Assembly (NCBI RefSeq): GCF_963675165.1 | Contig: NC_087389.1 | Location: 3,718,830-3,782,829, forward strand | Length of the DNA stretch: 64,000 bases | Source of the DNA: Halichondria panicea | Lineage: Eukaryota > Porifera > Demospongiae > Suberitida > Halichondriidae | Reading direction: 5' to 3' | The notes under the pieces: model-generated | Seen by the model: the letters and a program-made list of their open reading frames with translations, nothing else | Databases searched by the model: none | Told to the model about the DNA's origin: nothing | Part shown: positions 1 through 64,000 of the stretch, piece by piece | Layout of the letters: the number at the start of each line of letters is the position of its first letter | Numbering within the stretch: the stretch's first letter is position 1 | Made by a program: the position numbers and the translations under genes

Positions 1-1635
1 GATTGTGCAACACAGTTTTTGTTTTTGTTTATATAACTAACTTTAATGTGAAGCCCTCTTTCATTGCTTTCAACCACACAAGGTGCCCTTAGATCTTAGA
101 CTAGACAAGCCTAGGGTGTGATTTGTGGTTAATACATGTACAATATACATGTACAGGTATACGTACAGTACATGTATGTGTACTTGTGTGGCCTTGTACA
201 GCAGTTCACCCTATTTAACATTTCCAAACATAGCAATAGTAGTCTCAGTCTGTTTTTAAGTGCCAGAGTGTTCACTCCTTGTCCCTACACGTGTTGCCTT
301 GGTAGCAATGTTGTTTCACTCTAACCGTGGTTTTGTCTACGGCCATATTTGTCTATGTCTAGAAAGAGTGTATATTGTTGTTGTTTGTTGACTTGAATGG
401 TTGCCAAAGAGACCTTCGTTGGGTATAGACCAAAGATTGCAGTCATTGTCTGTCTAAAGACAACGGCCAACTGTAATTTAAAGGCCAGGTCTCAAATGAA
501 TGGTTTGAGTATAAGAAACTTCTTGACAAACTGCCACAAAGTCTTCCACATACATGTATCCATAACTTCTCAGCAAGCTATACGTCACACTGAAACTGTA
601 TGGGTTATTATATACTTGCTCCTGGCGGCTGTTGGTTCCTTAAAACAGCTGGCCTGTATCTTTAGCGTTTCACGAGGTCAGAAAGTACATGTTACATGTA
701 GATGTGCCCAGCTGTGCCCTGTAATGTATACTAGGGCATACGTATACATATACCCAGGCGCCTCGCGGGAAGCTCTGATTTTGTTTTATGTTTAATAATA
801 ATAGCTAAATGAAAAGTGAAGAAAATAACTGTAGGATCAGACATGCAGACGACTTGTCCTGTTGGAAGTGTGATGTGTAGTGTTAGGTCAGACCCCGTCT
901 AGTATCAGATCCACGTTTTATTGTGAGCTTATAAAACATTACATTGTACTTTTACTTTCTCTCTGTATAGTAGGAACTAGATTCTACACTAAAATAAAAA
1001 CGTCATGTCAGGCATGACACTGCCAGTTCAGTATAGATCTACTTTGTGATTACAGATACCTCTAATATAATGACCTGTGCAGATCTGCCTGCTGTCGCCT
1101 AGCTGGCTCTTCTGTCTCTCCCTTGTGTTTGATGCACAGACATCAGCTATATAGAGACAGCTATAGCCTATGTGATCTGAGCAGAGACAGTTGCACTGGC
1201 TCAGTTTCAGAGTAGTAATTGTAGTACGAGGTGGCCACGCCCATCTAGGCAAGTGCATCGTTTGCTTCTTTATTGCCTTATAGTGCCCCCGGGAGGAGCC
1301 CAACCCACATCCGTGACAGACATATATATATATATATATATATAATTATATCTACGTGGGCCAGAATCAGGTAGCAAGATTATTCGCCTCGCTTCCCGCT
1401 CGGCAATGAATGATGGATCTCTTGCATCCAAGTTAAAGGTGTTGTAACTTACTGTGTAGAAGATGCCCCTGGACCCATTGCCCCACTCACTGACACCACC
1501 ACCCTTTTTGTGGCCAGATACATGTACATGGCTTTGTTTTTCGTTGATAGATGTATATGCAACCATTAAATCTGATTTCCCCCTTGATAGCATATTTTCT
1601 CAATACCCATACACACATTCCCATTCCCCATGCAG
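1..1635. other. Non-coding or unassigned sequence upstream of the first recognised exon
   Basis: I see no convincing coding exon here. The open frames are short, low in complexity and do not resemble known domains. The stretch may be an upstream intron of the FGD-like gene, because the first recognisable exon at 1636 starts inside a DH domain and needs an upstream exon. A TA microsatellite lies at about 1323-1344, and TACATGTA-type motifs are frequent. Confidence 0.5.
1323..1344. repeat. TA dinucleotide microsatellite
   Basis: About eleven uninterrupted TA units are visible directly in the sequence. Confidence 0.9.
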
Positions 1636-2038
1636 CTATGTGGAGCGCATTAGGTGTATAGCGATGGATTTCCACGGGACAGTGACAGAGTTTAATGTGA
1701 AGAACAAGCAGGCCATACCCCAGTCCGCAGTGCAGCTCATCTTTCTCAACATACAACAGATCTATCAGCTCAACGAGAACATTCTGACTGCGCTTCAGGA
1801 GAGGATGGACAGCTGGTACGCCCCTGGGGCATTGTATGCGTATAACACTGCATATATGTACTGTGTTTCATGTAATGCACACTGTAACTATACCCCACTG
1901 TGCATGTGCTGCCATAGCTGTGATGTGCATGTACATGTACGTAGCATTTAGAGGTGTGGTTTTTAGTTGAAAGTTAGTCGCTGGTCACACCTTAAACTTA
2001 GCTCACAAATGTATTTCATGATGTAGATGCCCCCCCCT

Positions 2039-2092
<54 letters not shown>

Positions 2093-5000
2093 TATATTAG
2101 GGAGACCCACGAAGGCCTCGGTGATGTCATAGCTCGGCTGGCACCGTTCCTGAAACTATATGCCACGTACACATCAGGGTTTGAGGACGCCATGAAAACG
2201 CTGACAGATTGGACTAAGAGAGACAAGAAGTTTGATGCCCTCATCAGAGACTTTGAGGTAAGAATATCAGTGATCCCAGTTATTTAGTGTAGTTTGTGCT
2301 GTACATATAATAGCTTTAGTGCACACTTATACTGGTACTATATACATCATTATGTAACAGCATAATGGCTTGAAACATTAGTTCTGACCCCTGCTCCCCC
2401 CTCTAGCAAAACACGTTGTCGACTGGCCTGGGTGTGGCCCATTACATGTTGGAGCCTGTGCAGAGGATACCTCGTTACCGCCTGCTACTGGCCGACTATC
2501 TCAAGTACCTCCCTCCAGACTCCCCAGACAGGCTGGACACCACAAGTGAGTGTACTGAGCTAGCCATACTGTAGGTGTACATGTATCTGCCACGCCTTGT
2601 GTAGGGGGAGTGTAGTATTTTGTAATTGTTATGTTTATTAATTAATTATCAGAACTTGCTATGTTTGGATTGTTTGCATTTTAATTTGTACATGTACATG
2701 TATACATTTCTTATTTGTTACTGTGTGTATTAGAGGCCTTGTTTGAAAAGTACGAGGTGTGAGTGTTTACAAATAGTGATGACTGGGTGTTTTGTTCTTG
2801 CAGAGGCTCTTGCAATCATTTCTGATGCTGCTTATCGCACCAATGACAGAATCAAGGAACTAGTGAGTACAAGTATCATACAGATTGTGGTTAGACATGC
2901 CCATTTCCGCTCCTGTGCTGTCTATACACCTAATCTTGATGATCATTACCTAATTTACTGCTGTCTGCAGGAAAACTCAAACGAGATTCTTGCAATCCAA
3001 CGCTCACTGACGGACTTTGAGGGAAATCTGGTGACCCCATCTCGGGTGTTCCTCAAGAAGGGAGAGCTGCAGAAGTCCTCCAGGAAGACAGAGACACCAA
3101 GAATGTTCTTTCTGGTGTGTTACAATTGGAATAGTAGCTATTAATTCTTCTAGGTCAAAATCTACAGTGTTTTTCAGTAGCTATAATTATAGCTGCCTAT
3201 ACACAGTATACATGTATGTATTTCACTTGACTGCATTGTTGTACATTGCCTTGAAAAACGCCTCAATGGCATATTATAGTGATGTCCAACAAGCCCCATC
3301 TCTTACCGTATAGCGGGTAATTTTCGTGGGGTAAAAAATTCGTTTAACTCGAAAAACGGTGGTTTTCGTGAGTGAAAATTTCATTTAGTCTTGTGGCTGC
3401 ACTGCATTCCTACGTTCCGGTAAGCCACGTCTACGTTAAAATTTCGTGGGGGGCAGCTTGCCCACGAAAATAACAAATATTTACCCGACGAAAATTACCC
3501 GCTATACGGTACTGTAGCAATCTGTACTGTAGCAATTTTGTCTGCGACTAATTTCCAGTATATACTGACTATGAAATCACTAACTGATCATTTCTCCTCC
3601 TACAGTTCTCTGATATACTGCTGCACACAAAACCATCTGGTACTGGCACTTATGAGTTCAAGGATGAGATGCCAATATTTGGAATGAGGGTAAGTTAACT
3701 TGGTGCATGTATTCAAAAATTACTTTTGCCACATTCCATTTAATTAGGTTGAAGTCCCGAAAGTGTCACTGGTTCCCAGCTTCAATGTGCACAGCACCAG
3801 CAGAGCACTCATCTTAGTAGCCAGGTAGGTGTACCAGTCTTGTGGGTAGAGATCAGATCGTCACGTTCGTATGTGTACAATCGTGTAGGCTATTGATATG
3901 CTTGCTCCAAGATCTTAACCGTTTTTGAGAAATTGATAAATATATGTATGTGTGTAGCTCCCTGTTGTAAGGGATGCTGTCTGTGTGTGGCGTGTCAGGG
4001 TAGTCGGTGTGGGGGATTACACACACTTCTTTTCTTGTGTAGTTCTGAAGAAGAGAGAGTAGAGTGGATGACTGTGAGTTAACTTAAAACTGCAAACAAA
4101 AACTAGCGTGTACATTGCAATACTGGACCATTTATAATGGTGTCCCTTGGGCAAATCAGCAATAGCTATAGTGACTATATTGTTAAGCTGGCCCTACATA
4201 TATTACGTGCATGCACTCTTGTATGACCATGACCATGCACATGCACAAACAGATTCCATTGTGCATGCCCTTGTTCGTTCTAATCTTTCTCAGGCCCTAA
4301 AGAAGGTGATTTCTGATGATATGAAGAAGAGGAGCTCCTTAAGGAGGGATATTCTGGTGAGTAATAGTGAACGTTAGCGACATGTCCCCATCAAAAAAAG
4401 GAACTGATTATGTTCATGCTACTTTCATGATGAGGTTGTTCATTTAAAGTGCTTAATGGCTTTAACCAAGACGTATAGCGAGTAATTTTCCTGGGGTAAA
4501 AAATTTGTTGAACTTGAACAGCGGTGATTTTCGTGTAAAAATTTCGTTCGCTTCAGTACGTGCACTGCATTGCATGCATTCCAGTAAACCACGCCTGAGG
4601 TGTGTGGGTAAAATTTTGTCGAGGTCAGCTTGCCCACAAAAATAACAAATTTTTACCCCACGAAAATACCCGCTATATACGGTATAAGATCTACTCTTGC
4701 TTCAACTTCATCTACAGTAGTAAACCTGAATTAAGATACTGTAACAGCAATGGCATTGCTTTGCACAATAGGACGTTACTGCTTTCTTTAAGAGTCTTAC
4801 TGAAACTGGATAATGCTATTCTATTGTCAGTCATTTTATAAATCTCTCCCTCTCCTATGCGCAGCCATCTCAGACGAGCATTGACTCTGCCGGGGGTGAG
4901 TTTGGCACTTTACCCCCCATCATGGTACCAGACAAGAATGTCACCATGTGTCAGACCTGTAGCGCTGCCTTCACATTCACGTTTAGGAGACATCACTGCA

Positions 5001-6781
5001 GAGCGTGCGGCAAGGTGAGGAACATCGAGTCTGTCTTGGGTACAATGTAATGTCAAATAGAAGTTGTTGGATGCTAAGAGAGTGGGTAGAGGTACATGTA
5101 ATGAGGTTTAAAACACCATATTGCCTTGATGGATAAGTGTTCACTAAATTTGCTGCTCCCGCAAGTGTTTGAATGGCTTTGACTGTCTTAGCGTGTAGTT
5201 GTGTTACATGGCATACAAAGCAGCCTATTTGCCCAACATTTATTGCTGCATTATAGTGGAGGGTGCAATAATTTGACTGTCTAATGAGGTATTTTCCTGC
5301 AGGTGGTATGTGGGAACTGTTCTCAAAATAAAACATACCTCTCCTATATGGACAAGGTAGAGAGAGTGTGCGAGCAGTGCTCCCTCAAGGCCAAGGGACT
5401 CACAGGTACTGTAGGACTAGCTGTGGTATTAACATGCATGTACCTGTGTATTTGTTCCCTCTGATCTACTGTAGCTGTACATGTACTCCATGTACAGGCT
5501 TAATTAGTGTCAGTGCTTATTATGCTCTCTGTCTCATGATGCATTGAACATAATTATATCTCTCCACAGAAGAAATTAATGGCCAGAATTCTCCTATTGT
5601 ACAAAAGAAAATGAAAATAGAACCTCTTCCATCTGGAGTTCTTAATGTAAGTACATGTCACTCGACGTATAACTATATCGCTTTTAGTTTCGAACTATAA
5701 GCTTCAAATATTGGCCTACAACACACCTTTCCGCCCCACACACACTCACATCTTCACCCTTACCTGCACCACCACCCACACCCTTACATGTACCTCCACC
5801 ATGCACCTCCCCCCCACACACACTCCAGTTAAAAGCTCTGGAGGATGATGCTGTGATTGCTGCGTACGTTCTATTTCAAGATGGCCGCAACTGGAGGAAA
5901 CTCTGGTATCAGGTCAAGAAAGATTTTGTCCTCTACAAGTTCAAAGCGCATGAGGTTTGTATATGCAAATAGAATTCCCATTTATTATCCCGGAGAAATT
6001 TATAGATCCTTATAAAATTTTTGATTTGCTGCAGGATATAAAGGCAATTCATTCCATGCCATTACCTGGCTATGTAGTCACACCGGTAAGTGCGTAGTTT
6101 GCTGTGAGCATACATGTAGGTATAGGTTGACTTGAGTGCAATCCATTGCAGGATCGTGAGAACTCGTTAATTAATCTCACCCACCCGTCCTCAAAGAAAC
6201 AACTTTGTGAGTGTTTTAAGGTGGAAGACCCTGTGGCTTTTGAGAGGTTAGTCAATATTGAATTACTTGCTTCACACGGATATATTAACTGATTGTAGCC
6301 CAGTCTACATAATTATCTATTTGGAACTTTAACGTTGCCGTTGAATTTCCTCTCGAATTTGTTGCATACATGCATGTATAGCTGATAAAATAATGAGTGA
6401 CGTTGTGACTGACATGCGTATACAGCCCTCCCCTGCTCACTTGTTGCCATGCTTTTGCAGTGCTTTACCTAACCCCCATCCTACATGTAGAAACTTGAAC
6501 ATTGCAAATAATTATGTTTGTAGTCTATTATTATGGTAGTTAATAAAATCAACTTATAAATTTATTTCCTTTCGCTCCCTCCCACTTTTAGCTGGATTGC
6601 CGTCCTGGGCAAAGTAGTGAGTATGCAGCTACCCCAGTCATCAATCATCAGCCCCACGTCAAACAGGAGTTCCCTCATTGACAGTTTTGACTTCCCCTCC
6701 GGACCCAACAGTGTTCTCAATAGTGGGGAGGACTGTAATAGCACCATAGGCTCTAGAACTGGTAGCTTTACTGATTGCTGA
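1636..6781 (+). CDS. FGD-like RhoGEF (DH-PH-FYVE-PH), 5' end missing
   Basis: This is a multi-exon gene coding for a FYVE, RhoGEF and PH domain protein. The FGD family activates Cdc42/Rho GTPases at phosphoinositide membranes. Exons inferred from frame and GT..AG borders are about 1636-1815, 2101-2256, 2406-2549, 2804-2863, 2971-3114, 3606-3690, 3749-3822, 4043-4074, 4292-4356, 4864-5013, 5303-5404, 5570-5647, 5829-5953, 6034-6086, 6151-6247 and 6590-6781. The first exons give a DH domain, including the motif [17 protein letters not shown] domain follows, then a FYVE finger with paired CxxC motifs and RRHHCRACG. As in other FGD proteins, the FYVE finger lacks the leading WxxD. A second PH domain ends in a typical WIAVLGKV helix. 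The stop is TGA at 6779-6781. The N-terminal start of the DH domain and everything upstream are not recognised in the window. The family call is firm; the subtype (FGD1-6) is not. Confidence 0.85.
2041..2090. repeat. AC dinucleotide microsatellite in an FGD intron
   Basis: Twenty-five AC units lie just before the exon that starts at 2101. They probably form part of the polypyrimidine/intron context and are likely to vary in length between individuals. Confidence 0.9.
3306..3509. repeat. Inverted-repeat MITE, TA target site, CCGTATAGCGGG family
   Basis: The terminal inverted repeats begin CCGTATAGCGGGTAATTTTC and end with the complement. TA dinucleotides flank both ends, as expected for Tc1/mariner-type MITEs. 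The element has no coding capacity and lies in an FGD intron. Related copies occur at about 4472, 40468, 58729 and 62195. Confidence 0.85.
4472..4682. repeat. Inverted-repeat MITE, CCGTATAGCGGG family, diverged copy
   Basis: The left end reads CGTATAGCGAGTAATTTTC and the right end reads CCCGCTATATACGG. The internal sequence resembles the 3306-3509 copy, including a shared run near the right arm ending AATAACAAAT. It lies in an FGD intron and is more degraded than the first copy. Confidence 0.75.
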
Positions 6782-7296
6782 CCGTTTGTTCTTCAGTGTT
6801 TGAAATGTATCTTGCTGGTGAGGTATGTATTTTTGTTATTTGTTTGGAATCGTTGAAATTTAAATTCAGCGACTAATGAATGTATGAAGTGTATACAGTC
6901 ATATATAGGTTTAAGGCACTCCTCTGTATAGTAATCATAAACTTCATACATGCACTGTAGTTAATTTGATGGCTCTGGCTTCACTGGTGTTGCTAGAGCT
7001 GTTTATTGAATTCCCAGCCCTTTCTCAAGCATCGCCAAACGAACAGGTTTCAATAATTATGGTTATGCATACATGTGTTGAGGTCATGTTCAACCCTATC
7101 TTGAACATACCTAAAAGGTGACATCCATGCATTATTTTCACAGGAAGATTTGTCTAGCCTCCTTCGCAGGCCCTCCTTTTAGAAAGAAAAGGCTTTCTTC
7201 TTTGTTCTCTCATATTTTATTAGAAAAAGGAGGCCAAGATTATTTGTCTACGATTTCACTGTTAAGCTGGTATTAAATTCTGAATTTAGCGTTTGT

Positions 7297-7360
7297 AATT
7301 ACTCGCATGCATGTGATATTCATTACAATTATTCGCATGCATGTGATATTCATTGCAATT
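7297..7360. repeat. Tandem duplication of a 30 bp unit
   Basis: Two nearly identical consecutive units each contain TCGCATGCATGTGATATTCA. Confidence 0.85.
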
Positions 7361-7382
7361 ATCCGTGAGTACACGTTTTTGC

Positions 7383-7413
7383 TATAGGATACTCTCGGGT
7401 CGAGTATCCTATA
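7383..7413. repeat. Short palindrome
   Basis: The 12 bp arm TATAGGATACTC is followed after 7 bases by its exact complement GAGTATCCTATA. Its function is unknown. Confidence 0.8.
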
Positions 7414-7956
7414 GGAAATCCAAATCCATGTACAAAATTCAGCTCCGAGTATAATACATTATAATGAGATCATCGTACGTTCTTGCTTACCGTTTTGGCT
7501 GCTAGAAGTGCTACAACACCCACCTGTTTAGTGTAGGAGAAAAACAAGCTAACATGTGCTGTAACGTGCATGACATCCACTTGTAGTGCAGTGTTAGCCT
7601 GCTTCTGGAGTGGTCTGCTTCTAATTACACTCCGCTATAATAATAATTATTGGTGGGAATTAGCACTTGTTGGTATAATATGTATAATTATATAATTATG
7701 TGGCTACATACACTGACAGTTGCAAATTAGGAGTTAACCTCAACAATTATAGTAACAAGAGTAAATTAGTACTGTAAATTAATAGACACAACAATTAAAC
7801 TTAAATTACAAAGTCTTTAGAGAGAGGAACCAGCTAGTATAACATAATTATAATTATAAAACTACACATATAATAATAAGACTAGATGTGTTGTGTAAGA
7901 GAGAAGTGTTTGACGTTGAATTGTTGTTGCTTGACGAAGTTGAAACAACAATTATT

Positions 7957-8862
7957 TTATTTTCTACATAATTTTTCAATTTCACTGGCTACATCGCTAC
8001 GTTTTACAGTAGGAAACCTTAGGCATTCGCATATGTAAGGCCATGTGACCGGATTTTCTTGATCAACAATTTCAAGACGCTTGCCTACCACCTCCATTAG
8101 GCGACGATTATTCTCATGGTATTGTTCTCCAATGTTTTTCAAATTGACAAACGTAATTCCAAAAGACAATCCTAAATTAAACCAATCTTTGCTTGCACTA
8201 TCCAGTCTTTCACGAATTGTTGGAATATCTGCTCCAGTCAAAACAGATGGCTTGCTCGTAATTTCTACGTTTTTGCTTGGATAATCCTCTGACGCTGATC
8301 CTATAGTTAAATGTATACAGAATTTGTGATTATGACAGGCTGCATTTAAATGTTATTCTTGAAAGAAAATTAAGGTGAGAGTAGCAACCCTGCATGACAA
8401 TGAGATAAATTATGTCCGCGCGCTTATGAAAAAAAGTCTAATTTAGAGTATTATGCTAAGCAAGCTAGCCCGTTTTTCATGACTCTAAACTTTCCATTCA
8501 ACTTTAAAACTCATACTTTTATATCTTTTGCTAATGAATTTGCTGCAAATCCTCCGGCAAAATTAGTATTAAAATTATCTGTCTCTAATATTAATAAGCA
8601 GTAAAGTGCAAACCCTCGGCTAGCTGGTAAAGAAAGCAGAAGAGTGATACAATGCAGTGTATGTAGTGATATGATTATGACTGAGCTGTCCCCCCCCATG
8701 CATGCACTAATAATTATAAGTAGCAATTGTGTTTGGGAGGAGAAATTTATTAGCCTAGGCCTAACTACCACCTTCTGTTATCAGTAAGGGTCCTAAAGAT
8801 CTTGCAGCATTACTTTTCTGAACAGAACTAAGGAGAGGTTCTATCCTTCTCTTCTCGGCCAT
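7957..8862 (-). CDS. Small death-domain protein (2 exons)
   Basis: Exon 1 (8862 down to 8772) starts with ATG. Exon 2 (8300 down to 7957) ends with TAA. The donor G|GTGGTA and the acceptor at 8302-8301 join in phase to give 144 residues. Residues from about 55 to the end match the death-domain pattern: W-F-N-L-G-L-S-F-G, then spaced hydrophobics, an I-x-E-Q-Y-H-E-N segment, TWPYICECL, and a final helix with a VASEIEKL motif. The N-terminal half has no recognised domain. Death domains are protein-interaction modules of apoptosis and innate-immune signalling; this one would act as a single-domain adaptor or decoy. I see no membrane segment or enzyme domain. A slightly different donor three bases downstream would also keep the frame. 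Confidence 0.75.
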
Positions 8863-9218
8863 GTTTAGGTCGCTCAACTGGATACCTTTTAATTATGTGA
8901 CACTTTTAAATCTGTTATCTATACAATTATAGTAATCATGTAAAACAACTGCTTATGTTTTACATACACTTTAGTTTACTGATTTCCTCTTCTTGCAAAT
9001 TCCAAGTTTTTCTGAGGTGCTCTTCAAAGAGATCCGTTCAAAACAGGAAGTCTATAATTATTACTAGCTAGCTACCATATATCACCAATCCCTTTCTCTT
9101 CTATCTATGATTAAACTGCTATAGTTCTAGATTCTATCCTTCAGGCTTGTCATCAAGGTCAGGGGGGTGCTCAAACCCCAAATCCCCCCACTGGATCTGC
9201 CACTGTCTGATCAATACC

Positions 9219-9310
9219 TAGCCTCGGTCCCAGGCCGATTTTTCTTTAATAGAACGAAGTTGGGCGACCTAGCGTTCAATTGGAGAGGGATCGGCCTGGG
9301 GTCGAGGCTA
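9219..9310. mobile_element. 92 bp foldback element with 9 bp target duplication
   Basis: The left arm TAGCCTCGGTCCCAGGCCGA (9219-9238) pairs with the right arm TCGGCCTGGGGTCGAGGCTA (9291-9310). The 9 bp direct repeat ATCAATACC flanks the element at 9210-9218 and 9311-9319. The same arms occur at 62544-62633, also with a 9 bp flanking repeat. A 9 bp target duplication suits a Mutator-like source, which is an inference. Confidence 0.85.
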
Positions 9311-9721
9311 ATCAATACCATGCATGCACATATCAGGCATTTGGTAATGACAGGTTCACACATACTACCCTGATAATTATGCTCAAACTAATTTTAATAT
9401 ATACGTGTCTAAAGTCGATTTTTGGAAACGATTGCATAGGAAATCTCCATGTCCGTTTACATGTAGCTAATGTACGTTTATTGCCGCGTTCCAATTATAA
9501 GGAGAGCACTAACTTTTACTGCCATGCAGTTTTGCTGTTGTTATATATATCTAGCTGATGTTACAAACATCTAAATGTGTGCCTCAAAATTTATCTCCTC
9601 CTGATCTAACAGCACCAATTAAGAGATGATCTCTCTAGTGTGATCAATGTAATCAGAGTCTGCTAGACGAATTGTTCATGAAAACGTTGATTTCATTAAT
9701 TCAATATTAATATTTTTATTA

Positions 9722-9926
9722 CCTTAAGGTGACATATTTTCGCGTGTATTAATTTCTGCTATTTCTGCGAATGAGAGTAAAATCGCAAAAATTAGTACTC
9801 GCAAATAATGGCCGCCCTCTTGTTTAATGTATCCAGATCGACAATTTCGCAAAAAATTATACCGCAAAATGTACAAAACTGTAAAAACGCAAACAAATCT
9901 ACCTGTGAAAATATGTCACCTTAAGG
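9722..9926. mobile_element. MITE with CCTTAAGGTGACATATTTTC termini
   Basis: The termini CCTTAAGGTGACATATTTTC and their exact complement bound a 205 bp non-coding element. TA dinucleotides flank it. The microsatellite tail of the adjacent retrotransposon starts right after its right end. Confidence 0.85.
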
Positions 9927-9929
9927 TAG

Positions 9930-11170
9930 ATAATAATAATAATAATAATAATTATGGTTTCTCAGCATACATACAGGTGATTACAAAAAAAAACAGGACA
10001 ATATAGTGAGTGAACAGCTGAAGGCTAATCTGAAACTAGTCAGATTGCCCAGTGTGAGATAGATTATAGAGAACAAGCGATTCACAAACAAACACTAATG
10101 ACCATTGTGAGCTTGACGATACAGCATTTACAGGTGGTTTATTGCTGCCATTATCAGAGCATTTACTGCAGGGACAGAGAAAATGAAAGGAACATATGTT
10201 GTAGGGGTCAAAATGAGTTACAAAGTGGGACCATAGAAATCGCTTGATCAGTGTCTTTATGCATTGAGATGATAGAGACATATCAATGGCCGGTAGGCAG
10301 TTCCACAGTCTGGGCAGACGGTTAAAATAGAAATGACGGTGTTGATTGTGGCTTGATCTGGTGTGACGGAGGGTGAGCTTGTCAGATGACCTTGTGTTAG
10401 AACAGGATATTGAGACGAAATCTGTAATGCAGAAGCGATTTGTTTTGTTTTTAAATGAGTTAACAAAGAACATTATGTCTGCCAGCTCAAAGGAGTACAT
10501 CAGAGGAAGTAACTTTAACTTCACTAGTCTTTCCTTGTAGTCACCATCAGAGTTGCCTAAGATAAACTTTGTTGCTCTCTTTTGAATACGCTCCAGAGCT
10601 TCAGTATCTTTGACTAGCATTGGTCTCCAAAGTTGTGAGCAATACAACAGCTGTGAGCGAATCAGTGACAGGTATAGCTTTTTCTTGGTATATACTGAGT
10701 TGGATGATGAGAAAGTACGGCAGAGTAAACCTATAGTTGTCTGTATGCCTTAGCAGAAATGCTGTCATAATGCTTGTGCCAGCCCAGATCCTGTTGCAGT
10801 ATTATCCCCAGGTCTCTGTGACTCTCCTTTGGTGAGATCTGCCTCCCCGAAAGGAAGTAAGAGGAGTTCATAAAGAGTGAGGGGTTTTTAGAGAATTTCA
10901 ACAACACACATTTTTGAGAATTAAAAGAGAGGTTCCATTTTTTGCTCCAATCATTCAGCATATCAAGGTCCGATGTAGTTCAATTGTATCTGCATGAGGT
11001 TGATTTCATCTGATGAGAGCATTTGGTATCATCTGCAAAGATATAAATATTAGAGAAGTTAATGCTAAGAGGAAGATCATTGATATAAATCAGGAAAAGC
11101 ATAGGCCCAAGGATGCTTCCTTGCGGAACTCCAGAAGACACCGGTAGGAGAGTTGAGTGGTGAGATCTAG
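9930..11170 (-). mobile_element. 5'-truncated non-LTR retrotransposon (reverse transcriptase remnant)
   Basis: Read on the minus strand, the sequence from about 11150 shows reverse transcriptase motifs [20 protein letters not shown] and then FADDTK, the catalytic aspartate pair. A thumb-like segment follows (NDWSKKWNLSFNSQKC, HRDLGI). The last part contains YCSQLWRP, ERIQKRATKFI and RLPRLWNCLP, which are typical of the C-terminus of CR1/jockey/L2-type ORF2. The frame breaks near 10970 and near 10731, so the element is dead. The 3' end at 9930-9952 is a run of ATT units, the microsatellite tail usual for this class. The endonuclease and the first reverse transcriptase motifs are missing. Confidence 0.85.
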
Positions 11171-11404
11171 CTGATCAGCTGGATCAAGCTGGTTCTGCAA
11201 AAACGATAACTCACCTAGCACTTATCCATGTGTATATAATAAGGCCCACACTCCAGAAAAACAATCAAAAAGAGAAGTGGAACTCATTCACTTCTTTGCA
11301 GTCAACTCACAATGCAACATGCCATGCAAGATGATTTTTGTAAGACTGGAAACCACTCCCAACAGACTCAAGCTTGGGAGTGGTTTCAAGACTTTGGGTT
11401 CAGA

Positions 11405-12742
11405 ATGTCAGCTCAAGTTTCAGATCATAGTAGTGTTTCAGAAGTGGAAATTTGCAACTATGCCTACGAAGGAAGGCTCCAGCTGCTGATAGCAGTTTTG
11501 GACAAAAACCCTGCACTCCTGGGTAAGAGGGACTCTAATGAAAGAACTGCTCTTCACTGGGCATGCTCATCTGGGCATGCTGAGATTGTTTCTTACCTAC
11601 TGGACAAAGGTGCAAAGGTGAGTGCTGATTCGCTACTCGACTCTGACATGACACTGTATTAGAGAACCAGGGATTATGTTTGAGCTAGACAAATTGTCTG
11701 TATGTGTGCGTGTGCGTCTGAAACTACCTCAGGCGCGCGGATCTAGGATTCTTGTCAGGGGGTTCCAGTGGCAAGGCAGGGCTCAAGTGGGACAGAGGAC
11801 TCTGCTTTTTACCTAAAAAAAGGGTCATCACTTCTATAAAACAGTCAGTACGCGCATTAGAGCATTACATTTTGCCTAAAAAAAGGTTGACACTCCTTAG
11901 GCTTAGAGATAGTCAGCATGTGCTGGAGGTTTAGAGCCTTTTAGTAAATAGAACTGCACAAACAGAGCGCAGGACTTAGGGAGAACTAAAAGTAAGTGAG
12001 AAGTGAATATGAAAGCTTGTAATAAAAGAAAAACTTGCTGGCTAGCTGCTTAAGCCTACCACTCAATTATGTCTATTTGGATCAACTACTGTAAGGTCAG
12101 GGGTGCTTGAGCACCCTTTGCTACCTGCTAGATCCGCCCCTTCATCATTGGATTGCGACAACTGCATGGTATCCATAATTACTTATAGGACGGTAGATCT
12201 ATAGCTTATAACTTCCTATATTCCATATCCTTCTTAAACTCATCCACAGGCGAAAAATACAATTTGTGACAGCGTAAAAATTAATTCTTTCATTGCAGGT
12301 TAATGTCGAAGATGATTCCAAGCGGACCCCACTTCTCATAGCCTCGTCGGCCGGACACCTGGGGTGTGTAAAAAAACTGCTTGGGGCTAAGGCTGATGTG
12401 AGTGCCACTACAGACACAGGACAATCGGCCCTTCATTACGCAGCCTCAAAGAACCGACCAGAAATCGCTGAATTACTCATTGACAGCAATATTTCTGTGG
12501 GTCACCAAGATAAGTATGGCTGGACAGCACTGCATCGTGCCGTTGCAAAAGGAAACTTGAAGATTGTGAAGCTCCTGCTTGCTGCTAAAGCAAATCCTAA
12601 TTCCCAGGATGCTGAAGGGAACACCTGTTTACATGTTGCCGCTGAGGAAGGTCATCTGGAGATTTTTGGGCTTCTGAAGGAAAGTGGTGGCCATCCTGAT
12701 GTTGTTAACAAAAAAGGAAAGACTTGCGCTGATGTTGCCTGA
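11405..12742 (+). CDS. PSMD10: 26S proteasome non-ATPase regulatory subunit 10 (gankyrin)
   Basis: This two-exon gene encodes ankyrin repeats. Exon 1 ends at 11617 (AAG|GTGAGT), exon 2 runs 12299-12742, and the join is in phase 0. Gankyrin is a chaperone of the 19S proteasome base that binds Rpt3/PSMC4, and in vertebrates it also binds Rb and MDM2. Family-specific matches include CNYAYEGRL near the N-terminus, RTALHWACSSGHAEIV, ALHYAASKNRPEIAELL and DAEGNTCLH. From the ATG at 11405 the protein is 218 residues, close to the 226 of the human protein. An in-frame ATG at 11312 would add 31 residues with no family match, so I prefer 11405. The gene is convergent with the USP gene, leaving only about 180 bp between the stops. 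Confidence 0.9.
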
Positions 12743-12923
12743 GCATGATAAACATTATAATTAATCAACTATTATATGTACAATGTACTGAACAATCTCT
12801 GAGCTTATGATTACTATTACGCGTACGGTGTTCAGTCTACTTCAATCAGATGACAATTAAATTATGGTAAAATTATACAATTCATGAATTATGACAAGCC
12901 AAACTTGTTATCAATAATTTATT

Positions 12924-14630
12924 TTAAAAGCATGAATAAAACAGAAGGTATGCATTTTGTAGAATAAAATAGTCTTTGAGGGCTTCTTCAATATCACTAA
13001 CTTTTGACACCGTATCATCATTGAAGTAGCACCACCCAGTTGATGTGAGACAATACGCCACATAATGTCCATATGAAGTGTTGTCAGCTCCACTGTGCAC
13101 ACATACTCCTACTAGCTTGTATACCACTGGCGTAGGTGATTTGCTGGGGACCCCTAGCTGAGACTCAATCGAAATTGGGACTTGAAATGTTGTATTGAAT
13201 CGTACGCAAGCCTTATTTTTTACAGTCGCTTGTAAGCTTATATCGTATGTGTAACGAGATAGTTGCATAATGAGAGTACGTGGCGCTCTACCGAGCAAAG
13301 CAATTCTCGTTCCTGGTGTGAGGGACTGTTCGTTAGGAACAATACACGAGCATGTTATCATATTAGAGCCTGTCAGTTCTTCGACATGACTGAATGAATT
13401 GAAACAGTCGTCCAGAAAAATCACATCATGAGCTCCTGTTGACTTTGGAAGGGGAAGAGGAAGTACCATAAAGTAATCGATATTTAGTGACACCTTGTGG
13501 CACAGTTGACATTCTCTTGCCTCTAGTATCTGGCCAAGGCACTGCTCATAAATAGGCGACTTCGCTTGCAATGTGTACAAATACCAGTCCAGTTCCGAGT
13601 ATTCCAAAACTTTTGTGCCAAAATTATGGCCATTTGATTTCATAATACTTAGTTCGGCTAAGCGGGTCTGTTTGTCTTCTTTCAGTGCAATGAAGTCATT
13701 CGATACAACTGTAAAATTCTTAACGGCTTCAGTATGGATATGATTCAGTAACCATAATAAAAATTCAGCGCTGTCTTGTTGAGATTGAAACGAGAGTCCA
13801 CTTCTATTGGTAATGAGATGAGGAGCCAAGGTGGACATCAAAAACAAAAAATCAGATGGGCTTATGGTTGAATCGTGTTGATCTGTTTGGTGTGTAATTC
13901 GAAACATCAACTGTAGCAATGTTGTTACAAACACATTCGACTCTGTAACAATAGATGCAAGGCCCTCAGCAAATCCTGGAGTCCATGTCAAACATTGTAA
14001 AGTTGAATTAATAAAACAAGTGTTCCCTGAATTGATAAGACCGGGCGGACGAGGATCAGGGGAATGCTTGAAATCAAACATCGATTGAATATAGTTTAGC
14101 GGAGGGAATTTTGATAAAGATGATTTTTGTAAATTTCGTATTTGAGGAAGTAGTTTGCTCTGAATCCCACCCTGAGGATTGCTCAAAGGCCTCCTCTGCA
14201 GATACCTATTTTCCTGGGTGCCCCGTATACTGTAACCAGTCGGATGGAAATAATTATTAGGTAGTGACGACCTTGGTCGGAAATTTCCCATCTGTGGCAG
14301 AGGCATGCGACTTTGAGGTGTTTTCGGATCAGTTCTTGATGACGATTTCATTGCATTTGGTAGTGGCTTACTGATGTATTGATTACGAGAGGTTTGCAAG
14401 CTCGCGTAAATCATACGAACCATCACGCCAACAATAGTCAACAGCAGTAGATATGGTACATGATCCACCAGAATAAAAACAACAAACGTCACAAGGAAAC
14501 CCAGCTGTGACGATAGCAAAACAAGCCTGGAACATCTTTTTCTAGAGAAGACATGTCTCGTGAATATTTCAACCAAACCGAACACTATCAGCTCGAATAG
14601 ACAGTTCATACACAGCTCCCAGACCTCCAT
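12924..14630 (-). CDS. Membrane-anchored ubiquitin-specific protease (USP30-like)
   Basis: This single exon encodes 568 residues from the ATG at 14630; an in-frame GTG three codons earlier is not needed. It is a C19 ubiquitin hydrolase. The Cys box GLINSGNTCFINSTLQCL has the nucleophile at about C205. The His box YGHYVAYC has H at about 522. WCYFNDD supplies the N/D about 15 residues later. ECQLCHK and ITCSC look like the USP zinc-ribbon cysteines. Residues about 37-73 form one or two hydrophobic membrane segments, and a basic Pro/Ser-rich linker follows before the catalytic domain. This N-terminal anchor plus short catalytic domain resembles USP30, the mitochondrial outer-membrane deubiquitinase. 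However, the third catalytic position here looks like the ordinary Asp rather than the Ser of USP30. An AATAAA overlaps the stop codon region. Confidence 0.85.
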   Translation of the reverse strand: MEVWELCMNCLFELIVFGLVEIFTRHVFSRKRCSRLVLLSSQLGFLVTFVVFILVDHVPYLLLLTIVGVMVRMIYASLQTSRNQYISKPLPNAMKSSSRTDPKTPQSRMPLPQMGNFRPRSSLPNNYFHPTGYSIRGTQENRYLQRRPLSNPQGGIQSKLLPQIRNLQKSSLSKFPPLNYIQSMFDFKHSPDPRPPGLINSGNTCFINSTLQCLTWTPGFAEGLASIVTESNVFVTTLLQLMFRITHQTDQHDSTISPSDFLFLMSTLAPHLITNRSGLSFQSQQDSAEFLLWLLNHIHTEAVKNFTVVSNDFIALKEDKQTRLAELSIMKSNGHNFGTKVLEYSELDWYLYTLQAKSPIYEQCLGQILEARECQLCHKVSLNIDYFMVLPLPLPKSTGAHDVIFLDDCFNSFSHVEELTGSNMITCSCIVPNEQSLTPGTRIALLGRAPRTLIMQLSRYTYDISLQATVKNKACVRFNTTFQVPISIESQLGVPSKSPTPVVYKLVGVCVHSGADNTSYGHYVAYCLTSTGWCYFNDDTVSKVSDIEEALKDYFILQNAYLLFYSCF

Positions 14631-14777
14631 TTTATTCACTTAGACAAGTCGGGCCACACCCCCCATAAATTTCAAGCTCTGGAGATTGTGCAAAGAGGGG
14701 TGGGGCTGCATGGTCTAGCTGGTTACCATGGAAGATCTCTATGAATATCTAACTGAATCTCTACAACTAAAGGAAAA
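14631..14777. promoter_or_regulatory. Shared divergent promoter of the USP and cyclase-like genes
   Basis: The two start codons are only about 147 bp apart and point away from each other, so the region must drive both or overlap their 5' UTRs. I see no clear TATA box. An ATG at 14728 opens a frame that stops after 34 codons; it could be an upstream ORF of the cyclase-like gene. Confidence 0.55.
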
Positions 14778-16410
14778 ATGGGAGCAGGAGGCAGTGTTAG
14801 AAGATCACCAGCCCAAATGCAGGCTGAACTAGAAAGGCTTAGGTCTAAAGAAATGGACCTCCTTGTAAGTGCCCTAGCTAGCAAGATCTATAGCAATGTC
14901 AATCCTATCAGGAGTACATGCATAAAGTACATCTTTATGTACTCATGATCTATCGATCCTATGTACAACCAACCTACTGGTTGTACTAATTTAATTATTC
15001 ATATTGATAATGTTTCGTTCGTCCTATAATTTTATTCAGAATAATTATACCAACACCAGTCTAGTTGTAACGCTTTAAAATTAAACGCCAATACAGGAGG
15101 AACATGACAAACAACTCAGATCAGAAGAGCAGAAACATGAAGCCACAGTCACTAAACTGGAAGCTGAGAAATTTGAGATTGCTGAAAGTCTGCGTGAAAC
15201 TACAGCAAAGCTGAATGTACAGACTGAGAGATGGAATAAAGAACAATCCAGGGCACTCTCACTAATGTTCAGTATGTTATATATATCATAGCCCAATAAT
15301 TATCTATTATCTATATAATTATATGCATGGATATAACTGCGTAAAGATCGCGACAATCATGACAAATTTGTATGATTTGAATTGCATTGAATGTGTGTGT
15401 AAACAAACCCTCTATATACTCTATATAATACTACACTGCAGGCGACCTTCCCCTACACTTGCTTCAAGTAGAGAGCCTCAAATCTGTGAATAAATTTGAG
15501 TTCAAATCGACAATGACAAGAACGTTCCCAATGGTGACAGTGGCCCAGTGGTGAGTATAGTTAATCTTTACCTCAAAGCAGTGCTAGTGCGTATCTCGTT
15601 ACCTATATATGTAAATCTAGTCCCTTATAATTATATTTGTTGTGCCCACGTGCATGCATGCATCCATGCAGTGATGTGGTCGGATTCTCTTCCATATCCG
15701 CGAGGCTACAACCAGAGCAAGTCATTCTCGTGATCGATCAGCTACACACTTTAATTGAAGAGGCATTCACCAACTCAGAAATCTTCATTATGGAGTGTAC
15801 ATCAGATGGCTGTATTGCAATCAGTGGCTTGTTTGACTTTAAAAATGAAACGTGGAAAGTTGCAACTCCTTCATCAATTACCGACAGCTCTTATTGCTCT
15901 GAAATCAACATGGACGAAAATTTAAACGACCAAAAACCAAGTGTAGCCATGGAGCAAAGCCCAGCACACTATGCTGAGATTCTGGCAACTGCAGCATTGA
16001 GTTTGTTAAGTTACTCCAACAAAGTGTTGGTACCACTTCCTGAGAATCGAACACTCCAGTTAAGGATAGCGCTTCACTCAGGACCATGTTCTGCAGGAGT
16101 GATCGGCTTGCAAACAACAGCCAGTGCTTCGCGTGTGCCTCGCTACAAACTGTTTGGCCCCACGATGCGACATCTACAAACACTGTGCTCATCTAGCTTA
16201 GCACTTCAGGTTCGAGTGAGCAAGCAATGCCGAGACTTCTTGGTAATGGCTGGAGGGTATTCGTTTGAGCGCTGCCCAGACTATACTGTCGTTTCAAACA
16301 GGAAACCTCTTGAGTCGTACTGGTTAGTGGCCAAAGACCAGCTGCCTCTCATACTGCCATCTTTAAGTGATGCAATATCCTTACAAGACTATGATATCAT
16401 AGAATGCTAA
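14778..16410 (+). CDS. Coiled-coil protein with degenerate class III nucleotide cyclase domain
   Basis: Four exons, 14778-14864, 15097-15271, 15442-15550 and 15672-16410, join in phase to give 369 residues. Residues about 14-90 are charged and helical, probably a coiled coil. From residue 124 the CDVVGFSS segment matches the guanylate/adenylate cyclase start (D125), and D169 in ECTSDGC matches the second metal-binding Asp. RIALHSGPCSAGVIG and YKLFGPTM match the later core. However, the Asn and Arg expected after LFGDTVN (the NTASR region) read MRHLQT, so the transition-state residues are missing. An insert of about 60 residues splits the domain. It is probably a pseudo-cyclase or a regulatory partner. 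The N-terminal ATG is chosen because an upstream ATG frame closes at once. AATAAA lies at 16485-16490. Confidence 0.75.
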
Positions 16411-16890
16411 CTCATGAGATGTGCACTTGTATACTACGTATCACATTATAACTATCATTGTTTACATGACATTGTAGGAAACTCAATAAACACATTGTGT
16501 AATGTTTACTTCCTGTCTATACAGTATTAAATTTCATCATCAAAGCATTTCGTACAGACGTCACTACTAGTGTTATAATTATATAGACATTTAATCTGAT
16601 TTCTGACACCTCCAGCTCTAAGCGTAATGAAGTTAGCATTATTTTTGTCACTTAATTCCCAACAAATACCATGCAGATCTAGTTAGTAAAGGTTATAGTG
16701 TAAGAAGAGTCCCAATTAAACTTTTGATCCATTATATACAATTAAGGAATCTTGGGAAATTTATTTAAGTATGAAGCAACACAGCGAGGAGCATGTTCAA
16801 TTATATAAGCGAGAGCACTAGATAGTGAAGTTCAAAAGTTTATCTTCTCTCATAACAATTATTAGTCTTGAAGTTGAAGGAATAATTATC

Positions 16891-17707
16891 ATGGCTCCAC
16901 TGATCATGATCGCTCTGCTTATAATCCCCATTTTCAGTCCAGTAATACAAGCATCTCCGACCACAAATCCAGATGTCTTGACCTCCGTGGAGAAAGAAAT
17001 CATCCTCGTTCATCAACACATTATACCAGGACTAACAGCAGCAGCAAAGGACTTGGTGAGTCCTCAATAATTAGTCTTCAAGTGAAAAATTTCCTATTAT
17101 ATACATAGATCTATACATGTAGTTAACTTTATGCTTAATATAATTATGAGCAGAAGGATCAACTTCCATTGTCATCCAAGCATTCTTTGGATAGGCTAAA
17201 TCGGATGATCAACCCTCTCCTTAAAATGTTCGACTTCACAGATACGCTCAACAAAACAAGCATTACCTTCAGGATTGTTGAAGCTGTCATTGAAGATACA
17301 TGTAAATGGGTAAGCAACTTGTGTAAACATTTCAAGAAGTAATTATGTGAAGCACTGCATGTTGCAATTCTACCTCTCCTTAATAAACAACAGCTCTATA
17401 AGATGTGTATAGGCACATGCATGTACATCTGCGGCTAAAACCATTGGTATTATTATGTATCAACGTCTAATGTATATAAAACTCGACTTATTTCATATTA
17501 CAGCTTGGACTGGAAAATTGCCAAAAAGAAGCTCTCCAACAAATCAAACAGAAACTTGAATTACAAATCGCCTTTGAAATTGAGGTGTTTAACCTACAGA
17601 ACACATATCTCCCATCACTTTGCAAACAGAAACAATCACTATCAGGGGATTACTGTTATGGCTACAGGGGTACAACAGAGTGGAAGCAAGAAAACATGAT
17701 TCTATGA
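16891..17707 (+). CDS. Small secreted protein, unknown family (3 exons)
   Basis: Exons 16891-17055, 17154-17309 and 17504-17707 have GT..AG borders and join in phase 0 throughout to give 174 residues. The first 22 residues form a clear signal peptide ending near VIQAS. The mature part is helical and amphipathic, with one N-glycosylation-type site (NKT) and four or five cysteines concentrated in the last two exons (CKW, NC, LCK, YCYG), which could form disulfides. I recognise no family. The gene is convergent with exportin-5, with stops about 190 bp apart. The three consistent in-phase exons and the signal peptide support a real gene; the role is unknown. Confidence 0.65.
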
Positions 17708-17898
17708 CACAAGAAATTTATTTGTAGGAAAGCTTGTCTATCGTGCATGCATGCAAGTATCAGAATTTATCAAACACTAGGTAGTACATTCAACTATTGT
17801 AGTACAATGTATGTATACCATTCTCATGTTTCTTTTCATAATTATTATTGCAATACCATGTATACATGATGCAAAAAAAAAAGAATAACCAATACTAA

Positions 17899-20800
17899 TT
17901 AGTTTTCGTCACCAAACAAAGCAGCTAAATTAGGTATGTCAATCTCTGACCTTGGCTGTTTTGATTGTTTCTTAAACTGCATTTCCGGAAGATCGAAAGT
18001 TACTGGTCGTTTAAACACTTCTCCAATGTGTTTCTGCAAGATAAACATAATTATACAAAAAAGGGCCTCATCATTGCGGAATACATAATTATTATTGAAC
18101 TTACACCAACAGCGCCTGAAATCAGCTCTCTGAAGGCTTCTTTCCTCACTTTAAACAATGCGGGAGGATCTTTACTGAGCATAGCGTTGAAGGACTGTAT
18201 ATATGGATGCCACAATTACATTGACACGCACAAGAGCAACAGTTTATCAGTATCATATCACGTTGTCAAGTAACAAGCGTGTAACAGTAGCCTTGTTCTT
18301 CCGATTTTTATTCTAACCTAATTATAAACCTATTTTTGAGCTAGCGTTACAATAGACCCCCTATAGGAACAAGGCTAATTACACAACAGAGCGGCCACTT
18401 CTTAACTTCCTTATACATGACAATTACAGTGCAGCCATGATGCTGCTGCTTTCCCTTTAATTACATACCTGCAGTTTTTCATTTTTAACGTTGGGAATTT
18501 GAGTGATGATGTCTTGCAGATTGGGGCACAATTTGACCTAACAGTATAATTGCATGAAATTACTCATAATGATTGTAAGTAGTATAGAAGTGTATATACA
18601 TGTACATGCAATGCTTCAGAAAACATAACAAAGCAAGACGCATACAGAATACACAATCGCGTACATGACAAACAACACAAAACATGTACTCACAGTGGCC
18701 TCGTAGATCATCATAGCCAGCAAAGAGAGCTGCACTTTAGTGTGAGCTTGAGTACCATGCATATTGAGCGCCTGAGGGCAAATAAACGGTTTCACAACTA
18801 ATTAATTGCTTAGCAAGCACAAAAGTGCATAGCTATACACACGTTTCAACACACAACAGAAGCCACGTGCGATTGAACCAGTGATTATGCATATCATGGG
18901 GAAAATTTTCAAGGAAGTGACAAGGCTAGATTTTTTCAATAACAACTGAACCTCCTTATTTTGTTTACTCACCCACAAAACTTGAGTGAAAAACTGCTCG
19001 TACACATTACTGGGAAAAGCACTTCCTGGAGCCTAAAACAAACATCATACAAACATCATAAAAGTAGACAATATAATAATACCACATAGACCCACCTCAT
19101 GAAAGAGAACTCCTGCAATGCTGACACACTTGTTGGCACTCTGAGAGTCACTCCAGGTCAGTCCACAGAACGATGAGACAAACAAGAGTTCACACATTTC
19201 CTACAGTATAAAACACACATATGCATATAGTTATAATGTATAGGGGTTGAGTATCTTCAATTAACTCTAGCATACACGAACCTTTATTGTAGCTGCTATA
19301 TACATGTAATTCATCTTTCCACACATAAATCATTAATCAAAATCTCTGTAATAGCTTACAGGGATCTGGATCAGCTGTTTTCCCAGGGGGTTTAGACTCT
19401 CCACTGACGACCATTGCTCAGAACCCCCTTCGTTTTGTGCTGGTGCCATCTCTGTCATTTCTTCACCCATTGCCACATGCTCATCATTCTGTTTGCCCTT
19501 TGACTTGCTAGGAGCATATGTGCGCTTAACGCAGATCATGTCTGTGAGGAGAGTACGTAAGAGGTACTCACTAACAGGGCTATTAATTTTTTTATTATCA
19601 GTATAAGATGCATGGCTCCAGCCCTATAGGGGAGAGACTGAGAGTTGATTTTACTTCATGGGAATTTCCCATTTCTTTATGGGCGCTAGCTGATAGGACG
19701 ATAATATCCAACCAATTTATGTGTGCCAATTAATGTATGTGTGCTAAGGTTTCAACATTCCCAGGAGATTGCAATAATTAATGTACACTATAATTATACA
19801 TCGTGGACTGACCTAGGAGGTGGAAATACTCTCTAGAGAGAAGCACAGTGACTTGCTCATCAAGAATCTCTGCTGTCTCAACAGTAGAGGAACTGTGATG
19901 GTTCACGTCAGATGACAGGTGATGCACACACAGATATAAAAGTTTATGATGTCATACCCTGTTGCTTCGGTGGCTGTATCAGTGGCTTTTCGATGCATTA
20001 TCACCTCCCAGCAGGTCTTAAGCTTCTATAAATTGAGTGCATTAAGAATATAGTGCGTACAGCAAACAGTCTGTATATAGCCGTTATATTGAATGGCAAC
20101 AATCATCATGCTCAATGGTTGAAGAAACACACAATTAAGACTTGTGACTGTCATGATGAAACATTAATCGTTAGGTTTCAATCTCAGACACTTTCAAGCA
20201 CCATTACATTTGTGGTATTAATAAGGAAAAAGAAAGGTATATAGGGAACACCATTGTGGTAACTGCAGGGTATATGATTAGTAAGGAGGAAACAGCCATA
20301 TACTTGCAGCAGCCCTGAGAAAAATATTGTGGTAGAGAGAAGCCTACTGTAGATCACATAGTGATACATTGGACTGGAAACTGACTGCTATTTAAGCAGC
20401 CCTCACTATAAGCTGCTATACACATTGCCAAGATAAGATGAAGCTAACCATTGCTTTTTTGCTATGTGCTCTACTGTGCAGCACTTATGCTGCTCCTGCG
20501 TTCAAAACAAAGGAAGCTAATGCACAGTTTGCTTGGCTACCTATAAGCATGGCTTTAAAAGGTATTAGTCACTTCATCCCTGACAAAGATTTGTCAGAAC
20601 AAAGAATGAAAGAGCAGAGTGTGAATACCGAGGAGAACGCTGAGGCTCAGTTTTGGTGGACTGCAGCAAGGTTGCTCGGAAAAGGTCTGGCTCATTTGAT
20701 CTCTGATGGAGAGGAATCTCAGATGAGTGAGAAGAAGGTCAAGGCTTTGCTTGAGAGGCTTGTGAAGGAAGTGAACATGAACGACGTATTGATGCAACGA

Positions 20801-23800
20801 GATGGCGAGAAATGAGACTATATATGGTGTATCCTATATACATGCAATGAACATTGATTCAATAGTTCTGTATACTAAGTAGAGTTAGACGATGTCAGTT
20901 AGTAGTCCTATACCACGCAGTTTTTGTATGACCAACGTTATTTAGTATCAAACCAGCTACTAGCTATACTAACAAAATTGATATATATCGTACAGCGGAT
21001 AATTTTTCGTATGTTCATACTCCAAAATATTTGTACAGCTCAGAATGGTGACGTAGAATCTACAGCGCTTAATTTTCAAAGTAATACTCACGAAAAATAG
21101 GACCATACGAAAATAACACGCATATACAGTAATTACTTTATGCAACAGACTCACTGTGAAGATTAAGGTCCCAATGTGTGACAATAATGGAAAGAGGACA
21201 GCTTTCCAATCCTGGTCAGACTTACTCAGAATGTTCACCAGAGGAATCATCAAAAAACGTACCACCAGCCAGTTAAAAAATTGTAACACATGTAGAGTTC
21301 ATCAAAGTGACACAAATACGGATGGAATACTTCCATTTAGGACGCGAAATTAAAAAATAATTGTCAACGCAGCTGTCGCTACTTTTAGAGGTCAGAACAT
21401 TACCTAAACTTTAGGGTGTCGCATATTTGGAGGGTCACCTTAATTAGAGGTCTTACAGCGACGTACTACAATCCATGATGTGTGTATGCCACTCACCATG
21501 GTAGCAGTAAAAACGTATGTGTTATATAAGAACTAAGTAGTATTACTTTCTAAGGGGTTGCCTATACACAATGTATGTTGCCCACTAGAGAAAAACAGCT
21601 GCTATTAAATTAAGAACGAGAGGATATGAATGAGGACTCTTAGTCTGAGCAGGTTGAGGTGCTCAATGTTGCCAGTCATAGTGTGCAGAGTGAGTTGGAC
21701 CAGACCAATATCCGATAAGTGCTTAAACCCATACACACCAAAGCAACGAGAGAGGCTGGACACACTACAGTTTGGGATTACAACACGCATAAAAGCTGAT
21801 AATTTGCATATGAGTTGGTTCTAGTATAATTGCAGTGCATATACATGTACAATATCTACATCCACATGAAATATTTAAGTGCAGTTAATAATATAGACGG
21901 GAGACATCCCAGTAAGAGCAGGGCTAAACCCTCGCAATATCTCACCATCCTTCATGAGCTGATGCCAAATTCATCCTCACATTCCCCAGCTCTCCATAGT
22001 CCTCCGTCTCTGGGCGACGAAGCATTGTCCGACCTACACCGGATTACCCAAATAAGCCATCAAATTATCTACATCACCTAGCCCTATAGTGTATACTTAC
22101 CTAGAATTGTGTCTTTTTCAAATTGGTGTAGTTCTGGTAGTGTTTTAAAGTAGGCAGAGAATAGATTGAGAGAGTCACTGGCCCACAGCTGGTACAGGGA
22201 CCTGCAGAGTGTGTGAACATGGAGCGCTGTTTGGTGCTTACAGACTATCATAAGTATAGTTTTTAGAGAGTAAAGTACGCTAGACTGCTAAAATGAGGAT
22301 CAAGGAGAAAAGCTAGTCCAATCAGTGATGCACGTTGTGAACAGACTAACAAATTAATGCCGGTTAAAGAGGTTGGATAAGCGAGAGTCTTAATTGTGCA
22401 ATTTATGATAGAAATTCCAAGCTTCGGTACATATAATTATAGCTTAGATAGCTAATTAAAACTCACCCAAGGAGAGGAAGAATGAATTTGGCTACAAAGG
22501 GCATCACATGAGAGTAAGAGGGATGGTCTGCAGCTGGGCCGGGAGTTGACCTCTTCAACACCAGCGTCACAATGTGCACTACAAAGCAGAGCTTGTAACG
22601 ATGGAGGATTTCATAGGAGGGGTCACTTGGCTCCTTGTTCAGGCATAGGTACGAGACGAGGGATTGAGGGGAAGAAGCAGCACTGGCAGTGTATACATGG
22701 GAGGAGGGGCAGTGTTTGAATAGTATATGCATGAGTGTGTGGGGGTGGGGATATATATCACCAGAGATGACTAGTGGCATGATTATGTGAGAGGAAAAGG
22801 ATGGCAGTGGTGTGTGTGTGTGTGTTTGGAATATCATACATGGTATGAGGGAGAAACGTACCTCTCCATTTCTGAGAGCAGCTGTTTTGGTTCCTGCAAT
22901 AGTTGACCGAGAAACATGGACTGCTCTTGGGGATTGTGGACACTTTGGCTACAGGGACAAGACTAAGTAAGATATCTCAAGGGCGTATCGACTGCCAAAG
23001 CCGGGAGGTCGATATACGCCCTCGATAAGATCTCATCTATGGCAATAAGTATAATAGCTCTAATGCACATACCTCAGTATATAGAAAGACTCGAGGAAGT
23101 TGCATTTTTCAGCGTACACAAGCACATCGTTCTTGAGTAGAGTCTGATAATGATCAGCAAACAGTCGCTCCACATGAGGCTACATTAGCACACACAAAAC
23201 ACACAGTCTCAATTAAACGAGCTAAATCCGAACGCACAAACTACATTTGAGACACTATTATTTACATTTTAATGGCATATTAAGACATAATTAAATTATA
23301 GATGGTTGCTAGCAATCTTGTAGGGCTCATGCCAAAACTCCAGTAAATCTGTCGTATTTTGTTATGGGGGTGTTTAATTCAAGGGTATCACTATGTGGTG
23401 AATAAAAAAACTCACTGTTCTTATAGCAGCCCTTGTTATATCTTTTAAGAGTTTGTACCCTAAGACTGTTCAATTTACCGACCTCTAGTTTACCATAAGC
23501 TACAATATGGAATACTACAAGTGATAAACACTCTTCAAATGTAACTCACTGCCAGAAGAGATGGTTGGGCTTCACAAAGTCGGACGAAGCACGAGGTGAT
23601 AATGTTGCGTGTGTTCACAATGTACCGAGAGAGGTGGTACTGTGAGAGAAGCATACGTGTATATATATCACCATGAACAGCTGCATTATTTAGTAGTAGC
23701 ACAATGACATATCAATGCATGTACACTGATACTTTAGCATTGAGAAGAACTTACTTTATCCGTACACTTGCCCAAAAATCCAACGCATGAGAATATCTGC

Positions 23801-24842
23801 AACAATACATGACATGCAGACATCAAAACACTCTTAGCTATAATATAGTACTGTACACAAGATTGAAAGAGAAGCTCTATAATGCCAATTGCCATTATTA
23901 TACTACAAACATTCTACACTTTTATCCACTTGTATATTCCCAAGAGCAGGTAAGAGTACTCTTATCTACTCCTGACATTACTTACTGTACACTTGTACCA
24001 AAGGCGTATAAAAGAAGAGAGGGCATGTAAATGCACATTAATTCGCCCACGTGGTGAATTCTGCTCGCTACGTGTACTAAATATGCATGCCCTCTCTTCT
24101 TTTATACGCCTTTGCTTGTACCATGCAGGTACACATCTCTTGTGGGTTTGTCAGCTTGTACCACACTATCGCACCACTTATTAATAGCTATTCTGAGGGA
24201 GTTAGATGCTCCTCTATAATTATATGCTCCTGCTTAATTGTACAGTGGTTAACGAGTCACCCATGCACTAAACATATTCATATGCCACCAACCCATCCCC
24301 ATGCAGCATAATCTGGATATACCTTCTGCACAAACGTCTCGAATACAGCCTGATCCTTGTCAATGACTACCAACCCGGTCTGGAGACAACGGAATTGCAG
24401 GAAGAGCAACAAGGGATGGGAAGTTTCGTAGGAGAGAAGATGACGTAGCACAGCAAGGCTACTGTCAACCTGGGTGGATGAAATAACAGCTTCTGAGTGC
24501 AGTATAGTCAAGCCACAAGTAGTGTTGTATCAACATTATGGACAAAATACCTAATAATGAGATGCACAACTCGATCAAATGCACAACTCAATAGCCAATA
24601 CTCATTTTTTCATTGTAACTATGACGTTCTCACAATCAGATCATTGTTTATTAATGTTAACAACGGCAAAATGTCTGTCAGTGAAAGCTCAATGAAGACA
24701 TGATACACTTCACATTAAGTACAACTCACCACTTCAGGAATGGTCAGGAGCTCAGCATTAGATCTCAGTGTTCCAGTCCAGCACTCGAGGAATGCGACTA
24801 GACCCTCCCACTCTATGTACAACATGGAACTCCGACTGCACT
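17899..24842 (-). CDS. XPO5: Exportin-5, exons for the C-terminal half
   Basis: This is the 3' part of one gene whose start is at 44053. Exportin-5 is a RanGTP-dependent karyopherin that carries structured RNA such as pre-miRNA out of the nucleus. Exons descend from exon 13 (24842-24730, with WEGLVAFLE) through exon 14 (24469-24323) and then further exons near 23760-23790, 23560-23640, 23075-23190, 22870-22950, 22470-22720, 22100-22200, 21620-21800, 21170-21290, 19980-20030, 19810-19880, 19360-19540, 19100-19200, 18970-19035, 18694-18772, 18470-18535 and 18194-18105 to the last exon at 18033-17899. The C-terminal region (NMHGTQAH, MMIYEAT, RKEAFRELISGAVG, KHIGEVFKRPV, LAALFGDEN) follows the order of human XPO5. 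Middle exon limits are approximate. Exon 13 begins with the two bases needed to complete the codon left open by exon 12 at 37436, so the reading frame crosses the 12.6 kb intron. Confidence 0.88.
20438..20815 (+). CDS. Secreted precursor with two amphipathic peptide repeats
   Basis: This single exon encodes 125 residues on the strand opposite exportin-5, inside one of its introns (between exons near 21170 and 20030). Residues 1-18 are a clear signal peptide ending STYA. Two equal-length blocks, residues about 27-50 and 68-91, share the pattern A-x-A-Q-F-x-W, then L-x-K-G or L-G-K-G, H-(F/L)-I and D. Each forms an aromatic, weakly basic amphipathic helix bounded by acidic spacers, and the tail after 95 is charged. 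This is how multi-peptide precursors of antimicrobial or other membrane-active peptides look. No family is recognised and activity is an inference. A TATA-like TATTTAAG lies at 20389-20396, about 45 bp before the ATG. Confidence 0.7.
   Translation: MKLTIAFLLCALLCSTYAAPAFKTKEANAQFAWLPISMALKGISHFIPDKDLSEQRMKEQSVNTEENAEAQFWWTAARLLGKGLAHLISDGEESQMSEKKVKALLERLVKEVNMNDVLMQRDGEK
22977..23030. repeat. Imperfect palindrome in an exportin-5 intron
   Basis: AAGGGCGTATCGAC faces GTCGATATACGCCCT with a short spacer. It may be a small foldback element; no flanking target duplication was seen. Confidence 0.6.
24001..24114. mobile_element. 114 bp foldback element with 9 bp target duplication
   Basis: The 27 bp arms are perfectly complementary: the left starts AAGGCGTATAAAAGAAGAGA at 24001, the right ends at 24112. 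CTTGTACCA occurs on both sides (23992-24000 and 24115-24123). It lies in an exportin-5 intron and has no coding content. Confidence 0.8.
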
Positions 24843-25158
24843 CTGCATGCATGCGTATATATGCAATACTCACATCAATAAAATTGTGCGCATTTCAAGG
24901 TGACTAGGAAATTAATATGACTAAGTCTAGACTAGAGCTTATAAGCATTACCAGGCATTCTTGTAGCTAGGTTTTCTGGAAATCATAAGGTCAAAATCAG
25001 CAATCATTTCATCTACTACTGTACTAGAAACACATCCTTCTTGGAAATGTGAATATCATTTAGAGATGTTACACCCACACCACAAAAAAAGCCCATTGAC
25101 TTCAAAGAGAAGACAATATAATAGTCTCTAGAACAAGAGAACAAAGTATTACTGAAAG

Positions 25159-27064
25159 ATGGGAGTCAAAAAGCTAAGCACCTTTATTGAAAGTCACTAC
25201 AAGTGGGAACAAATTAATTTGTTTGGTAGAAAGCTAGTCATTGACGGTTTCGCACTCTGTTTCTCTCTCTATTTTGCCTTCTACTCCAGTACGTGGTTCT
25301 TTGGAGGAGACTACCACGAGTACTATTTCACTGTATGCAGGTTTTTTGATGACCTGAGGCGTAACAACATTGATGTTTATGTTGTCATGGATGGCATTGA
25401 TATTAATCAGACAAAAGTGGCTACAATTCGACAAAGAATCATTGCGAGAAATAGAATTATCGTCAAGTTAGAGCCAAAAAGAGAGAGTGTGGCACCATTG
25501 TTTCTAATTCACGTATTCTTGGATGCATTACGAGAAATGAGGCTCGAGTTCTACGTGGCCGACGGTGAAGCTGACAGGGATATAACGTCCCTAGCTAATC
25601 ATTTCAAGTGCCCTGTATTAAGTAAGGATTCTGACTTTTACGTCTTCAACTTGGAAGGTGGATTCATCCCATTAACGAAAGATAGTCGCAACAATTTGAC
25701 GAAAGGGATACCGGTAAATATTTTCAAATACCGAAAATTCAACAAGCAGTTTTCTCTTAAGGACGCTGATCTTACACTCTTTTTTCCTTTCTTTCTTGGG
25801 AATGATTTTCATAGGTCACCAATACCAATGGAGCGGCTTGGTTTCAACACAAAACCTGAGGTCAGTGATGTTATAACTTATATTCGACAATTTCGTTCCC
25901 TTGACAAAGTTTTAGCTGACCTACTAGAAAATCGTTTTTATTGCCTTGAAAAACGGTTTAAAATGGGTGTACAACACTACTATCGTAGGATTCAAGTTGC
26001 TTCATTTGAAGACCTCAAGAAACCAGGTAAACAGCTGAGAGAGCTGAATCACCCAATCCCGCGCTGGGTATTAATTGCCTACAAAAAAGGGGAATTTCAT
26101 TTTTCTCTAATGAGTTTTCTCGCATTGGAACCGAAACGTGGTCGAAGATATGACACAAGAGAGTGCTTGGGAATTCACACGAGACATCAGGGAAGTGATA
26201 ATGGCCATCTTAACTCCAAATGATGGTACCCAGACAGTGAACGATCGAGATGCTGGTATAGAGAAAGGTTTTGTTAGAGCAACGGTGATGACCCACTCTG
26301 ATGTCAAAGCACTGGCTATTGAAAGTTCAAACACAGTTAAAGAGGAAAGCGACTCGGAATCATATTCCGAGAATGAACTGGAGGATAGTTCAATCTCAGA
26401 GGATGACGACATGGCAGAGGATTCTGATATTGAGGCTAATAATGATGATGTAGTGGCAAATTTGGACACTGAAACAGATAAAAATTGTGGAACTCGCATA
26501 GCGGAAGTTGTACGAGCTCCTGGTAAATATACGATTGACCGGCAAGATATCTATTTCAAGCGAGGACCAATTCATAACATGATTGACTACACTCTCGTAT
26601 GGAAAAAACCCGACAGGAGAAGAACAGCTCTACTAATGATTGTGGATTGCTACGAGATCAAGGATCAACTCGAGTTTGTGCCTGAAGAGCTCCACTTAGT
26701 TGTGATAGCTACTCATTATTGGATCAAGAAAAAGCAAGAGTACATCATGTATCTAGAGCCTTTGATTTACTGTGTCTTTAAGTGCAAAGGTCATTTAGGA
26801 AGAAATAAATTGAATTCTAGAGCTACTCGGAATCTTCGACCATTGGCTCACATTTTTGCTCACTGGCAATGCTCTCTTCATCACATGATAGCACTGAATC
26901 AAGTGCTCAACCAGCCTTATCAGTACACAAGTCCTGCACGCCTTTTCTCTGGTAGTATTCTTCACTACTACCTAAATCAGCTTCAAAGCCAACGAACAAT
27001 TGCACTGTCTCGAGAAGCTCAACGATTGTATGACATCTGTGTCCGTGTAATCAGAATGATATAG
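25159..27064 (+). pseudogene. ASTE1-like: ASTE1/asteroid-like gene with one frameshift (copy A)
   Basis: This intronless member of the asteroid family (XPG/FEN1-like PIN nuclease fold) lies in the 12.6 kb exportin-5 intron. The first frame (25159-26223) has the start MGVKKLSTFIE and the metal-site motifs LVIDG, VVMDG, DGEADRD and KDSDF, followed by LGNDFH. The C-terminal part continues in the next frame to 27064 with VVEDM, WIKKK, AHWQCSLHHMIALNQVL and TSPARLFS. The two frames overlap at 26114-26223. Relatives read KRW...VVEDF here, so about ten codons are missing and one frameshift lies near 26140. No intron fits. An acidic Ser/Asp/Glu-rich stretch (about 26340-26480) is absent from the other copies. 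It is either a recent pseudogene, a sequencing error, or two separate proteins. Confidence 0.75.
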
Positions 27065-28002
27065 ATCCACCCTTAACCAGTCACAAAACTTAACTTCAAT
27101 TGTTCATGTATAATTTTAGAAATTTCTTCTACGTTTCCATTGAGCTATAACCGTACATTCAAATTACAAATTTACAGATGTACCGTACGTATATGTTCTA
27201 ATTTATCGGACAGCCAAATATGGAAATTGTCCGGGTATAATTGGAACAGATTTTGAGCATGCAAAGTGTCCGGAATAATTAGCAGCTGCATTAGAGCTAG
27301 CTAAGTTAATAGAACAGTGTGCACTGAATAGTTGCAATATCTAAAACTAGCTACTCAAAGCTATCTAACTGCACTCTTGCCGTCTATGAATGTAACTAAG
27401 GTATTGTCTGGATATTTAGAACAAATGTAATATTAAAGCACTGGAGTATCCGTTGTATTAGAACAACAAAAATTGCTCAAAAGAGAGAAGTATCATAAAT
27501 TACGGTATATAGAATGCCAATACCAGTCATGCAATGCTATACTTAACTTCTTTCAATGCTGCTTTATTGTTATGAAGTGCCAAAATTTGGACCATGAGCT
27601 ATATAATCCGTGGTAAGGCAATAAAAAATACTTACTTTGACGATACCATTTGAAAGGTAGGAAATGAAAAACATTTACTTTTGAAATACCCTCGAGGCAG
27701 GGCAGAGTGAAATTTAGTGAGAGACACAAATAGCCTGATTATATGCAACTTAAGTGTTAAGAAAACTTGCTTCATGAAATGCGTTTGCTTAGGAAAAATC
27801 ACATTTTAATACTTTCTGTGTATCAAATGTGCCACAACAGTAAAATACAGTAAAATATATGAATTCATTATAGCTGATGATAGCTAATACATACACATGC
27901 AAGCAGTCATACATGAAGTCATGTACACATTTTTATTAATCATGCACAACAGTCTCTTCTTGCTAGGTAGTCTTGGGAGCAGCAGAGGCTCAACAAACAG
28001 GT
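27065..28002. other. Spacer between ASTE1-like copies A and B
   Basis: No gene is recognised. The stretch is AT-rich. Much of it is repeated at 47550-48060 in the second unit, including the matching run CCTCGAGGCAGG/ACTCGAGGCAGG. Confidence 0.6.
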
Positions 28003-29667
28003 TCAACTTGTGGGGAGAAGTTTTTTCGTTATCGCTTCGTACATACAAGCACCTTCAAAGTCCAACCTTGTATGAACGCCTGGACCGCTGACAAAAAAGC
28101 TTTGAAATAGTGTTCCTGAGAACATTCGGCCCAGACTAGTGTAGGTAAATGGATAGTTCAGGATTTCATTGAATGAATTTGTGAGGTGGAGCATGCATTC
28201 CCACTGTGCTAAATAGTGGACCCGGCGAAGGCGAGCCATTGGGTGTTCTCGGTGATGTCCCGCTTCATCAATTGGTCGAGCTCCACTACACGTTTGAAAG
28301 CAGAGCACTAGTGCTGAAATAAAAGCCTCAAAATTATAATCAACATTCTGAACATCAACGAATCTCAGCCAACATCTGCTCGCGATTACCGCTAACTTCA
28401 GCTCTTTCGGAACATTATTCAATGACTTTGAAACGGATTTGCAGTGAAATGTGCGCAAAAAGATTTTCTCTCTCTCTTGTACGGACATATCATCATGGAC
28501 AGTGTGCAGGTCATGTGATCCGAGTATATTTAAATGCTTTGGCGAGAGCGAGAGGTTGATTTCATCCACAAGTGCACAAAAGCAGTCCTGCCGAATTTTC
28601 ACAACAATGCTGGGGATCCTGTCCCTTTGATAGCAACTAAACAGAGCACCGATAACATACGGAAGGACGGAATCGGTCACTTTCCAAGCAGACTCTAGCT
28701 TTAAATCTTCAACCACTAATAAATACTTCCAGATTTTTTTCCCCTCCAGAAGATCACTGGCCAGAAAATACATTGCTGTGCGTGAAAATTCTCCTCTCTT
28801 GAAACGAGATACAATCCATTGAGGGACTGATACACTAAATGCTGAGTGTTGAGACAGGTCTTCAAATGAACGAGGGACAACTCCATAGAACTTGAGATCA
28901 CTAGCAAGTTTTTCTTGATAATCATCAATTTTCAAAGAGGATGTACTAAGCTTTTCAACTATTAGCTCTGCTTTAGCTTCTCGATTAATTCCTAGCTCAG
29001 GTAAAGCATGGCGACCATGAAAGTCATTTCCAAGACAGAATGGCAGGAACAAGCGGATTTGAGGGTGGCTAAAGTTGCACGTTTGATCGAATTTCCGACA
29101 GTCAAAGTACCTCACCTCTCTTTTAAGGTCTTCTAAATTGTCGGGCATGAGGATCAATCCGTGATCTATGTTAAAAATGAAAAAATCTGAGTCATAACCT
29201 AAGACGGGACAGCCAACATGATTTGCAAGTGACACCACATCTCGATCAGCTTCACCATCAGCAACAAAGAATTTAACTCCTGCTTCGCAAACAGAATCAG
29301 CAAATACTTTTTTTGCCAGAGGAGGAACAAATATCTCGTTATTTGTAAGCATTTCAATCCGAGATTCAACTCTTCTCAACTCCTCAAGATTGCGCTTAAG
29401 TCGCTTCATATTAGTTTTTGCCTTTTCATTGTTATAGTCAATGCCATCGACTACAACATATGCTTCAATTCCGATAGATTTTAGCATTCCAAAAAAATCG
29501 AAAACCTTCTTATAAAACTCAAAGTAATCTCGGCATTTAATTCCACGGAACAGTTTATAGCACAAGCAAAATCCATCGATAACGATCTTACTGGACATTT
29601 CCTTCAATATTACAGACTCAATATGCCCGTTTTCCTTCATGTAGGTAGTTAAGGTTGGAATTCCCAT
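28003..29667 (-). CDS. ASTE1-like: ASTE1/asteroid-like protein (copy B)
   Basis: A single exon encodes 554 residues from the ATG at 29667. I chose MGIPTLTTYM because family members start MGI/MGV; an in-frame ATG 11 codons upstream has no family match. Metal-site motifs are intact: IVIDG, VVVDG, DGEADRD, GYDSDFF and LGNDFH. The C-terminal part has VVED, SAWKV, CWL, YLAQWECML and SLGRMFS as in its relatives. Asteroid proteins belong to the XPG/FEN1 nuclease superfamily; their cellular role is poorly known. The gene lies in the same direction as exportin-5, inside its long intron. Its closest relatives here are copy E (44284-46038), the partial copy at 62669 and the pseudogene at 48801. Confidence 0.88.
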   Translation of the reverse strand: MGIPTLTTYMKENGHIESVILKEMSSKIVIDGFCLCYKLFRGIKCRDYFEFYKKVFDFFGMLKSIGIEAYVVVDGIDYNNEKAKTNMKRLKRNLEELRRVESRIEMLTNNEIFVPPLAKKVFADSVCEAGVKFFVADGEADRDVVSLANHVGCPVLGYDSDFFIFNIDHGLILMPDNLEDLKREVRYFDCRKFDQTCNFSHPQIRLFLPFCLGNDFHGRHALPELGINREAKAELIVEKLSTSSLKIDDYQEKLASDLKFYGVVPRSFEDLSQHSAFSVSVPQWIVSRFKRGEFSRTAMYFLASDLLEGKKIWKYLLVVEDLKLESAWKVTDSVLPYVIGALFSCYQRDRIPSIVVKIRQDCFCALVDEINLSLSPKHLNILGSHDLHTVHDDMSVQEREKIFLRTFHCKSVSKSLNNVPKELKLAVIASRCWLRFVDVQNVDYNFEAFISALVLCFQTCSGARPIDEAGHHREHPMARLRRVHYLAQWECMLHLTNSFNEILNYPFTYTSLGRMFSGTLFQSFFVSGPGVHTRLDFEGACMYEAITKKLLPTS

Positions 29668-31000
29668 CATCAACAACTTCTTCTTGAGTAAGCACTTCAA
29701 CTTAAGAGTTCCTGATAATAATTATTGGCCGTTGTACACCACTTTCTACTCAAGTTTCGGTATGCTAGTAATAACTGCAATTGCCAAGAGATACAGACTA
29801 TAATGATTATAGCTAGCTATAACAACAAGAATGAAATTTTGGAAACTTCCATATAAGTACATAGTGCCTAATAGTCCCTAATTGTCCGCTACACAACAAT
29901 TAATCATGGCTTTTGCATAGTTTGCAGTCCAAACAATGTTTAATACAATTATAATATATTCATAAGTGCATGTCATGTCATGCACGCTACATCTCAAAGC
30001 ATTCATCAAGAACAACTACTTTGACAACAGCGCTGAGTTAAGTGCTCTATATCAGCCTATATAGGGGCCAGGATGTATAATTATACATTGCACATACATA
30101 TATTGTCTGGTTGCCTGAATCCTTATAAGAAATCAAAGCAGCTTCAGAAATCTTATTACATGTATGGTACTAGCTGCCAGTGTGGCTCACGTCGGCACTG
30201 TGGTTGACATGCATGCAGTTACATATATAACTGTGGTCAAGCTCATGCATGCACGGTTTACGTATACCAATTACCATTATATCACTACAATTTCCATGCT
30301 TTTACCATCACACAAGCACTACTTTAATTACCAGACAACACTACAAGTGCAAAAAGTGAAAAAATGGGGAAGAGTAGGGTTGGAAGAGCATGATGCGGGC
30401 ACTGAAGTAACAAAAAGATCGAAAACAAGATTGTCTGGTATATAGTCTTTGCATGCTCAACTAGTTAGGGGTGGGGCACAATCTTTGCGACCTTTACCAA
30501 TTGACTATACTTCTCATTATATATACGTCTTTCTTTATGCGAGGCGCTCGATCTGCCCCCTATTTGATTTGACCATCAATTTGTGTGTGTTAATTTTATC
30601 AGTCGATTGTTTTTAAGGTATACACACCACTCAGTAGACAATCAAAAGAAGATTCCATGAATAATACCTTCATGGAATGCATTTCTAACATGTTTACCCT
30701 CTTTCTATGTAACTATGACTATTCTAAGTGCTATGAATTTACTCGTAACAACAAACGACACCAACAATCAACATTACTAAATTGTAAGTGCTATCTAATT
30801 GGCTTGGTCGGAGATCAGTGCACATCACTACAACAACTCTGCAAATCTTAATCACATGATATCACAACCATAAATGATCTATACACTCAGTGACAATGAA
30901 ATAGTCTAAGGGTCTAAGGGTCTATGTGAAATAAGTGCACAATGTATTGCAAAATAAACTAACAGTCTAGATGTATGGAAGCACCTTTGCCGCATGTATG
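29668..31000. other. Spacer between ASTE1-like copies B and C
   Basis: I see no supported gene. Short open frames near 30164 and 30657 have no domain or splice support. Confidence 0.55.
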
Positions 31001-32584
31001 TCACTGTTTAGTTATTACACTAATCATAACGGAGGGTAGTTCTTGCAAAGGCTGAGGTGGTGGATTAACGCAAAAGTGTTCTACTACATCGCAAGAAAAC
31101 AATCGTGCTGGGCTTATGTATCGAAATGCATTCCCTAGCAGTTGATTGAGTGCGATCCCATGATGAAGCACACATTGCCATTGAGCAAATGAATGAAGCC
31201 GTTCCATGTCAACGTGGTCACTTGGTTTAATATCTTCAGGCATAGGGTACTTACCAGAGCAGGCAAGAATACAGAATACAAGAGGAAGTAGAAATGACGC
31301 AAATGCCTGGTCATTACTTTTCAACCACACGCGGCAAGTGATGACAGCCAATTTCAAATCAATCGGAATCTTATCGAGGGAAACCTGAATATGTTTACAA
31401 TCAAAACATTTCACAAGAATTCTCTGCCGTTCGGTAATATCAATCGAAAGAATATCTTTTAGTGGTACGGGCAATACCTGATTGTGCTTTTCTTTCAACT
31501 GAACTCTTGAGAGAGTCAGGTTGCAAGGAACACCAGTGCGCTCAGTATCTTTAATGTGGTCTTTATAGCGCAACAGCTGTGAGAGAACACCGATAATGTA
31601 CCTTCTGGGTTTAAAGGTCACACTCCAGGCACTTCTCTGTCTTGTATCTTCTATAACATTAGAGTATCTCCAAGTGCTTTCACGGACTAGCAATTGCATC
31701 ATAGACTGATTAAACATCCCAAGTTTGTATTCACTCAATATCCAACATGGAATTTTGGAATTGAGACGATCCAAGGTTGTAGTCCGTGCCCAGAAAGATC
31801 TTGGGACAACTCGGTAATAAGGATGTGTCTTATCATTGATCAATCGGTACCTTGCTAGGTCTAGTGGCTCATCTTTTATGTTATCCAAAAGGTCTTCAAT
31901 GTCATCGCATACACCTTTTCGCCTAGTCATAAGAGACTTACGGGACTCAAGAACAAGTGCAAGTTGTAGCCGATGTGCAGAAGAACATCCCATTTGCGAA
32001 TCAAACGCCTTGTAGTTGTAGCACTTCACTGTACCCTCAAAGTCAATGAGGGAGCCTTCGGAATCATACAGCGGTATATAACCCTCATCGATATTGAACA
32101 CGAAGAAGTCAGTGTCTTCCCCCAATATAGGGCAATGGTTATGGTTAGCAACCGCCACACAATCTGGATCACCATCACCGTCAGCAATGAAAAAGCTTAT
32201 ACGACAATCTCTCATAGCATCCACAAAGACGGTTTTTGCAAAAAGAGGCAACACACTCTTGCGTACAGAATTCATATGGCTAGTACGGATATCTGTAACA
32301 TATTGCAACCTTTGACTACATCTTTCCTTGTACACAACCGCGCTAGTATCAGCACCATTCATAACAACATATGCACGAGTTTTTTGTGCTTCCAACATCC
32401 GAAAAAACTCAACTAAATAGCTATAAAACTCGTAATAGTTCCCTCCATTCTGCCATCGATAGTTATTGAAATACAAATGATAGCAGAGAGAGTCACCTTT
32501 AATCACAACTGTACTTTGTCTCAAATTCACAGACCTCCATTGATATTTCTCCTTTATAAAATAGCCCAGTTTTGACAAACTCAT
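31001..32584 (-). CDS. ASTE1-like: ASTE1/asteroid-like protein with altered active site (copy C)
   Basis: A single open frame of 527 residues runs from the ATG at 32584 (MSLSKLGYFI aligns with the family start). The fold signature is kept throughout, including LPLFAKTVFVDAMRD, ILGEDTDFFVFN and AQWQCVLHHGIALNQLL. However, the first Asp is Lys (VVIKGD instead of VVIDGN), VVDG is VMNG, and GEADRD is GDGDPD. The LGNDFH segment and about 30 residues around it are absent. Four independent metal-site changes in an otherwise open frame suggest a pseudo-nuclease with a retained binding role, or an early pseudogene. No counterpart exists in the second duplicated unit. Confidence 0.8.
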   Translation of the reverse strand: MSLSKLGYFIKEKYQWRSVNLRQSTVVIKGDSLCYHLYFNNYRWQNGGNYYEFYSYLVEFFRMLEAQKTRAYVVMNGADTSAVVYKERCSQRLQYVTDIRTSHMNSVRKSVLPLFAKTVFVDAMRDCRISFFIADGDGDPDCVAVANHNHCPILGEDTDFFVFNIDEGYIPLYDSEGSLIDFEGTVKCYNYKAFDSQMGCSSAHRLQLALVLESRKSLMTRRKGVCDDIEDLLDNIKDEPLDLARYRLINDKTHPYYRVVPRSFWARTTTLDRLNSKIPCWILSEYKLGMFNQSMMQLLVRESTWRYSNVIEDTRQRSAWSVTFKPRRYIIGVLSQLLRYKDHIKDTERTGVPCNLTLSRVQLKEKHNQVLPVPLKDILSIDITERQRILVKCFDCKHIQVSLDKIPIDLKLAVITCRVWLKSNDQAFASFLLPLVFCILACSGKYPMPEDIKPSDHVDMERLHSFAQWQCVLHHGIALNQLLGNAFRYISPARLFSCDVVEHFCVNPPPQPLQELPSVMISVITKQ

Positions 32585-32675
32585 GTTGGCTTTTTGTTGG
32601 CAACTGTATTTTTGAACACACAGTATTAAATTGCAAAGGGAATAGTCATATGAAAGCTGCTTCCGCAATGAAATT

Positions 32676-32783
32676 ATTCATAAGCATGCTTGTTAATTCC
32701 CACGCCAATTTTCTCTCTAAAATAACGCTAGGTCGCTATTCATAAGCATGCTCGTTAATTCCCACGCCGATTTGTCTCTAAAA
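32676..32783. repeat. Two-unit tandem repeat, 62 bp period, upstream of copy C
   Basis: ATTCATAAGCATGCT and GTTAATTCCCACGCC recur at a 62 bp interval immediately upstream of the copy C start codon, in its probable promoter. Confidence 0.75.
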
Positions 32784-33122
32784 CGAGGCTAAAATGTCTA
32801 GACAATATACCATTGAGGAACCAGTTGGAGATTAGAGCTACATGGACTTCCGCGTTATATAGGTACCCCATTGCTACACATCCTAAACAATGGAATTGAC
32901 ATTTTAAACTCCAAGATATACCGCATACAGTTATAGTATGCTTTATTATAATTATTATAAGACCATAAACATACAAATAAAATAAAATTCATTAGTATCA
33001 GGTGACTGACTATGTTAGACCACATGACAAAAATCCACCCCCTTTCGACATTTGTAAGTTATCAGTATCAAAAGGCCGGTTTTAACAAGTATCACATCTA
33101 GAACTATGCAGTTCCTCGCAAA

Positions 33123-34907
33123 ATGGGAGTACCCAAGTTGAAGAAGTTTGTGTCCAGTAGCAAAGGATGGGACACAATACAAGTGTCAGGCAAAGTAGTC
33201 ATCGATGGCAACTCACTCTGCTATAATCTGAACAAACAGCATGAGTGGAAGTTTGGAGGTGATTACAAAGACTTCTATGAAACGGTTACAGTGTACATTC
33301 GAGAGCTCAAGGCATTAGGAATAGAGCCGTACATTGTGGTGGATGGTATGGATCACGATGACAGCAAGTATCAGACGTACATAGCGAGAAACGAGGATAG
33401 AATCAACCGAATCGCTATCAGTCAATCCAGGGGCACTACACCACATAACGTCGTTCGTCCGTTGTTCACACAGACTGTGTTTGTTGATGCAGTGAGAGAT
33501 TCAAAGACAAAATTCTTTGTAGCAGACGGAGAGGCAGATCGAGATATCGCATTACTCGCCAATAGTTTATCTTGTCCTGTTATCAGCGAAGATTCAGACT
33601 TCTTCATTTTCAACATTGAAGCTGGCTACATACCATTGAATGGTGATGACCAACAAACACGGATCGATTTACAAAAGCCAGTCAAGCGATATCAGTATAA
33701 GGAATTCGATGAAAGCTTCAGCCTAAACCAAGAACAGAGGCTGTTTTTTCCTTTTATTCTAGGCAATGATTTCCACAATGGTGCCAAACAGTCCTCACTG
33801 CAATTAACCTCACGCACACCTCTTCACGCAATCGCAAGAAAGTTATCAACGCTCGATTTCAGCGACGCAACTTTGACACAATTCGTTTGTCCGAACCCCA
33901 TAAGCCAGATGGAAAAGATCAAATTGTACTACAGAGGGACAGCTCAATCATTTGATGACCTTACATCTACCAGTTCACTTCTGGAGTTGTATCCACACAC
34001 CCCGGAGTGGATCATGCAAGAGTACAAGAATGGTAGGTTCATGGCTCCAATAATGAGTCTTGCAACTTGCCCTACTACAAAGCGGTGGCGACACACAATA
34101 GTAGTCGAAGATTTCAGTCAACAAAGTGCGTGGAAGATTACGGAAATCGCGAAGAAGTTTATCATTGGGGCTTTACTCGGTGACGAAGCAAATAAGCATC
34201 ACATAATGGCAACTGCAGTTAAAACCTCTGACAAACCATCATCACATCACAGACATCGTATCCAATCGTATCCATCAGTGACTAGAGTAGACTCAAAACT
34301 TTTATTGATGGACACCGAGGTCATCTTAGCTCCAAAGCATACCACAATTCTATCTGTGCCACTAAAAGATGTTCCGCAAGTGCCAGTCACTGCTCGCAAG
34401 GAGATAATGTATCGTGTGTTTCACTATACCGAGCCTGCTGAGTCGGACATTCCTGAGGGGCTACAGTTAGCCATGATTGCAGGGCGCTGCTGGGTACGTA
34501 AAGTAGCTTGCGACAATACACACCTGATTCAGTCACTCGTATGCTGTATTCTAACCTGCTATGGCCATTTTCAAATGATTGATCGAAAATACGGATGTAA
34601 GTTAGCTCAACATGAGATTCTGTTTTTTCTACACTCCTATGCTCAGTGGCAGTGTCTACTACATCACGTTATCGCATTTAACCAAGTTCTAAGCCACCCC
34701 TTTCCATACACAAGCCCTGCTAGGCTATTCTCTTCAAGTTTACTTCTACACTTCTACCAGCAGACCTCACAGGTCCTACAAGAAAAGATGGACACATTGG
34801 CAACGAGTATGCTACAAATAATTACAGAGAGCAAGTATTCTACTGAAAGTTTGAAAGATATTGAACTAGAGCCTTCGCAGACAAAGAAACGTCGCACTAC
34901 ATACTGA
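33123..34907 (+). CDS. ASTE1-like: ASTE1/asteroid-like protein (copy D)
   Basis: An intronless gene of 594 residues starts MGVPKLKKFV. Metal-site residues read from the sequence are D28 (VVIDG), D74 (VVDG), E137/D139/D141 (GEADRD), D157/D159 (EDSDFF) and D216 (LGNDFH). The C-terminal region has VVEDF, SAWKI, CWVRK, AQWQCLLHHVIAFNQVL and TSPARLFSSSL. The C-terminus is basic (KKRRTTY) and could be a nuclear localisation signal. The gene lies antisense within the long exportin-5 intron. Copy D' at 50395 is its tandem duplicate. Copy D has about 17 extra residues around position 365-385 relative to D'. AATAAA lies at 35054-35059. Confidence 0.9.
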   Translation: MGVPKLKKFVSSSKGWDTIQVSGKVVIDGNSLCYNLNKQHEWKFGGDYKDFYETVTVYIRELKALGIEPYIVVDGMDHDDSKYQTYIARNEDRINRIAISQSRGTTPHNVVRPLFTQTVFVDAVRDSKTKFFVADGEADRDIALLANSLSCPVISEDSDFFIFNIEAGYIPLNGDDQQTRIDLQKPVKRYQYKEFDESFSLNQEQRLFFPFILGNDFHNGAKQSSLQLTSRTPLHAIARKLSTLDFSDATLTQFVCPNPISQMEKIKLYYRGTAQSFDDLTSTSSLLELYPHTPEWIMQEYKNGRFMAPIMSLATCPTTKRWRHTIVVEDFSQQSAWKITEIAKKFIIGALLGDEANKHHIMATAVKTSDKPSSHHRHRIQSYPSVTRVDSKLLLMDTEVILAPKHTTILSVPLKDVPQVPVTARKEIMYRVFHYTEPAESDIPEGLQLAMIAGRCWVRKVACDNTHLIQSLVCCILTCYGHFQMIDRKYGCKLAQHEILFFLHSYAQWQCLLHHVIAFNQVLSHPFPYTSPARLFSSSLLLHFYQQTSQVLQEKMDTLATSMLQIITESKYSTESLKDIELEPSQTKKRRTTY

Positions 34908-37435
34908 ACTATAAGTATATACCGTAAGGTGACAGGTATAATAATAATATTAAATGCGACTTTAGAGTTTTATACTGACCATTTTTCAAATTATCCGTGA
35001 ATTCAAATTTTACAGTTTCCTCTCATTTGCTAACATCACATGCAGTAAATGTTAATAAAATTTAATACAATTATAGAGTGCACATAATATGCAATAGTGT
35101 ACATCAAAATTTTAATTGAAATACATTGAAGATCATAAATGCACTAAAAACATAGTGATTCAGTATCGTTATGCATACAAGCAACGAAGTCATGCCACAG
35201 TGAAAGCAAAATTAAGATCGATACAATCCATGCACAATGAAATGCAAAAAATCGGTCACGATTAAAGTATTTATGTGGTAATATTTCTCTTCACCACCAG
35301 CTCCAAGCCTAGAGTCAAAATGCAAGCTTCCACAATTACGTGTTAATATACAGCATTTTATTAGACATCTGTTCATCTCCTTTGGGAAAATGTGTTCCGA
35401 CTCAATGCATGGTCATATATATGAACAGAGCCATATATTATGCCAACAGAAGGAACAGTTGTTGATCACAACACCACGAAAGAAAATTTACGGAACTAAC
35501 TGTTCATCTCAACAACACCGACTGAGGAAGAAATATCTACTAATCGAAAAATCAATCTCACAGCTCAAAGAAAGAATCGAAGTATTGCAGGATCTCTCAA
35601 AGCCTTCGCTGAATATCTACCGTAGACAATCAACAAAAGAATCGAAGTATTGCAGGATCTCTCGAAGCTTTCGCTGAATATCTACTGTAGACAATCAACA
35701 AATCTCGATTGTGCATGGCATGCATAGAGATTTTATCAATATGAATAATTATACTATTCATGCACTCCTGATTATAGCAACTGTTTTTAAATGTACCTGC
35801 AGGTTGTAACAGAAGAACCCGTTGTTGATCACAACACCACGAAAGAAGCTTTCAGAGCTGACACGTATCGAGCTATCTGTTCATCTCAACAACACGAAAG
35901 AATAACACATCAATCAACAAATATCGACTGGGGCACAAAGTTCAGAGTTCATAATTATAATCATATATTACTATCAACGTAAATCGTCTCTCCAATTGCA
36001 CTGTCTGTGCATGCAAAGTCATCATATCCCTGTAAAGCCAGTTGTTGATCACATGCAACAATACAATACGTTCACCGGCATAGAGTTCCTTATATCAAAT
36101 ACATAATAGATGCTCTGCACCCAAATCAACATAGCCTTAGCTTGTGATTTTAGCCCTTACGTTTGCTTGCATGAACAGAGACACGTGCATGAATACCAGC
36201 CATCACGAAAAACCAGCTGTTGATTACAACACCACGAAAGAAGATTTCACAGCTGACATGGAGCTATCAGCTCATCTCAACAACACGAAAGAAAAATTTC
36301 ACCGTTGACAATCAAATAACTCGACTGTATAGCATAGAGTTCACTTATACTTTGACAGATTGCAGATTGCAGACGGACGGATCTTCACGAAATCTCTTGA
36401 TAGAACTAAATATGGTTCGACAAAATCATCAAACAGCACTCCTAAAGAAAGTTCTTCACAATAGCTAGTGTAATTAAACTATTATAGCTACATAGACACA
36501 GTGGCATGGTGGCTAATCCACTTACTTATGCTAGCAGCTACACATATACATGTCCAACAGCATGGTCACTTTATGTTGAGATGAAACCAAGCGAAGGATC
36601 ACATGAGCTAGTGTGTGGGATTTAATATCATAGAGATCTCCACGATAATTGCACCAGTTGACAAAAGGAACCCACAGCATGTCCGGCTTGAGCAACGTGC
36701 CATGCGCATGCATGCACAGTGCAAGGTACTCTCAATACTCATGGTAAGAGAATAAAGTTACCATTATATATATCATCGTTTTGGAGACTCTATAATTATA
36801 TACAGACTCTATAATTATATACAGACTCTATAATTATATACAAGGTATAGCTGTACATAGTGTGAGTACACTATGTAAGAGTCAAAATAAATAACTTGGG
36901 TGCATTATAATTATGCTTCAACACTGCATGCACAAGTCGAATGTTTTATGCCGACTGCACTGCATGCAATAACATTACGGGTTATATATATATTTTTTAT
37001 GACGTTATAAATATAAGCTTGTATGAAGTTAGATATAATCATGCAATTCACTATCTCAATTCCTCAAAGATGACTTGCATGCTTGTACGTGACTACAATC
37101 AACCAAAGTATGTCTGGAGACAGCTTATCAGAGGTCCTGTGTCAACTATAATATTATTACTCGATCTGCGGCATAGTCCATGAGTCACATGAAGCACAAC
37201 AATTCCAACCACATCAATTTCAACACAATTCACATACTGTACATCTTAATGCCTATATATATATAATAAGCAACTAAAAACTTGGATTAAAATCACTTAG
37301 TGGGACAATCGCTTCAAGTGCATTGGTTCACATACCAACGTTATAGCAGCACAAGCAAGGAGTAGAGAATAAGTAGTCACTACGTCCCAACTAAATTCGG
37401 ACATACAGTGCTACGTAAAGCAAATGCATATTCAC
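34908..37435. other. Spacer between copy D and exportin-5 exon 12; repeat-rich
   Basis: No gene is supported. The spacer holds the GTTGTTGATCACAAC repeat block (35458-36293). It also has a 63 bp tandem duplication at about 35577-35702, of which only one unit is present in the copy at 52800-52862, and three units of a 19-20 bp repeat (CTATAATTATATACAGA) at 36788-36842. The whole stretch is duplicated at 52129-55405. Confidence 0.7.
35458..36293. repeat. Dispersed repeats built on GTTGTTGATCACAAC..ACCACGAAAGAA
   Basis: A 27 bp motif starting GTTGTTGATCACAAC and ending ACCACGAAAGAA occurs at 35458, 35821 and, slightly changed, 36216. A second motif, TCATCTCAACAACACGAAAG, follows about 45-55 bp after the latter two, and a variant follows the first. 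The units are about 360-395 bp apart. The motif contains the near-palindrome GTTGATCACAAC. The block recurs at 52678-53453. Function is unknown. Confidence 0.75.
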
Positions 37436-40400
37436 CTTGCCCAGGTTCAAGTTTCTTCTGGACCATCTGCTCAGTGACGGTGAGAGCTTCTACAGCAGCT
37501 GTTCTTGGAATCAGAAGAGACACTTGACTAAGTATCTTTACCATCTTACCACGAAATGCTAGAAAGTAAGTTGTTGCACTTATATGTAATGTACATTTGC
37601 AAGTTAGTGCTGCACATACAATACAGTAAGCTTCATGTACAATACAATTACCACAGTTAGGGTTTAGATAAACAGTATGCTTACTCGCAAAGAAGAGCAT
37701 AAAGTCATCCGCCCCATCAAAGTCCAGACGGGAATACTCTGAACTGACATGGTCGTACACATCAGGGTCACCCACCTACAATACATGCAGGGCAAGCACA
37801 AGAGTTATATCAGTATATATGTGAGCACTTCTATAACTTTGTGATAATCCAGTGGCATATATTGCACCAAAATGATTAGTAGGAATGGGAAAAAGGGGCT
37901 GGTGCAGTATTAAAAACTTGGGGTGTCCACATTTGGTGCCGTTACCAAATTGTATGAAATCTTTGGAAAAGCCCCCAAAATAAGTGCACTACCTCTTTCA
38001 TTGTTTCAATGACACACGTTTTAATGACAGTAGGGGTAGGGCTGACTTTGAAAGTATCTTAGCAACATGCACAATGGGATAAAACCTCTGCCAACCAAGC
38101 CCATGGCCAGCAGCACTGGCTTCCGCACATGCACAGGTGCTGATGAGGTCAACAAGATATCATACCACTGATCACTATGGTATGCAAGTAAAGGACACAA
38201 CACAGATAATATGGCGGAAACTTGGTGAGGGATACACATTATTGAGAAAATTAAGCTTTTTAAATAAAAAAATATGGCTATCAACAGTTTGCAAAATGTT
38301 CATTGTATGAATCAATGCTTGATTTTCTCGAATGTTTCTCCCTCACAAAGCTTCCCGTGCTGACCTTGAGCAGTTTCTGTCGGGCTATTGTGAGGAGGTG
38401 TGTGAGGTGGTCCTTGAACACTGGGTGGTCCTTCAGGTGATTGTGGGAGAGGAACGTGATCCACACATCAGCTGACGTCAGACTCAGCAGCTGCATGTGT
38501 GGGGATGGTTAACTTGGGCCAAAACTATATACAGCATTCTTGCTTTTAGACTAGAGTTGCAGTATGCCACTATGTTAGCGGATGCAAAATATTATACAGT
38601 GGAACCCCTTTTAAAAGGCCACCCATGAAAAAGGCCAACTGTAATACAGGCACCAGTTGTGTATACAAAACAACCCTCAACAAAGGCTACTTCCGCTCAC
38701 AACAGCAAAAAGTGTACTACAAAAGCCAATGTACACCTTAGATTCAGTGTATGAAAGTAACTAGGCATAAATATATAATGCTACATGCACAATGACAGCG
38801 CTAGCTACCTGGCTGTCGTGCTTAGTGAACTCAGCCACAACCTGGAGGTACAGTTCCAGAGCCTCCGGAGGCTTGAATGTCAGAGAGTATGTCTGCAGGG
38901 ACAAGAAACAAGGGCCTGATAACAGACACACAACCATCATTGATACCACACAGATAACATTCCAGCGTATAAAGACTGACTTTGCATCTTTTGGTGGGAT
39001 CCTGCACCACACTGAAAAAACATAACAGTAATCAGATGTCCACCTGTCCACATAATGTACATATATGGCTACAAAGGTTGATAAGGGAATATTGTAGGGT
39101 TAGGTTTGCTATTGATAAGAAAGCTGTTTTTGAGCAAGCCCAATATTAACAGTGCCCCAGTCTCACAGGAGCTGTTTGAGCTAGTGCAGCCTCACATTAC
39201 TGACAGAGTAATTAATACTAAGAGTTTAAGCCTGACTATGTGGTACAATAGTGACTTTGGCTGGAGTGGTGGTCTGTGCACTGCACATGAGGGCAGATCC
39301 CTGCACTCACCCAGAGCAGTGCCAGCTGAGAGGTGCCCAAGTGGACCAGGACTTGACACACCCTCTTCAGGAACACGTACTGCTCCTCCACCACACCTTG
39401 CGAGTTGGCCAGTCTGCAAACACAGATATGTACTAAATAATAGTTTACATGCCTTCACTATACAAAAGAGTACATTGACCTTCAAGGTCACACATGTACT
39501 TTGTCATACGACAAGACAAGCTTCGAATTCGTTAACACTAAGCTGCAATGCTAAGATAAGATTACTATTATACACATATGAATGTTTGAGGGAATGAAAG
39601 TGGCAGCAATACGCATTCTATACATAATTGTACCAGCCCAAAAAAAGTAAAAGATTACCACAATGATGTAATGTCCTTCAAACCTTACACCTTACATTGA
39701 AGCAGCCATGATTCCATTGAGAGCTTCAGTGGAGAGAAGCAATGAGAGAATCGTGGTCCTGTCTCCCTCTGTCTTGCGAACATCACCCTGAAATCAAGTT
39801 AACACTACTTAACTACCATTGTGTAGTCAAAGAACATGTGCTTGATCGACAGCAAAATAATACGTACTTTTCTGGAGAGGATAGGCAGTAGACACTCACA
39901 GGCGACAGTCTTAAGTTCCTCCATCCCTATGAGGTTGTAGAGGAGCTTAATGAGCTTGGCGTCCTCCATCAGGAGGGTGGGAAACTCCACCCACTCCACA
40001 AAGCTGACTATCGTGCTCAGGGCAGTTTGACGAAGGGGCTCCGACAGAGGAGACTGGGGGATAATAGGTAAATAGTAAGGTAAAAGAGAATGGACGAGTG
40101 CATCAGTCACGCTGCGATTTTTTTTGGCTTAGTTGAAAATAGGTAAAGATCACTTCGCATAAAAGCTAAATTCAGTACTAGATAATACCTCTAAGTTGCT
40201 AATGAGAAAAGTGAAGACTGTCTGAGACTGCTGGTTGAGGGCAGCTGCCATCTCCCTCTTACGCCCTGAGGTCATGCCAGACTCGTACCCGTGGATGTCC
40301 TCAGCCAGACGACGAAATATTAGCAACACCAGCTCCACCTGGGTGGACTGGGAGGGGAGAGGTGTGACAGCATGCAAGGACTGTACTTGAAGTGGTGGCA

Positions 40401-43400
40401 TAATAGTACGCCTAATAATTATACATATTGTATAAGTAGCGAGAAACCATTGAAGTTAGACCAATATCGTATAGCAGGTAATTTTGGTCGACAAGTTGAC
40501 TTCCTTTTCCCCACGAAAACGTAAAGTGTGATTCACCGCAAAGCAGTGCAGGCAATGCAATTTTTTACTTAAGAAAATCAGTGAAACGAATTTTTTACCC
40601 CATGAAAATTACCCGCTACACGGTACTTAAATGGAAGCTGTTAATTGGCTAAAACAAACTGTGTACATAATTTTAGTGTGCTAGTGTAACATCACATTTC
40701 TCCCCTACACCCATACACACAACAGAATCACTACAATTTCAGTGCATAAAGCAATAATTATACGAGTGTAAAGACTAAAGATTATCTTACCCCACACTTT
40801 GAGACAGTCCCCAAGTCAGTGATAAACGAATCCCATCTCTGCGGCCACATCTTTTTGGCTGTTTCCACGGTGACCCTAGCCAGAGCCTCCTTAACGAAAG
40901 TGGGCTCTTGATCATAAGGAAGGAGTTTCTGCAGCATGAAAGAGAAGGAGTTGTAGTGCAGTTGAGAAGCACTGACATGATATAATTAGAGTAAAACATC
41001 AGCTAGGACTGCATGGATACAACACACAATGTTGCAGGAGCGTAGCCATCATTTTTTGAAGGGGACAAAAAGCGGTTGTAAAGTGACTGTTTACCAGCCG
41101 CGCAGCACCAAAAATGTTGACAGGAAGCCATGCTTCTTAATATGATGTCATAATTTACTTATATACCTAGTTGGGTGTGGCCCGATGTTCTATTTGCGCA
41201 GGCTAAGAACGAGAGCTAGTCTATAGATTTCGACCAGAATAGCTCACAGTTTAGAGACTACATGTAAATTGTTTTACTTGCCACTAGCTAGCTAACTGCA
41301 GCCATACTTGGACCTGTGGATTATCCCCATACTTGCAAGTCTTACTTACCCAGACATCCAATCAGTGGTTCAGCCATACATCTGAGTATCCCTTAAATTA
41401 CCTGGGATCTTCCCCTAATGTGCATGCATGTATCCAAGTTACCTAGACCATCCGGCTTCCCGCATGGTCTGTCCATGCACCTATAGCCCTTGCGTCTGTA
41501 CCAAAAGTTATCCAAACCATCCAGGATCTTCCTGGACTATTCTACCCTGACTACAGTAAGACAAGGAAGAAAAGGGGGTGCTCAGCTAGATAAAACTAGA
41601 GCACTAAAGTGCAAACCCTCAGCTGGTGACATGATAATACAGAAACCAGAGGAGTGATAATGATGCAGTGCATGTAGCATGTATGACTAGCACAGCAACT
41701 CAAGGAGCAATAAAACTAAACTAACAACTGAGACATGCACTGTGGACTGGGATCACAGCAAAGAAGCCTGGAGTCTTAGACTTAGAGAAGTATGGCTCCT
41801 GCCAGGCTGGAGAGTAGGATCCAGAGCTAGCTAAGAATCAGTCAACAGCAGCAACAACAACCAACCCAGGCCAGTCACAATTCTACTTTGACCCTATTCA
41901 ATTGTTCCTGGTACGGATCACTTCAGCAGCAAATACATATACCGTATGGGTAGAAAATTTCGAGGGTGTAAATTTTCGTGCAATTCAATATTCTGTCTTA
42001 TTTGGAAAATTTCGCGGGTAGTAAATTTCGTGGAGTTAGGGTGTGTCACTATCTCGCATGCGTAAACAAAGCCTTTCGGGGGTTTTAATTTTCGTGTTCT
42101 GCAGCCACCCACGAAAAACGCGAAATTAAAAACACCTCGAAATTTTCTACCCGTACGGTAGTCAAGGCCACGTGTAGCTATAGCTAGCTGCCAACATGCA
42201 AGTTCAAGCTTCTTAGCTTTTGCTTGACAAAGAAGCTTTAACATCAAAATCTGCCACTATTTAAACCAAGATATTGTTGTATGAAGGCTATCCATGCTGT
42301 AAACGCAGTACTGTGGCATCCAGGTGAGTAGAAAAGCCCATCACAAACAAACAAACAAACAGACCAACGGACTACTATACCCGTGGCCGCCCACGCGCGC
42401 CTCGGGTAATAACCTGAGGTGAGTATTAGAAATCCAGAAAAAAGGGGGGGATTTCCCCCTTTGCTACGCCACTGTGTTGAATACATATAGATTTCAGCAA
42501 GCTATTCATTAGTACAACTGTTGATAAAGTATACATGTACAGTAGCCCCTCGTTAATCCGGTCGCTCTTGGGACTATGCAGTTTGGCCGCGTAAGCAAGG
42601 TGGCCAGAATTCAGAAAGTGGATAATTATATGCGTATAAAGTCCATTAAAAAATCTGGTTTATATAGGGCGATCAAAACTGACTAGTTTACGGGAATAGT
42701 GAGGTGACAACCTTTCAAGGCGAGTTTTGTGCAGTAGTGATCTAGCTAGCAATTGGTGCCAAACAAAACGGTTGGTATATTGTATCGAGGTGACCGTTTA
42801 TAGGGGCGGATTAGCGAGAATCTACTATACTCACATTTGAGAGGAACTGAAGCAGGTTCAGTTGGAACTCTCTGCCATCATCCAGACTCAAGCTCCTCCA
42901 TCGATACCTAGAGAAGAGATACGGACGTATCAGTAATTAGAATATCAAGCTTAAATTAGATGGTACGAAAAACTTCTGTATCATGTTCAACTGCTAATTA
43001 GAGTTGATGCAGTCTTTTGACAATAGAGCTGCCCGCTATTTTGTATCTTGCTTAGATAGTGGTGACAACAGTTGGACTATACGAATGTAGAAGGTCTCTC
43101 TCTACTCATTGAGCATCCATCAACTCTCACTTTGTACAATATGAACACTCACTTAACAAAATGCTCCATGAGTTGCAATCCAAAGTGCCTGATGACAGGG
43201 ACGTGCTCCTCGGACAGAATGAAGCCACACCTCAAACAGTACGGACTCTCATCTTTGAACTGCTCCACTTTCTATAAAAACAAGAAATTAAAATTGACAG
43301 CTAAATGTATTTCAGTAATTCAGCAAAAGTGATACGCAAACAGGGACTTCAAACAAACAGTAGAAATCAACAGAAATCAAGCATGAAATCCGATATCTTT

Positions 43401-44053
43401 CATGAAATCACAAAATCTCAAATGAAATCGTAACAGGACTAGGCAACCATGCCTTTTTTTAAAAGGGTGTGGTCTCCAGTGTAGGTGAAGATTACACCCT
43501 TTCTTCGAACCGCACTCATTGTCTCTATTGAGATGATTTTTGTGAAGAGATTGTCTCCTATCAGTGTGCAGTGAGCAGCTCTGAACGTTGAACGCGAACA
43601 ATTAGCTAGAATCAGATGTCATTGTTCAATTACCACATCCCTAAAATGTCATGTTAACATTTACTAGGAGATTACTAGTAAGCTTACAACACTTTCATCA
43701 TGACTTGTGCTAGTCATGTTACTTTGTGCACAATATTTGTGTAGAGCTATTGGTAGTTCGGCACTCTTCCGTTCTTATTCTTATTATTATAGATCTACTC
43801 TTTCTCCTAGTATTAAGCTAGATCATAGCCCTGGTTTCAGGCTAGATCTAGATCAGGCTAGATCTAGATCAGGGTCCATAGGCAATCTATCTAGATTAGG
43901 TCTTGGAAGCACAAAACCTACCTGACTACACTCTGCTCTCTCTGCCTGAATGGACGAGGGGTCCATGATCTTGTTGACACAGGATATGAGGTCTCGACAC
44001 AGCAGCAACAAGGCATCCTGCTTCTCATGCTCAGAGGACCATTGGACAGCCAT
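37436..44053 (-). CDS. XPO5: Exportin-5, exons 1-12 for the N-terminal half (copy 1)
   Basis: Exon 1 (44053-43922) starts MAVQWSSEHEKQ and ends in phase 0. Later exons are about 43271-43145, 42908-42842, 40929-40804, 40350-40188, 40053-39869, 39787-39700, 39415-39314, 38893-38808, 38490-38365, 37775-37685 and 37558-37436. The order of matches follows human XPO5: IRHFGLQLMEHFVK, YRWRSLSL, EALARVTVE, LIFRRLAEDI, ACECLLPILSRK, QYVFLKRVCQVL, then SSEYSRLDFD. The N-terminal half of exportins carries the Ran-binding HEAT repeats. Exon 12 leaves one base of a codon open, which is completed by exon 13 at 24842. The intron between them is about 12.6 kb and contains four ASTE1-like genes. An almost identical exon set lies at 55406-61609. 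Confidence 0.9.
40468..40624. repeat. MITE, CCGTATAGCGGG family, in an exportin-5 intron (unit 1)
   Basis: The ends read CGTATAGCAGGTAATTTT and AAAATTACCCGCTACACGG. The same insertion is present in unit 2 at 58729-58885, so it predates the duplication. Confidence 0.75.
41942..42158. repeat. MITE with CCGTATGGGTAGAAAATTTC termini
   Basis: The arms CCGTATGGGTAGAAAATTTC and GAAATTTTCTACCCGTACGG are flanked by TA. It lies within an 0.8 kb segment (about 41590-42415) that is absent from the unit 2 copy of this intron. Confidence 0.8.
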
Positions 44054-44283
44054 CTTCAACCTCGTGGTCTTGCAGCATTCAGCCCCTCCCACTTCCTAAT
44101 TTTCAAGCATTCGCACTCTGTGGCATGCACTAGCCTCGATTCCAGGCCGATACGCTATGAAGTAACAATTATAGCCATAGAAAACGGGGTTCTATGAATA
44201 TCTAATGTATCGTGATACTATTGTTACATTAATTGCTCATGATCACTATCCATAAACATGCAGTGATTTAGATGCTGTAGAAT

Positions 44284-46038
44284 TCAATCCACAAAGTTAG
44301 ACAATGATGCAAATCTGTTCTGAGTAGGGATCGAATATTGCAATTGAACAGCATGGGCTTGGCGAACAGGTTCGACTGGTGCATCCGGGAGAAGCTCTTT
44401 CGTTATTGCATTGTACATAATCCTCCCTTCTTCGTCAAGCATTGAGTAGAGAGGATTGGGTAAGTTCACGAAAAATTTTTGAAATACTGTTGCAGAGAAC
44501 ATACGACCCAGGCTTTTGTAGGTAAAAGGGCAGCCGAGGATCTGGTTGAAAGTATTGGCAAGGTGAAGCATGCATTCCCATTGAGCTAAGTAGTGGATCC
44601 GATCAAGAGCCTTCATTTGGTTACGGCAATCCTTAATTTCATCACTGCCTTTACAGAGACACTTTTGAAGGCAGAGAACTAGAGCCAAAATGAAAGCCTT
44701 GAATCGATGGTCCACACTTGAGTGAATAGCCATCAGCCAACACCGGCTTGCAACTACTGATAATTTCAGATCCTCAGAGACATTCTCCAATTCCGCTGAA
44801 ATTTGTTCGCACTGAAATACACGTAAAACGATGTCTCTTCGTTTTATTTTGGGCATATCAGGAATATTCAACAGATTGTGTGATCCAAGAATCTCTAAAT
44901 GCTTCTCATTGAGTGAGGAGGAAATTTTTCGTTCTTCTAATTTACACAGCGATTTTTGCCTGACCCCCACAATAATTTCAGGGATACTGCCACTTTCATA
45001 GCAACTAATGAGAGCACCAATAACATACAGAAGGACCGAATTGGTCACTTTCCAAGCAGACTCTCTCTTCATATCTTCAACAACTAGTAGATAATTCCAG
45101 ATTTTGCTCCCCTCCAGAATATGGCCTACCAAGAAATGCATTACATTGCGCGAAAACTCTCCTCTTTTGAAACGAGATACAATCCACTGAGGGACTGATG
45201 TACTAAATGCTGAGTGTTGAGACAGGTCTTCAAATGAACGAGGGACAACTTCATAAAACTTGTGATCACTAGCGAGTTCTGCTTGATAATCATCAATGTT
45301 TAAAGAGGAGGTACTAAGCTTTTCAACTATTAACTCTACTTTAGACTCTCGATCAATTCCTAGCTCAGGTAGTGCATGGCGACCGTGAAAGTCGTTGCCA
45401 AGACAGAATGGCAGGAACAAGCGGATTTGAGGGTGGCTAAAGTTGCACGTTTGATCGAATTTCCGACAGTCAAAGTACCTCACCTCTCTTTTAAGGTCTT
45501 CTAAATTGTCGGGCATGAGGATCAATCCGTGATCTATGTTAAAAATGAAAAAATCTGAGTCATAACCTAAGACGGGACAGCCAACATGATTTGCAAGTGA
45601 CACCACATCTCGATCAGCTTCACCATCGGCAACAAAGAACCTAGCCCCAATAGTTTTACGAACAGCATCGACAAACACAATTTTTGCCAGATTAGGAACA
45701 ATCATCTCGTTCTTTTTCAGCTGTTCAATCTGAGATTCAGCCCTACTCAACATCCTAAGCCGCTGTAAAACTCGATCGTCACTAGTCGCTGCCTTTTCAT
45801 TTTCATAATCAATACCATCGACTACCACATAGGCCTCGATTCCGATAGATTTTAGCATTGTAAAGAAATTTACAACTTTCTCATAAAACTCATAATAATC
45901 ACCCCATCCAATTCCACAAAACAATTTATAGGGCAAGCTAAATCCATCAATGACAATCCTACTGGAAACTTTTCTCAGGGCTACAGACTCGAAGTGCCCC
46001 ATCTCTTTCATGTAGGCGGTTAAGGTCCGAATTCCCAT
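44284..46038 (-). CDS. ASTE1-like: ASTE1/asteroid-like protein (copy E)
   Basis: An intronless gene of 584 residues starts at the ATG at 46038 (MGIRTLTAYM). Its stop lies 230 bp upstream of the exportin-5 start codon, and it points the same way. Metal-site motifs IVIDG, VVVDG, DGEADRD, GYDSDFF and LGNDFH are intact, and the C-terminal YLAQWECML, SLGRMFS signature is present. Most of the gene is nearly identical to the partial copy at 62669, but about 230 bp around 45400-45632 is instead nearly identical to copy B. This fits gene conversion. The C-terminal tail after LLPDAP is longer than in copy B. Confidence 0.9.
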   Translation of the reverse strand: MGIRTLTAYMKEMGHFESVALRKVSSRIVIDGFSLPYKLFCGIGWGDYYEFYEKVVNFFTMLKSIGIEAYVVVDGIDYENEKAATSDDRVLQRLRMLSRAESQIEQLKKNEMIVPNLAKIVFVDAVRKTIGARFFVADGEADRDVVSLANHVGCPVLGYDSDFFIFNIDHGLILMPDNLEDLKREVRYFDCRKFDQTCNFSHPQIRLFLPFCLGNDFHGRHALPELGIDRESKVELIVEKLSTSSLNIDDYQAELASDHKFYEVVPRSFEDLSQHSAFSTSVPQWIVSRFKRGEFSRNVMHFLVGHILEGSKIWNYLLVVEDMKRESAWKVTNSVLLYVIGALISCYESGSIPEIIVGVRQKSLCKLEERKISSSLNEKHLEILGSHNLLNIPDMPKIKRRDIVLRVFQCEQISAELENVSEDLKLSVVASRCWLMAIHSSVDHRFKAFILALVLCLQKCLCKGSDEIKDCRNQMKALDRIHYLAQWECMLHLANTFNQILGCPFTYKSLGRMFSATVFQKFFVNLPNPLYSMLDEEGRIMYNAITKELLPDAPVEPVRQAHAVQLQYSIPTQNRFASLSNFVD

Positions 46039-46854
46039 GATCAACAATCGATACAGCAATTAAGTTCACAAAAACTTCCTGTCAGTGAATTATCTTGGCC
46101 CACAATACACTACTTGAACACAGTCAGTTTTTGTATAGCTGTAGATCTAATGCACCATTAGCTGTGATCGCCAAAGCAGCAGTGAAATGAAACTAAATTC
46201 ACTGACCGATAATTATAATACAAAACTGGCTACTACCTATACGGGGAAAAACAATCCCTGAAATTTTGAAAACCACCATATAAGTACTTATATAATAGTA
46301 TTTGTTCGTTATATAAAAGAGCATTCTTAGAGGCCGTGACATGCAATAAAATAACACAAATGGTCATACGATCATATGACATATTAAAGCATCCACCCAC
46401 ACCGATTGTAAGGTTTGTCTTGTGACAGCTGGTGTCTTATTACAACAAATACCCATTGTAAGGTTTGTCTTGTGACAGCTGGTGTCTTATTACAACAAAT
46501 ACCAGAGTATCCAAATTTGAATAAATTTGTGTCAAGCTTCAGTTGAGGGGATTAGTAAAATGTGTACTTAATTTTCCACTCTCTCTTCCATAGGCAACTT
46601 ACTGTCACCTTGTTGACTGAGTATACAAGGAATAAAACATGGATGGCATGGATCATGATGACAGCATGTAAATATCAGAAATAGAGCTCGAGAAAAGTCA
46701 GCCAAATATTTAAGTATACAAGAAAACTTATAAAATAGTTACTATATATAATTATAGAGTCACCAACCTTAGCATTGTCTAGATTCCCCTCTACCAAATC
46801 ATCGGACATTATGATGGGTACATTCAATGATGTGTGGATGATTCTGCTGTATAC
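46039..46854. other. Spacer upstream of copy E, up to the duplication junction
   Basis: No gene is recognised. A 50 bp direct tandem repeat lies at 46405-46503. Similarity to the region near 24460 (exportin-5 exon 14 start) begins at about 46850, which marks the junction of the two units. Confidence 0.6.
46405..46503. repeat. Exact tandem duplication, 50 bp unit
   Basis: ATTGTAAGGTTTGTCTTGTG and the following 30 bases occur twice, end to end, without visible differences. Confidence 0.95.
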
Positions 46855-47049
46855 TGTCACCTAGGTGGATGAACAACAGATGCTGAGTGCATAGTAGTGT
46901 TGTATGAACATTATGGACTAGTTGGACAATACACCCAGATGTACAACTCGATCAAGTGTACTCATTTTCATTGTTTAATAGCTATAACGTTCTCAGAACA
47001 ATCAGAGGTGAAAATGCATGCTTTACACTTCACATTAAGAACAACTCAC

Positions 47050-47145
47050 CACTTGAGGAGCTCAGCATTAGTGTTCCAGTTCAACACTCGAGGAATGCGA
47101 CCAGACCCTCCCACTCTATGTACAACATGGAACTCCGACTGCACT
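47050..47145 (-). pseudogene. XPO5: Duplicate of exportin-5 exon 13 with a nonsense codon
   Basis: This matches exon 13 at 24730-24842 at most positions and keeps the CATGCATGCAG acceptor and the GTGAGT donor. The codon for the Trp in ECWTG has become TGA (47081-47083 on the minus strand), and about 17 bp near the 3' end are deleted. It cannot supply a functional exon in frame. Confidence 0.85.
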
Positions 47146-47418
47146 CTGCATGCATGCGTATATAATACAATACTCACATTAACATTGTGCACATTTCAAG
47201 ATGTCTTGACCAAAGTCTAGAGCTTATAAGCATTACCAGGTCTGAGGAGTGCATTCTTACAGCTAGGTTCTGGGAAATCATGCATGAGGTCAAAATCAGC
47301 AATAGACTACTGTAGAAACACATCATTCTTGGAAGTGTGAATACCATTTAATAGTACCCACACCACAAAAAAGCCCATTGACTTCAAAGGAGACAGCCTG
47401 ACAAAGTCTTACTGAAAA

Positions 47419-47549
47419 ATGGGAGTCAAAAAGCTGAGCACCTATAATTCTACAAGTTAATTTATTCTACTACCTTCAAAACCTCCTTCAAAACCAACGA
47501 ACTGTCTCAAGAAGCTCAACGATTGTATGATTCTGTGTCTGTGTAATAT
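47419..47549 (+). pseudogene. ASTE1-like: Collapsed relic of ASTE1-like copy A
   Basis: The start MGVKKLST of copy A is intact at 47419, followed by a stop within 15 codons. After about 60 bp the sequence jumps to the last 70 bp of copy A (LSQEAQRLYD in another frame). About 1.75 kb of the gene is deleted. The 5' and 3' flanks match those of copy A, so this is the same locus in the second unit. Confidence 0.8.
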
Positions 47550-48084
47550 TAGATCCACCCTTAACCCGTTACAAACTTAACTTCAATTGTTCATGTAGAA
47601 ATTTCTTCTGTTCAGCTACAACCGTATATATACAACCCCTTTTCGAATTACGAATCTACAGATGTATAGAATGCTAATTGATACAGTCATGCAATGCTAC
47701 TTTGTTTCTTTCAATACTTTATTGTTATGTGTTGGCTGGACCATAATTTGCCATTTTTTGGCCTTGGACCATGGGCTATAATCCGTGGTAAGGCAAAATT
47801 GCTATCCCTCAAATAGGTGATACCATTGAAAGGTGGCAATGAAGACATTTACTTTTGAAATACACTCGAGGCAGGACAGAGTGAAATTTAGTGATAGGCA
47901 CACCAATAGCCTGAATTATATGCAACTTAGTGTCTATAGAAATTCAAGCTTCATGAAATGCGTTTGTTTAGGCAAAATCACATGTTTACCCTATTTCCGT
48001 GTATCAAATGTGTGCCGTGACAGTATCATTCGCTGATACACAAAGATTAATACACAGTCATGTACAGTGCATGCATCCAGTAGA

Positions 48085-48682
48085 ATACCACAAATGTGTG
48101 AGTAGTTGTACTTAAATGTATCTTAACTAAGAAATTGCACTGATACCATTGTGTAGGTGAATGAATATAAAGCTTATTTAAAAATATTTCCCCAAAAGTT
48201 GTTAGTTGTTATTGTGAGAAATCAAAAACGGGGTGATCGTAAAAAAAATGTGTGTAACATTAATTATCTCTGTAACTAAAGTATTTTTGGGACAATTTTT
48301 TCTTATCAAAAGTTAGAAAATTTATTTAAGTAATAATGTTTGGACCCTAGCCGTAAGATCTTCTTCAAATCTCTCCCTAACCGAAACGGAAAACTAGCAA
48401 TTTTTCGCACTGCAAAGGATGTGTACGCAACATTGAACCTTTTACATAATTATAGCCAAACTATCTATAGATGTTGTGAAAGTTCCAAAACGTAGCCGGA
48501 AACCATTGGCCTTTTCTCTCCCTATCCGATTACCCAATAACAATTGTTTACTCAACCTTAATACATTTTTGGATACCCTGTAGCTTATCATTCACCTATA
48601 CACATGCACTGGTATCAGCACATTTTCTTAGAATGGTTAGATATTTACATTTAAGTACAACTACTCACATATTTGTGGTATA
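48085..48682. mobile_element. About 600 bp inverted-repeat element with roughly 110 bp arms
   Basis: The outer ends read ACCACAAATGTGTGAGTAGT and, reversed, ACCACAAATATGTGAGTAGT. Complementarity continues inward past TGATACCA and GGTGAATGA. There is no coding content. The equivalent stretch near 27850 in unit 1 lacks it, so it inserted in unit 2 only. TA at the ends suggests a TA target, which is tentative. Confidence 0.7.
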
Positions 48683-48800
48683 TAGTTTATAGGATTGGAT
48701 GCACTGTACACAATACACATTTTTTGGTTTTACTTTCACAACAGTCTCAGTCTTCTTACTAGGTATAGTCTTGGGAGCAGCATAGGTTTAACAAACAGGT

Positions 48801-50230
48801 TCAACTTGTGAGGAGAAGTTCTTTCGTTATCGCTTCGTACATACAAGCACCTTTGAAGTCAAACCTTGTATGAACGCCTGAACCACTTGTAAAAAACCTG
48901 TGAAATACTATTCCTGAGAACATTCGGCCCAGACTAGTGTAAGTAAATGGATAGTTCAGAATTTGATTGAATGAATTTGCAAGGTGGAGCATGCACCCAC
49001 TGTGCTAAATAGTGGATCCGGCGAAGGCGAGCCATTGAGGGTTCTTGGTAATGTCCCGCTTTATCTATCTGTCAAGCTCCCCTACACGTTTGAAAGCAAA
49101 AAACTATAGTGCTGAAATGAAAGCCCCAAAATTATAATCAACATTGTAAAATTTTCAGCCAGCATCGGCTTGCAATTACCGCTAACTTCAGCTTTTCCCA
49201 AAGTCTTTGAAACCGATTTGCAGTGAAATACACGTAAAATAATTTTCTCTCTATCTAGTAGGGGCATATCAGAGATAGTTTGTAGGTCATGTGACCTGAG
49301 TATACTTAAATGCTTTAACGAGATCTAGAGGTTGATTTCATTGTCGACAGGTGAACACAAGCAGTCCTGCCGACTTTTCACAACAATGCTGGGGATCCTG
49401 TCCCTTTGATAGCAACTAAGCAGAGCACCGATAAAATACAAAAGGATGGAATCAGTCAATTTCCAAGCAGATTCTAGTTTTAAATCTTCAACCACTAATA
49501 TATACTTTCAGATTTGTTTCCCCTCTAGAAGATCCACGGCCAAGAAATGCATTGCGGTATGAGAAAATTCTCCTCTCTTGAAACGAGATACAATCCACTG
49601 AGGGACTGATGTACTAAACGCTAAGTGTTGAGACATGTATTCAAAAGAACGAGGAACAACTTCATAGAACTTACGATCACTAGCGAGTTCTGCTTGATAA
49701 TCATCAACGTTTAAAGAGGATGTTCTAAGTTTTTTATACTAGCTCTACTTTAGCATCTTGATCAATTCCTAGCTCAGGTAGTGCATGGCGACCGTGAAAG
49801 TCATTTCCAAGACAGTACAGTAAGAAGAGGCAGATTTTCGGGTGGCTAAAGGTGAACTTTTGATCAAATTTTCGACAGTCAAAATACTTTATTTAAAAAT
49901 TTTCGGGCATGACTATGATGCAATAGAAAAAATCCGAGTCCAAACCTAAGCCAAGATGATTTGCAAGTGACACCACATCTCGATCAGCTGTTTCACGGAC
50001 AGCATCAACAATTTAAACACTACTTTTGCCAGAGTAAGAACAATCACCTCGTTCTTTTTAAGCCGTTCAATCTGAGATTCGACCTTATACTCAACGCCTT
50101 AAGCCGCTGTAAAACTCGATCGTTACTAGTTGCTGCTCTGTACAAAAATTAAGACAGTATTCATCACCTCTGAAGCAGAATCTTTAGTCACATCTTCGAT
50201 GGCTAACAATTGTAAATTAAAACTATCTGG
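48801..50230 (-). pseudogene. ASTE1-like: Decayed ASTE1-like pseudogene related to copy B
   Basis: The sequence aligns with copy B over nearly its whole length but has many frameshifts, small deletions and stops. The last 63 codons (48801-48992: SLGRMFSG to LLLTS) remain open. About the first 90 codons of the gene are missing beyond 50140. A further fragment at about 50150-50230 resembles the VVED..SAWKV..VL segment of the family out of order, so a second relic or a rearrangement is present. It occupies the position of copy B in the second unit. Confidence 0.8.
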
Positions 50231-50394
50231 CACAATAAATACACAATGGACGCTGAATAAGGAAAAGAGGCAAAATAACAAGACAATGTATGTCTATAAG
50301 GTGCTATAAACCTAAGTTTATTCATTACTACACATCAGGTGACTATTTCGGATAACATAAATTGTTAATACACATTTATTATATTAACATCGAA

Positions 50395-52128
50395 ATGGGA
50401 GTACCCAAGTTGAAGAAGTTTGTGTCCAGTAGCAAAGGATGGGACACAATACAAGTGTCAGGCGAAGTAGTCATCGATGGCAACTCACTCTGCTATAATC
50501 TGAACAAACAGCATGAGTGGAAGTTTGGAGGTGATTACAAAGAGTTCTATGAAACGGTTACAGTGTACATTCGAGAGCTCAAGGCATTAGGAATAGAGCC
50601 GTACATTGTGGTGGATGGTATGGATCACGATAACAGCAAGTATCAGACGTACATAGCGAGAAACGAAGAGCGTATCAACGGAATTGCTAACAGCCAATCC
50701 CTAGGCACAGCACCACGCAACATTGTTCGTCCACTGTTCATACATACTGTGTTTCTTGATGCACTGAGAGACTTGAAGACAAAATTCTTCATAGCAGACG
50801 GAGAGGCAGATCGAGATATTGCATCACTTGCCAATAGTTTATCTTGCCCTGTTATCAGCGAAGATTCAGACTTCTTTATTTTCAACATTGAAGCTGGCTA
50901 CATACCATTGACAGGTGGTGACCAACAAACACGAATTGATTTTCAAAAGCCAGTCAAACGATTTCAGTATAAAGAATTCGATAAAAGCTTAAAACTGAAC
51001 GAAGAACAGCGGCTGTTCTTTCCTTTTATCCTAGGCAATGACTTCCATAAGGGTGTTTCACGGTCCTCACTGCAATTAACCTCACGCACACCACTCCACG
51101 ACATCTCAAGAAAACTAGCAATGCTAGATTTCAGCAATGCAACTTTGACACGATTCGTTTGTCCGAACCCCACAAGCCAGATGGAAAATATCAAATTGTA
51201 CTACAGAGGGACAGCTCGATCATTTGATGACCTTGCATCTACCAGTTCACTTCTGGAGTTGTATCCACACACCCCAGAGTGGATCATGCAGGAGTACAAG
51301 AATGGTAGGTTCATGGCTCCAATAATGAGTCTTGCAACTTGCCCTACTACAAAGCGGTGGCGACACACAATAGTAGTCGAAGATTTCAGTCAACAAAGCG
51401 CGTGGAAGGTTACAAAAATTGGAAGAAAATTTATCATTGGGGCTTTACTTGGTGACCAAGCAAACAAGCATCAGATAGTGACAACCGAAATTAAGCCACC
51501 ACCACCTAACAACTCAAAACTTGCATTGGTGGACACCGAAGTCATCTTAGCTCCAAAGCACACCAAAATTCTACCTGTGCCACTAAAAGATGTTCCACAA
51601 ATGCCAGTCACCGTTCGCAAAGAGATAATGTATCGTGTGTTTCACTATACAGAGCCTGCTGAGTCGGACATTCCTGAGGGGCTACAGTTAGCCATGATCG
51701 CAGGGCGCTGCTGGGTACGTAAAGTAGTTTGCGACAATACACACCTGATTCAGTCGCTCGTATGCTGTATTCTAACCTGCTATGGCCATTTTCAAATGAT
51801 TGATCGAAAAGACGGATGTAAGCTAGCTCAACATGAGATGCTGTTTTTTCTACACTCCTATGCTCAGTGGCAGTGTCTACTACATCACGTTATCGCGTTT
51901 AACCAAGTTCTAAGCCACCCCTTTCCATACACAAGCCCTGCTAGGCTATTCTCTTCAAGTTTACTTCTACACTTCTACCAGCAGACCTCACAGGTCCTAC
52001 AAGAAAAGATTGACACATTGGCAACGAGTATGCTACAAATAATTACAGAGAGCAAGTATTCTACTGAAAGTTTGAAAGATATTGAACTAGAGCCTTCGCA
52101 GACAAAGAAACGTCGCACTACATACTGA
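50395..52128 (+). CDS. ASTE1-like: ASTE1/asteroid-like protein (copy D')
   Basis: An intronless gene of 577 residues starts MGVPKLKKFV at 50395; an in-frame ATG 11 codons earlier is outside the family alignment. It is the tandem duplicate of copy D at 33123, nearly identical in the first 100 and last 200 residues and more diverged in the middle. Metal-site motifs VVIDG, VVDG, DGEADRD, EDSDFF and LGNDFH are intact. The C-terminus is basic (KKRRTTY). The frame is uninterrupted, so it is probably functional. Confidence 0.9.
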   Translation: MGVPKLKKFVSSSKGWDTIQVSGEVVIDGNSLCYNLNKQHEWKFGGDYKEFYETVTVYIRELKALGIEPYIVVDGMDHDNSKYQTYIARNEERINGIANSQSLGTAPRNIVRPLFIHTVFLDALRDLKTKFFIADGEADRDIASLANSLSCPVISEDSDFFIFNIEAGYIPLTGGDQQTRIDFQKPVKRFQYKEFDKSLKLNEEQRLFFPFILGNDFHKGVSRSSLQLTSRTPLHDISRKLAMLDFSNATLTRFVCPNPTSQMENIKLYYRGTARSFDDLASTSSLLELYPHTPEWIMQEYKNGRFMAPIMSLATCPTTKRWRHTIVVEDFSQQSAWKVTKIGRKFIIGALLGDQANKHQIVTTEIKPPPPNNSKLALVDTEVILAPKHTKILPVPLKDVPQMPVTVRKEIMYRVFHYTEPAESDIPEGLQLAMIAGRCWVRKVVCDNTHLIQSLVCCILTCYGHFQMIDRKDGCKLAQHEMLFFLHSYAQWQCLLHHVIAFNQVLSHPFPYTSPARLFSSSLLLHFYQQTSQVLQEKIDTLATSMLQIITESKYSTESLKDIELEPSQTKKRRTTY

Positions 52129-52677
52129 ACTATAAGTATATATATATATCGTAAGGTGACAGGTATTATTATTAAATGCGACTTTAGAGTTTTATACCGA
52201 CCATTTTTCAAATTATCCGTGAATTTAGTTTCCTCTCATTTGCTAACATCACATGCAGTAAATGTTAATAAATTTATAGAGTGCACATAATATGCAATAG
52301 TGTATATTGAAATTTTAATTGAAATACATTGAAGATCATAAATGCACTAAAAACATAGTGATTCAGTATCGTTATGCATACAAGCAACAAAGTCATGCCA
52401 CAGTGAAAGCAAAATTAAAATCAATACAATCCATGCACAATGAAATGCAAAAAATCGGTCACAACGATTAAAGTGTTTATGTGGTAATATTTCTCTTTAC
52501 AACCAGCTCCAAGCCTATAGTCAAAATACAAGCTTCCACAATTACGCTATCATGCACAAACCTGTTAATATACAGCATTTTATTAGAATCTGTTCATCTC
52601 TTTCGGGAAAATGTGTTCCGACTCAATGCATGCATGGTCATGTATGAACAGAGCCATATATTATGCCAACAGAAGGA

Positions 52678-53453
52678 ACAGTTGTTGATCACAACACCAC
52701 GAAAGAAAATTTACGGAACTAACTGTTCATCTCAACAACACCGACTGAGGAAGAAATATCTACTAATCGAAAAATCAATCTCACAGCTCAAAGAAAGAAT
52801 CGAAGTATTGCAGGATCTCTCGAAGCCTTCGCTGAATATCTACCGTAGACAATCAACAAATCTTGACTGTGCATGGCATAGAGATTGAATAATAAAATAA
52901 TATAATTATACTATTCATGCACTCCTGATTATAGCAACTGTTTTTAAATGTACCTGCAGGTGTAACAGAAGAACCCGTTGTTGATCACAACACCACGAAA
53001 GAAGATTTCAGAGCTGACACGTATCGAGCTATCTGTTCATCTCAACAACACGAAAGAAGAACACATCAATCAACAAATATCGACTGGGGCACAAAGTTCA
53101 GAGTTCATAATTATAATCATAATATATTACTATCAACGTAAATCGTCTCTCAAATTGCACTGTCTGCATGTGCATGCAAAGTCATATCATATCCCTGTAA
53201 AGCCAGTTGTTGATCACATGCAACAAGACGTTCACCGGCATAGAGTTCCTTATATCAAATACATAATAGATGCTCTGCACCCAAATCAACATAGCCTTAG
53301 CTTGTGACTTTAGTCTTTACATTACGTTTGCTTGCTTGAACAGAGCCACACGCATACCTGCCATCACGAAAAACCAGCTGTTGATTACAACACCACGAAA
53401 GAAGATTTCACATGCAGCTGACAAAGCTATCAGCTCATCTCAACAACACGAAA
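52678..53453. repeat. Second copy of the GTTGTTGATCACAAC repeat block
   Basis: The motif occurs at 52678, 52976 and, slightly changed, 53378. TCATCTCAACAACACGAAAG or variants follow each. Spacing differs from unit 1 because of small indels. Confidence 0.75.
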
Positions 53454-53949
53454 GAAACAAATTTCACCGTTGACAATCAAAATGCATAACTCGACTGTGG
53501 CATAGAGTTCATTTATACTTTGACATGATTGCAGATTGCAGACGGACAGATCTTCACGAAATTTCTTGATAGAGTTCGACAAAATCATCAAACAGTACTC
53601 ACAAAAGTTATTTCGCAATAGCTAGTGTAAATTAAACTATTATAGCTACATAGACACAGTGGCATGGTGGCTAATCCACATACAAGTTTTTTACTTATGC
53701 TAGTAGCTACACATACATGTCCAACAGCATGGTCACTTTATGAAACCAAGCGAAGGATCACGTGAGCTATAGAGTGTGGGATTTGATATCATAGAGATCT
53801 CCACGATAATTGCACCAGTTGACAAAAGGAACCCACAGCATGTCCGGCTTGAGCAACGTGCCATGCACATGCATGCACAGTGCATGGTACTCTCAATACT
53901 CATGGTAAGAGAATAAAGTTACCATTATATCATAGTTTTGGAGACTCTG

Positions 53950-54800
53950 TTATAGACAGTACATGGGCATGAGGTATCTATGTGTTATAGTGTCCCATAT
54001 CACGAGGGCTTTGCCCGAGGGATGAGGGACACTATAACCATAGATACCGAATGCACATGTGCTAACTGATTTAGATCCCACTTTTCATTGGCTGCCTCAG
54101 GCAAGAAGTGTATCTATAAAAGCAGCAAGCCTTAGCAACAGCTTTATTTTTGAAAATGTCCTGTTTTGACAAGCTAGATGATTTCTGCTTCTCTGCTAAA
54201 TAACCTTTGCATTGGCCTTGCTCCAACATTGGAATGGAAAACTAGTGACTCCAACCTTGTGCAGGAAGCACTCTGCAACAAATGAGCCCAGCCTCCTCTT
54301 TTCTCTGCACTCAAGCCCCACCCCCAGCTCATGTTCTGATATGTACGGCTAGCTAGCAAGGAACAGCTTGCAGCAATGCTACAGTGCACTATTGTTCCCA
54401 AAAAGACACAGGAGTCTACTGTTTGAAACATGGCTGCAGGATAGAAACAGAAGTCAGGAGGACAAAGTTGACAAATGCTACAAGTTGAAGACATGCTTTC
54501 ATGCTTGTGACAATGGACCCAGAACTGTTATAATCATTGGCTCTTAGTGTTCCTCGTAGAGACAAGAAAAGATACTGGTGAACCCTACCATCAACCCAGC
54601 AAACGCTATAGAAACTGGTAGTGAAAAAACTGAACAGCCATAGCTAATTATCATGCAGCTAGCTACAGCTTTATTATCATTTCTGTGCATTCAAAAAAAT
54701 TATACTTGTACTTTATACCCTCAAGCTTATAATTCCCTGGGAAACTATGAGATTATGGCTCATAATTCCCTGCTAAACACACACAAGTGGGATCTAAATA
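53950..54800. other. Insertion found only in the second unit
   Basis: The flanks GGAGACTCT and ATAATTATATACAAGG join directly, through a short tandem repeat, in unit 1. The insert begins with an imperfect palindrome, GGTATCTATGTGTTATAGTG at 53973 facing its complement at 54026-54048, around a CGAGGGCTTTGCCCGAGG core. It has no convincing ORF. It could be a non-autonomous element or retained ancestral sequence. Confidence 0.6.
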
Positions 54801-55405
54801 ATTATATACAAGGTATAGCTGTACATAGTGTGAGTACACTATGTAAGAGTCAAAATAAATAACTTGGGTGCATTATAATTATGCTTCAACACTGCATGCA
54901 CAAGTCGAATGTTTTATGCCGACTGCACTGCATGCAATAACATTACGGGTTATATATATATTTTTTATGACGTTATAAATAATATTATAAGCTTGTATGA
55001 AGTTAGATATAATCATGCAATTCACTATCTCAATTCCTCAAAGATGACTTGCATGCTTGTACGTGACTACAATCAACCAAAGTATGTCTGGAGACAGCTT
55101 ATCAGAGGTCCTGTGTCAACTATAATATTATTACTCGATCTGCGGCATAGTCCATGAGTCACATGAAGCACAACAATTCCAACCACATCAATTTCAACAC
55201 AATTCACATACTGTACATCTTAATGCCTATATATAATAAGCAACTAAAAACTTGGATTAAAATCACTTAGTGGGACAATCGCTTCAAGTGCATTGGTTCA
55301 CATACCAACGTTATAGCAGCACAAGCAAGGAGTAGAGAATAAGTAGTCACTACGTCCCAACTAAATTCGGACATATAGTGTTACGTAAAGCAAATGCATA
55401 TTCAC

Positions 55406-58400
55406 CTTGCCCAGGTTCAAGTTTCTTCTGGACCATCTGCTCAGTGACGGTGAGAGCTTCTACAGCAGCTGTTCTTGGAACCAGAAGAGACACTTGACTA
55501 AGTATCTTTACCATCTTACCACGAAATGCTAGAAAGTAAGTTGTTGCACTTATATGTAAAACGTTATTGTACATTTGCAAGTTAGTGCTGCACATACAAT
55601 ACAGTAAGCTTCATGTACAATACAATTACCACACAGTTAGGGTTTAGATAAACAGTATGCTTACTCGCAAAGAAGAGCATAAAGTTATCCGCCCCATCAA
55701 AGTCCAGACGGGAATACTCTGAACTGACATGGTCGTACACATCAGGGTCACCCACCTACAATACATGCAGGGCAAGCACAAGAGTTATATCAGTATATAT
55801 GTGAGCACTTCTATAACTTCGTGATAATCCAGTGGCATATACGGCACCAAAATGATTAGTAGGCATGGGAAAAAGGGGCTGGTGCAGTATTAAAAACTTG
55901 GGGTGTCCATAGTCTTGAATACCAGCCGGTTATCATTGTAGCGTGGGAGGGAGAGAACCGTCTGGTTACTCTGGGCGGAAGGTTCTGTCAGTCAGGAATG
56001 TGATCATCCTGTTAATCACGTGATAATAACCCACAATTTAGTGTGCACTAAATAAAACTGTTATATTCTTGAAAGCTATGTTACATTCTTGCGGGTAAGG
56101 CTCCAATGAATATACTCTATCAACATTCCGTCCGAGGACAGAAAAGTATGCCCAGAGTAACCAGGCGGTTCTCTCCCTCCCACGCTACAATGAGAACCGG
56201 CTAGTATTCGAGACTAGGGTGTCCACATTTGGTGCCATTATTGAATTGTATGAAATCTTTGGAAAAGCCTCCAAAATAAGTGCACTACCTGCTTTCATTG
56301 TTTCAATGACACACGTTTTAATGACAGTAGGGCTGACTTTGAAAGTTGAAGATAAAATCAACTATAGTATCTTAGCAACATGCACAATGGGATAAAACCT
56401 CCGCCAACCAAGCCCATGGCCAGCAGCACTGGCTTCCGCACATGCACAGGTGCTGATGAGGTCAACAAGATATCATACCACTGATCACTATGGTATGCAG
56501 GTAAAGGACACAACAACAGATAATATGGCGGAAACTTGGTGAGGGATAAACATTATTGAGAAAATTAAGCTTTTTAAATAAAAAAATACGGCTATCAACA
56601 GTTTGCAAAATGTTCATTGTATGAATCAATGCTTGATTTTCTCGAATGTTTATCCCTCACAAAGCTTCCTGTGCTGACCTTGAGCAGTTTCTGTCTGGCT
56701 ATTGTGAGGAGGTGTGTGAGATGGTCCTTGAACACTGGGTGGTCCTTCAGGTGATTGTGGGAGAGGAACGTGATCCACACATCAGCTGATGTCAGACTCA
56801 GCAGCTGCATGTGTGGGCGGGAGGAATGGATAGTTAGTTGGGTTAAAACTCTACAGCATGCATGCTTGTTTTTAGACTAGAGTTGCAGTATGCCACTATG
56901 TTAAATATTATACAGTGGAACCCCTCTTAAAAGTGTACTAAAAAAGCCAATGTACACCTTAGATTCAGTGTATGAAAGTAACTAGGCATAATGCTACATA
57001 GCACAATGACAGCGCTATAGCTACCTGGCTGTTGTGTTTAGTGAACTCAGCCACAACCTGGAGGTACAGTTCCAGAGCCTCCGGAGGCTTGAATGTCAGA
57101 GAGTATGTCTGTAGAGAAAAGAAACAAGAAACAAGGGCCTGATAACAGACACACAACCATCATTGATACCACACAGATAACATTCCAACGTATAGATAGA
57201 GACTGCACGCACCACACTGAAAAAACATAACAGTAATCAGATGTCCCACCTGTCCACATAATGTACATATTATGGCTACAAAGGTTGATAAGGGAATATT
57301 GTAGGGTTAGGTTTGCTATTGATGAGAAAGCTGTTTTTGAGCAAGCCCAATATTAACAGTGCCCGAGTCTCACAGGAGTTGTTTGAGCTAGTGCATCCCC
57401 ACATTACTGACAGAGTAATTAATACTAAGAGTTTAAGCCTGACTATATGTGGTACAATAGTGACGTTGGGAGTGGTGGTCTGTGCACTGCACATGAGGGC
57501 AGATCCCTGCACTCACCCAGAGCAGTGCCAGCTGAGAGGTGCCCAAGTGGACCAGGACTTGACACACCCTCTTCAGGAACACGTATTGCTCCTCCACCAC
57601 ACCTTGCGAGTTGGCCAGTCTGCAAACACAGATATGTACTAAATAATAGTTTACATGCCTTCACTATACAAAAGAGTACATTGACCTTCAAGGTCACACA
57701 TGTACTTTGTCATATGACAAGACAAGCCTCGAATTTGTTAATACTAAGCTGCAATGCTAAAGATAAGATTACTATTATACACATATGAATGTTTGAGGGA
57801 ATGAAAGTGGCAGCAATATGCATTCTATAGATAATTGTACCAGCCTAAAAAATGTAAAAGATTACCACAATGATGTAATGTCCTTTAAACCTTACACCTT
57901 ACATTGAAGCAGCCATGATTCCATTGAGAGCTTCAGTGGAGAGAAGCAATGAGAGAATTGTGGTCCTGTCTCCCTCTGTCTTGCGAACATCACCCTGAAA
58001 TCAAGTTAACACTACTTAACTACCATTGTGTAGTCAGAGAACATTTGTGCTTGATCGAAAGCGGAATAATCAAAATAATACGTACTTTTCTGGAGAGGAT
58101 AGGCAGTAGACACTCACAGGCGACCGTCTTAAGTTCCTCCACCCCTATGAGGTTGTAGAGGAGCTTAATAAGCTTGGCGTCCTCCATCAGGAGGGTGGGA
58201 AACTCCACCCACTCCACAAAGCTGACTATCGTGCTCAGGGCAGTTCGACGAAGGGGCTCCGACAGAGGAGACTGGGGGATAATAGGTAAATAGTAAGGTA
58301 AAGAGAATAGACGAGTGCATTGGTGCATTGGTCACACTTTTTGGCTCCAGTACTATTTCAGGGAAATTACTTACCTCATAACGGTCTAGTTGAAAATAGG

Positions 58401-58981
58401 TAAAGATCATTTCGCATAAAAGCTAAATTCAGTACTAGGATGCAGGTAATAACCTCTAAGTTGCTAATGAGAAAAGTGAAGACTGTCTGAGACTGCTGGT
58501 TGAGGGCAGCTGCCATCTCCCTCTTACGCCCTGAGGTCATGCCAGACTCGTACCCGTGGATGTCCTCAGCCAGACGACGGAATATCAGCAACACCAGCTC
58601 CACCTGGGTGGACTGGGAGGGGAGAGGTGTGACAGCATGCAAGGACTGTGCTTGAAGTGGTGGCATAATAGTACGCCTAATAATTATACATGTATAAGTA
58701 GCGAGAAACCATTGAAGTTAGACCAATACCGTATAGCGGTAATTTTTGTCGACAAGCTGACTTCCTTTTCCCCACGAAAACGTAAAGTGTGATTCACCGC
58801 AACACAGTGCAGGCAATGAAGTCAAACGCAATTTTTTTACTCACAAAATGAATTTTTTACCCCGCGAAAATTACCCGCTATACGGTACTTAGATGGAAGC
58901 TGTTAATTGGCTCCAACAAACTGCGTACATACTTTTAGTGCTACTGTAACATCACATCTCTCCCCTCCCCTCCCCTCCACA

Positions 58982-59025
<44 letters not shown>

Positions 59026-61609
59026 CAACAGAATCATTAATAAAGACTAAAGATTATCTTACCCCGCACTTGGAGACAGTCCCCAAGTCAGTGATAAACG
59101 AGTCCCATCTCTGCGGCCACATCTTTTTGGCTGTTTCCACGGTGACCCTAGCCAGAGCCTCCTTAACGAAAGTGGGCTCTTGATCATAAGGAAGGAGTTT
59201 CTGCAGCATGAAAGAGAAGGAGTTGTAGCGCAGTTGAGAAGCACTGACATGATATAATTAGAGTAAAACATCAGCTAGGACTGCATGAATACACACACAA
59301 TGTTGCAGGAGCGTAGCCACCATTTTTTGAAGGGGACAAAAGCGGCCGTAAAGTGACTGTTTACCAGCCGCGCAGCGCCAAAAATGTTGACAGGAAGCCA
59401 TGCTTCTTAATATGATGTCATAATTTACTTATATACCTAGTTGGGTGTGGCCTGATGTTCTATTTGCGCAGGCTAAGAACGAGAGCTAGTCTATAGATTT
59501 CGACCAGAATAGCTCACAGTTTAGAGACTACATGTAAATCGTTTTACTTGCCACTAGCTAGCTAACTGCAGCCATACTTGGACCTGTGGATTATCCCCAT
59601 ACTTGCAAGGACAGTTTTACCTACCCAATCAGTGGTTCAGCCATACGTCTGAGTATCCCTTAAATTACCTGGGATCTTCCCCTAATGTGCATGCATGTAT
59701 CCAAGTTACCCAGACCATTCAGCTTCCCGCATGGTCTGTCCATGCACCTATAGCCTTTGCTTCTGAGTATCCCAAGTGTTACCAGACCATCCGGGATCCT
59801 ACCGGTTGGTCTGTCCATGCACCTATAGCCCTTGCGTCTGTACCAAAAGTTATCCAGACCATCCAGGATCTTCCTGGACTAGTCTACCCTGACTACAGTA
59901 AGACAAGGAAGAAAAGGGGGTGCTCAGCTAATACAATAACCTAATGTGAGTATTAGAGATCCAGAAAAAAAAGGGGAGGGGGGATTGCCCCCTTTGCCAC
60001 GCCACTGTGTTGAATAGATTTCAGCAAGCTATTCATTAGTACAACTATTGATAAAGTATACATGTACAGTAGACCCTCGTTAATCCGGTCACTCTTGGGA
60101 CAACGCAGTTTGGCCAGAATTCAGAAAGTGGCTGCGGCTAATTTGCGGACATGCCTCGAAACCAATGGTGGTTCTGTCTCCTCTCTATTTAAGTGTAATC
60201 GAATTTTATTTGCCAACCCACACCCTAACGTCATATCTGGCTGTACTATATGTGTCTAAAGTCCATTAAAAATCTGGTTTAGGGCGGTTAAAACTGACTA
60301 GTATACAGGAATAGTGAGGTGGCAACCTTTCAAGGCGAGTTTTGTGCAGTAGTGTTAGCAATTGGTGCCAAACAAAACAGTTGGAATATCATATCAAGGT
60401 GACCGTTATTCAGAGAGTCAAATTAGCGAGAATCTATTATACTCACATTTGAGAGGAACTGAAGCAGGTTCAGTTGGAACTCTCTGCCTTCATCAAGACT
60501 CAAGCTTCTCCATCGATACCTAGAGAAGAGATACGCATGTATCAGTGTTGTGTTTGTCAATCATCCCAGGCTGCTAATGAGATCAGTGATTAGTTGTATT
60601 TAAATCTCAAGCTTAAATTGGATGGTACGGAGAACTTCAGTATCATTTTCAACTGCTAATTAGAATTTGTACAGTCCTTTGACAATAGAGCTGCACTATT
60701 TTGTAAGCTATTTTGTAAGCTTTTGAGCATCCATCAACTCTCACTTTGTACAATATGAACACTCACTTAACAAAATGCTCCATGAGTTGCAATCCAAAGT
60801 GCTTGATGACAGGGACGTGCTCCTCAGACAGAATGAAGCCACACGTCAAACAGTACGGACTCTCATCTTTGAACTGCTCCACTTTCTATAAATAAAGAAA
60901 AACTTTAATATTGACACTTAATGTAAATCAGTAATTCAGCAAAAGTGATACGCAAACAGGGACTTACAACGAAATCAAGCATGAAATCCGATATCTTCTA
61001 TGAAATCACATGAACAGAACTAGACGCCACGCCTTTTTTTAAGGGTGTGGTCTCCAGTGTAGGTGGAGATCACACCCTTTCTTCGAACCGCACTCATTGT
61101 CTCTATTGAGATGATTTTTGTGAAGAGATTGTCTCCTATCAGTGGTGAGCAGCTCTGAACGTTGAACGCGAAAGACTAGCTAGAATCAGATGTCATTGCT
61201 CAATTACCACACCCCTAAAACGTCATGTTAACATTTACTAGGAGATTACTAGTAAGTTTACAACACTTTCATTGATCATGACTTGTGCTAGTCATGTTAC
61301 TTTGTGCACAATATTTGTGTAGAGCTATTGGTAGTTCGGCACTCTTCCGTTCTTATTATATAGATCTACTCTTTCTCCTAGTATTAAGCTAAATCATAGC
61401 CCCGGTTCCAGGCTAGATCTAGATCCAGGGCCCATAGGCAATCTATCTAGATTAGGTCTTGGAAGTACAAAACCTACCTGACTACACTCTGCTCTCTCTG
61501 CCTGAATGGACAAGGGGTCCATGATCTTGTTGACACAGGATATGAGGTCTCGACACAGCAGCAACAAGGCATCCTGCTTCTCATGCTCAGAGGACCATTG
61601 GACAGCCAT
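55406..61609 (-). CDS. XPO5: Exportin-5 N-terminal half, tandem duplicate (exons 1-12)
   Basis: All twelve N-terminal exons of copy 1 are repeated in order, from the ATG at 61609 to the exon 12 donor at 55406-55405, with open frames and GT..AG borders retained. I count only about nine amino-acid differences, mostly mild (for example Ser to Leu in DPSSIQ, Gln to Arg in LRQTAL, Asp to Asn in FTKHDSQ). The next exon available is the pseudo-exon 13 at 47050-47145, which has a stop codon. Without splicing onward, translation past exon 12 would end about 18 codons later. The product is either a truncated exportin lacking the C-terminal half, or an alternative 5' part of the same gene that splices to exon 13 at 24842. 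Confidence 0.8.
55910..56216. mobile_element. 307 bp inverted-repeat element with 9 bp target duplication
   Basis: The arms TAGTCTTGAATACCAGCCGG and CCGGCTAGTATTCGAGACTA continue inward as a run of about 55 complementary bases. GGGTGTCCA is duplicated on both sides (55901-55909 and 56217-56225). The equivalent intron of copy 1 (about 37920) shows the uninterrupted site, so the insertion postdates the duplication. Confidence 0.9.
58729..58885. repeat. MITE, CCGTATAGCGGG family, in exportin-5 intron (unit 2)
   Basis: This is the counterpart of the element at 40468-40624. The ends CCGTATAGCGGTAATTTTTG and AAAATTACCCGCTATACGG are closer to the family consensus than those of unit 1. Confidence 0.75.
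58981..59026. repeat. ACGC tetranucleotide microsatellite
   Basis: About eleven ACGC units lie in an exportin-5 intron of unit 2. In unit 1 the same place holds only a short ACACAC stretch (about 40710-40720), so the array expanded after duplication. Confidence 0.9.
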
Positions 61610-61753
61610 CTTCAACCTCGTGGTCTTGCAGCATTCAGCCCCTCCCACTTCCTAATTTTCAAGCATTCTCTCTGCTCTGGCACTCACTGTCTAGATTTAT
61701 ATTGATACATAAAATGTGCATACTTTAGTCCATAATAATACATGCACACTGTT

Positions 61754-61805
61754 AATTGATGAGCCTATTATTAACAGTGAATTGATGAGCCTATTATTAA
61801 CAGTG
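61754..61805. repeat. Two-unit tandem repeat, 26 bp
   Basis: AATTGATGAGCCTATTATTA and the following 6 bases are repeated directly. Confidence 0.9.
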
Positions 61806-61856
61806 AATTATGTCCCTCATTCCAAACAGCACCTACCCCATCATACTTCTTCGTCC

Positions 61857-61946
61857 TACACTGGATTGTTCAGCCATCCTACCCTATGGTGTAAACCAAA
61901 ATGGTTCCTGAGATATCGTCCAATGATGGCTGAACAATCCAGTGTA
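61857..61946. repeat. Foldback element with 21 bp arms
   Basis: TACACTGGATTGTTCAGCCA... at 61857-61877 pairs with ...TGGCTGAACAATCCAGTGTA ending at 61946. No clear flanking direct repeat was found. Confidence 0.8.
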
Positions 61947-62194
61947 AGACATACATGCACGTACCCCACTGTTAATTTCTTAGAAGGTGAAACACTGATT
62001 TTATATGATTGTTGCTTTATAGATTCACGATCATTCCCCATAATGTTAAGATCATTACGATAAAAAGTAAATCGCATGTCTGTTATGTCAACACACAGGG
62101 TGAATGCTCTCCGAGCATCTTGTTTCGAGAATAATCGTATGATGTACATGCAGTGTATCCAGACTATCTATATACCACAAATTGTTGATGAGTA

Positions 62195-62347
62195 CCGTAT
62201 GTATAGCGGGTTATTTTCGTATGGTGGATTTTTTGTATTTCGTAATTAATTATTTTTCTGCAATAGGTTCAACGTCCTGCACTATCCTGACTGTACGAAT
62301 ACTTAAAATACGAATGGGTAGTTCATAAAAAAATTACCCCTATACGG
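62195..62347. repeat. MITE of the CCGTATAGCGGG group, diverged
   Basis: The left end is CCGTATGTATAGCGGG and the right end is CCCCTATACGG, with TA on both sides. The interior differs from the other copies. Confidence 0.65.
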
Positions 62348-62543
62348 TACTTGTACTTAGTGCTGCTGATCATATGATCTCCAGCCAATCAGCTTGTATA
62401 TAGTCACCTGACCATAACTTAATAATGCACGCTATGAAGTAACAATTAAAATAAATGTAGCCATAGAAAACGGGGTTCTATAAATATCTAATGTATCGTG
62501 ATACTATTGTTACATTAATTGCTTATGATCACTATCGATAAAC

Positions 62544-62633
62544 TAGCCTCGATCCCAGGCCGAGTTTTCGCTTTTATAACGGTTAGGCAAACAACCGTTA
62601 TAAAAGCGAAAACTCGGCCTGGGATCGAGGCTA
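62544..62633. mobile_element. 90 bp foldback element with 9 bp target duplication
   Basis: It has nearly perfect long arms, starting TAGCCTCGATCCCAGGCCGA and ending with the complement. TCGATAAAC is duplicated at 62535-62543 and 62634-62642. The matching place in unit 1 (about 44245-44262) reads ATCCATAAACATGC without the element and is the empty site. Same arms as 9219-9310. Confidence 0.9.
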
Positions 62634-62668
62634 TCGATAAACATGCAGTGGTTTAGATGCTGTAGAAT

Positions 62669-64000
62669 TCAATCCACAAAGTTAGACAATGATGCAAATC
62701 TGTTCTGAGTAGGGATTGAATATTGTAATCGAACAGCATGGGCTTGGCGAACAGGTTCGACTGGTGCATCCGGGAGAAGCTCTTTTGTTATTGCATTGTA
62801 CATAATCCTCCCTTCTTCGTCAAGCATTGAGTAGAGAGGATTGGGTAAGTTCACGAAAAATTTTTGAAATACTGTTGCAGAGAACATACGACCCAGGCTT
62901 GTGTAGGTAAAAGGGCAGCCGAGGATCTGGTTGAAAGTATTGGCAAGGTGAAGCATGCATTCCCATTGAGCTAAGTAGTGGATCCGATCAAGAGCCTTCA
63001 TTTGGTTACGGCAATCCTTAATTTCATCACTGCCTTTACAGAGACACTTTTGAAGGCAGAGAACAAGAGCCAAAATGAAAGCCTTGAATCGATGGTCCAC
63101 ACTTGAGTGAATAGCCATCAGCCAACACCGGCTTGCAACTACTGCTAATTTCAGATCTTCAGAGACATTCTCCAATTCCGCTGAAATTTGTTTGCACTGA
63201 AATACACGTAAAACGATGTCTCTTCGTTTTATTTTGGGCATATCAGGAATATTCAACAAATTGTGTGATCCAAGAATCTCTAAATGCTTCTCATTGAGCA
63301 AGGAGGAAATGTTGTGTTCTTCTAATTTACACAGCGATTTTTGCCTGACCCTCACAATAATTTCAGGGATACTGCCACTTTCATAGCAACTAATGAGAGC
63401 ACCAATAGCATACAGAAGAACCGAATTGGTCACTTTCCAAGCAGACTCTCTCTTTATATCTTCAACAACTAGTATATAATTCCAGATTTTGCTCCCCTTC
63501 AGAATATGGCCTACCAAGAAATGCATTACATTGCGCGAAAACTCTCCTCTTTTGAAACGAGATACAATCCACTGAGGGACTGATGTACTAAATGCTGAGT
63601 GTTGAGACAGGTCTTCAAATGAATGAGGGACAACTTCATAAAACTTACGATCACTAGCGAGTTCTCCTTGATAATCATCAATGTTTAAAGAGGAGTTATT
63701 AAGCTTTTCAACTATTAACTCTACTTTAGCCTCCTGATCAATTCCTAGCTCAGGTAGTGCATGGCGACTGTGAAAGTCGTTGCCAAGACAGTATGGTAAG
63801 AAAAGGCGGATTTGAGGGTGGCTAAAGTTGCATGTTCGATCAAATTTCTGATAGTGAAAATACTGCACCTCTGTTTTAAGGTCTTGTAAATTGTGCGGTA
63901 TGAGAATCAGTCCGTGGTTTATGTTAAAAATGAAGAAATCCGAGTCCAAGCCTAAGACGGGACAGCCAAGATGATTTGCAAGTGACACCACATCTCGATC
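62669..64000 (-). CDS. ASTE1-like: ASTE1/asteroid-like protein (copy E'), 5' end beyond the window
   Basis: The open frame runs off the right edge. The visible part begins DRDVVSLANHLGC and holds LDSDFF, LGNDFH and the whole C-terminal region (VVED, SAWKV, YLAQWECML, SLGRMFS) to the stop at 62669. About 440 residues are present, and the first 140 or so lie outside. Nearly identical to copy E except for the stretch near 63740-63990, where copy E instead matches copy B. It sits 1.06 kb upstream of the duplicated exportin-5 start, the same relation as copy E to copy 1. Confidence 0.88.
   Translation of the reverse strand, partial: DRDVVSLANHLGCPVLGLDSDFFIFNINHGLILIPHNLQDLKTEVQYFHYQKFDRTCNFSHPQIRLFLPYCLGNDFHSRHALPELGIDQEAKVELIVEKLNNSSLNIDDYQGELASDRKFYEVVPHSFEDLSQHSAFSTSVPQWIVSRFKRGEFSRNVMHFLVGHILKGSKIWNYILVVEDIKRESAWKVTNSVLLYAIGALISCYESGSIPEIIVRVRQKSLCKLEEHNISSLLNEKHLEILGSHNLLNIPDMPKIKRRDIVLRVFQCKQISAELENVSEDLKLAVVASRCWLMAIHSSVDHRFKAFILALVLCLQKCLCKGSDEIKDCRNQMKALDRIHYLAQWECMLHLANTFNQILGCPFTYTSLGRMFSATVFQKFFVNLPNPLYSMLDEEGRIMYNAITKELLPDAPVEPVRQAHAVRLQYSIPTQNRFASLSNFVD

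Follow-up and report, generated by a model that had tools for sequence, protein, structure and literature searches.

The first half of the exportin-5 gene (XPO5) of the sponge Halichondria panicea and the ASTE1-like genes in or beside it are repeated head to tail in an array of seven units, the last of them partial, which spans 126 kb of a single contig (C13:3743289-3869328; C13 is NC_087389.1 of assembly GCF_963675165.1). We consider it probable that this is a real tandem array, founded by one partial duplication and enlarged by repeated unequal exchange, in which the ASTE1-like gene D is the cargo that is kept and the XPO5 5' halves are passengers.

The window, that is, the whole 64,000-nt stretch given here (C13:3718830-3782829), covers unit 1 and the beginning of unit 2, and the array runs on beyond it. 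For the array analysis the flanks were joined to the window as one 184 kb stretch (w -9999 to 174000), with window coordinates (w) extended beyond both window ends. Self-comparison of the window pairs 24.46-46.85 kb with 46.85-64 kb as direct repeats alike in order and orientation, which agrees with the tandem partial duplication of XPO5 and ASTE1-like genes proposed by a sequence-only reading of the window; that reading counted two units, whereas the assembly contains seven, six of them with XPO5 exons 1-12. Unit 1 (U1) occupies 24460..46851, and U2 begins at 46852, fills the window to 64000 and continues to 65184. U3 to U7 start at w 65185, 90650, 108793, 126200 and 143170, and the array ends at w 150499, so that the lengths from U1 to U7 are 22.4, 18.3, 25.5, 18.1, 17.4, 17.0 and 7.3 kb. 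U7 stops at w 150499, after gene D and before the expected position of exon 12. The units are not identical and carry private insertions and lesions. The high identity claimed between units turned out to be patchy: it holds for the exon 1-12 block of U1, which is about 97.5% identical to those of U3-U6, and not for exon 13 (84-85% identical to that of U1) or gene D (about 90%).

The genome searched comprises 131.5 Mb in 39 contigs. With the D protein, the protein of XPO5 exons 1-22 and the segment upstream of gene E as queries, and with the best candidates scored, no copy was found on another contig except a distant ASTE1-like relative on contig C10. The D protein gave 37 matches, of which 35 lie within C13:3743991-3875388 and the remaining two belong to the C10 relative. 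For the XPO5 query, in which the best 53 of 81 candidates were scored, all 62 matches fall at this locus, and the residues beyond 525 (exon 14 onward) match one place only.

The gene itself was modelled by homology and splice borders as exons 1-12, exons 13-22 and nine 3' exons. The protein of exons 1-12 matches Exportin-5 in PDB 3a6p (E = 1.5e-77; aligned to human residues 4-458), and that of exons 13-22 matches residues 493-735 of the same entry (E = 7.7e-17). Pfam IBN_N, Xpo1 and Exportin-5 all score above cut-off in exons 1-12, and Exportin-5 does so again in exons 13-22, which settles the identity of the gene as it had been named from the letters of the window. Pfam Exportin-5 run against the whole genome found no match, whereas the joined exons did match, presumably because single exons are too short. 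In unit 1, exons 1-12 (37436..44053, minus strand) are in frame with exon 13 (24730..24842, minus strand), the only intact exon 13 in the array, and with exons 14-22. The C-terminal half, from exon 13 to the stop codon (17899..24842, minus strand), has AG/GT borders and was found in one copy; its model has a gap between exon 22 and the last nine exons, and the border of the first of these nine is inexact. Together, unit 1 and the C-terminal half form a complete-looking XPO5 gene. Each of exons 1-12 is present in six copies in the 184 kb (exon 12 of U3 being fragmented), besides two partial exon 1 relics. Six N-halves thus accompany the one C-half found; of the two N-halves and one C-half counted in the window, only the latter number stands.

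The array traces back to one junction. The breakpoint that the units have in common lies at about 24460, some ten bases within XPO5 exon 14 (24323..24469, minus strand), in line with the earlier placement of the left junction in or beside this exon. In U2, U3, U4, U5 and U7, five of the six internal unit starts, the alignment with U1 sets in at the position that corresponds to w 24460, and to the left of the junction all five carry one and the same E-upstream segment. At the start of U6 the junction has been deleted and exon 13 has gone with it. The E-upstream segment has six copies, five of which end at the junction while the sixth, before U6, is cut at w 126208, and the genome search with this segment returned the same six matches, all inside the array. 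The common breakpoint points to a single partial duplication that was amplified afterwards. In the founding step, a site roughly 0.8 kb upstream of E became linked to another some ten bases within exon 14. The junction is seen directly, and the mechanism is inferred. The single side open to comparison shows no similarity: U1 and the other units cannot be aligned over any length to the left of the breakpoint. Homology may still have contributed, since no junction retains the ancestral flank of E, the other side of the join. Such a step would have doubled a block that runs from exon 13 through the ASTE1-like genes within intron 12 and exons 12-1 as far as gene E. Recombination between the ASTE1-like genes B and E was considered as the founding event and rejected, since it is exon 14, rather than an ASTE1-like gene, that contains the common junction.

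The extra N-halves differ in their state of preservation. Exons 1-12 are free of in-frame stops in U1, U2, U4, U5 and U6, as are exons 1-11 of U3. No lesion was seen in exons 1-12 of U1, U2 and U5, and both U2 (exons 1-12 at 55406..61609, minus strand) and U5 retain the start codon and splice borders. The other three of the five extra N-halves are damaged: both U3 and U4 read AAG instead of the start ATG, U3 also has a deletion of 86 bases that removes the exon 12 acceptor together with 68 bases of exon 12, and U6 has lost the exon 10 acceptor. Exon 13 was found in U1-U5 and U7, and all five extra copies of it are damaged. Those of U2 (47048..47143, minus strand, with approximate borders), U4, U5 and U7 have an in-frame TGA and deletions of 7 and 10 bases, and in that of U3 4 bases are inserted and 10 deleted. 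Compared with XPO5, none of the five extra N-halves has an intact exon 13, and all that follows it is missing from them save the exon 14 remnant; the predicted product of U2 or U5 would meet a stop in its own exon 13 at about residue 496. According to passages of a review (PMC6112314), the pre-miRNA tunnel residues of XPO5 are 593-839, HEAT repeats 8, 9, 12-16, 18 and 19 belong to the tunnel, and truncated human XPO5 without the C-terminal region is unable to bind and transport pre-miRNA. The tunnel residues given there map to the half that is missing from the extra N-halves. Because these cover human residues 4-458, they should not carry pre-miRNA on their own, and the lesion-free ones would yield at most a truncated protein of about 496 residues without the second-half pre-miRNA contacts.

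The substitution pattern among the N-halves is mixed. Between U1 and U2, the most diverged N-half, exons differ at 25 of 1426 positions (1.75%) and introns at 228 of 4129 (5.5%, with 1,912 gapped intron columns excluded), so that exon divergence is about a third of intron divergence. Of the exon changes, 9 are non-synonymous (1097 sites) and 16 are synonymous (328 sites; p = 1.2e-5), which indicates constraint; with one branch neutral, about 27 non-synonymous changes would be expected where 9 were observed (P = 7e-5). Between U3 and U4, exons (8/1358, 0.59%) and introns (22/5552, 0.40%) give no evident exon constraint on these small counts, and the recent pairs U1/U4 and U4/U6 each show 2 non-synonymous changes and 1 synonymous, too few to judge. 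It seems that some N-halves are constrained while others decay, and exchange with the working gene or a function of U2 and U5 would explain both. The constraint between U1 and U2 is more than expected of plain passengers, unless exchange with the working copy accounts for it.

The extra N-halves might be functional, either because the protein of about 496 residues from U2 and U5 binds RanGTP without pre-miRNA, or because they act as exchangeable 5' modules whose transcripts skip unit 1 and are spliced to the exon 13 and C-half that all would share. The open reading of U2 and U5 and the U1/U2 constraint speak for such a function. We nevertheless hold it to be unlikely: exon 13 is damaged in every extra copy that retains it, three N-halves carry lesions, the exons of U3 are unconstrained relative to U4, the recent pairs run at two non-synonymous changes to one synonymous, the few changes of U2 could have been attained by exchange with the working gene, and the truncated human protein fails in pre-miRNA binding and transport in the part of the review cited above. 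Quite unlikely, in our judgement, is the form of this idea in which the array supplies alternative front halves for exportin-5: units without lesions, for instance U2 and U5, would be transcribed, either to bypass unit 1 in splicing to the only exon 13 and C-half or to be translated as short proteins that tune RanGTP or the export of microRNAs, and exchange among the units would maintain them in a usable state. In the passenger reading that we prefer, working exportin-5 would be read from unit 1 plus the C-terminal half, and the other N-halves would be passengers refreshed by exchange with this gene.

Exchange between the units has left a mosaic. In a scan for the closest partner in 500-base windows along each unit, the nearest partner changes along every unit. 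The left half of U6 has U4 as its nearest partner and the right half has U1, and U4 is nearest to U6 at the left and mostly to U3 at the right. U1 shows 77-94% identity to U2-U7 across most of D and what follows it, apart from a patch of 98% where D ends; its identity jumps to 98-99% at about w 36860, ahead of exon 12, and past this point it is mostly 94-100% identical to U3, U4 and U6, with dips. The longest identical stretch, 6,086 bases, joins U3 and U4 (84820-90905 and 102963-109048, an offset of 18.1 kb), and the longest non-self alignment, about 15 kb, is shorter than one unit. This switching mosaic suits repeated unequal crossing-over and gene conversion rather than a pair of haplotypes placed end to end. 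With a length of mostly 17-18 kb, the repeat would have paired out of register many times, adding units and copying patches, and patches appear to have been copied also into exons 1-12 of unit 1, the sole unit that continues into exon 14 and the C-terminal half.

An assembly artefact, in which alleles or pieces of a repeated haplotype were strung together and the true number of units is smaller, is very unlikely in the light of these data. Two alleles would give one long collinear alignment, whereas seven non-identical units share one common breakpoint and differ by private insertions and lesions, their closest partners change along the units, and no further copy appeared on other contigs among the best candidates scored, apart from the distant C10 relative. 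The exact 6,086-base match of U3 and U4 could mask a falsely repeated piece; the assembly may be wrong by a single unit in either direction, and U3/U4 is the likeliest site for such an error.

The ASTE1-like genes have fared differently from one another. In unit 1, copy A (25159..27064, plus strand) consists of two overlapping frames and its frame is broken, copy B (28003..29670, minus strand) is open for 555 aa with the acidic motifs present, and copy C (31001..32584, minus strand) is open for 527 aa with four of five acidic motifs altered or missing. Gene D (33123..34907, plus strand; 594 aa) and gene E (44284..46038, minus strand; 584 aa), the latter upstream of XPO5 exon 1, are intact. Unit 2 holds a copy B at 48714..50103 (minus strand), decayed as the sequence-only reading had it, and intact genes D (50395..52128, plus strand; 577 aa) and E (62669..64000 in the window and running to 64423, minus strand; 584 aa). 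A and C occur in unit 1 only: U2-U7 gave no DNA match to either (E 1e-10, plus strand), save a remnant of A of about 150 bases. The absence of C and nearly all of A from unit 2 was thus correctly noted, but it is not private to that unit, and a loss in U2 alone is rejected. An interpretation of C as a pseudogene with an internal stop was likewise discarded, because the TGA proved to be the stop codon that terminates the frame itself, close to where the alignment ends; only the motif changes then stand against C.

Pfam XPG_I_2 scores above cut-off in the D genes of units 1 and 2 (D1, D2) and in A, and below it in B, C, the E gene of unit 1 (E1) and the C10 relative; the window-truncated E of unit 2 gave no match. 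Five acidic motifs, which we take to be the catalytic motifs of XPG-type nucleases, are present in every intact B, D, E and F frame, including the six intact D. A profile of D1, D2, E1 and B1 matches Exonuclease 1 (E = 6e-7). With a human ASTE1 query sequence entered by hand, D shows resemblance over the full length at 138 bits, and the C10 relative, an open frame of 620 residues, scores 115 bits. The structure model of D has a mean pLDDT of 34.1, too poor for use of its fold. Passages of PMC12345631 assign ASTE1, Mkt1 and FAM120 to one family, Rad2/XPG, and cite work on ASTE1 in nuclease activity and repair. What the array genes share with ASTE1/asteroid and the Rad2/XPG family is the acidic motifs, XPG_I_2 in three copies, the full-length resemblance of D to human ASTE1 and the Exonuclease 1 profile match; unlike ASTE1/asteroid, they are multicopy, intronless open frames nested in or beside XPO5, with one other relative, on C10.

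Gene D is open in six of seven copies (577-594 residues), the copy of U3 being split. Its dN/dS is 0.07-0.35 across 15 pairs, and in the four of these pairs that were tested Fisher p ranges from 3e-3 to 4e-10, with 75, 14, 16 and 20 non-synonymous changes against 110, 23, 36 and 50 expected if one branch were neutral. These counts indicate that the nested gene D is under purifying selection. For E, open in three of six copies, the evidence of constraint is weak: dN/dS is 0.39-0.44 (three pairs), and the non-synonymous counts are near the one-branch-neutral expectation (48 vs 59 and 15 vs 18). Constraint is absent between the F-type genes F3 and F8 (70 non-synonymous and 22 synonymous changes, p = 0.70). 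According to the near-neutral counts of E and the F3/F8 comparison, not every ASTE1-like gene looks kept. A neutral array, with selection on neither the N-halves nor the ASTE1-like genes and with open frames that reflect recent exchange, would accommodate F3/F8, the three broken copies of E and the near-identity of several units in places, but is highly improbable in view of the significant constraint that D shows between more diverged copies (for U5/U7, 20 non-synonymous versus 28 synonymous changes, p = 3e-8; for U1/U2, p = 4e-10). Under the preferred reading of a real array with passenger N-halves, the part likeliest to be kept by selection is this predicted XPG-type nuclease-like gene.

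Partial gene duplicates, including those in tandem arrays, are already known, as passages of PMC3449122, PMC6904453 and PMC11956922 describe. Here, too, the incomplete copies adjoin the complete source gene within a tandem array. The human SRGAP2B/SRGAP2C and NOTCH2NL are likewise truncated partial duplicates beside a complete gene, according to parts of PMC6904453 and PMC11956922; the sponge locus differs from them in forming one head-to-tail array with six N-halves and other genes inside an intron, and in being known from sequence alone. Type III antifreeze protein, derived from sialic acid synthase, is also a partial copy in a tandem array (PMC3449122, in its Table 2). A new protein function arose in the antifreeze case; at the sponge locus the majority of copies are damaged, and the nested genes may be the cargo that was amplified. 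A limited search of the open-access literature found no earlier report of a partial duplication of XPO5, and none on point for sponges.

This kind of amplification is known in principle, and its extent here exceeds what the first view of the window showed. The locus offers a natural case in which one partial duplication of a small-RNA export gene gave rise to an array, and both the founding breakpoint and the later exchange among units can still be read from the sequence. Nested genes can multiply along with half of their host gene, and if the extra N-halves were functional, the sponge would have an exportin with a variable set of front halves or natural short forms. The locus is also a warning: copy number and completeness would be misjudged from a view no wider than the window, or from an assembly in which near-identical units are collapsed.

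Past the end of U7, rearranged pieces occupy w 152-168 kb, among them an inverted F-type gene. The same region contains a partial XPO5 exon 1 of 79% identity, and a similar exon 1 piece lies inside an insert of U3.

The array unit starting at 65185 of the extended window (window coordinates carried beyond its ends), unit 3, has an insertion of about 5.5 kb (67.7-73.2 kb, extended window) that interrupts copy B, one of the ASTE1-like genes in intron 12 of XPO5; on each side of the inserted segment there is an overlap of roughly 100 bases. The insertion contains an F-type ASTE1-like gene together with a partial XPO5 exon 1 (79%), and these same pieces recur, partly inverted, at 152-168 kb of the extended window, past the right end of the array.

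In unit 1, intron 12 of XPO5 holds a dispersed repeat of about 150 bases (30343-30500, +). A genome search revealed at least 39 further matches of this element, 81-86% alike and spread over many contigs, when scored among 138 candidates; those scored often form inverted pairs with about 400 bases between them. An imperfect palindrome (23999-24114, 74% self-inverted) lies in the intron following XPO5 exon 14, near the founding breakpoint of the array.

Within the XPO5 C-terminal half, a small open frame (20396-20812, +) runs antisense between modelled exons. By our judgement of its sequence, its start resembles a signal peptide and its interior appears to carry two similar repeats; a Pfam search of the frame returned only a sub-threshold match. 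A short way past the 3' end of this half lies a cyclase catalytic domain (15631-16407, +; Pfam Guanylate_cyc, E = 2e-15), and the left flank contains open frames with ankyrin repeats as well as a ubiquitin hydrolase with a UCH domain, at 11243-12739 (+) and 12927-14639 (-).
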